From the NCBI GenBank assembly GCA_949825065.1, contig OX463854.1, forward strand, positions 11,259,112 through 11,323,111: 64,000 bases of DNA. The letters are read 5' to 3'. Each line of letters opens with the position of its first letter. Position 1 is the first letter of the stretch. Source of the stretch: Odontocerum albicorne. Its lineage: Eukaryota > Arthropoda > Insecta > Trichoptera > Odontoceridae. The notes under the pieces were generated by a model. The model was not told the origin of the DNA. It made no database searches and saw only the letters and a list, made by a program, of their open reading frames with translations. Shown piece by piece: positions 1-64,000 of this stretch. A program made the translations under genes and the position numbers.

Positions 1-11
1 CTTTTAATAAA

Positions 12-519
12 ATGAAAAACCTTCTTTGTGACGATAATATAAACTTAAAGCTGAGACAAAGAATGGTCAAATGTTACGTATGGTCTGTCTTACTTTACGG
101 CGTAGAGGCGTGGACTCTTAAAGTTAACATAATAAACCGCCTTGAAGCGTTTGAAATGTGGATCCACCGTAGAATGTTAAGAATATCTTGGACCGATATG
201 ATAACAAACACTGATGTACTACGTAGAGCCAATGCAAATAGAGAACTATTCACCACTGTTAAGCTCCGTAAAACATCATATTTTGGCCATGTAATGAGAG
301 GTGACAAATACACCGTACTTCAGCTCGTCATGAAGGGGAAGATCGAGGGCCGCAGAGGGGTCGGCAGAAGACAGCTCTCCTGGCTTCGAAACATCCGACA
401 ATGGACCGGCGTCAGAACTGTGGGGGAGCTGTTTCGCGCCGCCCAGGACAGGGAAGCTTTCTCTCAGATGGTCGTCAACGTCGGGGGGACCCGGCAGGAC
501 ACGTGAAGAAGAAGAAGAT
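12..519 (+). pseudogene. LINE-A: C-terminal end of a non-LTR retrotransposon reverse-transcriptase ORF
   Basis: A 164-codon open frame (12-506) matches the region downstream of the RT catalytic core in non-LTR retrotransposons: a 'SVLLYGVEAWTL' block, 'MWIHRRMLRISWTD', 'YFGHVMRGDKYT', then a basic 'GRRGVGRRQLSWLRNIRQW' tail. The RT palm and endonuclease are absent because the window starts here, so the true 5' extent is unknown. After the stop the DNA runs into a short GAA repeat (about 504-517), which I take as the element's 3' end. A second copy with the same ending lies at 60470-60655 on the other strand. It is a retroelement remnant, not a host gene; the clade (RTE-like or relative) is inferred from motif resemblance only. 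Confidence 0.8.
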
Positions 520-591
520 GCCTTAATTAAGAGGTTTAAAATATATCATCTCAATAAACTTAAGGAAAAATCATTTCACCAATGGACTGTG

Positions 592-752
592 TTTAAACTT
601 CGTGGACTGCATGTTATAATATTGAATAATAGCTTACTTTATCGTTTAAACTTCGTGGACTTGCATGTTATAATATTGAATAACAGCTTACTTTATTGTT
701 TAAACTTCGTGGAATGCATGTTATAATATTGAATAACAGCTTACTTAATTGT
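592..752. repeat. Minisatellite, about 53-bp unit, 3 copies
   Basis: Three head-to-tail copies of a unit beginning TTTAAACTTCGTGGA and containing GCATGTTATAATATTGAATA. The copies differ by a few substitutions and one inserted T. It directly follows the LINE-A tail with about 70 bp between. Confidence 0.85.
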
Positions 753-1679
753 TCCACTACTTACATTATTCTAAGTGATCTTCATTCACATACAAAAAAA
801 AAATTTCTTATCGGAATATTTTTGTTTGAATGTGTTCATTTATTTAATTACGTATATTTTTCTCTCTTATAAAATATTAAAAAGAAAACAAAATATTTAG
901 ACTAACAATTTGTCTATTTGTTACAATGTACGATCTGTTTGACCATTAAAAATAATCACAATAATAAGCACGTACATACATAGTACAGGTTATGCAAAAA
1001 CGTGACAGGCCAAGGCGAAGGAGATCCAAAGCCCTAACATACAAAAATAAATAATAATTATTTTTGGAAAAAATGTAAAAAACTTATATTCGTGTAATTC
1101 ATCCACTCCAATGCATATACTCGTAAAAACGCATATTAGAACATTTGCATATTTTCAGAGATATCAAAAAGATTCAAAGTAAAAAAGTACATTTTTTGTG
1201 ACAATTTAAAGCGATTAAGTGTTGAGTTGCTTAAGTCGAGATAATACATTTTGCACTTTGGACGACGATATTAATGAATACACAATTTAAAGGTATTATG
1301 AAAGCAGCTCAGTTTTGGCACATACCATCCTATGGATGCACTAAATGTTATATGGCATATGCCCTAAATTCAGAAACTAATTAATTCACCCTTCCTGATT
1401 AATCTTGCACCTTTCAGGCGAGAGGGTGCGGGAATGGTAGCAAACAATGTGCATATCTCGGCTTTCAATTAGGTTTACCTTAATTATATTGAAAATTACA
1501 AATTTACCACAAGGTATTTTAGTATATTTAGAAAATTTCTAATTCTCTCATTATTTTACTATATCATTTTTGGGTAAGTCTGTTTTCAAAGTCTATTCTG
1601 CAAGTAACATATGACCTACACGTGGCAAGTGATTGAAATAGAAAACTGATATAACTGAGTGAATTTACTTTTGAGATAT
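753..1679. other. AT-rich stretch without a recognised feature
   Basis: No coding signal or repeat family recognised. It contains one TACTCGTA footprint-like 8-mer at 1118-1125. Confidence 0.5.
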
Positions 1680-1800
1680 AAGGATGTATATTTCTTCTTC
1701 ATTAATTCTTCATTAATACTTCATTGTATAAGTATAAGGATGAATATTTCTTCTTCATTAAATCTTCATTAATTTTTCATTAATACTTCATTGTATAACA
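1680..1800. repeat. Tandem duplication of a CTTCATTAAT-rich unit
   Basis: Two copies of about 57 bp, each starting near AAGGATG(T/A)ATATTTCTTC and ending in TACTTCATTGTATAA, with internal TTCATTAAT sub-repeats. Confidence 0.7.
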
Positions 1801-1879
1801 ATCTGATGAGCTGATTTGATTGTGGTGGCAGACTAGACAAAAGCAAGTAAAACTAGTTAGGTACATATGTGTATATAGT

Positions 1880-2160
1880 ATACCATACATAATACCAACA
1901 TGCTGTTTCCCTGTTATGGTTGATAAAAAGGAAACAGCACCACACTTTTCTACCTCGACACAACTATTTCACCTCTACCACATCCATACACCTTCTCATA
2001 CAACTCCTACGATTTTTCTTACTTCTTACTGTTACTTCTTTCAAAATATAATTATTTTGATTTAATGATACTTTCCTTGGTTTTCTCTAGCACGCCTTGC
2101 ACAGCATTTTTTATTAATTCATTCCACGTGCCCAAACCATTTCAGGAAGCTCTCCTTCAT
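1880..2160 (-). pseudogene. LINE-B 3' end fragment (copy 1)
   Basis: Read on the minus strand this gives the LINE-B signature 'FLKWFGHVE' near 2140-2125, then the family's decayed C-terminal region and 3' UTR, recognisable from the TTTCAAAATATAA, CCATACACCTTCTCATACAACTCCTACGA-like and TTTCCCTGT blocks shared with the other copies. Frames are broken throughout. LINE-B is the commonest LINE in the window and always appears as truncated pieces. Confidence 0.7.
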
Positions 2161-2462
2161 TAAAATCGGGAAAGAAATACGTAACCTTGCTAACTCGAAA
2201 TGAAGAACGTGGCAGGGTGGGTTAAGAACTACTGGAGAAGGCAAGTCATAACAGTTCACCATCGTAAATGTTGGAAAAACTGCCACACGTGGAAGGGCAA
2301 CAACACTCGCACACGTTGAGCATGTAGGATTATTGTTACAAGAAGAACTTTTAACATGACTGGGACCCTTTGTTTTTTGGATACCGTTAAGTATCGTACC
2401 CGAAACCCTCGATAACCAGCATGTCAGCAACAAGCCCACGCTGGTTCTCAACACGAAATTAT
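2161..2462 (+). other. Unclassified coding-like stretch, relatively GC-rich
   Basis: One plus-strand frame reads for about 85 codons with only two stops and ends at a stop near 2462; recognisable runs include 'FTIVNVGKTATRGRATTLAH' and 'VFWIPLSIVPETLDNQHVSN'. I do not recognise a family. A minus-strand frame is also open through the same region, so coding strand and reality are uncertain. It may be a decayed exon or part of an unidentified transposon next to LINE-B. Confidence 0.2.
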
Positions 2463-3389
2463 GACAGGAGAATTAAATGCGATACACGAATTAATAATCA
2501 AGAATTAGATTAAGAAGAAGAATTATCATATTTAGGAAGAAAGTTTTCTGTTTTTTTTCTGATTACGGATATGATAGATATTGAATAAGGTGTTGTGTAA
2601 GGAAACAAGGTCAAAAGGGCACTGAAATATTTAAACCAAAACCAAAGAATATTAAGCTCTACCAGCACACCTTTGATCAAAAAGTGAAATGAAGAAAAGC
2701 GCCGAAATCTAAAATAGGAGAATATATGTCGTCGTCGAGGATTCCCTCGCCACTCCAACGTCAATCTTGAACCGTTCTCTCACGTCAATCGTGTGATCTT
2801 CTGTGAGAAAACAGCCTAAAGACAGTGCAATGTATCCAATACAGTGCAGGTTTATCTTCCTCCACATGCAGCATTTATCCACTGTTCTATATACCTCTAA
2901 GTCTTTCCCACAGTTCTTATGCCTTTCTATTTTGGGATTCCATAGCACAATTATTAATGTCATCCACCTAGCGAAACATTCATCGATCGTCGCTTTGGCA
3001 TGCAACATTCGCTTCAGTTTTGAAACAACTTAAATAGCCAATGATACAAGTTCTTCAAACCTCAAAATTAAATGGTCATGTAGGCTGATTCATTGTTATT
3101 TATTTGTACGTTGATCAGATATAGAATGAGGTGAAGTGTCTATATTTTGCATATAATTATGGATAAAAATAAGTTTTAAAACTAATCTCGAATCAAAATG
3201 ACAAAAGAGCAAAACAAAACTAAAATTTAAAGTCCTGGTCACAAGAATCAGGCAGATTTCGTTTGTGTGTAGGATATTTTTCGTTTTATGGTGCCTTGTA
3301 TGTACTTTACTATTTTACTCGAAGAAATTGCATAATGCATATTGGAAACATTTCATTATACGCGGGTAATAAATAAATACATATGTTTA
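2463..3389. other. Mostly unrecognised; short repeat shared with 23.5 kb
   Basis: A minus-strand frame is open at 2709-3008 but has no recognisable motif, and plus-strand frames overlap it. About 50 bp near 2725-2775 (minus) resembles 23530-23575 (plus), around a TTGACGTTGGA block, so part of this is dispersed repeat. Confidence 0.35.
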
Positions 3390-3926
3390 GGGTGGCCCAT
3401 GAAAGGCTGAACGATGTATATCGCTGTACTATGCACACTGCCATCGTCGCTCTGGCAGTGTGCGCAGTAGCTTCATCCTATTGAAACCATACCTCCTGAT
3501 TATATTCGACCGCTGGGCGTAAAAAAAATTTAAGAATTGTCCTATACATTGATTCTTTCTGACTGACCTTCCTCATTTTCAAAGAAATAGGGGCCGATAA
3601 CTCTTTCAGACATAACACAGTATCAAACAGTACATTTTTGGGGATGCAATTGATGCTGATGTAATTCTCTGAGATTTTCAGTAGCCCAAAATCTGCAGTT
3701 TTGTTTGTTAATGTACCCGTTTAAATTAAAATGGGTCTCATCACCCATTATCAAGTTGTTCAAAAACTTGTTGTTATCTCTGGCTAGGCGCTGAAATCAA
3801 ATGGTGTACTGCAGGCGTTGCTGAGTATTTTGGAATAGTAAAGCTCTACAACTTGTAAAAAAAAAGATTGAAAATTAACAAGTTATGACATTTTCAAACC
3901 CCTTCAGTCGTTCAGTGGCCACCCTG
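3390..3926 (-). mobile_element. Internally deleted, decayed Tc1/mariner-superfamily DDE element
   Basis: The ends are inverted: AGGGTGGCCC at 3389-3398 and, on the opposite strand, CAGGGTGGCCACTG at the right, with TA on both outer sides. Between them the minus strand encodes part of a DDE transposase of the type seen in insect genomes with an N-terminal DUF4817-like HTH: 'GDETHFNLNGYINKQNC', 'RFWATENLRELHQHQLHPQK' and 'VIGPYFFENEEG' (roughly 3545-3755). The D of GDETHF fits the first catalytic aspartate. A Trp codon after 'HPQKCTV' is now TGA, and further stops follow. At about 537 bp the copy is far shorter than an autonomous element, so much of the 5' and 3' coding region is gone. The family name is from memory of the motif string. 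Confidence 0.7.
3500..3801 (-). pseudogene. Broken transposase fragment (first catalytic D region)
   Basis: The frame reads 'QRLARDNNKFLNNLIMGDETHF' (split here as one stretch near 3800-3740), then 'NLNGYINKQNCRFWATENLR', then a TGA inside what should be 'TVWC'. It continues in frame to 'GPYFFENEEG' and stops again. It lacks the DNA-binding domain and the second and third catalytic residues. Nonfunctional. Confidence 0.7.
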
Positions 3927-4170
3927 TATAAACTTTTTAATCGAGGGAAGTTTTGAAGTCTCTTGGTCATGACCGAAGAACGTGCAATAAGATTTTCTAT
4001 ACGTTGAGAGATTAGACCCTGTGCAAAAAGTAGTATTTCTATTGGAATCTTCTTAAATAATAACCTCTAGAAAAAAAAAGCTTTAAATATCTAGAGATAA
4101 TGAGGTGAAAATTTTAATCATGCTTATTTTATAGACTAGAATTGTCAGATTGGCTTTTTTGGTCTAGGTC
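3927..4170. other. AT-rich spacer between two DNA transposons
   Basis: No feature seen. It separates the decayed DDE element from the mariner by about 245 bp. Confidence 0.5.
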
Positions 4171-4172
4171 TA

Positions 4173-4203
4173 CTATATCCTTACATATGAAATTGGCGTT
4201 TTG
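4173..4203 (+). repeat. Mariner left terminal inverted repeat
   Basis: TCCTTACATATGAAATTGG with a following C-GTTTTG pairs with the right end; the outermost eight bases have drifted. Confidence 0.85.
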
Positions 4204-4250
4204 TTTGGGAGGAACATAAAGTTGATTTTTTTTAAATATAATATATTTAT

Positions 4251-5270
4251 TTAATCAAAGTATGTACCATTGCTATCTATGCACTTTTGCCATCTCATAG
4301 GTAGTTCATCGATCCCTTTACTAAAAAAACCATTCGGACGGGAATCAATAAAATCTTTGAAGTCGGTTTGGACTGCCCCATCGGAGTTGAATTTTTTCCC
4401 TTGCAAGAAGTTATCCAAATTTCGAAAAAAATAGTAATCTGTTGGGGCAAGGTCCGGAGAGTACGGTGGATGTCTTAGACATTCCAATTGAAGCTCTTCT
4501 AATTTGGTAGCCGTCTGTTGTGCAGTGTGTGGTCTAGCGTTATCATGAAGCAGCAGTGGCCTAGAGCGATTAACCAGCCTCGGTTGTTTAGCAGCTAGCT
4601 TTTCCATCATGGTTTGCAGTTGCTGACAATAGACATCTGCCGTAATCGTCTGGCCAGATTTAAGAAAGCTGTAGTGAACGACACCAGCACTAGTCCACCA
4701 AACGCTCACAAGTAACTTTTTTGGAGTCAATTTTCGCTTGGGGCATGGTTTGGCTGGTTCGGCAGGGTTCAGCCATTGCGATGAGCGCTTCCGATTATCA
4801 TACAGGATCCACTTTTCATCACAGGTAATGATTCGATTCAAAATCCCTTCATTATTGTGCCGGTTGAGTAATGCAACGCAGCAGTCAACGCGCGTTTGTT
4901 GATTTGCTTCACTCAATTCGTGAGGTACCCACCTTTCAAGCTTTTTCACCTTCCCAATTTGCTTCAAGTGGATTAAAACAGTTTTATCACTAACACCGCA
5001 GCCTGCAGCTAACTCGGACGTGGTTTGCGATGGATCCGCTTCCACAATAGCCTTCAATTCTTCATTATCAACTTTGGTCTCCGGCCGTCCACGGGGCTTG
5101 TTCTGCAGGTCGAAATTTCCAGAACGAAAACGTTGGAACCAAAAACGCACTGTGTTTTCTTTTGCGGCACCGTCGCCATACACATCATTAATCCTTCGAG
5201 CCGTTTCTGCAGCACTGGTGCCACGGTGGAACTCGTACTCGTAAATAACGCGATATTTCAAGTTTTCCAT
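4251..5270 (-). CDS. Mariner transposase, DD34D, apparently uninterrupted
   Basis: It cuts and pastes the surrounding mariner at TA sites in the nucleus. I chose the Met at 5270 (MENLKYRVIYEYEFHRG), giving 339 residues, the normal mariner size; the longer frame to 5345 adds 25 residues unlike any mariner N-terminus. Order of features: paired HTH region (about residues 1-110, with 'TVRFWFQRF' and a GRP-type 'RGRPETK' linker), the conserved linker 'RWVPHEL', first catalytic D in 'ITCDEKWILYDN', second in 'LLHDNARPHTA', third in 'YSPDLAPTDYYFF'. I count 34 residues between the second and third D. It ends '...DSNGTYFD', the usual mariner C-terminus. No stop, frameshift or missing catalytic residue is visible, so it could encode active enzyme, although a degraded left TIR may limit this copy's mobility. 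Confidence 0.95.
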   Translation of the reverse strand: MENLKYRVIYEYEFHRGTSAAETARRINDVYGDGAAKENTVRFWFQRFRSGNFDLQNKPRGRPETKVDNEELKAIVEADPSQTTSELAAGCGVSDKTVLIHLKQIGKVKKLERWVPHELSEANQQTRVDCCVALLNRHNNEGILNRIITCDEKWILYDNRKRSSQWLNPAEPAKPCPKRKLTPKKLLVSVWWTSAGVVHYSFLKSGQTITADVYCQQLQTMMEKLAAKQPRLVNRSRPLLLHDNARPHTAQQTATKLEELQLECLRHPPYSPDLAPTDYYFFRNLDNFLQGKKFNSDGAVQTDFKDFIDSRPNGFFSKGIDELPMRWQKCIDSNGTYFD

Positions 5271-5429
5271 TTTGTAAACTGAGTGACGCAAAGAAAAAAA
5301 AACAATTGAGGAAAAAACAAATGAATTATAATTTTCGAAACACAAATACTTGAGTAAATAGCTGTATAAATTTGAATTTGGAATTCCTAACCAAAGAGAA
5401 GATATTTGAGATCAAAGTTGCCAGTACGG

Positions 5430-5460
5430 CAAAACTCCAATTTCATATGTAAGGACCTAA
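5430..5460 (-). repeat. Mariner right terminal inverted repeat
   Basis: Minus-strand reading begins TTAGGTCCTTACATATG, the better preserved end, followed outside by TA at 5461-5462. Confidence 0.85.
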
Positions 5461-5507
5461 TATATTACCAGCCAGTTATTACAATTTTATTGGATAATCC
5501 TATACAT

Positions 5508-5594
5508 TGACGTGAGGCTAGTTGGTAAGACTTCCATATTTTATGGGTTCTTCCAACATTGGGGGTTCAATTCCCATTTTCTTGTTATTTATAA
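5508..5594 (+). repeat. tRNA-derived SINE head (degenerate)
   Basis: GAGGCTAGTTGGTAAGAC is A-box-like and GGGGGTTCAATTCCC B-box-like, matching the SINE family found across the window. The body and tail are not recognisable because another repeat begins at 5595. Confidence 0.5.
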
Positions 5595-5860
5595 AGCGCC
5601 GTTTAGAGAGCAGGCACTCCTGAAAGGGAATCGAACCCACAATTATTAAAAATATAACAAAATAAATATACATAAGTATAAGGTTAAAAAGGTGGTGACT
5701 ACAGTCAAAAGATTAGATTTCTCGTATCTACATAGGCTTAGAAAACGCATTGGGTAAAAAAATCTCGGAAAACTTATCAAGGAAACTTCGAAGAAACCTT
5801 TCTTATTCAAACATTCGGCTTTAGGTGAAATATAATGTATGTGTGTAGTGTTTATATTAA
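5595..5860. repeat. Dispersed repeat with AGCGCC...GAGAGC hairpin (copy 1)
   Basis: It starts AGCGCCGTTTAGAGAGCA and continues through GGGAATCGAACCCA, ATAAATATA, CTCGTATCTACATAGGCTTA and ATTCGGCTTTAGGTG. The same order of blocks recurs at 58112-58400 and partly at 8060. In this copy the hairpin's right arm is eroded. Confidence 0.6.
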
Positions 5861-6479
5861 ATCATAAATTTGGTTTAATAATATACATTTTGATGAGACC
5901 TCCCATAAAGGGGTGTCTTCAAGTGCTTCTCTAACACATAGAGGCAGATCATTTCTTAAGATGTCTTGAATATATTTCTAGTTGGTTTGAACACAGTGTC
6001 ACATTGAAATAAATTCGCTGCGTTAAAATATATACAACATAGGCAATACAATATTTTTTTTTTTAATTGAAATTGCCTCTTTTAATGATATGTAATGCAA
6101 CAGAAATGGATTTATCTGTTTGGTTTAAAAGCCCTTACAAATTGCATGTTTTCAAAGGATTCCACATGATTAAAGATTCGTGTTAGATAAATCCATTCAC
6201 GCCCTTAGAGTCAAGACACAACTCTGAACTTTATAGTTATGATGAATAATTGAAAGCAGTCGACACCGCAACCTAGATATAGTGCAGGCAGAATAGAAAC
6301 CCACAGTGGAACTTGGTGACGACTGGTGTGAAAGCAAACAAAAGTATATTGTTCCTTGAATACTGTTGATAATGACAGTCAATTACTTAACATATTATAT
6401 AATACTCGTATATATTTGTGAATTATGGGTATTAATTACACATTGTATCATATTACACTTTCGATGTATTAAATTCAAG
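5861..6479. other. No recognised feature
   Basis: AT-rich. It contains the footprint-like TACTCGTA at 6403-6410. The open frames here are short and motif-free. Confidence 0.5.
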
Positions 6480-6650
6480 CTGGTAACCTTATTGCTATGT
6501 CAATTTCTTCCAATCAACCAGAAAGATGGTAAAGAGGCCTTGAGATGGAGTGAAAAACAGATTTGAGTTCTTTGATTAAATCTGAGTTTTAGCCTGCAAC
6601 TTTTGGGCTGGAAGCAAACATTTTACCAACTAGATCACGTAGGTGACGAA
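6480..6650 (-). repeat. tRNA-derived SINE, minus strand
   Basis: Read on the minus strand: A-box region at 6640-6625 (GTGATCTAGTTGGTAAA), a decayed B box, the body and the tail containing TTGGAAGAAATTGACATAGCAATAAG-like sequence (6525-6490). The tail motif is shared with LINE-C. Confidence 0.7.
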
Positions 6651-7055
6651 GAAGATGCTGCATGACGAAGAAGTCCAGGAATGAGCCAAATATTGTAGCT
6701 TAAAAAAATTGAGACAACATACGGGAACCAAACATTCCTAGTCTTTCTTTACCACGCATCATTTTACTCAAATTTGATCTGTACATTAGTTTTATTTTTA
6801 TTGACTTTGTTTTTCGTCGCTACACACCGTTCATTTTCTATCGGCAGCTCTTCCATTATCTAAGAAAATACTACCTATTTAGCGAAATTCCTCAACTTAA
6901 TAATTTACACAAGAGAACAAAGACAACCAGTTTTATTAATATCACCAATTGTATCGGACGTATGCGTCACCATAAAATATGATCGATATACTCGTATTTT
7001 CTTGTTATTAGGATTTTTTTTATGTATAATTTTATGTTTGTTGAGGTCCGTGCTC
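6651..7055. other. No recognised feature
   Basis: AT-rich; footprint-like 8-mer at 6989-6996. Confidence 0.5.
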
Positions 7056-7200
7056 CTTATGCGTGGCCATCGCGAGCCAGAATCAAAAGTCGGCCGGCCC
7101 ATGCATGCAAAAACTTGCGAGAATTGTGATATTTCGCAAGTCATGACGGCATGCACGGGCGAAAACAAGCGCTTGCGATGGGCGATTGGCCGGACATAAG
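7056..7200. repeat. GC-rich nested inverted repeat, possible MITE
   Basis: The left end CCTTATGCGTGGCC and the right end read in reverse, CCTTATGTCCGGCC, are similar, each followed by ATCGC(G/A)AGC-like sequence. Inside is a second hairpin, CTTGCGA...TCGCAAG (about 7112-7140). This island is clearly richer in GC than its surroundings. No target duplication is convincing. Confidence 0.4.
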
Positions 7201-9499
7201 GAGCGCCAAAATAAAAAAATACATTATCGGTTCACTCTGTCTACGGCCTTTTACTTGCAACCATCTACTACCTGCTTAAGAGGAATCTCTTCACCCTGCT
7301 ACTTTTCACCGTGAGCCGAAATCTTCGAGCATTGAGCAGCAACCATCCACCTATTTCTAGTATTTGTACCGGTGCCGTACACTAATAATTTGCAGACGAC
7401 AATTACATAGACTAGGGGAAAGCACCTTTGTTCTCAGTACACGCATTTTTTTTAACTACAGATAACAATATAATTACGATCAAATTAAGACACAAGATGA
7501 TAAGTAGAACTGAAAAATAAAATATATAAAAAAAGTTCCCAGTTAGTGTGGCTTTTTCTAAAATAGCTGATTTTTTAAATTTTAAAACAAATACTGGCAA
7601 TGTATCCACAAGCTGAAAACAAAGTCAGAGTAAATCCAATCAAACTTTTTAACCACGTCTAAAAGCTTCCCAATATAAATAGAAGAGATAGAGAGAGAGC
7701 GAGAGGGAACGAAGCTCACCGTTGTTGGATTCCTGTCTATTGACAATGGAGATAATAAGCGCTGTTAATTATTCCATTGGAAACTTAGGATTTCGCATAT
7801 GTCGTCTCGCAGCACTAATTTGCTGTATCGACATTTCTGGTACATGTGTACCGTCGGGTTATTTCCCTCAGTTAGAGCACAAATAGTGTGATCATATAGG
7901 GTCTATGTAATTACTTGAGACTTTGAGCCACAATATTGCAGATTGAAATGTTCAGTTTACCCTAACTTGTGGGGTAAGAGAGATACTACTTGCCGTATGT
8001 GCAAATTCAGCAATGCAGAAGACATTTCTAACTCATAATAATAAAAGAACAATTTATATAACGCCGTTTAGAGAGCAAACTCTCCTCAAGTGCGTTTCCT
8101 TCCTTACTTCTTAATAAGATACCAAAAAGATGTGAAAAACTAATTTCTTTATCAATTGACGTTGCAAACGATGAGGATAGAACTATCAAATTTCGAATAC
8201 GATTTCTTAACGAATTAACAGCTTCAGAAATGCCGCTTCGCGAGTTAAAATTAAACAAAATATAATGTGATGGTAAAGTGAAAATGAAACAAAACGTATA
8301 CTCGTATATGGAGAAACAATGTTCTAATTTTCAAAAACAGAAAGCTGTCGAAGTAAACATATTTACTAAACAAATAAAAATTGATTTACTGTCATCGATG
8401 AAATCAGTTTTTGTAATTACAATTAAGGCTTTTTAATAAAATTGCGGGGCGCTTTGTAGGTTTCATTGGAGTTTAAAAGATCCTTTTTTTCGTATTCAGT
8501 GGTTAAATTTTGTTTCCAAAGAGGTACTGTCTGTGTTTCCTCTCTGGATTGTGTTATTGTTAAAGCAAGAACTTATTTGGTGCGATGGGCAAGAATTTTT
8601 TATCTTGTTTCTCCGTGATTGGAGAAAAATATGAACTTAGCAATAAGGATTACGGGTATATTTTCATGATAGTAATTGTTATTTATGAAATAATAATGAA
8701 AATTAACAAATCTCAACAATATGCTTTAGATAGGTGTATAAAATAAAGCTTTATGAATTAATTTATTTTAAAGCTAATGATTTGGATAAACTAGATGCTA
8801 TCATTTGGCTTAGTATTTGTTGGTTTAGTTTAAAATATAATTTTGCTTTTATTTATACATCAAGGTCTTATACGACGTAGAACATATATTTTTAAAGTCT
8901 TTCCATTAAAGCTCTTTTCTTAATTTTGGAGACCTTCAAAGCGAGGTAGTATACCTGTTATTTAAATACCTTGTTTGTGTTGTATTTACATCCTTTAAGT
9001 ATTTGAGATCAAAGACTCATAAATATTATGTAATCTGAGATGTTCTGGCGTTTCTTCCGCAATATAAAATATTTTGGTTATCAGTGTTTCTCAAACAATG
9101 TTTTGCAATACACATTTATGATGTAACAACCTTTAAAAATACCTTAAAACAGTGTTTCTGTAACTGCGTTGTACCACCCTCTCTTGGGCGTTCTGAGCAC
9201 AGTTGGTGACACTAAATGATATGAAAGGCAGCTTCAATTTTGTTGAAGCGATGAAAAACGCTTACCACTTATTTTACAATTTACCACATTTTTTTTGTAT
9301 GTCACTCCTTAATATATCCGAATAAGCATTTCGGGCACACTGGAAAGCGTGACCGGGAAACAATATTGTCTTCGAGCTCAGTAAGCGAGCCTTCGGGCTA
9401 GAATCTTGGAGTCAGCACATATCTCACGGGTCGTCATTGAACGTGTTGGCAACCCTGCTGCTCGGCACGTGCGAGTATTGTTTCCAGACGAACTCTTTT
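7201..9499. other. Long stretch without recognised gene
   Basis: AT-rich DNA with a purine run (GAGAGAGAGCGAGAGG) near 7690, one hairpin repeat copy at 8060-8096 and one footprint-like 8-mer at 8299-8306. Open frames at 7412-7609 and 8028-8258 have no recognisable motif. I see no exon-like sequence. Confidence 0.45.
8060..8096. repeat. Copy of the GAGAGC hairpin repeat
   Basis: ACGCCGTTTAGAGAGCAAAC then TCTCCTCAAGTGCGT forms a stem-loop homologous to those at 5595 and 58112. The flanking body is barely recognisable. Confidence 0.55.
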
Positions 9500-9620
9500 C
9501 ACCAAACTGGTATTCTTTTTTTTTAGTGCCATCGAGAATCGAACACTACACTCCTAGGGGGAAGTCAAGAATCTTACCAATAGGCTACGGAGGTCGTCCA
9601 CTACATGAACTATTAAGCAT
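9500..9620 (-). repeat. tRNA-derived SINE, minus strand (head and start of body)
   Basis: Minus-strand reading: GACCTCCGTAGCCTATTGGTAAG (A box), then GTGTTCGATTCTCGATGG (B box) and the start of the body with the AATACCAGTTTGGT block. The tail is missing. Confidence 0.75.
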
Positions 9621-9999
9621 GATACTCGATTCCAGGTATACTCAAACTATATGTTTCTGGATTGGTTTTAATTTGCTCGTTGAAGAAACGAGTGCTAAAT
9701 AAATCCTTTGGATTATTTTTGTATTGCATGGGCATCTGAAATGAGATTATATAGGTAGAACCAAGGGGGCATATACTCGTATATAAAAAAGTCTGGCAAT
9801 CACCGTCTAAAATAAAGTGTATAAAACTGTTCAGGCTAAATATCGTAATCAATGTGTGGACAATTTGAAACGTGAACATAAACAACAAACAAATTTTTAT
9901 TCTGAATTTCTAGAGCTATGAAAGTGTTATAACTCTTTGAATAGCTTTTATTCTTCAAGTATCGAATTATTTTATTTCAAATAAAATACCTAACAGACA
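9621..9999. other. No recognised feature
   Basis: AT-rich with a footprint-like TACTCGTA at 9774-9781. Confidence 0.5.
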
Positions 10000-10347
10000 T
10001 ATGACCATGCGTGTATCATAGTATAAATAGGCCGAAACCCATACGACGGCTGTCGCCAAAGAAAGAATACGAGAATTGAATTTTGAATACAAGAGAGCGA
10101 GAGAGGAATACTTGGATTCTCTCCGAAAGCAATTCGAAATTTGAATCTCGGTGGGTCCGTGATAAATGAAAAGATGGAAACTATACTGAACAAATTTTAA
10201 ATACCTAGCTAACAATTTTTGAACCGGTATAAAAGGGGACGATGTATAAATTATATATACGAGTATATAAACAAATTCTACATTTATGAATATATATTTT
10301 CATAAATATAGAATTTGTTTTACTTCCGTGAATATTTCACGGGTTGC
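10000..10347 (+). repeat. Unclassified dispersed repeat with terminal hairpins (copy 1)
   Basis: About 350 bp shared with 37868-38430, which is inverted relative to this copy. Features in order: TATAAATAGGCC near 10021, a GAGAGCGAGAGAGG run, TCTCGGTGGGTCCGTGATA, ACCGGTATAAAAGGGGACGA (10223-10242, TATA-box-like), an AT tract holding TACGAGTA (10258-10265), a 50-bp near-perfect hairpin (AAACAAATTCTACATTTATG and its complement), then CCGTGAATATTTCACGG and GTTGCAACTAGT. It could be a solo LTR or a non-autonomous DNA element; I cannot decide. Confidence 0.7.
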
Positions 10348-10424
10348 AACTAGTTTCTTTTAATCAAACAGAATGGTGTTGCAGGCTTACTTAAAAAAAA
10401 AACATGGTAAATTATCAGTAACAC

Positions 10425-10600
10425 GAGCTTCGTGGTTTAATTGGTATGGCGACAGTCTTCCGACCCATGGGTTGCAGGCTCGATTCACGTTGAAAACCAG
10501 AATTTTTAAAAAGAGGTATGGATTTAAATTAAGACCTCTTTTTCATCTTTCTCTTCTGTTGAAAGATATTCCCACACAGCAATACAATACTATCGTGAAT
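10425..10600 (+). repeat. tRNA-derived SINE, plus strand
   Basis: GCTTCGTGGTTTAATTGG (A-box region), then GGTTGCAGGCTCGATTCACG (B box), AACCAGA, the AGACCTCTTTT body and a decayed tail ending near CAATACAATAC. Confidence 0.65.
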
Positions 10601-10869
10601 CTAAACCATTACCCTAGAATAAAAGAAAGCGTTCTACCACTTTGCTACAGAAGACATAATTTCATTTTTAATGACATGTATTTCATACTGTCATAAATGA
10701 CGTATTTTTTATTACTTTTTTAACAATTTTTATGACATTGTTTTCATATTATTTTTCCAGTCATATACTCGTGTTTTAAATGTAACACAAATGCAATAAT
10801 TTAAGAAATAATCGTCAAAAACTTAAAACACATAATATCTTTTGATGCATTTTGTGTATAGGTTATTGC
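10601..10869. other. No recognised feature
   Basis: AT-rich. It contains TACTCGTG at 10766-10773, a one-base variant of the footprint 8-mer. Confidence 0.45.
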
Positions 10870-11180
10870 CTTCTTAGCTTGCTTATTTAGACTTTTGATG
10901 TGGCTTGGATATGTAGAACGAATGAATGAAAAATAATTTAAAAAAAAAACAAATATACAGTTCAAATGCAAGTGAGAGGCGTTGTAAAGGAAAATTTTGA
11001 AAAGTTTTGTTGGATCAAGTGAATGATATTTTGAAAGAAGGTAATGTTAAAAAAATATCATAATAGGGGTTGTATGAGAAGATTTATTAATGTAGAAGAG
11101 GGGAAAGATGTGTGTTGCGATAAGAAAGTCTGACGTTTTGTCCCCGACAGGAGAACGACGTGATAGTGTGTATGTATGCA
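10870..11180 (+). pseudogene. LINE-B 3' end fragment (copy 2)
   Basis: Translating across frame breaks gives 'DVAWICRTNE'-type remains of the GHVERMNE block, then 'KQIYSSNAS' and a 'RGCMRRFINVEEGKD' tail followed by ATAAGAAAGTCTGACGTTTTGTCC. The intact reading at 11014-11037 (ATCAAGTGAATGATATTTTG) is the empty-site counterpart of a footprint in the copy at 45.8 kb. Confidence 0.75.
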
Positions 11181-11412
11181 TAGGGAATATTTAAATATTA
11201 TATGAATAAAAAAATATGTTTTATTTAATGAATAACATAGAAATAAACTTATTTTAATGTTGTTAATAAAATATTTTTTAAGTTAAACATTATTTAAAAA
11301 ATCGGACGTCTATCGGAATGTTTGACAATGTAATAATATGTATGGAAAATAAATTTCGACTTTATTAAACCTTTTTGAAATTGTAGCACTGTCAAAGTAC
11401 GCATTCTAAGTA

Positions 11413-11575
11413 TAGTAGGATCTCAATTAACCGGGTTATTGATTAACCGGTGCTGAAAAAAAAATCAATTTTTTATAATATTTGGAAATATTGGAGATGT
11501 AAAAAGAAATTTTTTTTCACTGCTCTGGTTAATTCGTAATACGATTAATGCGATCCCAGAGAATCGCGTCTACTG
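11413..11575. mobile_element. Pogo/Tigger-like MITE
   Basis: A 163-bp element flanked by TA. The left end TAGTAGGATCTCAATTAACC and the right end read inward, CAGTAGACGCGATTCTCTGG, resemble the CAGTAGA-type inverted repeats of pogo/Tigger transposons, and both ends carry internal TTAACC(G/A)G motifs. There is no coding capacity. Assigned from recalled TIR style. Confidence 0.6.
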
Positions 11576-12239
11576 TATAAAGAAATATCGACACATATTT
11601 TTAGCTTCTCGAATAATCTCAAATAAAAGCGCTACTTTTACTAGTACAATATCTCGCATTTAGTGTTAAAGTTACATTTACAATGGAATTATCGTTTTAA
11701 GCATTTTTCTTATTTTTTATTTCCCTAAATATTAACCACTGGTTTCTTATCATCAAGACTGTCTTTCTTTAGATGTTGACTCCCAGCTATCGTTCCACAT
11801 GTTCTCAAGAGATATTCATGCGGGACGCTTACAAGCGGCTGTTTCGTACATTGCCACATAGGGAACTCTTGTAACATACTATCTATCTTTTACACATGGC
11901 ATAGCCAGTGTTTTTAACGGTTTCTTACCATTTCGTACCATTTCTTCCACTTCACATATTTCTCAGATACAAGAATTTTGAACTATGTCACTCAGTGTTT
12001 TTCTTACAATGGCTCTGGAAGCTTTCATGAACATGTCAATTTTACCTTCATTATCTATGTGTTATCATTTATTCCAGAACACACCTTTTAAATAAGTGGT
12101 TTTATTTACTTAACCGCTTTTTCTGTCAGGAAATTATTCTAGCTGAACAAATTATTCTTGTTGACCCAATTATTCTAGATGAGCAAATTGACACCTACAT
12201 ATAATATTTGAATTCCATCAAATATCGAGATGTTCATTT
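11576..12239. other. No recognised feature
   Basis: AT-rich. The short repeated block AATTATTC(T/A)AG/CTGAACAAATTATTC near 12130-12185 is a minor local duplication. Confidence 0.4.
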
Positions 12240-12838
12240 CAGTAAGTTATTTAATATTACTTATTGAAAGAGTGTAGATACTTTAGTAAGTCATTTCAGT
12301 AAGTCATTTAATATTACTTATTGAAAGAGTGTAGATGCTTTAGTAAGTCATTTCAGTAAGTCATTTAATATTACTTATTGAAAGAGTGTAGATGCTTTAG
12401 TAAGTCATGGCAGTAAGTCATTTAATATTACTTATTGAAAGAGTGTAGATGCTTTAGTAAGTCATTTCAGTAAGTCATTTAATATTACTTATTGAAAGAG
12501 TGTAGATGCTTTAGTAAGTCATGGCAGTAAGTCATTTAATATTACTTATTGAAAGAGTGTAGATGCTTTAGTAAGTCGTTTCAGTAAGTCATTCAATATT
12601 ACTTATTGAAAGAGTGTAGATGCTTTAGTAAGTCATGGCAGTAAGTCATTTAATATTACTTATTGAAAGAGTGTAGATGCTTTAGTAAGTAATTTCAGTA
12701 AGTCATTTAATATTACTTATTGAAAGAGTGTAGATACTTTAGTAAGTCATTTAATATTACTTATTGAAAGAGTGTAGATGCTTTAGTAAGTCATTTCAGT
12801 AAGTCATTTCAGTAAGTCATTTAATATTATTTATTAAA
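12240..12838. repeat. 57-bp satellite-like array, about 10.5 copies, with dimeric higher-order structure
   Basis: Units start CAGTAAGTCATTTAATATTA and end GCTTTAGTAAGTCAT plus a dinucleotide. Unit starts at 12240, 12297, 12354, 12411, 12468 and 12525 are spaced exactly 57 bp. The dinucleotide before the next CAG alternates TT and GG over units 2-8. One unit near 12740 lacks the 13-bp CAGTAAGTCATTT joint, and the last has it twice. Confidence 0.95.
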
Positions 12839-14239
12839 GAGTGTATGATATATGCTTTAGGAATGTCAGTGACAAGAACTTGATATCGTTTCAAAATATA
12901 TTAATGTTTTTTGTCGTATTATGAAAAGTAAAAGACAAATAATCTACTATAAGTCCACGGAGGTTCAACGTATGCCACAAAGAATAAACATTTGAGAAGC
13001 TGTGTGCTAATGAAGATTGGTGTGTACGCACGCATAAGCAGAAAGTGTTCCGAGTAGTTTCCGCAAACGCTCACATTTACATAGGCCTCGCGGGGTTGCG
13101 AAATCAAAGTAGGCTTATCCACCCAGATTTAGGGCTTAAGGCGAAGTGTATTATGTGATTCTAACGCCACAACACATTCGGGGGATATTTCAGGAATCCT
13201 GAATATTCCTGCGCAAGGATACGACTCGATAAGTAGGTAGGTATCTGTCCTCCTTCCGGAATCGATAGTGGAAAGGTGCACGCTAGATAATTAAAGAATT
13301 ACTTTGAACTTGATAACCTCGCAATTTTTTTTTATATGATATTTAGACCGTCTCGACATTTTTCAACCTATTTGTTAGACAAGGCTTACACGTTAACATT
13401 AACTACCATATAATCTAGCAGTTATCAAGATCTAATCTAATTATTATATCAAATCATGAAAAGTTTAACTTCTCAGTTAGGAAAGTCAATGTGAACATTG
13501 TTTTAAATTTTTTTTATCCACTTTGCACGGATTTATCCTGTTGCATAAAAAAGGTCTGCTTCTAGCGTTAGCTTATTCGTTAGGAAGAATATCAGACAAG
13601 ATTCTTCTCATGCTGCTAGAGCCCGTAAACCATATAAATCACGATTAATAAACATTTTTCTAAACTGGTATATTGGAATATTCAACTTTTTGTATTAATG
13701 CTTTACAATTTTTATTTACAAACTAACGTGTATCGTCATACCGTTTCACTGTACAAAAGTTCTCTCGATCATTTTTTATAATAAATTAAATGTATGCACC
13801 ATACTTGAACAGTTTGATTTTACAGCTTAACCCTAAAAATTTCAGTGAGAATACACTGTAAATCACACAAATTGTATTAATTCCTCAAAGTTACTTTATG
13901 TAACATATACACTCTAAATTTTAGACCCTAGCACGTATGGTTATAACAATTTTTTTCAACTGAACTTATATAAAGAAATGATGACATGTATTTAGCATTG
14001 TTGATAATAGCTTATTGAGCCAAATTTATCATCAATGCAAAGGAAATAAACATTTTTTTAATAATGTATTAATAATTTGTTAAATAAAATTTAATTATAA
14101 TATGCTTGATATTCATATTAACAAAACCTAAATTTTATTTAAGTGACTACACGACTCGGACGGCTATCCTATACAATACTATATACCAATGTTACGATAC
14201 TATAGGTGGATTCGTAGTCTCGGACTAACTTGGTAATAC
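12839..14239. other. No recognised gene
   Basis: A less AT-rich patch at 12950-13260 (GCCTCGCGGGGTTGCG near 13085) has no identifiable family. The rest is AT-rich, with TACGATACGATACGATAAG at about 14233. Confidence 0.4.
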
Positions 14240-14440
14240 GATACGATACGATAAGCAATAGTTTTTGATCGAGTATGCTTGTCAACCCATGTCTTGTTTA
14301 TGGAAGACACCTGTTCGTATATTGACTTATGTACGAGTTTTTGCACATCAGCAAGCACACAGTATGGACAGATTAAACCATTCCGATGGCAAAGATATCA
14401 AAATTGCATGACGATCGGCAGGTTAAATCTGCTGGACTGA
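14240..14440 (+). repeat. Dispersed repeat R3 (copy 1)
   Basis: Shares TATGGAAGACACCTGT, TCAGCAAGCACAC, GACAGATTAAACC and TTCCGATGGCAAAGATA with 26225-26410 (plus) and 55870-56070 (minus), then GACGATCGGCAGGTTAAATC shared with the 55.9-kb copy. Class unknown. Confidence 0.6.
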
Positions 14441-15754
14441 GTTTTTTTTACTTAGCGCTATTAGAATTAATGATAAGCAGTTTATGATATAACTTGTTAG
14501 CTACAATAAAACATAAAATCTCTTGTAAAACAGTCTAAGAGTAAAACCAGCCTGGAAGGAAATCTGGGGTGCCCGTTTGCTTAACATGAATGGCAACCCT
14601 TAAAGCACGGTCACCGATATTGGTCTAAACGTTAGCAACATAGAGAGAATTGGATTGGTTGATCTATGGACTGACTTAGTTATAGGCGTTTTGTGGTAAT
14701 CCTGTGTACCTGATGGAACGTATATGCTGACGATGCTGATTGTCAACGTTTTTGGACTTGAAATCGAATTTCAGCACTGTATTAAATACACTACATTCAA
14801 AGCTAATCACGTCACATAAAAAAGCTTATCTTAATCCGTAGTAAGTCATATGCTGCGTCACGGTAAAATGAAATCGGATTTGTAAAGTATTTAGTGTTTT
14901 TCAGATTATTCGTTGAAACCACAAACATTTACATGCTGATGAAAACCGATTAAATTTATTTGCTTTTACTAAACTAAGTTATTCAAAACCAAAGCTGGAA
15001 AAATAATAAGTTGTTTTTTTTTGCTTTCCGTGTTATAAAAATACGTTGGTATTTGAAAGCTTCATTCGCAAATTTTTAGACTGCAGTATATTTTGAATAC
15101 ACCTGCTAGGTTGAACCATGATAGTCAAAAATATAGTCATAACATATTAGTCAGATTCTAAAATTTCAATATTAGCATAAGTGTCGCGAAAGGCTTGATT
15201 TCGAACTTTAATTCTTTATATTCAAGTCCCTTAATTAAATGTCTCAATTTTATCTTTCGAATTTATGTCCGAAAGATGTTGATTCGGTGAAGAGAACAGT
15301 CTTTTGGTTGATTTTGTTTCCATCGAATAAATTGATAATTCCAAAGCAATCCAATATTTATTATGACAGGGCTTTTTGCGTTGCTGGACATGTGGCACGG
15401 AATGGTAACCTCAATGTGTTTGTTAGTCATATAGGTAACATGTGCAGCTTTAGGAAGCACTTATAGACAACCCTTTTTGGGAGAAGCTATCAAAATGTAT
15501 GATTATATATGAACACTACACTAATCCCAACTTGGTCCCTATTACATTTTAGAAAATCTAAAAAGCTTTATTTGTAATTTGTCTTCGTTTGGTAAGTTTT
15601 CTGTAGTTTTCTTATCAGACGTGTTTTTCTAAACATATGCAAGTACGTGGAACTTTTTTTAATCTTTATTATAAGAATATAACACACAAGGAAATCTAGT
15701 TAATCCTATGTTTATAAGCAGGTGTATTTTATAAATTTTTTCAATTATTAAGGT
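14441..15754. other. No recognised gene
   Basis: AT-rich. A 75-codon plus frame at 15239-15466 and an overlapping minus frame carry no motif and are treated as chance. Confidence 0.45.
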
Positions 15755-16470
15755 ACGTTTATTTATTTATTTATTTAACACTTTTATTGCAATACAATCA
15801 GGCGGGATTATTGCCAGGCGGCAATCTCTTCCAACCAACCAGACAAAAGTAAATGAAGCAAGTTACGTGGTCGCATAAATCATTCAAATGACTATCCATC
15901 CCCACGAAATCCATAAAAATATACGTGAGCACATGCCCAAGAGCCCCACAAAGACGGACAATCACCCGAACATTATTTTTCATATAAAGTGAGATATCAT
16001 CAATCAAAATGAAAGGAAGGGATGGTGGAGAGGAAAGGAAAAGAAAAATCAGGAATGAAACACGTTATTTTACTGACCAGAAATAAAGAGTTTTTTCAGT
16101 CGCTTCTTAAAGCATGCCAAAGACGGAGCGAGTCTTATATTGGTTTGCAACTGATACCAGAGTCTCACTGCATGGACAGTAAATGACGACGTAAAGAAAG
16201 AGGAACGGTGAACTGGAAAGGCCAATAAACAATCTCTGTTTGAGCGTAGCGCTAATCTATGATTGGAAAGACGCTGAAAATCTTCGGTGAGATAAGAGGG
16301 TGCGGCGGGACAGTTAAGGATATTATACAATAGAGACAGTATGTGAATTTGGTATCTATTTCTAACATTCAACCAGTTCAATGCCTTCTGGTATGAAGTT
16401 ATATGATCGTACTTTCGTAGGTTGAAAATGAATCTTAGACACACATTTTGAAGACGCATTACCAGTACAT
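15755..16470 (-). pseudogene. LINE-C (CR1/jockey-like) C-terminus and 3' UTR
   Basis: The minus-strand frame 16459-16070 (129 codons) starts 'RLQNVCLRFIFNLRKYDHIT', continues with 'HILSLLYNILNCPAAPSYL' and 'SFTVHAVRLWYQLQTNIRL', and ends 'FKKRLKKLFISGQ': the classic RT thumb/C-terminal region of CR1/jockey-type non-LTR elements. The 3' UTR (16069-15779) ends in GATTGTATTGCAATAAAAGTG and a TAAA-type microsatellite (15778-15757). It is 5'-truncated. The segment TTGGAAGAGATTGCCGCCTG near 15830 is the tail also carried by the SINEs here. Confidence 0.85.
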
Positions 16471-16673
16471 TACCAATATAAAAAGCAAAGCGTGGGATAA
16501 AAAGCAGTCACCACTATATAAGTATCTCAATACAGTACGAAATATATCTGGTTGTTCATAAAACATTGCCAAAAGCAATTAATCCGCCAGGTTTTAGTAT
16601 ATGCAACAAAAATGTATCGAAATATAATTATCTTTCATTGTGTATCACAAACGTTCTACATAATATTATTCAT

Positions 16674-16980
16674 ATGTAGTTAAGGTTTTAACATTATGGA
16701 GGTTTATAGACATCATAATTGGTTTAGTCAAACACTGTTTTTTCCACTTAATATAACGGTATAACCCGACCGGTTTCAAGGTTTCCCCTCGTCATCAGGG
16801 GAGCACAAACAAGACTGACTTATGTTCGATCGGTTAAAAAGTTGGGTATTGTAAGTGGAGGGAGGCGGAGACAACTCCAGCAAGCAATGGTGATAACTTG
16901 AGAATGTACGTATTTACCAGATGTTCATCCCTATGCACTTATTTGGATATAGAGCCTCTTATCTGTCCAATTTATTTCCG
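16674..16980 (+). repeat. Foldback-family long form, single arm (copy A)
   Basis: Begins GTAGTTAAGGTTTTAACATT, passes TCAAACACTG, TATAACGGTATAACCCGACC and CGTCATCAGGGGAGCACAAA, then continues past CAAGACTGACTTATGTTCGA into about 170 bp of unique sequence instead of folding back. The same long form recurs at 45955-46300. Confidence 0.75.
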
Positions 16981-17089
16981 TATTTATTGATATGCATTGC
17001 ATAGTGAAGTTGGTTTAAATGATAGATGACTTTTCGAAGGCGTTACAATATTTATTCTCAGGTTGATGTTGTTAAAAACAAATTCATCT

Positions 17090-17345
17090 TTTATATTATT
17101 TATAGTTAAGGCATTAACGTTGTGGAGGTTTAAGGACATTGTAATTTGTTTTATCAAACACTGTTTATTCAACTTTGTGTAACGGTATAACCCTACCGGT
17201 TTCAAGGCTTTCACCTCATGATCAGGGGAACACAAACAAGACTCTTGTTTATGCTATGATGATGAGGTGAAAGCCTTAAAACCGGTAGGGTTATACCGTT
17301 ACAAAAAGTGGAATAAACAGTGTTTGATAAAACAAATAACAAAAT
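17090..17345. repeat. Foldback element (copy B)
   Basis: Left arm: TTAAGGCATTAACGTTGTGG...AACGGTATAACCCTACCGG...CACCTCATGATCAGGGGAAC. Right arm is its reverse complement from GATGATGAGGTGAAAGCC to AACAGTGTTTGATAAAACA. The arms meet around ACAAACAAGACTCTTGTTT. Part of the left arm reads as an open frame by chance. Confidence 0.85.
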
Positions 17346-18354
17346 CCATATTTGAATCATCAGTCATCATTTAAGCATACTCAATACAGAAACAATTCCA
17401 AAAAAATATTTAAACCCATTAGAAACAGCCGTGAAAATCTTTTAGCATGTCTGACTAACGTTTTACGTCACCGTTGGGAATGGAACCTGAGCGGAAGAAC
17501 AAGTTCCTATATTAAGTTATTGAAGTTACTGAGTTACTGAAGAACTCAAACTATAGGCTTTACATAAATGATTAAGTAGAGTTAAGAAGAAAAAATGGAA
17601 TATTCTGTAGGTGTACTATTTCGAGGCCTGTAATTGAAACTAATTATATCGATTCATCTTATTAAAACACGCGTCGTGGGACATATAACGTCTAAACTAA
17701 GTTCTGTTCATTGTTGCTACGAGCAGATTAGGGTTATCCCAACACTGCATTAACTTACTATTATTTCATAAAATCGTTTATTTATTTAAGAGCATGAATA
17801 TTGAAAAAATTAAAGCTATGATTATTAAGAAAAGAAAACAAAGTTGTGTGCGAATAAAAGTGAAAATAATAGAGCAAGTTGCGATTTTTCTACCTTGAAA
17901 GCGTATTAACATCGTATGGCCGCACGAAATGCGATATTGTAAAAAGAGTAAATTATGGTTTATATTACACAATATTTGTATATATCGAAAAACTTCAAGA
18001 AGAACAAAGCTGGCTACTCATAATGAAATCTTAGTTTCAATATTAGGATTTACAAACGAATCTTGGAGGGGGTAAAAAAATGATGAATGTAAGAAAATGC
18101 TGTATAAATGTGAATGTTGCGGAGAATATGTGGAAAAACGTATGCAAGAAGAGAATTCGCAGATACTGTTCTGACTTGTGAGGGTTGTCTATTGACCATA
18201 CTTAGGATTGTGGAAATCCAGGAGAAGTGAAGTATAGTCATTGATAAAATTCTTGCTCTAAAGCAGACTATTGTGAATTATCGTTGATTGTATTTGATCA
18301 TAAAGGTTTTCAAATCCAGTAAACTTCTAATCCTTTCTGCGTACGTTGTACATA
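17346..18354. other. No recognised gene
   Basis: AT-rich; open frames at 17352, 17778 and 18050 lack motifs. Confidence 0.45.
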
Positions 18355-18520
18355 CATACCTTCATGCTATTTCCCTGTTGATGAAGTCAAAAATGGCATA
18401 ACGCTGATCGTTCCATTACGAAATACTTCCCACGCCTACTCTACATACATAAATCTTCCCATACAGCTCCTATTTCTCTCATTCCTTCACTATTCTTCTT
18501 TCAAAATTATATTTATATTT
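18355..18520 (-). pseudogene. LINE-B 3' end fragment (copy 3)
   Basis: Minus-strand LINE-B blocks GCTATTTCCCTGTTG, ATAAATCTTCCCATACAGCT and TTCTTCTTTCAAAATTATAT in the family order; heavily decayed. Confidence 0.6.
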
Positions 18521-18914
18521 CGTATGTTATTGAGAACAGTTCTTGCAAGTACAATCTAGTCTAATTGTTAGGAACATTTAACGCTAATCTTTGTTGTAAT
18601 GCTAGACAGCTCACAACTCCTCGAACGAGTCTGACAACGTATATCAGGAGACACAGATCTCTTCTTACCCTTAAAGAGTTATACCCGAGCATGCCCAACA
18701 GAAACTGAGTAGGATAAAGCAATGGATAGATACCAAACTCACTCATACAGAGATATCATAGATATTTTTTGTGCCGTCTCCACCATGAGTGAGTTCTGCG
18801 CCCCCACCGGGCTCCAAATGCAAGCATTGCTTTCTAACTTGCTACGAATCAATTAATTAAACGTTTTGAGCACCATTTGATTTTCAAACGACTGAGAGAT
18901 TCTCATGTCGTTTA
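18521..18914. other. No recognised feature
   Basis: Nothing identifiable; includes GCGCCCCCACCGGGCTCC near 18798, a small GC-rich spot. Confidence 0.4.
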
Positions 18915-19170
18915 AATATTCTTACACCTTCTCGATACAACTCCAACGATTTATCTGCCTTTCTTCACTTTTAACTTTAAAAAATTATTCACATGATCCA
19001 ACAATAATCTCTTGTCTACCTCTTACACACCTTCTTCTCTCATCTGCACTATACTCGTATATTTGTTTTGTTAATATTTCTTCATTAATTCGTTACAAAT
19101 GCTAAAATCATCTCTGAGTGATCTTCATCGAAGTCAACACATCAGATTTAAGTTTACATTAGTTTCTTAT
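18915..19170 (-). pseudogene. LINE-B 3' end fragment (copy 4)
   Basis: Minus-strand LINE-B blocks in order: CCTTCTCGATACAACTCC, TTCACATGATCCAACAAT, CTCATCTGCACTA and the TTAAGTTTACATT block. A TACTCGTA 8-mer at 19052-19059 interrupts GCACTA-TATTT, which is uninterrupted in the copy at 32246-32258. Confidence 0.7.
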
Positions 19171-19796
19171 CACTTTGCTCAATATTAAGTCATACATTGA
19201 GCATTCTTGTCAATTGAATATAAGTTTTGATAAAACAAGTTATGAAGCATATTTAAAATTCTAGAGCGTACATAAAATATATAGAGAACTTTGAGAAACA
19301 CAATCTTTAAAAGAATTCGTTAATAATAAAGCAATCGTCCCTGTTCAAAAGCATTGTAAGAACAGCTTGAAGATAAATGACTATCCTCGACAGAGAATTG
19401 TCCACTCAACAATGATCTATTTCCGTGTGGGCCGCATAACAAATATGTTCAACTTTAACATCTTATTGAAATAAATTGTCTCCTCTCGTTACAAAAACAT
19501 GTTCCATGTCTTTTCTGCTAAGTAAATTACTACTTTTCGAGAAGGTTACACTTATCTCTGTCAAGGTGAAACTTAAGCCGTCGTCCTACTCTGGGCCGCA
19601 CCGTGTTAAGTACAATCTTTGCAATAGCACCAGGCAACATTTTAAATATATGTCTGCGTCCTAGTGTGATATTTTAAATAAATATATTTATACCCTAATT
19701 ATCTAGACACTTTAAAGTAAGTTTATTTTCTTGTAAAATTTTCCTCTACAACCAACTGAAATGTATGTACCTTACGTATACATAAATTCAAAACAT
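19171..19796. other. No recognised feature
   Basis: A short less AT-rich piece (19480-19650) includes an open frame without motif. Confidence 0.4.
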
Positions 19797-20046
19797 ATAT
19801 TATTAAGGCAATAACATTGCGAGAGGTTTAAAGACATTGTAATTTGTTTTATCAAATAATGTTTATTCCACTTTATGTAATGGTATAACCCTACTGGTTT
19901 CAAGGCTTTCACCTCATCATCAGGGGAGCACAAACAAGTATCTTGTTTGTGCTCCCCTGATGATGAGGGGAAAACTCTGAAACCGATATGGTTATACCGT
20001 TACAAAAAGTGAAATAAACAGTGTTTGATAAAACTAATTACAAATT
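19797..20046. repeat. Foldback element (copy C)
   Basis: ATTAAGGCAATAACATTGCG begins the left arm. The arms meet in CATCATCAGGGGAGCACAAA/CAAGTATCTTG with a perfect central palindrome (GGGGAGCACAAACAAG and its complement two bases apart). The right arm ends TGTTTGATAAAACTAATTAC. Confidence 0.85.
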
Positions 20047-21184
20047 AAAGAAAATATTAATGTTTAAGATAACAACACCTAGATATCATATATAAGTTTC
20101 TTATACCTTTCTCTGAATCCTTCTCTTTACTTTCTTTATTGTTTGTTAAAAATTATCTTTGTTATGTTAAAACAATTGCAAAAAAAACAGTTAAATTGGA
20201 TTTTATTCCATATTTGTATTCCTTGTATATTATAATATAATTTTAACATAAAAAAATATTGCAAAATTCAACACGTCATTGCATTTTTATAGCACTCAAG
20301 AACTTTGGAACCCATCTTGCGCTCAACTCTTTTGTTCAAACACATTCGAATTTGTTTGGACCGGATACTTTTGGATTTGTTTGGACCGAATAAGAATACG
20401 AATCTATAAATTACAGAATGTGTCGTGTATTTTTTTAGATTTGTTAATTTTAATGTTCATGTATCTCGCAATGAATTATATAATATTACAAACGCTTTGT
20501 ATTTTGATGTATAGAACAAACGAACTATCTTTTAGTAAAAAGGTAATTAGTTGTTTGACTATTTTATTAGCCCATGTTATTTTTATAGGTATACACAAGT
20601 CAGCCAAAAAATATATAGCTGTCATATAGATTAAGTCATAACAGCCAATTTAAACATTGTGTGAACAGTTTTAAACTTTTGTTTAACCGTTTACTTCGCA
20701 GTTGTGCACTTTTTTATTGGTGATATAAATGTACTGTTGAAATTCAGCGGCATTTTTTTATTTTCTAAATGAGTTTGATTTTCGTACAGACAGCTTTTGA
20801 TTTATGTTTATGAATTTCTTTGACGTCCATAAGGTTTTGCTAGATATGAGAACAGATATTTTTTGTTTCTGATTTAAATATTTTAAATTTATTTTTCTTT
20901 ATATTAAAATGGAATTCTATGAAAGGAAAATTGACAGCATTAACATATTCAAATATTATTTAAATTTATAATTATGTAAAACAATTATGCTAATTCTGCA
21001 AATTTGCAATAACTATCCTGGTGAATCTATTATATTAATAATTTCTGAATATTTCGCAGATAAATCACATTTAATTTAGAAAGTTCGGTAAATTTTAATG
21101 TGAAATATGATCTTGAAAAAAATATTGAGTGAAAAAGTAGTTCTGAGTAAAACCCAAAAGTAATTCTGGGTAAAACCCAAAAGG
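20047..21184. other. Very AT-rich stretch, no recognised gene
   Basis: A 116-codon plus frame (20279-20629) is long for such AT-rich DNA and hydrophobic in its second half, but has no motif, no Kozak-like or splice context I can defend, and contains a 27-bp duplication (TTTGTTTGGACCG twice near 20351-20390). Left as non-coding. Confidence 0.35.
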
Positions 21185-21905
21185 AACCGAATAATTCTGT
21201 AGAAATGCGTACACTGAGAAGAATATACGAGTATGAGAGGTCAATGTTTGAGTATATCAGGATACGGAATTAAGTAGTAAGGGATAAATATGACCTTAAG
21301 GCTGAAATTATCAATAAGAAGAAGAAAAGCACTCTGAGAGTGTTTATTTATTTAACACTTCATTGTAAATACAATCTGGCTGGCTTATTACCAGGCGACA
21401 ATCTCTTTTAACTAACCGGACAAAAGTAAATAAAGTAAGTTATATGGTCGCAAAAAAAATCCAAAGATTATTAACGAAACATATTAAAGAAAAAGTAAGA
21501 TATCGTCAATCAAAGGAAATGGAAAGGATGGTGGAGAGGAAGGCAAAAAATAAGGAATGAAACACTTTATATTACCAATTAGAAATTAAGAGTTTTTTTC
21601 TTTCGTTTCTTGTGAACAGAAAACGAATGAGTGTAGAAAGTTAAAAAAATCAAAATATAAAGTGAAGAACGTTTAAAAAATCAAAAACAAACAAATATGA
21701 GTGGAAATCATGGTAAATTAAGACCAAAGAAAGTATGATTTGATCAGATGAATTATATTTTGAAAGGAGGAAACGTTGAGTCAGAGTATCATAGGAGTTG
21801 TATGGATGTAAAAAATGCGAATAATGAATGTCGAGTTGAAAAAATCTAGCGCTCTGTCCTTTCTGTATACTGCGACAGGAAAATTGTGTGATTTTATGTA
21901 GGTAT
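21185..21905 (+). pseudogene. LINE-B fragment (copy 5) split by a nested LINE-C insertion
   Basis: The 5' piece (21185-21344) encodes remains of 'AVEMRTLRRI' (TCTGTAGAAATGCGTACACT) and a decayed 'KYDLKAEIINKK'. The 3' piece (21626-21905) resumes with AATATGAGTGGAAATCATGG, 'ATTTTGAAAGGAGGAAACG' and the GCGCTCTGTCCTTTC end. Between them a LINE-C tail on the opposite strand has inserted. It carries TACGAGTA at 21226-21233. Confidence 0.7.
21345..21625 (-). mobile_element. Nested 5'-truncated LINE-C 3' end
   Basis: GTTTATTTATTTAACACTTC at the left is the LINE-C 3' terminal microsatellite. Then come the ATTGTAAATACAATCTGGC and GACAATCTCTTTTAACTAAC blocks and most of the 3' UTR up to GAAATTAAGAGTTTTTTTC, where homology ends. 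No coding part remains. The orientation is opposite to its LINE-B host. Confidence 0.75.
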
Positions 21906-21939
21906 TTATTAAAAAAACCTGACTATTTAACTAATCAGG

Positions 21940-22655
21940 AAATGAACAATCTCCTAAAGATCCTACTATTTGCAGACGATATCGTATTAATAAGTGAAAA
22001 AACGAAGACCTGCAAAATAGTCTGGAAAGGTGGAGAAGAATCTTGGAGGGCAATGGATTGAGACTGAGCAGAAAGAAAACAGAGTATCTTTAGGATGATT
22101 AGGATATTCCGAGGATGTGTAGCAGATGTAACACATATAATTAGTGTGAGATGGATGAAGTTTAGATCAATGACGGGGGTTCTATGTGATCCGAAAATGC
22201 CAGCAAAGTTAAAAGGAAAAGTATACCAAACGATTGTCAGACCCGCACTCCTCTATGGCTCCGAATGCTGGACGATGTATAACTCTTACTCTAGGCAACT
22301 AGAAACTGCTGAAATGCGCATGCTAAGATGGTCAGCAGGTGTGTCCCTAAGAGACAAAATAAGAAGCTCACGTATTCGTGGAAGCCTGGGTGTTACATAC
22401 ATCAACAGCAAGATGGAGGAGAGGCGATTGAGATGGTATGGGCACGTTGAACGCAGAGCACCCGATCACATTGTGAACCAGGCAATCTCCATGGATCTTC
22501 CTCGAATAACAACCAGAGGAAGACCAAAGAATTCGTGGGTGGTGCAAAATGATAACCTGATGCGGAGGCACGGCCTGGGGGACGTAGTCCGGGACAGAAG
22601 AGCATACAACCTGAGGACGAGGAGAGCTGACCCCAACAGTCTTCGCAGACAATGA
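21940..22655 (+). pseudogene. RTE-like LINE: RT catalytic box to C-terminus
   Basis: The sequence 21961-22080 encodes 'ILLFADDIVLISEKT' (FADD catalytic box, GAC-GAT ending 21980), then 'NSLERWRRILEGNGLRLSRK' after a one-base deletion near 22003. The frame 22095-22655 carries 'GSECWTM', 'AEMRMLRWSAGVSLRDKIR', 'RRLRWYGHVERRAPDHIV' and a basic 'TTRGRPKNSW' tail, ending '...NSLRRQ'. This is the palm-to-C-terminus part of an RTE-type endonuclease/RT protein. At least one frameshift and the missing N-terminal two thirds make it nonfunctional. GC content is higher than the neighbours, suggesting a younger insertion. Confidence 0.85.
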
Positions 22656-23244
22656 GTTGGGATGGAGCCAGGGAGAGAGATTTAATAAAAAAATCTATGG
22701 GAGATTTCCATATTATTCGATTTAATGTGCGGCACTTCTCCTCACGCGAACCTGTTCCCAAAGTCACTAATCAGCAACAATCGTATTATTGTGAATCCCC
22801 CCCACACGGACTGTCATTCAGTGTGGAGTTATATCTGGATTTAATTGAGAGATTGACTCACTTATTATTTATCCTACCTCCGTTGGATTTCAGTACACCC
22901 TGATTGACGTTGCTTGAATCTAATAATATTTCTTAATATATAATATATAGAATTCCTAGATTTTTGGAACATAGTTTAATGAGAATCACGTTATATCGGT
23001 ACTAGGTAAATTCTTGTGAGTCATGTAATAAACAAATATTAAAACTGATAATTAGTTCGTAGAAACAGGAAGATGAAACGAAATATTTAACGGCTAGTTT
23101 AAATTGGATACAAAGTCAATGAGATACTTAAAACACATATTCAAATCAAGCTAAATCAAAATCTGCTTAAATGAAATTTCACAATGGCGTACTCGTATCA
23201 GTGCCAACAATTATGAAATGGAATAAAATGTGGGTATAAAATTA
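22656..23244. other. No recognised feature
   Basis: Probably includes the RTE 3' UTR at its left; a footprint-like TACTCGTA lies at 23190-23197. Confidence 0.4.
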
Positions 23245-23410
23245 ATAAAAGGAGCCGTTATAATCCGGGCACTAAGAAGAATATGTAGTGTGTCAATGTA
23301 TGACAGGATAAAATGTGTAATTATTAAGGATGAATGAAAGTCAAAAACGTGTATTAAGATAAATAAAACCACGTTGGGGCGGTTTGGCAAAAAAGGAACA
23401 TGTCGGTGTG
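23245..23410 (+). pseudogene. LINE-B fragment (copy 6), internal part
   Basis: GCACTAAGAAGAATATGTAG...GTGTCAATGTATGACAGG corresponds to the 'RALRRIC.VSMYDRI' block of LINE-B, followed by decayed sequence with TTGGGGCGGTTTGGCA where GHVER is expected. Confidence 0.6.
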
Positions 23411-23934
23411 CTTCGATCGTCTCACTTCGGCATGTCATTTTATCAAGTAATACAATGTGGCTGATGGATTTGCTGGTGTGCAACGGTTCTCTCACTAAAA
23501 AAACTCTATGGTATAGCTTTGCATTCCAACTAAATTGACGTTGGAATGAGGAGAGAATCCTCCACTACGAGGTCCAACAACCACGTTGTATTGCACTTTT
23601 ATTGTACTTGTATACAGTAAAACCTGTTTATTAGCATGTGGCAATCTTTTTTAACCAACCTAAAAGTTGTTATATGGGTTTTAAAGAAAAATCAGATAAG
23701 TATATTAAAAAAATGCCTTTGTATCAAAGGGATTTGAAACCTTATTCACTGAGCTGCTTCATAATCTATAAAGATACTAGAAGTATAGACTGGATTCTTG
23801 GCTAGATACTTCATGTGGGGAAAATTGTAGGATGGGCAGCTCCCAAAAATGTACACGAAAACAATTATTAATGCTTCTTCTCGAAGGACATGCTTCATTC
23901 GCTTAACATAATTGTTCTTTCATCCAGTATCCCA
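23411..23934. other. Mostly unrecognised; SINE/LINE-C tail at 23590-23660
   Basis: 23600-23660 shows GTATACAGTAAAACCTG and AGCATGTGGCAATC, the minus-strand SINE/LINE-C tail. 23530-23575 resembles 2725-2775. The rest is unidentified. Confidence 0.4.
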
Positions 23935-24560
23935 CAGCGGAGCTTTGCAGGGAGTATCAGGTCCTGAACATAGCCAATTTAAATTTCAAATTCATTCTCT
24001 GGCACTATCATCGAGAGTAAGGAAAGTGCAGACTCAGCAGAAACACATGACACGCATGGCAACTGATCAAATGTTCACCATCCCTAGAGTTAAAACATAT
24101 TTTGCCCAAAGGCAATATGCCTATTTAGCTCCCATGACATGCAATGGGATGCCGAATTCAATAAAGGCAAAGGGAGGAAAACAGTCGATCGGAGCGTGGT
24201 TGTTATTGCGACAGGAGTTTGAATACTTGGGCTTGCAAGACGAATAACCTGTAGCAAAGGTTTGTGTAAGCTCCAGAGTGTAGTATTTTTTATTATTTTT
24301 TTTATTGTATAATTATGTGCGGTATATTGTGGGATGAACGTTTTTGTCTGTCTGGAGTGATGAAGTGTGAGGGGTTTGATTCGCGTGATGCATGCATGTG
24401 TAATTGAGTGTCACTGTTTGTCAGGTTGATGAGAATGTGCGACGGGGTTTTATATAATAAAAAATCGGAAAGAAGTATAAAATTATTTTATCATGCTATA
24501 TGTCCTCAGTGAGATACAGGCAAAATAATAGTTTACTGAGGGCACGACAAATGAAAGTCA
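23935..24560 (+). pseudogene. CR1/jockey-type LINE C-terminus and 3' UTR
   Basis: Within the frame 23912-24247 the run 'FTIPRVKTYFAQRQYAYLAP' followed by 'NGMPNSIKAKGGKQ' and 'GAWLLLRQEFEYL' matches the C-terminal end of CR1/jockey-like RT proteins (IPRV.TSFAQR...LAP.LYN.LP...IK pattern). Upstream coding is decayed. A 3' UTR of a few hundred bp follows, including a CAGTGAGATACAGGCAAAAT block. It may be another LINE subfamily than LINE-C. Confidence 0.65.
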
Positions 24561-24675
24561 ACAAACCCAGATCCATAAAAGTTGTGTGTCCAAATTAAAT
24601 TACCAGTTGTTTTTTTCACAAATGATGTATATTTCTTGTCATTTGTATTTCCTTTTATTTATTTTACATTATGTA

Positions 24676-24960
24676 TTAATTTGTAAGTGTTTGAGTTCTT
24701 GTAGAGATGCTAAATGTGATGTATTTAGTTCTTTGGGAATTTAGAGTCAATAAGTTTGAGTCTATCCATTCTTTAACTACACGTAATTCTTCGTTTGCCT
24801 TTGAAAATACGTCATCCCATGTTCTGCCGTCGAACAGAAGAACCGTGTCGTCCGCAAAAGTAACAATCTTACCCCTGATAGAAAGATTACAGAACTGATT
24901 GACATATATCAAGAACAATATAGGTCCCAGAACACTACCTTGGGGTACTCCGAATCTCAC
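24676..24960 (-). pseudogene. LINE reverse-transcriptase palm fragment
   Basis: The minus frame reads 'FGVPQGSVLGPILFLIYVNQ', 'GKIVTFADDTVLLF' and 'WIDSNLLTLNSQRTKYITF': RT motifs 4 (GVPQGS) and 5 (FADD) plus the downstream LNxxKT block, typical of CR1/jockey elements. Catalytic residues are intact, but only about 95 codons remain, truncated on both sides. It is opposite in orientation to the LINE C-terminus just upstream. Confidence 0.85.
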
Positions 24961-24995
24961 AATAAGTAAAATAAATAAACCTTCGGACCGATTCG

Positions 24996-25320
24996 CTACT
25001 CCGATCTAGTGGCGTCAAAGGATAGTTTTGCTGCATTCGAAATTTTCTGTGAAAGTACTGGCAACTTACTAGGCTGTTTGAACTTCAGACTTTTAACCAC
25101 TTCATAAGTATATTTACTACGCTGAGAGTCATTTTCCTTCTCCCGTGATGTCGGACCTTAGGTTCGTCGTTACTATCATTATTTTTACACTCAGGTATGT
25201 TACCACCGAATGTGGAAGCTTTCTGGGCAGTTCCTTCTTTAACACTACGTTACGTCACGCTCTTAAAACATAAAGAAGATTCGCTTTTAAACCATAGCTA
25301 GGTCACTTCAAAATCAAGCG
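24996..25320 (-). pseudogene. Unrecognised frameshifted coding-like segment
   Basis: On the minus strand 25142-24996 reads 'EKENDSQRSKYTYEVVKSLK' and on to 'QKISNAAKLSFDATRSE' then TAG. Another frame, 25249-25143, reads 'VKEGTAQKASTFGGNIPECK' and 'NNDSNDEPKVRHHG' and joins it if one base is missing at about 25143. Further upstream the same frame continues past one stop. The hydrophilic composition is unlike random AT-rich DNA. It could be a LINE ORF1 end (a LINE RT piece follows at 24960 on the same strand) or a gene relic; I recognise no domain. Confidence 0.3.
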
Positions 25321-25339
25321 ATGGTATCATTGTTCAGGT

Positions 25340-25445
25340 TTATTGTTATCAGACTTTTATCTATTTTTTTCTTGTACTATGAATTTTATTTTATGTAATT
25401 AAGTCAAACCTGTATCATATGGAAAATAAAATAAATAAAATTTAT
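25340..25445 (+). repeat. Probable LINE 3' end
   Basis: TATGTAATTAAGTCAAACCT followed by GGAAAATAAAATAAATAAAA has the look of a CR1/jockey 3' terminus with its short simple-repeat tail. Confidence 0.45.
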
Positions 25446-26224
25446 AATCAAAATAGTAAGTCAAATGCAATATTGCTAGTACCAAATGCTCTATTGAAGT
25501 AATTTAATATTATATATTCTAATAACGAGTTCGACCAAGTTCAAGCCGAAACTTTTAATAAATTACTTAGTTAATTCAAAAGCGATTTCTTAAACTATTT
25601 AGATTCTTCTTTTTTTAATTTCTCAGTTGTCACACAAACCCCAAACGTTCATAAGGAATTATGGTAATACTCTCCCATTCAAATTAAAAGAAGAAATAAT
25701 TTTACATAAAAACATTTCGAATTTGATACGAAACGATGATATAATAAACATAACGCGTAGGTTTATAACATGAGCACGTGTTAGAGTTTAATCCATTTCT
25801 TCCCAGCTGGGTTTCTTGCTTCCTTTAGCAGTTTATTTGATGATTGTCGAGGAATTTGTATTAAATTAAATTTACCCGACCCAAAATGTCACGTGGCTCT
25901 ATGTCAAAAAACCCACAATCCTACAAATTCAAAAAGGTTTCTCGTGTTCTGCGGGACACGGGCTTTGAGTGACCTAGATTAACGAGTTTAGATTCTGCTT
26001 TTGATTATATTAATTGCTTCTTTGTAAGTTCAAAGACTTTCGTTAAAGCCTTTCGAGGCTTTTATATTCATATTTAAATTGTATATTTGCACGTAATTTA
26101 ACGCGGGTTTTACTTAACATACGACATTTGTTTTTATATTATTGAGTGAAACGTTTTGTTATTGTTTTTAATAAATTTCATAGGAATATTTCTTCATTTT
26201 TTTCTTATGGTATGATAGGTGATC
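25446..26224. other. No recognised feature
   Basis: AT-rich, without motif. Confidence 0.45.
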
Positions 26225-26410
26225 ACTCGTGATTATCAGTCACCTGTAGATGGAAGACGCCTGCGCGTGTATTGGTTTCTATGTGTAGTGTTTAAGCTGT
26301 TGAATTTCAGCAAGCACGCATTATTGACAGATCAAACCCAAAGTTCCGATGGCAAATACAAGAGACCAAAGTTTGCTCTTTTTTTACTTGCGGTTATTTT
26401 TGTTTTTATT
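26225..26410 (+). repeat. Dispersed repeat R3 (copy 2)
   Basis: GATGGAAGACGCCTGCGCGT, TCAGCAAGCACGCATT, GACAGATCAAACCC and GTTCCGATGGCAAATAC align with the copies at 14.3 and 55.9 kb. Confidence 0.6.
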
Positions 26411-26484
26411 AATAGAGCTATAAAAATTTATAAGCTACAAAAATTCAGGTATATAACGGTCTAAGATTAAAAAAACTAGTTCCA

Positions 26485-26570
26485 AAGTGAATCCACCAGG
26501 AATTGAACCTGGGGACCTAGCTTGCTTAGCGTGAATGCTCATGGGTTCGATTCTCGATGGTACCCAAAAC
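26485..26570. repeat. Chimeric tRNA-like SINE heads in opposite orientations
   Basis: AGGAATTGAACCTGG (a B box on the minus strand) and CATGGGTTCGATTCTCGATGG (a B box on the plus strand) sit about 40 bp apart. No complete tRNA cloverleaf fits either strand, so this is not called a tRNA gene. Confidence 0.5.
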
Positions 26571-27182
26571 GATATCATTAAATAAAGGGTACTTGTCTGA
26601 TTTAGGAAGTCGTCTGGTGACAATAATACTCCACTTAATGTTGTATTACGTCTGGTGACAATAATAGAGTAACCACTTGAGTTACGTTATCTCCCGGTCA
26701 CGCTGTTCAGAATGTCCGCATAACCAATGTTGAGGGGTACCATAAAAATAAATAAAACTCTCATACATCAATAGGCTTTATTGGATGTTTAAATATTGAA
26801 AGATGCAAACATGAATTTTCAGTTTTCCCCAGCTAGCTGCCTGCAGCTACTTTATTACAAAATAACTTTTTACAAGTAACACGGATAAAAAATTCAAATT
26901 TTTTTATAAATCCAATTTTACTACTTTTTCGAAACAAATAACTCAATTTAATTTAAGTGCCTTAGTAAAAAAAGGAAATTGTATTAGTGTATACAAAACG
27001 AATGTTTAACTTAGTTCTATACATAATTTTTTTTTAAATCGTTTGTTTATTTTTCCGTTTCCCTCGGGTTATTTAAATAACATGTTTACACACTTTTCTA
27101 ATGAGATCGTTATACTCTTACGGTGGAAAGCAAAACAAACAGAAAAAAACATTTTAGAGCGTTATAAAATACACACAATGTT
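26571..27182. other. No recognised gene
   Basis: A duplicated TCTGGTGACAATAATA block (26612 and 26651) and a TCTCCCGGTCACGCTG patch near 26690, which resembles GTGACCGGGAAACAA at 9350 in reverse; otherwise AT-rich. Confidence 0.4.
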
Positions 27183-28265
27183 TAAGCTTTTTTTTTCTGT
27201 CCTATAACATCCCTCTGTTTTTTTACAATGAAATATTATTTCCCTGTCACAATTAAAATATTTTATAATCATGAAAATTCTTGGGCATGGAACTAAAGTC
27301 TTATCGACCTGAAATTATATTTGGACTTGTTCGCTGTGTACTTAATAACATAATAAGATGAACTGTTTTTTTTCTTCTTGTTGTAATCGCTCTATTCTGT
27401 TTACAAAGAAATGTTATTTCCCTGTGTCTTAATCAAATTATGTTGTATTCATGAAAATTCTTAAGGTTTTTAAGGTTTACTTAAGGTTTCATCGATCTAA
27501 AATTATGTTTGGACTTGTTCGCTGTGCATATAATAACACAATAAGATGAACTGTTTTGGTATTCTTCGTGTAATCGCTCTTTTCTGTTTACAAAGAAATA
27601 TTATTTCCCTGTGTCTTAATCAAATTATGTTGTAATCATGAAAATCTTGGGGCACCGACTACATAATTTTAGACCGAAGGTTTCATCGATCTAAAATTAT
27701 GTATAGACTTTTTCACTATGCACTTAGTAACATAACAATATGAACTATTTTTATAACTGTAATCGCTCCATTTTGTAAACAGAGAAATATTATTTAACTA
27801 CGTCTTAATTAAAACATTTTACAATCATGACAATCTTAGGGAATTAACCTTAGGTGTCATCAGCTTTGACTTGTTCGCTGAGCACTTAATAACACAATGC
27901 GATAAACTGTTTTTTTCTTCTTGTTAATCATTCTATTTTGTTTACAGAGAAATATTATTTTACTATGTTTTAATAAAAACATTTCGGTGTCATCATAACA
28001 ACAGGGCATTTAACTAAGGTCTCATCGATCTGAAAGTCTATTTGGACTTGTTCGCTGTGCACTTGATAACACAGTACGATGAATATTAAAAAAAAAATAT
28101 GTAATAGCTCTATTTTGTGTACAGAAAAATATTATTTCACAGTATCTTAATCAAAACATTTTATAATCACGGAAATCCTGAGAAATTTAACCAAGATTTC
28201 ATCGATCTTGGTACATTTGAACTTGTTTTCTTTGCATTTAAGAACACAATATAATGAACGTTTTT
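27183..28265. repeat. Degenerate tandem array, about 180-bp unit, six copies
   Basis: The anchor (G/A)AAATATTATTTCCCTGT recurs near 27231, 27411, 27597, 27784, 27949 and 28125, spaced about 165-190 bp. Each unit also holds TTCATCGATCT(A/G)AAA, TGGACTTGTTCGCTGTGCAC and AATAACACAATAAGATGAAC in the same order. Copies are strongly diverged with indels. Confidence 0.85.
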
Positions 28266-28279
28266 TTTTGCAAAAATTC

Positions 28280-28405
28280 ACAGGGATCGAAGGAGTTGTA
28301 TGATAATGAACTCGTAGAAGAGGCAAAAGACGGTGTCCTAAAAATAAATCTGGCAATATGTACTTCTGCCTCCTTCGACAAGGAAATTGTATGATGGTAT
28401 GTACA
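28280..28405 (+). pseudogene. LINE-B 3' end fragment (copy 7)
   Basis: GGGATCGAAGGAGTTGTATG corresponds to the 'RNRRSCM' block, then GTAGAAGAGGCAAAAG and CTGCCTCCTTCGACAAGGAA, the family's 3' end. Confidence 0.6.
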
Positions 28406-29284
28406 TATGTACCTGTCCAGCTGTGTAGCTTCTCAATTTTATTAGGAAGTTAAGCCGACTAGCCACAATATTCCATTTATCCTCCTAATTCGAGTGTGTG
28501 CGCCTCCGCGTGTTTGTCAATTGTGTGTGCTTTTCAATGTTTGTCGATATTACCCATTTACAAACAAACTATCGCACACACACGACAATCAATTCCAATC
28601 CATTTGCATATCGTTATTGACAGTTCAATCAAGATGTCACCGGCTAAAATCAATCACATTACCAACGGTGGTGGAACCTTGTGATATTTCCACTACATAA
28701 AACATAGAGTCCAGACCACTCCAACTTGTCCGGGGGAGTCAATCGACACTTCGTCAGCTTGGTCAAATTTGATGGATAGTGTCGGCGTTGGATCAACAGA
28801 ATGGAGTATTACCTAATCTGAATGAGGCCAAAATGTCACAGTGGACCCTTGATTGATGTAGCACTCTGAAGAAACAACATCTTCGCTTCTTGATTATGGA
28901 AAAAAGTATCGATATAATTTATCTATATAACAAATGTTTTTAATGAATCTGCTTTTAAGACATATCAGCTATTATCATTTCATGTATCTCTTAATGAGCA
29001 GTAAATCACTTCATTTTTCATTTATAAAAACGGTTCTTTGCTATAGTGAATAACATATTTTAAAAAGATCAATAAAGTTTTAAGGTTAATAGTTGGACCA
29101 CGAATTAGGCATATTCTAAATCAATTCTATCATAAATGTATTCTAAGTTACTTTATGAAAAAAATATTGATGCACGTTTATGAAGCTGTTCAATTATTGT
29201 TTGTGAAAATTTGGTTTAAGATTTTTTTTTTCATTTTTAGGAAGTAGTACGAGTATTATATACGTATATCAATCTCATGACTTG
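28406..29284. other. No recognised gene
   Basis: 28480-28860 is less AT-rich and has short open frames in two frames, but no motif. A footprint-like TACGAGTA is at 29248-29255. Confidence 0.4.
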
Positions 29285-29400
29285 ATTGGTAAAACATCTG
29301 TACCATTTTTTTAAATAAGGTCCCTCTCTGGTTTTTAGTTAAGGTTTCTTAACATCTTTCTTGTATGTTGGAAACGATTGTTCCATAAGTCCACCATTTT
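29285..29400 (+). repeat. Degenerate tRNA-derived SINE
   Basis: GACTTGATTGGTAAAACATC (A-box region), then the CTCTGGTTTTTAGTTAAGG body and TTCTTAACATCTTTCTTG; the B box is lost. Confidence 0.5.
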
Positions 29401-29609
29401 ATAATATACGCATTAGTAATAAAACTATTTTTTTCATACAAAAATTATATTCGTAGATGCCAAGTTTATTATAATAAGAAATGTAGCCTGAGAAACACCA
29501 CGGGATATAAATTGACCTACTAAACTTAAACGTTTAGATGTAAAAACTGCTGAAAAAGTTTTAAGAATGAATGTTTGTTTTAAAATTCTGGAAGCCCAGA
29601 AAATCGGGA

Positions 29610-29956
29610 TTACTTCACTACTGTATCAAAAGTCGAAAGACACCGCGGTTCATTTTCATCTTTGAGAATAATTCCTCCATGGCAACAATATTTGAATATT
29701 TTGACGGAAAATCTTTCAACTGCAAAATTAAAAAAAACGGCAATTAAAAAAAATATATTGAGCTACTGTTATGGATATCCACTTTGTTCTCAAGGTTGTC
29801 ATGATGGCAAACTTCAAGTATTCTATCAAAAACGTTGACGAAAGTCCTATATTCACTGTACTTTTTAGCAAAATACTCCTTGGCATCCTCTTCATTCCGT
29901 TGCTGTTGTTGCAGTTGCCGAAAATGTCGCCTTTGCTGATAATATGCAGCACGGCT
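29610..29956 (-). CDS. Candidate two-exon coding segment, function unknown
   Basis: On the minus strand an open frame 29956-29767 reads 'QQRRHFRQLQQQQRNEEDAK', 'EYFAKKYSEYRTFVNVFDRI' and 'LEVCHHDNLENKVDIHN'. A 47-nt GT-AG intron is possible (29766-29720: starts GTAGCTCA, ends TTTTTTTTAATTTTGCAG). Spliced, the frame continues 'IERFSVKIFKYCCHGGIILK', 'DENEPRCLSTFDTVVK' and stops at 29610. The charged, Gln-rich start and low stop density are unlike the surrounding DNA, and a short intron with a strong polypyrimidine acceptor is typical of insects. The donor (A|GTAGCT) is not strong, no start codon was found, and an upstream AG|GTAAGT donor at about 29997 does not connect in phase. It could be a host exon, a transposon gene or chance. 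Confidence 0.35.
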
Positions 29957-30040
29957 TTAATTGGCTTACTCTGCTATTTAGCTCTGAAACTTACCTCTGA
30001 TAGTTGCGCATATATTCAGCTTAATTCTTCTTTCGTTTGA

Positions 30041-31039
30041 ATCCGTTACTATTGATTGACTCAAAACCGTATATGACAATAGTCTACTTATTTGAAGACA
30101 ATATTAAGAACATTAAACTATTACTATGACATTGTATCAATAAAATGAAATATGAATAATTAAACCGTAACTATGACAACACATAATCTAACGGATATAA
30201 GTACAACCGATTTTATACAGTTTAATTGTAGCAAAGTCAAAAGGTAGCAATCCCATAAAAACAATATTAACTATTCCTGCTTAAAATTTTTTTTTGTCAT
30301 TCCAGATGACTTAATTGTTAATAAAAATTCGCGAATTTTTGAAAACCCATAACTTTGTTAAAAATCAAATTCTACTTTATATTGAAACATCATATACAAG
30401 TGTATTCCTTCGTGTCTTCAAAACACATAAAACCGGCGACGAATCCTTATCGGGAGACGTTTATGAGTGCACTCAACATTCAAGCCGATTTTGTATGGAC
30501 ACGGGAGCCGTGTTCGACGCACTGAACGTATTAAGACATATTTTTTCAAGTGGGAGCTAGCAGGTCCACCCGGTATTATGTAACACTATCCAATGCATAC
30601 ATATATGTCTATTATTTTTGCTTTAAAATACATATTTTCTAACAAATTTTGCTTTCAGAACATGAAGAACGCTTGAACCTCTTTCTTGTGACTTCATTTA
30701 AATATATTGATTTAGATTATACTTGATCGAGATCTAGCATTGATTTCATAGTCCGTTTCCAAGAATCCCTATTCTGAGCTCAGGTGCACCATTAAGACCG
30801 CGTAATTCCTCATGTTGTCCTCTTCACTGACTTATCGTACATTTAACCCTTATATCTAAAAGTTTTTTTACAAAATAACGGTTTTGTTGAAATAAATTGA
30901 GGTTGTTTTATATTCCCATTACAGATTGACAGCATAAATGCTGTTCATATCTTAAGTTTAAGTATCAAATTTGCATAAATATAACATTTTCGTTGCGTAT
31001 AGTACAACCTAATGAAATTGTTGAAATTAGGTAACCAGT
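30041..31039. other. No recognised gene
   Basis: A plus frame at 30315-30560 has a plausible-looking 3' half ('KTHKTGDESLSGDVYECTQ') but no recognisable family; left uncalled. Confidence 0.35.
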
Positions 31040-31160
31040 ATCTCCAAATAATCCAGAAAGATTTTAAAGGGTCCTGGAGTAAAAAATCAGAATGAAACAG
31101 AAATTCAACCTACAACCCCCAAGTTGTTAGAGAGGACTTAATCTTATTAACTAGACTATG
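31040..31160 (-). repeat. tRNA-derived SINE, minus strand
   Basis: CCAGAAAGATTTTAAAGGGTC (body), AATTCAACCTACAACCCCC (B-box complement) and CTTATTAACTAGACTATGGAG (A-box complement). Confidence 0.65.
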
Positions 31161-31314
31161 GAGGGGGTTAGATTGTACTGTATATGTATTCAACAAATCA
31201 ATACCCTATGAAAAAAAAAAGTAAAGTATTGATAATTTGAAACAAAATTCGCCTAATTTTACAAGAGTATTATTAACAACAGTAATAACGATGTAGAAGA
31301 ACGATAAAAGTGTA

Positions 31315-31470
31315 TTTCCAAATGGTAATCCCTTCAAACCAACTAGAGAGGTTTTAAACAAACCTTTTACGAAAACCGGAACTTTAAAAAAAATAGTACC
31401 ATCAGGATTCAAATCCACAATCCATGACCTAGAAGACAAGTGTCTTACCAACTACGCGACGGAGGGTTTT
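31315..31470 (-). repeat. tRNA-derived SINE, minus strand
   Basis: ATCCCTTCAAACCAACTAGA (tail), GATTCAAATCCACAATCCATG (B box complement) and GTCTTACCAACTACGCGACG (A box complement). Confidence 0.75.
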
Positions 31471-32094
31471 ATGATATTATTTCTTATAAAGATAAACAAT
31501 TGTACTTTTTTTCATTCAAATCATTCCAAAACATATTTTTTGTCAATAACAAGTACTGGATTCTAAAAAAAGTCTATGAAAGGAATACATAACAGCACGT
31601 AGCTATTTTCTCTTCACAGGCAGTCTCTTCCGCACGACAGTCCTTTGCCGTTCCCTGGTCCCCTGCCCCGCTCAAAAACTATAGAGAGCTTGTTCCAAAA
31701 AATGCCAGGAAGTTTAATACAAAAAAGTTCACGGGTGCTGAGCAGAGCCCGGGAGGGGAAAAGGCCCCCTTCCTCTCCGTCACTTCCTCGGAGTATTGGC
31801 AATAACCTGGAAAAGCCCTAAAGTTTCCTTGTCCTCAGGGCCAACTTAACGAGCGGAATATGATAGATACTGCTTTGAGTTCTATGTTGGAGAGGATAAG
31901 TTGAATTCGAAAAGAATATAATACTTTTATTCATTTTATGGCAATTGTGGAAATACGGTTTTGTGTGTCGATTTCTACATATTTTCTAAATTGTATAATG
32001 AAAAATCAATTGATTAATAATTTCATGAAATGTCTACATATCATCACATAATTTACTTGTCTGAGTAGGTAGAGAGGATAAAACGATAGTATTT
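31471..32094. other. Unrecognised, with a GC-rich patch at 31610-31850
   Basis: 31617-31800 is strikingly GC-rich for this window (for example CCCCTGCCCCGCTC and GAGCCCGGGAGGGGAAAAGG). A minus frame is open for 62 codons, without a known motif. Confidence 0.35.
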
Positions 32095-32700
32095 CCTATT
32101 TTGACAAACACCCTTCGCCTCTTCTATATCCAAACACCTCGTACATTTCCTATGACTTTCTACGTTAATATTTTTCAAAATATCTTTCACTTGATCTTAT
32201 CATACATTCTTTGGCCTTCCTCTTCCATACTTTCCACTCCCATTTGCACTATATATTTATGTTATTAGTTTTATTTTGTCTACTCGTTCTACATGCCCAA
32301 ACCATCTCAGAGTGTTCTTCTTCGTCTTACTCAACTAATCAGCTTTAAGTTTACATTCATCCCTAATTACATCATTTCGTGCGTGCACGCATTTCTATAG
32401 CATTTCTTAGACTCTTTTCAGTATTTTTTCACGTTCACGTTTCACTTTCACGTTCATGTTTCACTCGTTTTCACGTTTCCCGTTCACGTTTCACTCGCGC
32501 GTGCACGCATTTCTATAGCATTTCTTAGACTCTTTTCAGTATTTTTTCACGTTCACTTTTCACGTTAAGTTTACATTCATTCCTAATTACTTCATCTTGC
32601 GCGTGCATGCATTTCTATAGCATTTCTTAGACTCTTTTCAGTATTTTTTTATGTTTACGTTTCACTTCCCCACATGAAAACTGCTACTAAAACACTGCGG
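32095..32700 (-). pseudogene. LINE-B fragment (copy 8) with internal tandem triplication
   Basis: 32100-32345 reads as LINE-B on the minus strand (ATGCCCAAACCATCTCAGA = the FGHVER block; CATTTGCACTATATATTT). Upstream coding around TGCACGCATTTCTATAGCAT, TTTCTTAGACTCTTTTCAGT and TTCACGTT is repeated three times (about 32388-32660) with a roughly 110-130-bp period and extra TTTCACGTTCACG sub-repeats. Confidence 0.7.
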
Positions 32701-32814
32701 TTGACTGTCCTCTCTGCAAATTTTGACACTGTCCGGTACGAGTATATATGTTTTAATATCCCACAATTCTACATTGACTTACTTCCTCCAATAGTACTTG
32801 ATGGTTTTAAAATA

Positions 32815-33190
32815 TAATTACATAAAACTGCTAAAAACCTAGGAGTACTAATAGATAACACTCTCTCATGGTGAGATCAAATAAATGAGGTAAGCCGAAG
32901 GATCTTCTTCAGCCCTCATTCCCTTAAAGTGTTGCAAAGATTTCTGCCTACTAAAACCAAAATTGTACTCATGCAATCTCAGCTCTTTCGACGTCTGTTA
33001 CTTGGATGTTACAAAAGAACAGCAGGAAAAATTACAGCGTCTTCAAAATGTTTTTTTTTTCAATTAAAAATCGCAGATTACATATAAATTTTAAATTTTA
33101 TTTTTGTTTTTTTAATATTTTGTATCAAAAAGGTCATTTGACCGTTGAATTAAAATAAAATAAATACATAATATAAAATACTAAGTTACA
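32815..33190 (+). pseudogene. LINE-C-like RT C-terminal fragment and 3' end
   Basis: 32830-33045 encodes 'KNLGVLIDNTLSW', a stop, 'QINEVSRRIFFSPHSLKVLQ', 'RFLPTKTKIVLMQSQLF', then after frameshifts a run matching 'EQLEKLQRLQN' (CAGGAAAAATTACAGCGTCT). It is the segment directly upstream of the LINE-C frame at 16459. The element ends in AAAATAAAATAAATACAT near 33170. Confidence 0.7.
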
Positions 33191-33285
33191 AAACATTTGT
33201 TTCTTGCACAAGCAAAACACATACGTAATATTTTCAATCACCTTAGCGAGGCCCTGACCGCCTTTGCGAGTAGTGGAGACGTGAA

Positions 33286-33516
33286 ATGGATTACTCGCGT
33301 GTCAGTCAATTTGCAAAGAGTTTCGGAATTCGAGTTTTTGCAATAGTTTTCTATGTCCCCCTCTTTCCGCATCTCCTCCTCTTGTTTTATACAAGTCACA
33401 AGGTGGTGACAAGGAAGAGTATCGACGCCAGACCGGTGACAAGGAAGAGAATTGAGGCCAGACCGGAGACAAGGAACATTTCAATAAATGTGACGATACC
33501 CAAAACATCTACTTAG
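33286..33516 (+). CDS. Small ORF with an in-frame 30-bp repeat; uncertain
   Basis: A 76-codon frame: a hydrophobic middle ('AIVFYVPLFPHLLLLFYTS', membrane-segment-like) and a C-terminal half built of a 30-bp unit giving VTRKSIDARP, VTRKRIEARP and a decayed ETRNISINVT. The substitutions S-to-R and D-to-E keep the frame. No homologue comes to mind and no splice or promoter signal is evident, so it may be a minisatellite that happens to be open. Confidence 0.2.
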   Translation: MDYSRVSQFAKSFGIRVFAIVFYVPLFPHLLLLFYTSHKVVTRKSIDARPVTRKRIEARPETRNISINVTIPKTST

Positions 33517-33749
33517 AAATTAGTGGTATTTTCGTAAACAAGTTTGGGTTTTCGCGTGAAAGAATCTTCTTATGTTATTTACTTCTTTTGATTTAGAAAA
33601 AAAATATGTCAGGTTTGTAAATTTCGTGTTTTGTACATATAAATTGATACGATCACGCCATATTTTTTATAAATAAGGCAAAAAAGGGCGATTTTCTTTC
33701 TTACTCTCACAATCAACATACTTTTTAGTATTTTTAAAATGTCAATAAA

Positions 33750-33835
33750 AGCGGGTTCGAATCCCTAGTAGAGGCCAATGAAGGGAGTATTCTGTTTAAA
33801 TGGCGATGTAAAATTATCATTTGATTATAATATTA
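33750..33835 (+). repeat. tRNA-like SINE B-box region
   Basis: GCGGGTTCGAATCCCTAGTAG has a perfect B box; no recognisable A box is left. Confidence 0.4.
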
Positions 33836-34109
33836 TTTTTTTTGTTAAGTCCACATTAAGGCATTGGCATTCAGAGTTTGAGACTACACATGTAATCGTC
33901 CCTTTTCCAAATCGCTCCCGTTTTTTCGCCAACTGGAATAACTCAACAAACTCTTAAAACGGTGCTAGACGTGTATAACTTTTATGGTTATTTGGTATAT
34001 TATCATTATTATTATTATGCCATTCTATCCACGCATATAGATTTTATCTAATCAAGATCTTTAGATATCGTCATGTAAAATCTTCTGTTATTCTTATAGC
34101 TTACACTTC

Positions 34110-34309
34110 NNNNNNNNNNNNNNNNNNNNNNNNNNNNNNNNNNNNNNNNNNNNNNNNNNNNNNNNNNNNNNNNNNNNNNNNNNNNNNNNNNNNNNNNNNN
34201 NNNNNNNNNNNNNNNNNNNNNNNNNNNNNNNNNNNNNNNNNNNNNNNNNNNNNNNNNNNNNNNNNNNNNNNNNNNNNNNNNNNNNNNNNNNNNNNNNNNN
34301 NNNNNNNNN
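34110..34309. other. Assembly gap, 200 N
   Basis: Exactly 200 N, a placeholder scaffold gap; true length unknown. The open frame drawn through it has no meaning. Confidence 0.99.
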
Positions 34310-35484
34310 AAAAAAAGAGAAAAATAATATGTCATATTTCGAAACGTTAATATTGTGCCCATAGCAATAGGTAATAATACGTTTTGTTGGATCTCACTTT
34401 CATTGAACCACAAAATGAGGATTTCCTAAGGCGGTTCTATTCACTGTAAACGAATATGGTTCAAGCCTAAAAGAAGTCATCGGTTAAACCGCAGCCGTGT
34501 GATGTAGTAATTTAGTTAAGTAGGTGTGTTAATATGTGTCGTTAGAGCACGCAATATGGCCATCAGATTACACACAAATCAAAACCATTATTACAATAGG
34601 AATAAATGTTCTACAAGAAAATACGACAGAGATGGATGAGAGATGGGAGATTAAAATTGGACAGCCGGTATAAAAACGCGAGAGAAATTATAGGATTCCC
34701 TAAAAGGGATGATTATTGGAAAGAAGTACATACTTTTATCTATTGAAAATTTGAACAAAGTTTCACTGCGTTCAGCCCCACAGTTTTTCGACCAAAAAAA
34801 CTCAGATATTGTTCTCAAAAACACTATGGTTTTGTCAAGATTTACCATAATATGAAAGGAAAATTTAAATCTAGTAAAAATAAATGTCTCCTTGAGAAAG
34901 TGTCCTAGCGTGATTCTAAAAACAAGCAGTTAACTTTATTTTTTTAAACATTAATCCAAAGATTGTATCATGTACAACGGATGAAAAACGAACCAGTTTA
35001 AATCGTTTGATTTATAACGTTTATTTTGTTTAAGGTAAATACATTATTTAATGTTTGTATACTGACAGCCGTCATAAGGTTTACTTTTAAATTATCCTAA
35101 TACGTTATATTTTCATAACAGTTTCTACGCGAAGTTCTTTGAGAAATCTAAATATTAATAACTTAACATATTTAAACTAAGTTTAAAGTTAAAAATGAAA
35201 AAAAAGAGCTGATTTATTTTGGAGGTAAATATCATTAATGTAATTTACTGTGAAAAAAAAATGTCAATCATTATTTTTTGCTTCTACTGTAAAAACTGTT
35301 TCTGAATCAGTAAACCCTCGTTGTTTAGAAAAGGTATTAACATATTTTATTCAACAAATTATCCCTATTGAGCATACCACGAAAAGATAATACTTGTATA
35401 TACTATATTTAGGAAAATGTTTGATAAATCTAAATGCACGCAAACCGTTCAAAGTAAACTCCTGTTATGAGTACGCTTAGTACA
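34310..35484. other. No recognised feature
   Basis: AT-rich; no repeat family or coding signal recognised. Confidence 0.45.
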
Positions 35485-35655
35485 TTAACGCCTCGGCACA
35501 GTGCAGCCCAACTAATTAGGTAGCTCAGCCGTGTTGTTCTCTACGTTGATTGATGGTGTTTACATATTATTATTCAGCGTATTGTACGAAACGGATAAAA
35601 GTCGCACACCCCACCAAAAAGGGCCGCCTCTAGGGGTAGTGCCGAGGATAAATAA
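35485..35655. repeat. Short element with CCTCGGCAC inverted ends
   Basis: CCTCGGCAC near 35490 is exactly complementary to GTGCCGAGG near 35640. The right end continues into ATAAATAAATATTTAAAA. It may be a MITE or a SINE/LINE tail. Confidence 0.35.
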
Positions 35656-35735
35656 ATATTTAAAAAAAAACCATCAAATTATAATTTTTTAATAAAAATA
35701 AATTAAACACATTTTGTATTCACTCTTTGTTTTAT

Positions 35736-35792
35736 TTATTGATTTAATTACCGGTTTTAGAGACCGGTAATCGAGTTAATAAATAAATCTTC
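35736..35792. repeat. Imperfect palindrome around ACCGGT
   Basis: TTTATTTATTGATTTAATTACCGGT and its imperfect complement flank TTTAGAG; the inner ATTACCGGT/ACCGGTAAT arms are perfect. Confidence 0.6.
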
Positions 35793-37867
35793 TTCGTCAT
35801 GTAATGAGGCATTTAATTGAATGTTTAAATTTTATTTGTTAGTGGTTACTGTAAAAAACCAGGGTTAATGACTAATAAAGGAATGGGGTGTGTAGGCGTT
35901 GTCATGAAATTGTTGGTTGAATGGGAAACAGGTCGAGGAGAAGACTTAAACTAAAATCAATTTGATTATTATTGGAAAAATAATTATGCAGATTTATTCG
36001 ATACGTTCAAAGTGGAAAAAAATATATGAAATCTGAACACAGATGTCACTTAAACAGCATATTACTGTCGATGAATAGTTTAGATTTGTAATAACTTGTT
36101 GCATTATTTGGATTTTTCTAAGTAAAATTAGACGCGCACTGTAATAGTTCAATTATAAAATTAAAACCATCTCTTTTTATCTATGTCCTGATGTATGGTA
36201 GTGTTAAAGAAATAATAGCCGCGAGTTTTTATAGTTTTAATATTCAGATGTCACGTGCTATGTCGGAGTGGTACTGTTGTTTAATGTGGTACTTTAATTG
36301 ATACAATTATATAAGATGTATTTATAGGAGTAGTAAGTACAACAGTCAATATTTTATAAACAATCATCATTTAGTTACATAAGTGTTTTACAATATTTCT
36401 GAAACTCTCGAAATTGATTAACTTAAATAATCGTATTCACTATTTAAAATACTGAAATGACCTACAATTCGATACTTTCATATAACATACAGTATTTAAC
36501 AAATGGATGTACATAGACACTTGAAGATTCTATTAGCATTTACAATAGGGCGTGCAGCGCCAGTACGGGGTTGGGCAGTATTGTAGCCAGGGATGGAACT
36601 CATAGTTTAATTACATTATCTTACATTCGATGGACATACTCGTACAACTATTGAGGAAGTTGATTACTTGAAGTTTTTGTAATTCGAAGGTTTCGAGATT
36701 TATTCGAGAAATCTTCTTTGAGAAAAATCCCGAAATACAAGTAAGCTTGACTCCGATAGGCATAAAGTTCCTGAAGAACTTTCGCGTCTACGATGATCCC
36801 ATTACTCTTACAACTTTCACACGCTTTTGTTTCTAATACTCCAGAATATCCAGTATCTATGGATCATTTAGTTTTTTGTCACGCAGTATACTATATATTC
36901 GAACATACCAAACAGTTTAGATAAAAATCTTCAACTACATACAATTGTTTTTATTATTTGGTTATCTGTTCCGTGAAGAAGACTGATCTAAACTGATCTG
37001 CTGGATCTAATGCCACTGATGATTCAAAGTTGCTGAGACAGCGAACGGATCATGCTTTTTTTTATCTTCAATTTTCTGCTACAAAACCTTGTAGCGGACC
37101 TAACAGCATTACCTTATTTTCAAACCAATGCACTTGATTATTGAATTGTAAAGTTTTTTTAAACTGTTTGAACTAGTTTAAACTGTCAGCAGTTTAAATC
37201 TTTGCCGGGAATTTACCCTCAGATTGAAAGCCAAACGTTTTCCAACCAGGCCATGGAGTTGTTCATGACGGTGATCTTATATAAATACGTACTTAGTTCA
37301 GATAAAAATAATAAATTGAAAATGATTTCAATCTGCTTTGCGACAATCTATTAGTCGCATCTGTGTGGCGCAAATAATTATTTGTCGGCCCTGCTCACCT
37401 TACCTTGCGTCGTATCGTAATTACGTAAAGAAGTTTGTGGAAATATTTTGACAGGTCTGTAAAGCTTATTTAGTGTTAACGAATTATTATTACTAAGTAC
37501 AATAGGGTATTTGTAAAGAATGACCACGGGAATTAAATGTCGATGAGTAACCATCTTTGATGTAAAGTATTGTTCTGCTTTTGGTCAACTGTTCTGAGTA
37601 ACTTGACTGATAAGTTACAGCTAAACATAATTAATGGTGTTAATTGTGATACTTTTTTGTAACGGATGCAACAATTTACTAATTCTAAAATCTTTATTTT
37701 GTTTGAATAATTTCCTGCAAATATATATGGCAGATTTATTATTCATGTTTCTTTAATTTTTTTAAATGTTGATAATAACAAATCACTTCTGATTTAGCCT
37801 GTAAGATCGTTCCAAAGTTGAGCCGGGTGAATCGTAAAATATGATATGTAGTACGAGTATTATGTGA
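35793..37867. other. No recognised gene
   Basis: AT-rich. It holds a footprint-like 8-mer at 36637-36644 and another at 37852-37859. 37180-37290 looks like a degenerate minus-strand SINE (TTTTCCAACCAGGCCATGGAG). Confidence 0.4.
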
Positions 37868-38430
<563 letters not shown>

Positions 38431-38764
38431 TGAAGATGCATATTCATATATTTTGTATTTTATAATTTTTTTTTTTTTCAAAATATTTAAACACCAAATG
38501 TAAATATATCTGAAGGATTTATTGCTTAAAAGCAATTTATTTTGGACAACAAGCGTTTGTATCCAATGTACTATCAGTATTCATGATCGTGTCTTAAACT
38601 TAATACATTAATTAAATATTGGAGTATAAAATAAAAACAAACGATAAATTTCAAGGAAAATAAGTAAAAGATCGGGAGTTGTATAGAAGATATTGATGAT
38701 ACGTAGTCGTATGTTCAGATTAATTGGCTTTTTTGCTCCTTTTGTATAACATTAAATGCTTCGT
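38431..38764. other. No recognised feature
   Basis: AT-rich spacer. Confidence 0.4.
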
Positions 38765-39775
38765 TTTACTTGTTTCTCGTCGCTACCATTCTTTAAATGT
38801 TCTTTTAAACTCGCCCAACATACGTCGACATACTGTTCATGTATGAGAACTCGTCTATCTGTTTTAGTTTCTCTACAGTAACCAATATGTCGCAAACACT
38901 TTTAACCACACCTTTTTTATTACCATTACTTTCCATTCAGCTACATTAATTTCCAAACCTTTTGTTAGTCATCTCTCATATAGCTCACTTATCATGCCCC
39001 TTAAATTCCTTCAACTTTAATTAGGAAAATCATACAACCTACACACAGACGTCCATATACGAGTACATATATATTTGTCACTCTTTCTTATACTTGTATG
39101 TCTCCCATCTTCTTTTGAAAGCGCACATATGAATATATTTATAATACATTATATAAATTACTAGGCGATCGCACTTATTCATTTATTATTTACGCTATTA
39201 TAATATTGTAATACTTTCCAAAATGTCTCAATTCATACGTTTTCAAATATACAAAATACCTTATTCCTGAACATATCTCAGATACGTTCCGTAACGCAAA
39301 AATAAATCTGGTAGACGCATCATCTACCAACAGAAAATAAAAAACACCATGCGTTTACCATATTATATTTTAAGTTATTTTACTCTGTCTCTCTCAATAA
39401 CAGTTCCTTCTTACAGTTTATGTACCACACATAATAAACTGTTGGTTCTTTATTAATTGGACTCGATTCTACGATAATTTTCCTTCTACAATAGCACAAC
39501 AGTAGCCTTCATCCCATTATAAAGAGTGTAGTCAGAGTTCCAACATTTATTAAAAAAACATACTATTGTATATATCAATTCAATAAATCCATCACATTCA
39601 TATGCAACATACTAAGGCAATTTACTATCATACACTGCAGTCTTCCTCTTCTATATGTATACTCTTGACAGCCGCTTTTATCTCCTCTAAGGCAATTTCA
39701 CACATATTATCTACATCAATAGGGTCACTTACACAGGGATCATTATTATGATAACTCTTCGCGTTTCCATATATT
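38765..39775 (-). pseudogene. LINE-B reverse-transcriptase remnants (copy 9)
   Basis: Minus-strand coding scraps appear in the right order for an RT. 39775-39645 reads 'YHNNDPCVSDPIDVDNMCEI' and 'ALEEIKAAVKSIHIEEEDCS' (the 'ITLEEIKAAVKxMK' start of the RT domain). 39010-38765 reads 'VVKSVCDILVTVEKLKQIDE' and 'FSYMNSMSTYVGRV' (the 'LEQVxEFxYLGSMFTxxG' thumb region). The catalytic palm between them is not recognisable, and frameshifts and stops are frequent. A footprint-like 8-mer is at 39058-39065. Confidence 0.6.
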
Positions 39776-39901
39776 AAATTCATATTTAAAAAAAAAATTA
39801 AATATGCAAAGCACTCTCCTGGCTAACTAGATGTACTATATGCCCATCCTAAGGCAGGTTGTTCACATAAAACAAATAAACACAAAAGTTTACATGAACA
39901 A

Positions 39902-40065
39902 ATGAATGGTTGAATTAAAATAGGCACTAAGTACCAAAAAAAAAAAACAAAAAAAAACTAAGTATGCAGTTTCATTATATATGACATATATAACGAAACT
40001 GCATACTTAGTTTTTTTTGTTTTTTTTTTTTGGTACTTAGTGCCTATTTTAATTCAACCATTCAA
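39902..40065. repeat. Near-perfect 163-bp palindrome
   Basis: TGAATGGTTGAATTAAAATA at the left pairs with the right end. The arms continue through AGGCACTAAGTACC, an A12-C-A9 run against its complement (one base shorter), CTAAGTATGCAGTTTC and ATATATG, with the centre at one base. I see one indel and one mismatch in about 81-bp arms. ATGAAC lies just outside both ends. Confidence 0.9.
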
Positions 40066-40079
40066 ATAATGAACACAAA

Positions 40080-40245
40080 ATTTTATATAAAACAATTATA
40101 AAATGAAATGTAGGAAAATAAAATTAAATAAGTTCATTAATTATAATATATAAATAATATGAGTTAAGTAATTTGTATATATATACGAGTATATACGAGT
40201 ATATGCTATAGGTATAGCCTTGGCAAATATTTGTACCATATATTA
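40080..40245. repeat. Dispersed repeat shared with 60270-60390
   Basis: AGGAAAATAAAATTAAATAA, GTTCATTAATTATAATATA, TATACGAGTAT (twice here), ATAG(C/A)CTTGGCAAATATTTG-type blocks occur in the same order at 60.3 kb, where TATACGAGTAT is single. Confidence 0.65.
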
Positions 40246-40633
40246 CTTTGTTTAATAAAAAAAATATTAAAAAAACATAAACCAAATAATAAAGAAAAAA
40301 TAAATATATGTGTACGAGGACATGAAGTATAAAAATCACCAGTTTTAAATAAAGTACTTTAAAAAAAAGTATATGAAACCAGAAATAATAAATTTCAAAC
40401 ATCTCACCATGGGATCCCATTGTAAGAGTATTTAAATTTGAAATATTTCTTTTCCTAATGATTAGTTACTTATTGGTATAAATAAAAATGACGCTTATCA
40501 ATCCACAAAAGAATTTCAATGAAAAGGAAACTGCACAAGAAATATTTATCTATTTGATGATTTTAATCTTGTTTTGACATTATCTCATCTCTTACTAAGT
40601 TTAGTCTGAATTCTACCAGAATTTTTTTAAATC
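40246..40633. other. No recognised feature
   Basis: Very AT-rich; open frame without motif. Confidence 0.4.
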
Positions 40634-40790
40634 CAGGTTTTTATTTATCATGTATATTAGTATATCTTATGGGTTTTTATTTATCATATCTATTAGTATT
40701 ACTTATAGGTGTTTATTTATAATATCCATTAGTATCTCTTATGGGTTTTTATTTATCATATTTTTTAGTATGTCTTATGGGTTTTAGTAA
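40634..40790. repeat. Minisatellite, about 36-40-bp unit, four copies
   Basis: GGGTTTTTATTTATCATAT followed by TATTAGTAT(C/G)TCTTAT is repeated four times with small changes. Confidence 0.75.
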
Positions 40791-40837
40791 TGCATTAAAC
40801 AACGTAGGAGCGAAGTACACGAAACTTCTCAGTTCAA

Positions 40838-40945
40838 AGTTCGTTGCCATGTATGGTATTTTATTCAATATTTTGTTGCCACGTATAGTCTTTTTTTCAA
40901 TGTTTCGTTGCCATGCATGGTATTTTTTTCAAAGTTTCCCATATA
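40838..40945. repeat. Minisatellite, about 37-bp unit, nearly three copies
   Basis: TTCGTTGCCATGTATGGTAT, TTTTGTTGCCACGTATAGTC and TTTCGTTGCCATGCATGGTA each begin a unit ending TTTTTTTCAA. Confidence 0.7.
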
Positions 40946-41261
40946 TATTCCTATAAGCATTCATTCCATCGTTTATTTATGCTTTCTATTTCCCTCTCCA
41001 TTTAAATTATCTCTTAACCACAATTTTGAATATCTACTTATTTCACTCGTGTTTTGTTTAAAAACTAGATAACAGGATGATATTTATTCTTATACATATT
41101 TTTTTGCGTGAACTTTTATACTTACTGCTTATAAATTAAATCAATCCATCATAGGCTGCAACTTTGTGGTACTGACTTTGTGGCACAGAAAAAATCTGAA
41201 ATATTTCCTTCTTTATTTACGTAAAAATATGGTGGATTCCATGATCTAGGTAGTAAGACTC
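40946..41261. other. No recognised feature
   Basis: AT-rich. Confidence 0.4.
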
Positions 41262-41545
41262 CTGTATCTGACCTCCATGGTCTAGTGGGTATGTCTTTAG
41301 CCCGGGTGTTGTGGGTTCAATTCTTGTTTTATTTTTGTAAAAAAATATCAGAGTACGACCCAGATGTTTTTAATAAAAGAATTTCAGTCTGGTTTTAACT
41401 TAAGGCTTATTTAACAGCTTTTGTTTGTTTTGAAAATATTGTCACATAGCAATGAGCCCGTCAGGTTTTTGATACAAGGAAAGTGTAATACAATACAGTT
41501 ATTATTATACAAGGAAAGTGTAATACAATACAGTACAGTAGACGG
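41262..41545 (+). repeat. tRNA-derived SINE, near full length
   Basis: GACCTCCATGGTCTAGTGGG (A box), GTTGTGGGTTCAATTCTTG (B box), TTTCAGTCTGGTTTTAACTT (body), AAAATATTGTCACATAGCAA (LINE-like tail), then AAGTGTAATACAATACAGT duplicated at the end (about 41477 and 41517). Confidence 0.85.
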
Positions 41546-41799
41546 TGACTATATACCATGTTACTCCATGAGAGTGAGATTTACATTTAAGCTATGAAGA
41601 TATTGGTCCACCCCTTTGCTCTCTTGGAGATAAATTAAAAGCTTAATTGGCAAAACAAAAACTCTTAAAGTATTTATTTTGAGAGCCTATATTGTTGATT
41701 GTTTGATAATCGTGAAATGTATTTTATAATAAATGCACGTCGTATTATTTCACAAAATATCACGCTTGTTCAATGAGATCAAGAAGAGGTTCACCGGGA
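41546..41799. other. No recognised feature
   Basis: AT-rich spacer before LINE-B. Confidence 0.35.
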
Positions 41800-42085
41800 T
41801 CAAGGGAATGGTTTGGACATGAAGAACGAATGAATGAAGAAAAATTAAGAAAACAAATATTTAGTGCAAAGATGAATGGAAGGCTTGAAAGAGGAAAAAA
41901 AAGGGAAACAAGTGTAATTGGATTAATTACATTTTGAAAGAAGGAAATGTAAAAAGTGTAAGAAATCGTAGGAGTTGCATGAGAAGGGTTATATATGTAA
42001 AAGAGGTTAAATATGACTGTCGCGATAGAAATGGCTAGCGCTCGCTCATATCTGCCTACCCTGACAGGAAAACGATGGTATATAT
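41800..42085 (+). pseudogene. LINE-B 3' end fragment (copy 10)
   Basis: GGAATGGTTTGGACATGAAG (FGHxER block), AAACAAATATTTAGTGCAAAG ('KQIFSAKM'), GGATTAATTACATTTTGAAA, AGAAATCGTAGGAGTTGCAT ('RNRRSCM') and GCTAGCGCTCGCTCATATCT in order. One of the better preserved 3' ends. Confidence 0.8.
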
Positions 42086-42204
42086 GTAGTACGCTTGTTT
42101 TAAATCTGCACATTGAGAATAATTTCAGTATAATACATTTTTTAAGAAAAACTAGTAATAAACTGCTTTTACATACTTTGACAGTTGTTTTACCAATTAA
42201 AACA

Positions 42205-42390
42205 CGACCTCCGTGGCCTTCCAACACATGCTGCTACGCAAAAAAATAAGAATGGATTCCGGTCTGGTATTTAATTAAGGCCACTTTACCATATTCCTAG
42301 ATGGTTGGAAGAGATTGTCACATGGCAATTAACCCTTCAGATAATAATATATATATACTATTTTATAATCAAAGTATAATATATTACAAT
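42205..42390 (+). repeat. tRNA-derived SINE with internal deletion
   Basis: ACGACCTCCGTGGCCTT (A box) joins early to GGATTCCGGTCTGG (body), so the B box is lost; the tail GGTTGGAAGAGATTGTCACA is intact. Confidence 0.75.
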
Positions 42391-42489
42391 ACCTTGAATA
42401 TATGACTTACTGTGGTTGCATTAGTAAATAAAACAAAAGTTCACACCGCCTTAGCTAAAGTTTGTATGTGCCACACTTTCGTTGTATAC

Positions 42490-42680
42490 CATACATTACA
42501 CCCTGTTAAGCTTATTTCCATGTAAAAATCTCTTCCAACTCACCAGGAAGATGTTTTAAGAAGCTTTAAGTGAAAATTACACTATATAACATTTCAAAAA
42601 ATAGTCTGGATATTAACTGGAACCCCACTCGCATACTCCGAGTTGGAAGACAGGCGTCCTACCAGCTTGGCTTGGAATTT
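42490..42680 (-). repeat. tRNA-derived SINE, minus strand
   Basis: ATCTCTTCCAACTCACCAGG (tail), AGTCTGGATATTAACTGGAA (body), then TTGGAAGACAGGCGTCCTAC (head); the B box is degenerate. Confidence 0.7.
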
Positions 42681-43120
42681 GGTCCACCTTTTTAAAAAAA
42701 TCGGCTTCAAGTAATTGCATCCCATTCAATTTCATAGGTCGCACTACAGTTATAGTTTTTATAATTTTAATATTAATATATACTTTAAATTCCAATAGAA
42801 CATAATTAATGACTCCTTTGCCTTCAGATTGACGCCTCCTTACCTCGGTCGTCTCGTATTTTCCTGCTATCCCACCTTTCACGTAAAATGTTCATGTGAC
42901 TCAGTAGTTTTTCTATGTTGCATTTTTGTATTCACCCATAAGTTGTGTTCCGGGTGTAACGTTCTGAACTTGTTATGCACAATACAAAGTGATCCGCCAG
43001 AAGTATAAATATAACATATTTCTTCTCTTTTGCCTCCAGAATTATTCCTTTCCATTTTAGACAATCCTGAGTACCTTGTCTCATATTTCCAGTTCAGCTA
43101 GTACATTACAAAGGTTGTTT
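42681..43120. other. No recognised feature
   Basis: Somewhat less AT-rich; short minus frames without motif. It may belong to the LINE fragment that follows. Confidence 0.35.
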
Positions 43121-43121
43121 T

Positions 43122-43330
43122 CTACTTGGTTTTGGATCTGATTGTCCTTTGCTCCATAGTTCGAAGATACTTCGTTAAGGGTAGTCCTGTTGCGTCCCTC
43201 ACCTGGTCAGTCCAACGGATCGGGGATCTTCTTTTTATGCTACGTCCTTTCACACTTCCATTGACCACAAACATCTCCAAACTGACTCCTTGGTCACTAA
43301 CAGTGTCTTCAAATAATCGGAGGACTGAAC
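43122..43330 (-). pseudogene. LINE C-terminal fragment of another family
   Basis: The minus frame includes 'NGSVKGRSIKRRSPIRWTDQ' and 'VRDATGLPLTKYLRTMEQRT', matching the 'GKRSRGRSPxRWxDQI...TGxPLxxxxRxxxDR' C-terminus common to insect RTE-like endonuclease/RT proteins. The upstream continuation (to 43448) is open but not LINE-like. A TACTCGTA sits at 43370-43377. Confidence 0.6.
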
Positions 43331-43448
43331 GAATATTGTTGACAATCTGTGACTGAATTGAGCCAATAGTACTCGTAGATAAAAAAAAATCAAATAAATA
43401 GAGCGGATAAACTCGATACTTTTTTAAAAAAGTGACAGATATCATCAT

Positions 43449-43904
43449 TAAATAAAGAAAAACATTTAATATTATGCTATATTTTGAGTAACACTGATAG
43501 AATGTGCTAATCAGTATGAATATACTCTTTTATTTGACCTCTGTTTGAATCTGTAACCTAAGTCTTCGGTAGCCGCCATTTAAACCCGTAAGTACTCCAG
43601 ACAGAGCTGGTCAAACTACTAGAAACTTCACATACTGTATAATAACAATAATTTGGTTAATTTTAATTCATTTAAGTTAAAATTAAAGTTACGCCAAGAA
43701 GTTTTGCACATCGATTGCACAAAGGGCCATCGAACCGAATAAAGTGATACAGCAAGCAAGATCAATTTTCCTAAGGATATTTTAGTAGCATGAAATTAGA
43801 ACTATTTGACAAAGTCGAGAAAAACACTATTCAAAATTAATCATGGTGCGTTTCAGAATAATTCAAATAAAACTTTACATTGTCCATGATTATATTAATT
43901 TCAA
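43449..43904. other. No recognised feature
   Basis: AT-rich. Confidence 0.4.
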
Positions 43905-44165
43905 CAAATGTAATATGTTGTAATTTATTTTATCAAACCCTGTTTATTCCACTTTTTGTAACGGTATAACCCTATCGGTTTCAAGACTTTCACCTCATCA
44001 TCAGGGGAGTACAAACAAAACAAGTATTGTTTGTGCTCCTCTGATGATGCGGGGAAAGCCTTGAAACCAGTAGGGTTATATCGTTACAAAAAGTGGAATA
44101 AACAGTGTTTGATCAAACAGTTACAATGTCTTTAAACCTACACAATGTTAATGCCTCAACTTAAA
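43905..44165. repeat. Foldback element (copy D)
   Basis: Left arm from ATTTTATCAAACCCTGTTTA; centre CATCATCAGGGGAGTACAAA...GTTTGTGCTCCTCTGATGAT; right arm to TTAATGCCTCAACTTA, preserving more of the outer end than the left. Confidence 0.85.
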
Positions 44166-44324
44166 ATAATATAATAAATGCAACATAATTTTAAAAAAAA
44201 TGTAAATCAAATTTGTCGCTTGATACTAGTTGTTTAATTTATATTCAATGTTGTTATATTTAAAGTAATTTTAAACGCTTATTTTTCACGGTAGTTTCTC
44301 TACAGGAAGGTAGAAAATATGCCA

Positions 44325-44560
44325 TCACTCCATTTCCCTGTCGGGGTATGCAAAGAGGAAGAGCGCTAGACCTTTCTATCTCTACATGTATCCTTCGCTT
44401 TTTCACCATCCATACACCTTCGTATACAACTCACACGATTTCCATGTCTTTCTACATTTTTTTCTGTCCGAATATAATATCATTTACTTGATCCAACCAT
44501 TATATATTTTGTCTTCCACTCACATTTGCAATTAATATTTTTTCCGGTACAATACCAATT
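44325..44560 (-). pseudogene. LINE-B 3' end fragment (copy 11)
   Basis: CATTTCCCTGTCGGGGTATG, CCATACACCTTCGTATACAA, TTTACTTGATCCAACCATTA and CACTCACATTTGCAATTAAT in minus-strand LINE-B order. Confidence 0.7.
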
Positions 44561-45024
44561 TGACTATCCCTTCAACTTGATTGAAATTCTGAAAATAAAA
44601 ATGTTAAACCCCGCATAAATTTGGAATATTGTCTATTTCCTGGGAAGATGACTCCCAGTTGTCTGTTATTATTAAGGTGGCCTTCCAGGAAGACGATTTC
44701 CATGGAGATCTTCCACGCAACACAATACATGAAATTTCCAATGTATGTCTTCCTTATCCACAAAATCTTTGATTGCTCAGCTTTTAGGGGTGTGACTATT
44801 CCTTATCCTGCCCTTCAGGGTGTTTTTTTCGGTTATAACTTCTCATTTCTGAGTTGTTTATTAAGTCTTTGTTATTAAAGCGAGTTTCTTTCGATTCTTT
44901 ATTCATCAGGAGCTTAACTCGGGTTTAATGTATGTTTATTTAGCTGTCTTATTTCTCTGAGACAAGCAGACATGGCAACAGCTCTATGGATATTTCGTCT
45001 TAATTCGCACTGCCGTTTTACTGT
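44561..45024. other. No recognised feature
   Basis: Overlapping short frames on both strands, no motif. Confidence 0.4.
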
Positions 45025-45235
45025 CTTACACTTTCATTGTATACAGTACAACCTTGTGGACTTATTGCCATGTAGCAGTATCTTCCAACCGACCAGAAAT
45101 GTGTTAAATAAGCTTCAAATAAAAATCATAATAAGCCAAATGAAACCTAGATCTTAAAAAAAAACCGGGTAACAACAGAAATCAAACCCTCAACCCCAGG
45201 GCTAGAAAGTCTATGTGACCACAGAGGTTACCATG
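45025..45235 (-). repeat. tRNA-derived SINE, near full length, minus strand
   Basis: TTACACTTTCATTGTATACA (3' end), TATTGCCATGTAGCAGTATC (tail), AATCAAACCCTCAACCCCAG (B box complement) and TGTGACCACAGAGGTTACCA (A box complement). Confidence 0.8.
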
Positions 45236-45679
45236 GCGATTTTGATAAATAAGAAGATTTTCTCGCAGATTCATTCACTCATATGGTACACTTTAACATA
45301 TCGGAATCGAATATCGTATAGAAAAGCGTGGCCGGGAGACAATTTTATTTTTACCCCCATCGTGTTTTTGGATTTTAAAACATTAAAAAAGGTACATAAT
45401 GCATAAATAGTCATCATATGTGTTGTCAGTACTACAGCAAGTGAAATTACCCTTAAAACAACTCGTATCCTTTTTATAACATTTTCATTTTTTGAGGATC
45501 ATCGGGAATAGAATCCAAAATCTCCAAATATAATAATTTAGGCCACACATATTGCTACAACTAGTTCTAATGGTTTGTCATCGATAATAAACAGTTTTTA
45601 ATTTATAGGGTGTTCGAGGAAAATTCTATTTGAAGTTTTTTTTTAAATATTGTAACATAGATATTCGTACATACTTCTC
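45236..45679. other. No recognised feature
   Basis: AT-rich; GAAAAGCGTGGCCGGGAGAC at about 45321 resembles a patch near 9347. Confidence 0.35.
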
Positions 45680-45915
45680 TTGTTGGGATAGGCAGATAGG
45701 ACAGAGCGCCTGACTAATTTATATTGACACACCTTTGCCTCTTCAATATTCATATACCTTCTCATACAACTCTCTGACTTTTGACATTTTCCTCTTTCAA
45801 AGTACTCGTATCATTCACTTGATTCATCCATACTTTTCTTGCTCTTTCTTTACCATGCCTTCTGCTCACATTTTCATCAAATATTTAATTTCTTAGTTTT
45901 TCTTCATATTATGTG
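45680..45915 (-). pseudogene. LINE-B 3' end fragment (copy 12), carrying a footprint
   Basis: TTCATATACCTTCTCATACA and the CTTTCAAAG...TCATTCACTTGATTCATC block show LINE-B. TACTCGTA (45803-45810) sits where copy 2 (11014-11037 in complement) has a plain TA. Confidence 0.75.
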
Positions 45916-45954
45916 TCTGAGTGATTTTATAATTATTCAAAATTAATTATAATT

Positions 45955-46300
45955 ATATTATTTATAGTTAAGGCATTAGCATTGTAAAGGTTTCAAGACA
46001 TTGTAATTTTTTTCAAACACTGTTTATTCTATTTTATGTAACAGTATAACTCTACCGGTTTCAAGGTTTTCACTTCATAATTAGGGAGCACTAACAAGAC
46101 TGAATTATGTTCGAACTGGTACCGACATACACGCTTTTAACGGTAAAAAATCGAGTTGGGGATTATGGGTGAAGGGAGGCAGGAAACAATTTCAGCAAGC
46201 AGCGGTGATATCTTGTGAATACATGTGTTTATCATATGGTCATCCCGATGCACTGACTTGAATATTTCTAGGGTATCTACCATAATCTGTCCACTTTAAT
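45955..46300 (+). repeat. Foldback-family long form (copy E)
   Basis: ATAGTTAAGGCATTAGCATT, AACACTGTTTATTCTATTTT, TAACTCTACCGGTTTCAAGG, then CAAGACTGAATTATGTTCGA and a further roughly 170 bp that aligns with 16820-16980 (GGTGATA(T/A)CTTG, CCCGATGCACTGACTTG). Confidence 0.75.
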
Positions 46301-46944
46301 TATAATTCTTCTCTATGAATTCCAGCTGACCTTTAGTTGAATATCCCATCTATTCAGCATTTGATTACCCGATGATCAATGTCTTTCAATTAAATACGTG
46401 ACGTTTGAATGATGAGACCGCGGTCCGCATACGGTCTGATGAAAATACTCCATTATATAAATCCACCGTTTCAACAATAAATAAGAAAAAAAAATATTCA
46501 AACGCTATGAACGTCTCGACAAAATGAATTTAAGCCACTAATTACACCTACCGATTATTTTTACTCATTATAAAGAGTCAGAAATAGTTACGAGATCATA
46601 TCGTATAATATTTTCTCATCCTAACAAATTACAGAAAAAAATCTGCATTCGTTTCGTAACTCGTTCAAAAAAAAAGTAAATTAGTGTAAAGTGCATTTAA
46701 TGCTTTTTGACGTAATGTTATTTAAAAGTTTTGATTGACGATGTTTGTTACGATTTCATTAACTTGAAATATAAGTCAGACGTTAATTCTGAAAATTAAG
46801 GTTTATTCTCGGATGAGGTCATTTTGATGAAGATTTCTAATTGAAGCAAGAGAATCGTATATGATTAGAGTTGAAATAGGTTGACATAAGACTTCTTTAA
46901 TTAAAATGATGAAGTTTCTTATATTCATTTCAATAGAGAAAAAC
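46301..46944. other. No recognised feature
   Basis: AT-rich; GACCGCGGTCCGCATACGGT near 46426 is a small GC-rich palindromic patch. Confidence 0.4.
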
Positions 46945-47150
46945 TCCGTGACGTAGTTTAACTCTTAGTTGGTAAAATACTTGTCTTTTAATTCGAGGGC
47001 AATCTCTTACATCCAACTAGAAAAAAATTAAAATGAAATGAAAATCAAACTATTACCCTTTTTAAACAAAAATCGGGTGCATACGAGAATCAAACCCGCT
47101 ACCTCCAGGTCGGAAGACATGCGTCTTATCAACTAGGCCTTACTCGGATA
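46945..47150 (-). repeat. Two abutting SINE pieces in opposite orientation
   Basis: 46945-47000 holds a plus-strand head (CCGTGACGTAGTTTAACTCTTAGTTGG) without B box. 47001-47150 is a minus-strand SINE: CAATCTCTTACATCCAACTA (tail), GAATCAAACCCGCTACCTCC (B box complement), TCTTATCAACTAGGCCTTAC (A box complement). Confidence 0.7.
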
Positions 47151-47297
47151 GGAGGATTTTTAGGCATTTCTAAAAGTCGCTGGTTAAATCCCCGCGCTAT
47201 TATTACACTCGAATAATACAGGCATATTTATCAGCCTAAAATTCGGTGATATGAGAACACATGTGATTTTCAGTCCTAACTATTCTTTAAAAAAAGT

Positions 47298-47510
47298 GAC
47301 ACTCTCCGTGACCTAGTTGATAATGTATGGCATGCATGACATGATCAGGGGGTTGGAGATTCGATCCCTGTTTGTACTCTTTATTTTAAAAAAAGAAGCT
47401 CCCTGAATTTAACTTAGGGTGTCTTATTTTCTGATTAGTTGAAATAGATTATCACATAGCAATTAACATGCTGGATTGTTCTGGAAACTGCTATACAATA
47501 CAATCGAAAT
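47298..47510 (+). repeat. tRNA-derived SINE, plus strand
   Basis: CTCCGTGACCTAGTTGATAA (A box), GGAGATTCGATCCCTG (B box), a shortened body and GAAATAGATTATCACATAGC (tail) ending in CTATACAATACAATC. Confidence 0.8.
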
Positions 47511-47678
47511 GTATAGATAATTTATTTGTTGCACCCATTCATTGTACATATGATATTTTATAACTAACATTATAACTAAAATAATTTTAAAACGCTTGAA
47601 AATTATAAATGCCATTTGTCTGGTCATTATCAATAATCGAATAAGAAACATTTAGAAAGAATATATGAATTGCTCTTC

Positions 47679-47933
47679 TTGGATACAATTATGTTTATTG
47701 GATATTATATTACTTGGATACAATTATGTTTATTGGATATTATGTTACTTGGATACAATTATGTTTATTGGATATTATATTACTTGGATACAATTATGTA
47801 TTTTGGATATTATATTACTTGGATACAATTATGTTTATTGGAGATTATGTTACTTGGATACAATTATGTTTATTGGATATTTTATTACTTGGATACAATT
47901 ATGTTTATTGGATATTATATAACTTGGATACAA
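47679..47933. repeat. 35-bp minisatellite, about 7 copies
   Basis: Unit TTGGATACAATTATGTTTAT followed by TGGATATTATATTAC. All three plus frames stay open because the unit has no stop and 35 is not a multiple of three; the repeated peptides are artefacts. The array ends exactly where LINE coding sequence begins. Confidence 0.95.
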
Positions 47934-47937
47934 CTTC

Positions 47938-48270
47938 GCTGGGAAGTCCATATTAACGCTTTGAGCACAAAAATCAGAAAATTGGGATATACTCGTATAT
48001 TCCGTATGATTCAAAATGTGCTCAGTGAAAATATTCTTAAAAGTATATACTTCGCCTTATGTCAGTCAGCACTTTCTTACCGTACATCAGTTTGTGGAGG
48101 ATGTACCTTAACACAAAAACACATATTGCAGGTTTCCCAAAAAAATATTACAAAAATAATTAGTAAGGAAGGCGTGAAAGTCTGTCTCTGTGTAACCAAC
48201 ACCCAATATATGGAGTCATCTTATAACATCCTCCCAATCGAGATACGCCTCCACCAATAGGCGGGCGAGC
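47938..48270 (+). pseudogene. CR1/jockey-like LINE C-terminal fragment
   Basis: The frame reads 'LRWEVHINALSTKIRKLGYT', 'NVLSENILKSIYFALCQSAL' and 'SYRTSVCGGCTLTQKHILQV', the region after the RT palm ('LxWxxHIxxLxxKLRKxIYxFRxLRxxLSxxxLxxIYxALxQSxLxYG'). A two-codon insertion (Thr-Arg) at 47990-47997 coincides with a TACTCGTA footprint. It continues in a decayed frame to about 48260. Confidence 0.8.
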
Positions 48271-48519
48271 TCGGTCGCAAGGATGTAAGATATTTTTCAG
48301 CCCACAACAGTATACACGTAAATTATGATACAAATGAATGATAAAAATGATAAAAAACAAGCAGTTAATAAAATTATATACATAGTAAACGTGTATAAAA
48401 ATTATCAAAAAATATAAAAGCACGCACATACCTATACATAGAGAGAGAAAAAAATAAGAGTTTTTATTAAAAAAACTGAGAAACGAACTAGTTAGAGGGC
48501 ATTTTTTTTCGTCTTGTCT
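48271..48519. other. No recognised feature
   Basis: Probable LINE 3' remnant (ATTATGATACAAATGAATGA) and AT-rich DNA. Confidence 0.35.
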
Positions 48520-48725
48520 AATATTACTTTTTTATTGCATAACGCTATATGGCGATCTTTTTTCCTTTGACAATCATCTCCAGCCAACCAAGATGTTGTA
48601 TAAGTCTTAAGTGAAATGTCCACACTTGAATATTTTAAATAAATTCAGGGACCAATATGGATCGAAGCCGTAACCCCTAGATTGGAAGATAGGCATCTTA
48701 CCAACTAGGTCATGCAGGTGGTCTG
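48520..48725 (-). repeat. tRNA-derived SINE, minus strand
   Basis: AACGCTATATGGCGATC and CAATCATCTCCAGCCAACCA (tail), GGATCGAAGCCGTAACCCCT (B box complement), CTTACCAACTAGGTCATGCA (A box complement). Confidence 0.75.
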
Positions 48726-49249
48726 AATGTATGTTTATTTTTTGGAACTGTATATGATTGTGGATTACATTAAGATTTCACTCGACCAAGCAACTCGGCG
48801 GTCTACTTGCCCAATGTGAACGGCCCTTAACACGATAATAGACATAGCCGAGATGAAAAATACATTAATCTTCGTTCGCCATGCCCGGGCCCTAGTACGC
48901 ACTCATTACTTTTGTCTGATTTTAATATCGTTCACTTTATCACGATCGTATCAATATTTATAGCTGTTATTTCGTGAGCAACGAACAATAAAAAAGAAAT
49001 TTAGCGACTTCGAAATCGCTCAAAATTTAGTATTAAAATAATACAGTCGTCAGTGGGCGGAGTCAAACTTTCAGGATTAAAGATGGTTGTATTTAATGGT
49101 TACGTTTCAAGTGACGCAATTTAATATTTTTAACTTTTCTAATCGAATTTTAACATTAAACCGTTGTCCAGGTTTTTTCATTGTTTTTCATTGAATTTCA
49201 TTTCGAGAATTCGGAATAAAGTGATTAGGAATTAATAAGAACTTAAAGA
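48726..49249. other. Unrecognised; moderately GC-rich at 48780-48920
   Basis: CAACTCGGCGGTCTACTTGC and AATGTGAACGGCCCTTAA suggest a DNA-transposon relic, but I cannot define ends. Confidence 0.3.
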
Positions 49250-49529
49250 TGATCTGTTGAATGAGATGATGAAAAGCAATATGAAATAATTTGAGTATGT
49301 AAAACAAATAAATGAAAAAAAATTAACAAAATAAATATACAGTGCAAATATGAGTAGAAAGAGAAGAAAAAGTAGATCATAGGAAGGGTGGTTGGATTAA
49401 GGGAATGAAAGTCAAAGAAATCGTAGGTGTTTTATGAAAATAAATATTTAAGATACATAATTATGGCATTATATCCTATATGTCTACCACAGCGGGAAAA
49501 TGTCGTGGCAGTATGTATGGTATTAATGT
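49250..49529 (+). pseudogene. LINE-B 3' end fragment (copy 13)
   Basis: ATAATTTGAGTATGTAAAAC, AAAATAAATATACAGTGCAA ('KQIYSAN'), AAATCGTAGGTGTTTTATGA and CTGTCTACC-like 3' end with GACAGTATGTATGGT follow the family order. Confidence 0.7.
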
Positions 49530-49675
49530 ATAACACGGCGGGCTTACTGTTTTGTTTCAATATCTTCCAATCAACCAGAAATATGTTTAATTTGCCGTAA
49601 GTGTAAACCAGACTGGAACATGAGTGTACGATCCCTGGGTTGGAAGACATACATCTTATCAACTAGTCAATTTAT
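49530..49675 (-). repeat. tRNA-derived SINE, minus strand
   Basis: CGGCGGGCTTACTG and TATCTTCCAATCAACCAGAA (tail), ACCAGACTGGAACA (body), CGATCCCTGGGTTGGAAGAC and CTTATCAACTAGTC (head complement). Confidence 0.75.
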
Positions 49676-49699
49676 AATATAAACAAGTAGATGACTTAT

Positions 49700-49780
49700 C
49701 ATCACCATGGCTGAGCGGTGAGTATGCATGCTTTGCATCCAGTCATCCTAGATTTGATTCCCGAGTGGTTTGATATTGGT
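49700..49780 (+). repeat. tRNA-like head of a different SINE
   Basis: ATGGCTGAGCGGTGAGTATG (A-box-like) and AGATTTGATTCCCGAG (B-box-like) about 45 bp apart. The cloverleaf is not closed and no tail of the common SINE follows. Confidence 0.4.
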
Positions 49781-50599
49781 TGTACTTGAAGGATTAAATT
49801 TTTTTGATATCTATCAATTACTAATTTAATGTAGAATATCTTAAATAAATTGAATAATTATTTATAATTGTTATAAGTTTTAGACAAAAAAAACTGAAAG
49901 CTCTAAATAGTGCAAACTTTTTATTATGCGTGTAAAAGAATTATTTATTAATTTAGTTTATAAAATAAATACATATCAATGTACTCATAAACCTTAATAA
50001 CTTCGTTCTTGCATTTTACATCTTAGATCTTACATTTACCTTTTTTCTTTCACTTTGACTATACCAAACTATCCTTAACATATAAAACATATACATTATT
50101 GTGTTGGCACGTAATATGTGCTTAACATAAATTCTTGGTGCGCTTTTCGAGTAACCGATGTAACAAAATTGAGTTTAATAATTTGAACATTAATTTATAC
50201 GAGTATTTATTTACTTTTTTCTTTATTTTTGTATAGCACTGTTTCTAAACGATATATCAACTCAAAATCGTTTATTTTTTTATTTATTGCAAAGCAGCTC
50301 ATAAATGCTACTAAATTAATTCAAGTAAATAATATAAAACCGGAATATTTGTAATGAAAAACAAGTCGTCAATTCCAGAGTCTATACGTAGTACTCTTGA
50401 TAGTGCCTCTGATGTTCAGGAAAATATTGAAATTATGATCGAGAATAATAAGTTCGATTAAGACAGTGAAGAAAAATCCTGAGGCATTTTTTAAGACCGC
50501 TGCTGCTAGTTAGCGGCTAAATAATGAAGCAATCCTTCACAGCCTAGTTAGATTCCCAATTCATGTTGTGCATATGGGACATACGTATGGAACATGTTG
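49781..50599. other. No recognised feature
   Basis: AT-rich, with a footprint-like 8-mer at 50198-50205. Confidence 0.45.
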
Positions 50600-50700
50600 C
50601 ATACTGATGTTACATTACAGAGTACACGGTACGGTAACTTGGACTTTCGTACATAAGGTTGCCGGTTCGAAACCCACACTGAACTTCCTTCGAATAAAAC
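50600..50700 (+). repeat. tRNA-like B-box fragment
   Basis: GGTTGCCGGTTCGAAACCCA has a B box; the upstream A box (CGGTACGGTAACTTGG) is weak. Confidence 0.35.
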
Positions 50701-50967
50701 ATACGTGTTTTTCAAACTAGTATTTAGGGGTCTAAAAATACCTATGACTTTGATCATATATATTATTTAACATTATCCCTGCCAAGCATGACCATATAAG
50801 GTGGTGTATACGTGCCTTGACTTTTTTATAATAAGTAAGGCTTTATAATAAGTAAAAAGTTGATTACTGTTTTAAAAATGATCTCATCCCTTAATTACAT
50901 ATTGCATACAGTTGTCCTAAATACTAAAACACTCAGCTTAAATAAGTAACTCCAAAATTATCACGGT

Positions 50968-51180
50968 CAACCTCAGTAGCCTAGTTTGTAAAACGACTGT
51001 TTTTAATGCCGAAGGTTGCGGGTTCGATTCTCATTGGAACACAAATTTGAAATAAAGATGATTTCAATGTTTTCACTTCAGTTTCTTGAATATATTTCTG
51101 GTTGGTTGATTTTCATATAACAGTAAGCCTTCTAGGTTGTATTATACAAAACGAAAGTGTAATACAATACAATATCGTGT
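50968..51180 (+). repeat. tRNA-derived SINE, near full length
   Basis: CCTCAGTAGCCTAGTTTGTA (A box), TTGCGGGTTCGATTCTCATT (B box), TTTCTGGTTGGTTGATTTTC (tail), TAGGTTGTATTATACAAAAC and AAGTGTAATACAATACAAT (3' end). Confidence 0.85.
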
Positions 51181-51721
51181 CAAATGACTCCTTATCACAC
51201 GCTCTTCATTTGCATAAGTTATTCACTCAAATGCTTTAAAAAGATCTCCAAAAGTTCCTTATTTATGGTAAATTTAATCTTTCTCTATTTTTTAAGAAGT
51301 CTGGATATTCATGAACAGAAAGACGGGGAGATCGGTCTTGTCAGATTTCAAAAGGGACATTGCCTGATGGTCTCCAAAAAGGGACATAGCCATAACTGAT
51401 ACGTATGCAATATGTTTATACAGTAGTGGAGTTAATATTTATGGAGAATTTAATTAATATAAAGTTCGACTTATTAACCGAGGCCAACTTTCTTTCGTTT
51501 GTAGGTACTTTATCGGTTTTAATAATTTATTGAATTTTCGAGAAATTTCGAGTTAGTCCAACTTCATCCGAAGATCTTTATAAATTGAAATGAAAGTTGT
51601 GAAATCGTGACGAGCTAAAAAACGAATGAAGAGTATTCCAATATATTATAATTTATGGTAACCTCATGTCCTCTAAAATATACCGGGACTAAAAAACATT
51701 TTTAAATAAATTTATAAAATG
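51181..51721. other. No recognised feature
   Basis: A plus frame at 51184-51399 has no motif. Confidence 0.4.
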
Positions 51722-51912
51722 ACGACCTCCGTGGCCTGGTGGACACTTGTCTGCCGATCCGGAGGTTGCGGGTTCGATCCCTGCTGGAACTCAGATTTTT
51801 TATTAATAGGATTCCAGTCTGGTTAACCCTTAGGGCCTATTAAAACATCTTTCTGGTAAGTTGGAAGAGATTGCTACATGGCAATAAACTCGCCAGGTGG
51901 AAAAAAAAAAAT
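51722..51912 (+). repeat. tRNA-derived SINE, best preserved copy
   Basis: GACGACCTCCGTGGCCTGGTGG (A box, split here for length), GGTTGCGGGTTCGATCCCTG (B box), GGATTCCAGTCTGGTTAACC (body), GGAAGAGATTGCTACATGGC (tail shared with LINE-C) and a terminal A run (51901-51912). The internal RNA polymerase III promoter looks intact. Confidence 0.9.
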
Positions 51913-52009
51913 AAGAACAAACAAAACAGAAAATAAGTATATTGCCGTAAACCAATTTATATATTTGACGATAACTTAAATTGTACCGTTTGCGTTATCT
52001 TATGTAGAT

Positions 52010-52110
52010 CTATTTATTTATTTATTACAATGAGATAGAATGGTTGGGTTTATTACCCAACGTCAATTTCTTCCAATCAACAAGACACAAGTTACGAATA
52101 TATCATATAT
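52010..52110 (-). repeat. LINE-C or SINE 3' tail, minus strand
   Basis: TTTATTTATTTATTACAATG, GGTTTATTACCCAACGTC and AATTTCTTCCAATCAACAAG match the LINE-C end at 15757-15850. Confidence 0.55.
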
Positions 52111-52159
52111 GTTGTGCTAATCGCTGATTGAGAAGTTACAAAGTTTTTAGGCTACACAC

Positions 52160-52690
52160 AAAGATGATCTCCGTGACCTAGATGGTTAGATGCATGTCTC
52201 TCCACCCGGAGGTTGCAGGTTCGATTCCCGTCAGAGCCCAGAGTTCTAAAAAAAATTCCAGTATAGTTTTCACGCAAGGTCTTTTAACATTTTTTCTGGT
52301 TAGATTTAAGTGAGTGTATCACGATAATAAGCTAGGTTGTTCTGTATACAATGTATCACGATAATAAGCTAGGTTGTACTGTATCACGATAATAAGCTAG
52401 ATTGTACTACTATATATACAATGTATCACGTTAATAAGCTAGGTTATACTGTATACAATGTATCACGATCATAAGCTAGGTTGTACTGTATCACGATAAT
52501 AAGCTAGATTGTACTATATACAATGTATCACGATAATAAGCTAGGTTGTACTGTATACAATGTATCACGATAATAAGCTAGGTTGTACTGTATCACGATA
52601 ATAAGCTAGATTGTACTATATACAATGTATCACGATAATAAGCTAGGTTGTACTGTATACAACAAAAATGTGATACCGTATAAAAGAGAG
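52160..52690 (+). repeat. tRNA-derived SINE with a minisatellite grown inside its tail
   Basis: Head: GATCTCCGTGACCTAGATGG (A box), GTTGCAGGTTCGATTCCCGT (B box). Body: AAAATTCCAGTATAGTTTTC. The tail (TTTCTGGTTAGATTTAAG...CACGATAATAAGCTAGGTTGT) is amplified in tandem (52315-52662), and the SINE 3' end (ACAACAAAAATGTGATACCG) follows the array. Confidence 0.85.
52315..52662. repeat. Higher-order minisatellite, three subunit types in ABC order
   Basis: A = TGTATCACGATAATAAGC + TAGGTTGTACTGTATACAA (37 bp); B = the same start ending at GGTTGTAC (28 bp); C = like A but AGATTGTACTATATACAA (37 bp). The order read is A-B-C, A-B-C, A-B-C, A; the first C has a few extra TA. Confidence 0.9.
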
Positions 52691-52864
52691 AAAAGAAAAC
52701 ATTACCAAAAATAAGAATAAACATTTGCAATTACAAACAGATTATAAGAATTCATCAAAGTTGGTACTAAAATACTGTTATAAACTATAATTTTAGCATA
52801 TTTTGATACTGATTGGTTTGAAAATATTTATTTCCTATTGCTCAACACCATTCGACATCCTTCA
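52691..52864. other. AT-rich spacer
   Basis: No feature. Confidence 0.35.
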
Positions 52865-53045
52865 TAACTCTTCCATCTGAGAAAATATTCAATCTTTCAT
52901 TATTCACCGATATATGCCATTAATATTTCCTTCACATTTTGCTTTCGGCAAGACGTTGGATTTCGCAATATTAATTCTCAGATCTTACATCTCTCTTTCA
53001 ATTTACGGATCAGAACTCTATGATTCATCCTCATTTTCTACCATG
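52865..53045 (-). pseudogene. LINE-B RT thumb fragment (copy 14)
   Basis: Minus strand: 'VLIRKLKERCKI', then across a frame break 'LRINIAKSNVLPKAKC', matching 'LKERCxxxGLxINVxKTKVLVF' of endonuclease/RT proteins. Short and broken. Confidence 0.5.
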
Positions 53046-54114
53046 TAAAAATGTATTTATTTAATTAACGACACAACAGTGTATTTTATATACAAATGAA
53101 CATATGATAAGTTATACAAGTACTTAAAATTATTGACAAAAATTACAAAACTTTGTCTTAAACTAACATTGAGATACAAAAAGCAGTACTAATAATAAAT
53201 TATAAGTCATTGTTTAAAATTATTTAATATTAATATCTATATTTAAGTTGAATATATGTATGTTATATCACTAAATATTACTAAATTTTACCAAGTAGAC
53301 TTACGTTACTGTCGAAGACTTGTTTTACAGTGGTAAAGAACATAGATTAGTTTTTTAGTGGAACAACGCTTACATATGTTAGAACAAGAAGAATTAGATT
53401 TTTTGAGAATTTTATGGATAGATCTTGATATATAGAAAACACATGGGATCACTTGTAGAACAAGATGCAAGTTGCTTTGCAGAATCGAAACCTTCCACAT
53501 GTTGATGCAGGGTTACTCAACTCCAGAGGCCAAGTATTGTCCTTAATGTTTAGTTTATACTAGGTAATTTATATTAATAAAGGAGAGCACAAAGTTAGTT
53601 GCTATTTCTAAATATTGTTGTGATATTCTGGCGAATACTATAATATATATACTTATATTAAAAATATGTAAATTGAAATATCAACATTCAACTTTGCAGA
53701 TTTTGTACCAAATTTAATTACGTAATAAAATCCCTTTTTAAATTTTCAAAAACATGGTTACATTGTTTTATATCATTTCCGTGATGATGATGGTCGTATT
53801 CCGAATTTCACAATGCCTCCCAATTTCAGAACGATTAATAGGCTTAGATTCTTCTGACAAATGTGTCTTCAGATAAAAAAGACAAAAACACGGCCCATTT
53901 CTCTCTTCTATTGTCCAGATTTTTATCACTTCGGGATCAGAAAAAACATCACTACGATAGACCGTTATAAAAACATATAGATGATTTACGATTTGTTTAT
54001 GTTCTGGTGATACATAATCTGAGGTGATAAAAGAGATCAATTTCTAAGTGGTGTTGGGATAACAAGCTACTGAAAGATGGAATATTACGAGTATACGGAT
54101 ATAATAAAATTTAT
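53046..54114. other. No recognised gene
   Basis: AT-rich. Minus frames at 53306-53500 and 53768-54040 have no motif. A footprint-like 8-mer is at 54086-54093. Confidence 0.4.
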
Positions 54115-54200
54115 ATTCGACCTAAATGGTCTAGTTGGTAAAACAGCAGTCTTCTTTTCCAAGGTTTGCGAATTTGATTTTCGATTTTTACACTGGTTTC
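54115..54200 (+). repeat. tRNA-derived SINE head
   Basis: CGACCTAAATGGTCTAGTTGG (A box) and GCGAATTTGATTTTCG (weak B box); truncated at 54200. Confidence 0.6.
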
Positions 54201-54239
54201 CACGTCCTCGTTAACTTTTTCACGTTTTTTTTTTAAATT

Positions 54240-54352
54240 TGTTAAGTCAAACGCTATTTATTCCATTTTATATAACCAAACAGTGTTTAATCAAACAAAT
54301 TAAAACATCTTTAAACCTCTACAGTGTAAAAGCCGTAACTATTGTACGAGTA
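54240..54352. repeat. Foldback element remnant (copy F), centre deleted
   Basis: GTCAAACGCTATTTATTCCA runs straight into AACAGTGTTTAATCAAACAA, so both arms are present but their inner ~100 bp are gone. TACGAGTA lies at 54345-54352, at the outer edge. Confidence 0.65.
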
Positions 54353-54369
54353 TAAAGAATATATGTGTC

Positions 54370-54740
54370 GACGCTTTTCAAACCCAGGTATGTCCACATT
54401 ATGACATTTATGAGATAAATATACCAAAATGTAGCCTATGTAGTCCTGGATAAATCTTCATTTTTTCAAAATAAGATATCTCCTCGTGAAATCAATGCAA
54501 AATGGTGATGGAAATAAGAGTTTTTTTCAAACTCAGATATGCCCACGAGGTTGTTTTTATCAAAGTCAGACATGTATATTTAAACCAATCAGAGAGCGCC
54601 ATCATTCAAGATGACCGATCAGTCGTAGCGTAGTCGTACTGTCAACAATAATCAAACTTGGGTATGTCCATGCGGTGTTATATCAAAATTACGGATTTTC
54701 AATGGGCGTTTTTCAAAAGTGGGTATGTCCAAATTGAAAT
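54370..54740. repeat. Cluster of a short degenerate motif (TTTTCAAACT-RGGTATGTCCA)
   Basis: Occurrences: TTTTCAAACCCAGGTATGTC (about 54375), TTTTCAAACTCAGATATGCC (54524), TATCAAAGTCAGACATG (54567), ATCAAACTTGGGTATGTCCA (54652) and TTTTCAAAAGTGGGTATGTC (54711). All are on the same strand with irregular spacing, so this is not a simple tandem array. Confidence 0.6.
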
Positions 54741-54774
54741 ATGCTTTATTTTTTCTACCGACTTGAATTTCTAG

Positions 54775-54960
54775 GATTTTTCATACAACACCTACGATTT
54801 CTCTGACTTTATTTCTTTCTTTCAAAATACACTTGATTCAACTATGATTTCCTGTGTCTTCTTTTACACCACCTTCCACACACATTTACACTTAACATTT
54901 GTTTCGTATAGTGTTTGTTTATTCATTTGATCCAAGTGCCCAAACCATCTCCAACCAACT
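54775..54960 (-). pseudogene. LINE-B 3' end fragment (copy 15)
   Basis: CATACAACACCTACGATTTC, TTCTTTCAAAATACACTTGA, CACACATTTACACTTAACAT and GTGCCCAAACCATCTCCAAC (FGHxER block) in minus-strand order. Confidence 0.7.
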
Positions 54961-55384
54961 ATTTAATAAGTGAAATGAAAAGATAATTATTTTGATAGAT
55001 ATTTATATAAATTTATCTTTCGTACAATGAACAAAACTCGTTTTATATTTTAAAATGTATGAGTATATATTTTAGGTTACACAAATGGAAACTATCATTG
55101 GATATATTCATTATAGGGTACAAAAGGAATTCCGTGTAGTGCTTATGAGTTGCGATATAGTGTGTGTCAAATATTTGGGGGTGAATACCCCTCACTGACA
55201 GGAGGGATGATGTATCGGGGTGAAATCAATGTCATCCCATCCCTTCACAGATCGATTGCTCTTTCTCCTGTGAACTTTTATACAGGATTAAGTCAAATAT
55301 TTCAGATGGAACAGTTGGTTAAAGTTTTACTTGCAAATATGATAAAATATTTTAATATTGCACACTATTATTTAATTGTATTTA
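54961..55384. other. No recognised feature
   Basis: A 119-codon plus frame (55150-55509) overlaps the next SINE in its second half and has no motif in its first half. Confidence 0.4.
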
Positions 55385-55545
55385 TTACACTTTCGTTATA
55401 TACAACAAGTTATTGCCAAGTAGCAATCTCTTCCTACCAACTGAAAGGTATCTTAAGATTTCGTTTGAAAAAAAATTGTTTCACCGGGAATTTAATTCGC
55501 AGCCCCTAAGTTAGAAGACAGTCGTCTTAACCATCGCCGTCACCG
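55385..55545 (-). repeat. tRNA-derived SINE, minus strand
   Basis: TACACTTTCGTTATATACAA (3' end), TATTGCCAAGTAGCAATCTC and TTCCTACCAACTGAAAGG (tail), GGGAATTTAATTCGCAGCCC (B box complement). Confidence 0.8.
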
Positions 55546-55869
55546 TCTTCATTGTTCATACTGTGAATCTCATTTGTCCTCTTAAAATGCAAATAATATA
55601 GCCATGTTTACCTGTTGGTTGGGAAACTGTATAACACATGTGCATCTTAGAATTTTCACAACTCTTCTCTCAACACTGAATAATGTAATTGCCGGCGGGT
55701 GTGGTTAAAGAAGCGGACGCCCCTGATTGGATTCCTGGCACATTCATACTAGTTTTACTAATATTTTATTTTACATCTGAATTGAATGTTTTTTCTGCAG
55801 CTTATATGCCACTTATCTTAAATATTTATAGTGCTACTAAGCAATACAAAAATAGAGTGTTATAAAACT
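55546..55869. other. No recognised feature
   Basis: GCCGGCGGGTGTGGTTAAAG near 55692 is a small GC-rich, tRNA-like piece; otherwise nothing. Confidence 0.35.
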
Positions 55870-56070
55870 GTTCAAGGGAAGGCTATAGCAGATTAAATCT
55901 ACCGATCGTCTTGGAAGTTAAACCTCCTTGCCATCGGAATTTTGGTTTGATTTGAAAAAAAAATGTGTATCTGCCTAAGTATAACAGCATGCACATAATA
56001 AACTAATACGCGTAGAAACGTCTTCCATCAAAATCATGGCTAACAGTCAAACTAGATTACAAGATAACAT
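55870..56070 (-). repeat. Dispersed repeat R3 (copy 3, inverted)
   Basis: GATTAAATCTACCGATCGTC, TTGCCATCGGAATTTTGGTT and ACGTCTTCCATCAAAATCAT are complements of the blocks at 14.3 and 26.3 kb. Confidence 0.6.
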
Positions 56071-56944
56071 ATAGCTTATTGTATCGCAGAACAATGCAGA
56101 GATCGAAAAGTAAATAAACAAGTTTGACCTCTATTTTTTTAAAGTATGATTTTTTTTGTTCAAATTGCAAAATATATTCATCAAAAAGCAATAACATTTA
56201 TCAGATTTCCATCCTTGCAGAATTTCCCGATGCTTTTATCTGGGAGGGACATATTTCGCGCCGGTTGAAAGAATGGAAATGTATGGGGTGTTTTATCTAA
56301 GACAAAAGGTAATTACTCAAATGTCTTCGCCTTTGGATGCCTTATCGCCTTTTCCTATTATTGATTCTGTTTCAGTTGTGATATATGGATTTCCATTAAA
56401 TAAATTTAAGTGATTTCAATCTATCACTCAGACAAGCGTTTTTCCAATATCTTGTTCAAGTGTACCTTTGAACAAATTCATTTCATTCGCGTGTGTGGAT
56501 ACGTTATTAAAATTTTCATCTTTACTTCGTTTTACAAAAATCCAATACATCAAGTATTCTAGTGAATAAAAAAAACGAAGAAAAGATAAGAGATAAATGC
56601 GGTGGAGAGTTATCAAATTATTTTTTTGTGATATCTCTACTAATGTGATTGCGGTTTCTACCCGTGGCTCTATCCTACTCGAACAAGGTTTCTTGGAGTT
56701 ATATTGAGATTATTACTACTTTCTAAGTGTTAGGGTATTTTCTTATATCTTGGAGATGCTGATGGAAGTAACATCTAATCCAACAATGGTGGAAAATATG
56801 TGATTTTGTTTCCCTGACAACTATTAGAGGTACTTAATTATCGATCTATTTAGAGTGGCAATACGTATAACCAATATGCCAAGTGATCATCCTTTGTTAC
56901 TAAGGATGTCCTTTTTGATAGTACCCCAGATATCTTCAACATTG
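56071..56944. other. No recognised gene
   Basis: AT-rich; no motif. Confidence 0.4.
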
Positions 56945-57190
56945 CATGTTATATTATTTGTAGTTAAGGCATTAATACTGTGGAGGTTTAAAGACATTGT
57001 AATTTGTTAAGTCAAAAACTGTTTATTCTGCTTTATATAACGGTATAACCCGAACGATTTCAAGGTTTTAACCTCATCAAACAATTCTTGTTTGTGATAC
57101 CCTGAGGATGACGAAACACTTTGAAACCAGTAGGATTATACCGTTATATAAAATGAAATAAACAGTGTTTGACCAAACAAATTATGCAAT
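56945..57190. repeat. Foldback element (copy G)
   Basis: TAGTTAAGGCATTAATACTG, CAAAAACTGTTTATTCTGCT, then AACAATTCTTGTTTGTGATA at the fold and GAAACCAGTAGGATTATACC in the right arm. The centre is shorter than in copies B-D. Confidence 0.8.
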
Positions 57191-57299
57191 TTTGAGCTGT
57201 CTTGGCAATGTGAGTTAGATGGTTCGGCTTAACAATTATGACTCATTTATTAATTTTCATTTATAGATTTAATTGGGTTTAACCTGTGTATGAACACTT

Positions 57300-57745
57300 T
57301 TATTTATTTATTTAACACTTTTATTGCAAATGCAATCTGGCGGGCTTATTGCTAGATAAACGAAGCAAGTTACATGGTCGCAAAAACACATTCAAATGAC
57401 TATCCATCCCCATGAAATTAACGAACACATATGTGAGCATACATCCACAAACCCCTCAAAAGACGGATAGTCATCCGAACATTCCTTTTCACGTAAAGTG
57501 AGATATCATCAATAAAAGGAAAAGAAAGGGGTGGCGGAGAGGAAAGAAAAAATCAGGAATGAAACACGTTATATTCCTTACTAGAAATTATGACTTTTCT
57601 CAGTCGCTTCTTAAAGCATGCCAAGGAAGGAGCGAGTCTAACATTGGTTTGTAACTGATTCCAGAGTCCCACTGCATGGACAGTAAAGGACGACGTAAAA
57701 AAAGAAGAGCGGTGAACCGGAAAGGCCAATAAAAAATCTCTTTAT
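57300..57745 (-). mobile_element. LINE-C 3' end (5'-truncated)
   Basis: TTTATTTATTTAACACTTTT and TGCAATCTGGCGGGCTTATT mark the 3' end, then the 3' UTR and the last codons of the ORF (GACTTTTCTCAGTCGCTTCTTAAAGC region), stopping near 57745. It has a short deletion around 57356 relative to 15755-16470. Confidence 0.8.
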
Positions 57746-57964
57746 AAAATAAATAAATCTGTATATGAAAGCTTAATAAAAGTGAGTGTTGATATATCTT
57801 TAAGTTTTGTATGTAATTGGGTTAAACCTGCATATGAAATCTTCAGAAAATAAATAAGTAAAAAAATAACCATTCTATATTTTTCACACACTTCTTTTCA
57901 TCTAAAACTTAAAACCAAAACACTTTTCATCCACAAAAGTGTGTATTTTTAAATAGTATTTACA

Positions 57965-58100
57965 TATTAAGAAGTCAAAGGAAATGGTTATGGAAAAAAG
58001 TTATAGCATAAGTGTTAACAATGTATGTAATAACATGAAAGACAAGAGAAAGTTGAAGAATTTATTTATCTAGGGAGCATGTTTTAGGGAGATGGTAACA
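57965..58100 (+). pseudogene. LINE-B RT thumb fragment (copy 16)
   Basis: Reads 'GNGYGKK.YSISVNNVCNN' and then 'KVEEFIYLGSMF' (AAGAATTTATTTATCTAGGG) with a stop after 'SMF'; the canonical 'EFxYLGSxF' block of insect endonuclease/RT proteins. Confidence 0.65.
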
Positions 58101-58111
58101 ACAATTGCTAT

Positions 58112-58400
58112 AGCGCCTTTTTGAGAGCAAACTCTCCTCCAAGGCGCTCTATCTTAGGAATTGAACCCATTATTATTGACAAATTATAAATATTACGAAA
58201 AATAACAGTTTAGTGTAAGGAAAGATATGTTGTGGCTGCGGCCAATAGATTAGGTACTTCCCCGCATCTGCATAAATTTAGAAAAATATATTTGGTAAGA
58301 TAACCACTGAAAACTTTTTAAGGGAAAACTACAAAGAAACCGTTGGAGATTTCCGATATGTGATAGTAATACGAGTACATTCGGATTTAGGTGGAGTATA
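58112..58400. repeat. Dispersed repeat with AGCGCC hairpin (copy 3)
   Basis: AGCGCCTTTTTGAGAGCAAA then CTCTCCTCCAAGGCGCT folds into a perfect outer stem (AGCGCC/GGCGCT) and inner stem (GAGAG/CTCTC). The body (GGAATTGAACCCATTATTAT, AAATATATTTGGTAAGAT) parallels 5595-5860. TACGAGTA at 58370-58377. Confidence 0.65.
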
Positions 58401-58439
58401 GTGTTCTTGTGTAGCATTCATTAAAACTATTAAATGAAG

Positions 58440-58625
58440 ATAAAGATTAACAAAAAGGGTTGTCTTTATTTTCAACCTGAAGCTGCACATGCCAACACTT
58501 TGAGGCAGACTTTTTATATGTGAAAACCAGATACCCCTTAAATAAAATTGGACACCAACGAGAATTGAACCAGCAACCTCCAAATGGGAAGACAGACTCA
58601 CCAAGCCGATCATAAATGCTAAAGA
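58440..58625 (-). repeat. tRNA-derived SINE, minus strand
   Basis: TGAAAACCAGATACCCCTTA (body), GAGAATTGAACCAGCAACCT (B box complement), AGACAGACTCACCAAGCCGA (A box complement). Confidence 0.7.
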
Positions 58626-58696
58626 TTGTTACATTTTACGTAGTAAAAGATTGATCTAATTGATATTACTCGACAAAACGAACGTTATCCAATGAA

Positions 58697-58885
58697 TTTA
58701 ATATTACGCAATTATAATATAACTGTAGCAATAACAAAATAAATACATTCAAATAATATAATATTACGCAATTATAATATAACTGTAGCGATAACAAAAT
58801 AAATACGTTCAAATAACGTTATACTCGTATTACGCAATTATAATATTACTGGAGAGATAACAAAATAAATACATTCAAATGACAA
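58697..58885. repeat. Tandem repeat, about 60-65 bp, three copies
   Basis: ATTACGCAATTATAATATAA...GATAACAAAATAAATAC(A/G)TTCAAAT occurs three times. Copy 3 has TACTCGTA (58822-58829) directly before TTACGC where copy 2 has TA (58762-58763). Confidence 0.85.
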
Positions 58886-59242
58886 AAAACAATATGTTAT
58901 CAACTAAACCAATAAAAAATATTGATTTTAATACTATAAAATATTATGAACTACTTCAGGAATACCCTAATAACTAAAAACTTTTGCGAGGAGAGAAACG
59001 TGAGGAGATCTGTCCTCTTTGCATACTCTCAAACGGATATTGAGTTATTGTAAACGTGTACTGTTACTATCTCAAAAATTAATGAAAAAGTATTATTACA
59101 CTCTTTAAATTAAAGTATAAAAATCTTTATAGCATGATGTAAATTCACTTTCAACTAACTCGTAAGACTTTTTTTCGAATGCTTTAAATAATAAATAAAC
59201 ATTTGACTTAATGAGGTTTGAGTGTCCTGACCAGAGATATAA
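58886..59242. other. No recognised feature
   Basis: AT-rich. Confidence 0.4.
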
Positions 59243-59845
59243 TAAGAAAATATTGAAATTTCGAAAAAATAGAGATTTATGACGAAAAACACGTTTAACA
59301 AATAATAATCCTGTCATGATTTTGTACATATATTCGTAAACTTGGACGTCAATGGCAGTTTTTCGAGATAAAAGTATGAAATTTCAGTATACTCGTATAA
59401 CTATGAAATGTTCATACACATTTAACAGGTTTTGACGTTTTACGAGTGTACACCAATTAATGTCAGTGCGTTTATTTTGTCTTGATTCATTATAAATCTA
59501 GCATTTTTGTACGAAAACGCATTGACCTCAATTGGTATATAAAACGTCAAAACCAGCTAAACGTATATGAATATTTCTTAGTAATATACTGAAATTTCAT
59601 ACTTTTTACTCGAAAAACTGACATTGACGTCCAAGTTTACGAAGATATGTACAAAATCACGTCAGCATTATTATTTGTTCCACGTGTTTTCGTGTTTTTC
59701 GTCCCAAACTTCGAATTTTGCGAAATTTGAATATTTTGCGTCAATGTTTTCAAGCTTGAATGTTTTTTTTTACTTTTGACTAACAAAAAACCAATTTTTC
59801 GTATAAAAATGCTAGATTTATAATGAATCAATACAAGCAAATCTT
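59243..59845. repeat. Large imperfect inverted repeat
   Basis: Left arm about 59243-59474, right arm about 59513-59750, roughly 75 percent identical by eye. Shared blocks: GTAAACTTGGACGTCAATG, AGTATGAAATTTCAGTATA, GGTTTTGACGTTTTA and GATTTTGTACATAT. The 38-bp loop (TTGATTCATTATAAATCTAG) occurs again inverted outside the right arm (about 59797-59840). Confidence 0.85.
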
Positions 59846-60469
59846 ATTTTTTTAAAGAGTCAGTATAGGATAATTACCAAGAAATCTTATTTTTCAAAAG
59901 TGTCAGTTGCTGACCAACAAATCTTAGTTTTCAATGATAATTATCATTTTAGCTTGGACCGTGAACTTCCATAAAACCCAACAAAATCACAGCAATCCCT
60001 TAATCGCTGCCCTGGGGCTTACGAGAGTAAATCCGACCTACTTTTCCATTATAAGCACTGGATCCCGAAGCATCATCTGTTGTCTGACTAGTCCACCTAC
60101 AGTATTAGCTGGGACGACCAAGCGAGTTGCGAGAGTGAATGTGATGGAATACAAGTAGCCTGAACGAGTGGACTTGTTCTTGCTAAAAAAATTGTTCTAA
60201 GAATTGTTATCTGGTTATAAGTAGTATGTAGGTGTTAATTATTTCTAAGAAATCATGTATTAAGATTATAAAAAAAAGAAATAAAATGACATATAGGAAA
60301 ATAAAATTAAGTAAGTTCATAAATTATAATATAAGTACTTAATAAATTTGCATATACGAGTATGATAGTTATAGACTTGACAAATATTTGGATCTGCAAA
60401 TCTTATTTTTTCTAAAGAGTCAGTAGATAATAATTATCAACAAATTTTATTTTTTAAAAGTGTCTTCTT
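59846..60469. repeat. Degenerate 40-50-bp repeats and unrecognised sequence
   Basis: CAAATCTTATTTTT plus AAAGTGTCAGT plus GATAATTACCAA recurs near 59838, 59880, 59920, 60397, 60440, 60680 and 60712. 59940-60160 is less AT-rich and open for 74 codons without motif. 60270-60390 is the copy of the repeat at 40080. Confidence 0.5.
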
Positions 60470-60655
60470 CTTCTTCCCAGTGTCATGTCAGGTCCCCCCA
60501 ATGTTGAATATCACCTGAGAGTAGGCATCTTTGTCCCCGGCAGCCCAAAAAAGATCCCCATACCAGTCCAATCACGTATATTGCGGAGCCAGGAGATTTA
60601 CCTCCTACCAACACCTCATCGACCCTCTATTTTGGCTTGGATAATCAGGTGCAGT
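60470..60655 (-). pseudogene. LINE-A 3' end fragment (copy 2)
   Basis: Minus strand: '..LRNIRDWTG' region from GCGGAGCCAGGAGATTTACC and GACTGGTATGGGGATC, ending GGGGGGACCTGACATGACAC then GGGAAGAAGAAGAAGACAC, the same GAA-type 3' end as at 504-517. Confidence 0.75.
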
Positions 60656-61334
60656 AATTTGTAATTTGTTATTAAAAGTGTCAGTAGATGATAAGTAACA
60701 ACAAATCTCAATTTTTAAAAGTTATTATTAGATGATAATTACCAACAACAACAACATATTTAAAGAAGATAAACTCATTTATTACAGCTAACATATCAAT
60801 TTATTTTAGAAACTTGACGCTAAAATAGTCACTAGTTAATAGTATATAGCTTTCAGATATGGATAAGACGACATTAATCTATCGGAACTAATCTCGTGCG
60901 TCTTGTATAAATATTGATTCTCTAAGTAACATTTCTTTTAATCTATCACGTTAAGGAAAAGAAAAACATTTCGTGTTTCCTTACACAGTGTACTCCTCAT
61001 TGATTATATCAAAGATAAAAGCTTCCCACATACGCCCTTATGCAATCGAAGACAGGGTAAGCAGAGCAGTTTTTGGAGGACAATTTATGTATTTGTTCTG
61101 TCCGCTGTGTAAAAGCGACCGTAGGAAGTGACGTGTATGAGTTTATTTGACATCGATTACCGGCATGTCCATCAAACTAGGCTTCCTAAGCCAAACGCTT
61201 TTATAAATTATATTTAGCTTCATAGAAATCTTTCTTTACCCCTCGTTGTGGACCAGGAAAGGGCACTATGTTGTCCAATATGCCCTTATCGAGATAGCGG
61301 GTTATTTTTATGTATCTTCGGTACATAACCGCTC
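60656..61334. other. No recognised gene
   Basis: Two more copies of the 60.4-kb degenerate repeat, then AT-rich DNA; a frame at 61246-61449 runs into LINE-C and is not called. Confidence 0.4.
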
Positions 61335-61905
61335 ATTTATTTATTTAACACTTTTATTGCAAATACAATCTGTCGGGCTTATTGCCAGACGGCAATCTCT
61401 TCCAACCAACCAGACAAAAGTAAATGAAGCAAGTTACGTGGTCACATAAATCATTCAAATGACTATCCATCCCCACGAAATCCATAAACATATACGTGAG
61501 CACATGCCCACGAACATCACAAAGACGAACAGTCACCCGAACATTCCTTTTCATATAAAGTGAGATATCATCAGTCAAAAGGAAAGGAAGGGATGGTGGA
61601 GAGGAAAGGAAAAGAAAAATCAGGAATGAAACACGTTATATTACTGACTAGAAATTAAGAGGTTTTTCAGTCGCTTCTTAAAGCATGCCAAGGACGGAGC
61701 GAGTCTTATATTAATTCTCGGCGAGATAAGAGGCTGTGGCGGGACAGTTAAGGATATTATACAATAGAGACAGTATGTGAATTTGGCGTCTATTTCTAAC
61801 ATTCAACAAGTTCAATGCCTTCTGGTATGAAGCTATATGATCGTACTTAAGTAGGTTGAAAATAAATCTTAGACACACATTTTGAAGACGCTGTAATTTG
61901 TCCAG
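61335..61905 (-). pseudogene. LINE-C C-terminus and 3' UTR with internal deletion
   Basis: Collinear with 15755-16470: TTTATTTATTTAACACTTTT, the 3' UTR, GTCGCTTCTTAAAGCATGCC ('KKRLK'), then a jump at about 61712 from TCTTATATTAATTCTCGG that removes roughly 150 bp of coding sequence, and on to CACATTTTGAAGACGCTG ('RLQNVC'). Confidence 0.85.
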
Positions 61906-62859
61906 CTGCTTATTTCTTAATCACCAAAAATATATAATAGTAGTTCTAAATATTAAAACAGTCCCTTAAACTTTCAAACTCTACATTTACATCATTACAC
62001 GTGCTTAAATCTCAGGCTATCACATTCACAATTTCAACCGTATCATAATTTCAATAACCACATCAAAATAATACCCACTAACTCAATCAAACGCTACACA
62101 TGTCCAACAACTCATCAAACGCTACACATTCACATGTTATTCAATTACTCACGAGACATACGAAAAACTTCTCACTTATCGGTTTCGCCCTGCAAAAGAA
62201 CCACCTTGTTATTTATTTATACTCGTATGTATATAACATTATTTTAACAAGTAATAATCTAATTGTTTTTTTCTGCTAAGTTTCAAATAGTTGGTTTTTG
62301 TCATTGTACAAACCTGTTTGCTTGACAATAAAGTTAATCTTATTTTTTTTTATTATAACCCAAAAGTGACATTTTCTGTGAGTTGTAAATTTAAAATAAA
62401 ATTAGTAAATCAACATTTTTAAGTGATAAGAAATTAAAATAAATTTCGTGTTAACATACTTATAAATAAGATCGTTGATTTTGTAATTCTCGTTAAGGTT
62501 TTTTTTTTAATTGGAATGCCTGGAGTGTTTGTCAAGGGAAATAAAATATTTTAATGTAAAAATGCTACTAGTCAATGTTTCGGATCTTAACACACGATCG
62601 TCGACAGTAAATACTTACAGAGATTGAAATTAAGATACGATGAAATAAAATAAATCCCTGTTTGAGATTTACGGTAGTGGCCACCTTACCTTTATTTATT
62701 TATTTATTTATTTATACATTATTTTTTACATAATAAGGAATGTTATTGGAATAATAAAAGCAATACGTTAATAGGGTACATTTCAGTCATACAAAAATAT
62801 ATTCTTCTTCCCCTATCTTGTGTATTTTGTATGCATATGTACTATAGATCTGTTAGCCC
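61906..62859. other. No recognised gene; TTTA microsatellite at 62692-62716
   Basis: Includes a partial duplication (CAAACGCTACACAT at 62088 and 62118), a TACTCGTA at 62220-62227 and a (TTTA)n run that may be a LINE-C 3' end without body. Confidence 0.4.
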
Positions 62860-63480
62860 ACTAACTTGAAATTGCTTTTTTTAAGTTATCCAGTTTATCA
62901 TAATATGTCTATGTGTCAATTTAATATGATATTTTCATCACTGCAAAAAAGACTAGAAAATAAACTCTTGAAAACGAAAAGACCTATACTTTATATGTTT
63001 AAGAAATCAAAAGTAAGTATCCACACTAATATAGGTAAGACTGAGAGGAGCCAAATAAATGCTGTAGAAATGCGTACATGGAGAAGATATCATGAAATGA
63101 CAATGTATGACAGAACACGTGATAAAATTATTAAGCATGAATGTGAACTTAAGCCTGATATATTAAAAGAGATGAAGAATAATATGTTGAAATGGTTTGG
63201 ACATTTGGTAGGATTGAATTCAGAAAGACTACTAAAACAGATATATAATGCAAATGTGAGTAGAAGGCGTGTGAAAGGAAGACCAAAAAAATATGGTTGG
63301 GTCCAGTAAATGGTATTCCGAAAGAAAGAAACATAGAAACTTAGAGAAATCTTAGAAGTTGTATAAAAAGGTGTATGAATGTAGAAGAAGAGGCCGAATA
63401 TGTGTGTCGAGATAGGAGAGTATGGCGCTGTGTACCATCTGCCTATTCCAACAAGGAATTTGAATGATAGTATGTATGTG
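62860..63480 (+). pseudogene. LINE-B C-terminal coding region, best preserved copy (copy 17)
   Basis: The frame 62866-63309 contains 'GKTERSQINAVEMRTWRRYH', 'EMTMYDRTRDKIIKHECELK', 'KNNMLKWFGHLVGLNSERLL' and 'KQIYNANVSRRRVKGRPKKY', then stops at 63309. The 3' part to 63480 keeps 'RSCIKRCMNVEE' and GAGTATGGCGCTGTGTACCA in shifted frames. It gives the reference reading for the LINE-B fragments elsewhere: the C-terminal segment of an insect endonuclease/RT polyprotein. No RT palm is included. Confidence 0.85.
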
Positions 63481-64000
63481 TATATAACATACATATATGA
63501 TACATAAAGATTAAGAATTCAGCATTTTCTATAGATAATAAGAACCCCACCACTACTCAACATAAAGTGCAACACTTGAGACTAATTTATACATTCTCAG
63601 AACATTGAAACTTGTATTCTAGTTTTAAATAAATTTAAAACCAGCCCCCTCCCCCCCCCCCCAAATTATTCTAAACAAAAAAATTCAGCAGTTTTCAAGT
63701 TCAAACGATGCCTGAACTATTACACCCAATGTCTAGTGCTATTACAACTTCGGAGGCAAAAAATAAATAAAATGATCTGTTTGAGATTTTCTCAAAACGA
63801 CGCATGGGTTATTTAAAAAAAATGTCTAGTGCTATTATTGCCTTGAAGGCAAAATTATATTTAAAAAACGTGTTAGATTTCCACAAAGTTACGCCTGAAC
63901 TATTTGAACAAATGTCGTGTAAATATTCTTTAAGAAAAATAAAAATGTATCCATTCAAAGAAAGATTTATATTTGTTTTAAACATGACGCAAGCAGTTTT
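63481..64000. repeat. Poly-C tract and degenerate tandem repeat
   Basis: A run of about 13 C at 63649-63661. From 63705 the blocks CAATGTCTAGTGCTATTA, (C/G)GAGGCAAA and AACGACGC(A)TG repeat about 2.5 times with a roughly 120-bp period. Confidence 0.6.

Follow-up and report, generated by a model that had tools for sequence, protein, structure and literature searches.

A TA-bounded 8-mer in the genome of the caddisfly Odontocerum albicorne as a probable excision footprint of a Tc1/mariner-type transposon

The 8-mer TACTCGTA/TACGAGTA occurs in 28 exact copies in a 64,000-nucleotide stretch of the genome of the caddisfly Odontocerum albicorne (hereafter the window), and in repeat copies that can be aligned with one another it appears as a 6-bp insertion at TA. 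The reading of this word as an excision footprint is well supported, and most copies are very probably scars left by a cut-and-paste transposon of the Tc1/mariner type whose outermost four bases were CGAG (or CTCG) at both ends; that they derive from Minos is unproven. According to the proposed mechanism, such a transposon would insert at TA and duplicate it, and on its departure each side of the break would keep a four-base overhang of element sequence. The outer overhang bases would pair, the two mismatched middle bases would be repaired to either strand, and the original TA would end up 6 bp longer, as TA-CGAG-TA or TA-CTCG-TA. The overhang steps and the transposase are the conjectural parts of this scheme, as is the supposition that excisions far outnumbered surviving insertions, which would leave the element now rare or lost. 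The excisions would be recent, at roughly 2% substitution, and the scars look young. Work on excision footprints has usually dealt with a handful at once, by means of excision assays.

Abundance of the word in the window and in the genome

A first-pass annotation of the window reported the 28 copies, 15 of TACTCGTA and 13 of TACGAGTA, as a large excess over chance, and recounting upheld every coordinate, the split and the excess alike. Shuffles and Markov models give expectations of 1.4-2.0 (1.39, with a largest value of 5, in 100 dinucleotide shuffles of the window; 1.84 and 2.03 from order-2 and order-3 models), and in over-representation by order-2 and order-3 scores the word ranks third in the window, behind both (TA)n words. 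The near equality of the two strand forms was dropped as evidence of excision, because in long DNA any word occurs about equally often on both strands. The runner-up in the window among TA-N4-TA words containing a single CpG, TAACGGTA, has 9 copies; it lies mostly inside a repeat with inverted copies, and was dropped as a second footprint word.

Genome-wide enrichment, proposed by the same annotation as a check, is found. The 1.287-Gb assembly that includes the window contains 381,502 copies of the 8-mer, compared with 18,693 of the annotation's control word TAGTCGTA, 30,151 of the word read backwards, and 24,778 of the mixed words TACGCGTA and TACTAGTA together. The 381,502 include tandem arrays with the 8-mer in almost every unit (L025, L027). 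About 200,000 copies are estimated to be dispersed, with the rest in tandem arrays, and the density of the word suggests roughly 200,000 past departures of a jumping gene. The window, with 4.4 copies per 10 kb, is richer in the word than ten other pieces of its chromosome, which hold 18 in 100 kb, genome pieces having been picked at round positions of chosen contigs rather than at random, and some loci for their Tc1 genes. Among TACNNGTA words only the 8-mer stands far above expectation (99 versus 7.0), the next-ranked, TACACGTA, reaching 15 versus 8.0. Neither of the mixed words, TACGCGTA and TACTAGTA, rises above background, a pattern compatible with the two middle bases being repaired in a single patch, though a fixed insert would give the same picture.

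Many window sites are presumed footprints on the strength of the exact word. On the plus strand these lie at 1118..1125, 6403..6410, 6989..6996, 9774..9781, 23190..23197, 36637..36644, 43370..43377, 47990..47997 and 62220..62227, and on the minus strand at 29248..29255, 37852..37859, 39058..39065, 50198..50205 and 54086..54093. The variant that the first-pass annotation placed at 10766..10773 (plus strand) is present as TACTCGTG and may be a decayed footprint; the annotation's list lacked a further variant, TACGAGTG at 59441.

Six-base gaps at TA in repeat copies

The strongest comparison comes from repeats. From 97 non-satellite 8-mer sites, 22 could be aligned with a related repeat copy, and 8 of these show a 6-bp gap, versus 23 of 1050 sites of other TA-N4-TA words (p 5e-8) and, where the control word has at least two G/C, 19 of 257 (p 3e-4). 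Approached from the gaps, 7 of 85 six-base gap places hold the exact 8-mer, where words with shuffled centres average 0.22, and gaps of 4, 5, 7 and 8 bases hold 1, 1, 0 and 0 exact copies. The test left out L022 and L025, L027 past base 8200, the overlapping loci L001, L002, L005-L008 and L040-L045, and sites closer than about 40 bp to a locus end. The plain TA looked for at matching places is seen in related repeat copies, as 6-bp gaps, and extra bases within a duplicated TA, as opposed to a single TA in related DNA, are what defines a Tc1/mariner footprint. The bases around the emptied TA at 61 sites are A 40, G 14, T 3 and C 4 before it and T 37, A 10, C 8 and G 6 after it, compared with A 0.38 and T 0.38 for all TAs of the window; the emptied target reads A/G-TA-T, in agreement with the A-TA-T preference of the superfamily.

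The cleanest pair of gapped and ungapped copies is at L017:1479, and several window sites are footprints by the same evidence. The site at 8299..8306 (plus) shows the 6-bp gap when aligned with repeat copies in L016, that at 19052..19059 (plus) in 6 alignments and none in 2, that at 45803..45810 (plus), in repeated LINE-like sequence, in 6 alignments with none in 1 and another gap in 2, and that at 58370..58377 (minus) in 4 alignments with a 4-bp gap in 1. The footprint at 40184..40191 (minus) is gapped against the repeat copy at 60287-60415 and adjoins a second, presumed from its exact word, 10 bp away at 40194..40201 (minus); the alignment of copies places a single 8-mer, at 60355..60362 (minus), where the 40184/40194 copy has two. 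The footprint at 59390..59397 (plus) has its 6-bp gap against an inverted neighbour copy at 59515-59686 that is 82% identical, and in the same repeat the variant TACGAGTG at 59441..59448 (minus), also gapped by 6 bp against that neighbour, is a decayed footprint.

The other 14 of the 22 alignable sites lack a 6-bp gap and are counted against the footprint model: in 4 the copy bears the same word too, 3 are gapless and 7 are ambiguous. Two of the four same-word sites are the mariner pair 5236/L027. The 8-mer at 5236..5243 (plus), within mariner transposase coding sequence (ORF 4251-5345, minus strand), was rejected as a footprint and is ordinary mariner sequence in which the word arose by chance, being gapless against Mos1, matched over equal ranges by the SETMAR head piece, and present also in the L027 mariner copy. 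At 32737..32744 (minus) two copies are gapless, which either argues against insertion there or points to an old shared footprint. The site at 10258..10265 (minus) has no gap, but a long (TA)n tract occupies the corresponding place of the related copy, so that the comparison tells neither way. Two sites are ambiguous: 21226..21233 (minus), where a single copy lacks 5 and 1 bases in separate gaps, and 54345..54352 (minus), with a 2-base gap against one copy. The 8-mer at 58822..58829 (plus), which belongs to a single unit of a tandem array of 60-bp period, was counted as ambiguous, with two alignment gaps summing to 6 bp. In a tandem array of L019 the 8-mer aligns by eye with the same-length variants TACATGTA and TACCCGTA and no gap, also counted against the model.

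Alternative explanations for the repeated word

An improbable alternative is that the 8-mer serves as a small functional element, such as the target of some abundant DNA-binding protein (possibly a domesticated transposase), and that selection has preserved it intact while it spread through genome and satellites. Such a site would suit a near-palindrome within a palindromic A-TA-T setting, the lack of any excess of one-mismatch forms in pooled arm sequence (133 versus 149.5 expected), and at least two unrelated tandem arrays that bear the 8-mer in nearly every unit, as well as the regular spacings of 45, 66 and 99 bp in contig C1. New binding sites come mainly by substitution, however, whereas the 8-mers show up as insertions of 6 bp precisely at TA. 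Forms one mismatch away that have other centres occur about as often as expected, and in the window alone one-mismatch forms slightly exceed expectation (54 versus 46). Several tandem arrays in which every unit holds the word, and an unusual richness of it at one chromosome end, are not predicted by the footprint model and are counted against it.

It is very unlikely that the assembly represents somatic DNA from which germline-limited, TA-bounded elements were cut in a programmed manner, each leaving a 4-base scar, even though this would account together for the intact words, the missing source and the number of sites. Nothing in the data requires it, a decayed scar exists (59441), and the arrays, in which two L025 units carry a substitution within the 8-mer, fit an inherited scar amplified with its array. 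The corresponding picture, in which the assembly would represent the body genome of an animal that removes some 200,000 germline-limited, TA-bounded elements with a Tc1-derived machine, each removal leaving a 4-base scar, as a counterpart of internal eliminated sequence excision in ciliates, is equally unlikely. Internal eliminated sequences of Paramecium are TA-bounded, and their excision restores one TA. The likeness lies in tens of thousands of dispersed, TA-bounded excisions (45,000 in Paramecium); here, by contrast, 6 bp stay behind, and elimination itself was not seen. Finally, word bias, by which the 8-mer would be common with no process of its own, through sequence composition or by being carried along in satellites and repeat families, is very unlikely, and the insertion test already speaks against it. 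Some of the genome-wide copies do sit in satellites, and mariner copies share one 8-mer by descent, but the flanks of window sites are mostly unrelated to each other, order-1 to order-4 models predict 1.5-3.8 copies against the 28 observed, same-composition words are 13-20 times rarer genome-wide, and the 8-mer is inserted at TA.

The missing element and the record of its departures

Excision of Minos, a Tc1-like transposon of Drosophila hydei, leaves TA-CGAG-TA or TA-CTCG-TA. The likeness to Minos consists of the TA target and the four-base CGAG or CTCG remnant between two TAs, and the word itself matches the footprint of that family. The first-pass annotation's reading of Minos-type excision stands in its footprint part, through genome-wide enrichment and plain TA in repeat copies, while its Minos part rests on the Minos footprint. 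Of 31,325 candidates in a search for Minos transposase, 118 were scored and gave only distant relatives, the best at 30-35% identity (short pieces up to 43%) and, where ends were read, in elements with CACT ends. The start of the Minos terminal repeat, CGAGCCCCAACC (a 14-mer from which relatives may differ), has 0 exact matches genome-wide and 78 one-mismatch matches versus 25 for a control. The number of scars here is also far beyond what is known for Minos.

Elements with CGAG or CTCG ends, for which the first-pass annotation had proposed a search, form no family in the roughly 300 kb of genome covered, a sample in which low-copy elements would be missed; this too is counted against the footprint model. 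Among resident Tc1 copies the ends could be read in 13, which start with CAGT or CACT, and resident mariners start with TTAG or CTAG. Inside 13 complete Tc1 copies there are 0 8-mers versus 4.8 expected, and within 40 bp of their ends 5 versus 0.27, an internal absence and near-end excess likewise counted against the model. Three candidate sources were rejected: the right end of L031, TACGAGCCTGTTTGAC, has two genome matches, and in one of them the match opens on the footprint word; a mariner ending on one side in TACGAG (L046-L048, three copies apparently duplicating one locus) reads TACTAG in two other copies; and a small CCCG-ended element (L009, L025, L032) has a word, TACCCGTA, that is not enriched (5 versus 3.9). 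A mariner-based search for related loci in genome contigs and viral contigs, and an Rfam search at gathering threshold, returned nothing useful.

After end joining, other Tc1/mariner elements (Sleeping Beauty, ZB, Tc1) likewise leave some of their own bases between the two copies of the TA (PMC2874221, PMC7913693), zero to three base pairs in the case of ZB (PMC7913693). These elements leave 0-3 bases or other letters, in contrast to the four bases here. Footprints on this scale were not found among the open-licence papers listed for Minos, footprints and excision, nor, judged by titles and abstracts, did any of the listed matches to the literal 8-mer words concern transposon footprints.

In the chromosome arms a single word seems to mark past excisions, about one in every 5-6 kb, each scar being a 6-bp, frame-preserving insertion. 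Target preference, repair outcome and the balance between excision and reinsertion would be measurable in nature in very large numbers, and the history of a cut-and-paste transposon, namely how often it departed, where it formerly lay and when it stopped, may be readable from its scars once the element itself is rare or lost.

Abundance of the word

The 8-mer TACTCGTA/TACGAGTA, which reads TA-CGAG-TA or TA-CTCG-TA, occurs 28 times in the window, each coordinate claimed for it in the first-pass annotation being exact, as compared to 1.39 expected from dinucleotide shuffles and 1.84 from an order-2 model, by whose score it ranks third among all window 8-mers, below both (TA)n words. Positions of the copies show no departure from uniformity (KS p 0.56). 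Because their flanks are mostly unrelated past a few bases, the 8-mer is not the visible part of a single longer repeat; two related copies hold 40184/40194 and 60355.

Across the assembly (1.287 Gb, 1241 contigs; the window is C22:11259112-11323111) the total is 381,502, split between the strands as 190,749 and 190,753. The same word spelled backwards has 30,151 copies, and TAGTCGTA, the control over which enrichment was originally proposed and is upheld genome-wide, has 18,693. The degenerate word TACKMGTA totals 406,280, and thus the mixed words TACGCGTA and TACTAGTA together number 24,778, near the composition prediction (6.1 in 304 kb, or about 26,000). Tandem arrays hold part of the 8-mer total: nearly every unit of two unrelated ~101-bp arrays (locus L025, 1455-6000; locus L027, 8415-9839) carries the word, and spacings of 45, 66 and 99 bp occur on contig C1. 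Two of the L025 units read TACGAATA. The end of C1 is very rich, with 100 TACKMGTA matches in its first 53.7 kb, partly in short tandem arrays (L004, L019), compared to 4 matches of TAGTCGTA in its first 100 kb. In ten 10-kb pieces taken from C22 at round coordinates there are 18 copies; this small sample, less background and scaled up, gives an estimate of roughly 200,000 dispersed copies genome-wide. Window density, 4.4 per 10 kb, is higher than in these pieces.

A six-base insertion at TA

The 8-mer is very probably an excision footprint, a reading well supported by comparison of related copies. When window repeats were aligned mutually, 8 of 21 six-base gap events touched the 8-mer, at four sites; for one-base events the figure was 1 of 131, and for five-base events 2 of 21. 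Among 97 non-satellite 8-mer sites, both flanks could be aligned to a copy at 22, and these comprised 8 with a six-base gap, 4 whose copy also carries the word, 3 without a gap and 7 that were unclear. Of 1050 alignable sites of other TA-N4-TA words, 23 had a six-base gap (Fisher p 5e-8 against the 8-mer); for words with two or more G/C the figure was 19 of 257 (p 3e-4), 11 of these 19 being the single word TAGGACTA of an L027 tandem array. Similarly, 85 six-base gap places held seven exact 8-mers and one with a single mismatch, against a mean of 0.22 exact for shuffled-centre words; gaps of 4, 5, 7 and 8 bases held 1, 1, 0 and 0 exact 8-mers. The cleanest pairs are L017:1479, where 14 and 15 of 15 flanking bases match and the other copy has plain TA, and window 59390, where neither the 8-mer nor the variant TACGAGTG (59441) is present in the inverted neighbour. 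A (TA)126 tract at window 37952-38204 occupies the place of the 8-mer in a related copy at 10258.

With the 6 bp removed, TA at 61 sites is preceded by A in 40, G in 14, T in 3 and C in 4 cases, and followed by T in 37, A in 10, C in 8 and G in 6; for all TAs of the window, the fractions of A before and T after are both 0.38. Tc1/mariner elements that target TA are known to favour A-TA-T.

Excision of Minos, a Tc1-like transposon of Drosophila hydei, leaves CGAG or CTCG. Four-base CGAG overhangs from both ends would be complementary in their outer bases but not in the central ones, and mismatch repair toward one strand or the other would generate both observed words; the background level of the mixed words fits repair in one patch.

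Age of the probable scars and resident Tc1 elements

One-mismatch forms show no excess in pooled arm sequence (133 versus 149.5 expected) and are slightly above expectation in the window alone (54 versus 46). The six-base gaps give seven intact 8-mers to one changed, few cases that correspond to ~2% substitution. CpG shows no depletion (o/e 1.03), and thus this age estimate is undistorted by CpG decay. Many scar-bearing repeats share just 65-80% identity with their copies.

Inside 13 complete Tc1 copies there are no 8-mers (4.8 expected), which suggests that the scars are at least as old as these copies. Five 8-mers flank the 26 ends of the copies at no more than 40 bp (L029 803, L031 478, L034 2129, L039 438, L055 551) versus 0.27 expected, an excess not accounted for by modestly higher TA content near the ends (0.116 versus 0.090); shared hot spots of insertion are one guess. 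TACACTA/TAGTGTA, found 60 times versus 36.8 expected and never within a terminal repeat (window plus L003-L028, 248 kb), is possibly a footprint of three bases left by the resident Tc1 family with CACT ends. Most TAACGGTA words belong to a repeat family in which TGTAACGGTATAACCCTACCGG recurs as inverted copies (window 16754, 17180, 17294, 19995, 43959, 57038 and 57139; L019 224-330).

The source element

Of the first-pass description, "Minos-type excision footprints", the footprint part stands on the 6-bp insertion at TA, but membership of Minos is not established: the Minos transposase had a best match of 34% identity, with short pieces to 43% (118 of 31,325 candidates scored), and the Minos terminal 14-mer has zero exact matches in the genome. 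Among 22 Tc1-like loci, ends were readable in 13, as TA-CAGTCTGTTTGAC, TA-CACTRGCGGTCATTG and TA-CAGTAYTGTGCGAATT; two mariners start with TTAGGTCC and CTAGGTAAGTCC. The mariner at window 4173-5460, with TTAGGTCC at one end, has an uninterrupted transposase reading frame of 364 aa, with Mos1/SETMAR as relatives, and its L027 copy, 98% identical, lacks 11 bases of the coding part. Screens of the sequence examined for inverted repeats and for insertions yielded no CGAG- or CTCG-ended family, the sole match of the end screens being a mariner whose opposite end is CTAT. TACGAG or TACTCG without a following TA had no recurrent continuation except in tandem, duplicated or overlapping copies, and TACGAG showed no enrichment among the loci sampled (57 observed versus 71 expected). 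Thus either the element is rare or lost, or it belongs to a type outside those examined. The interest of the scars lies in their scale and in the missing source.
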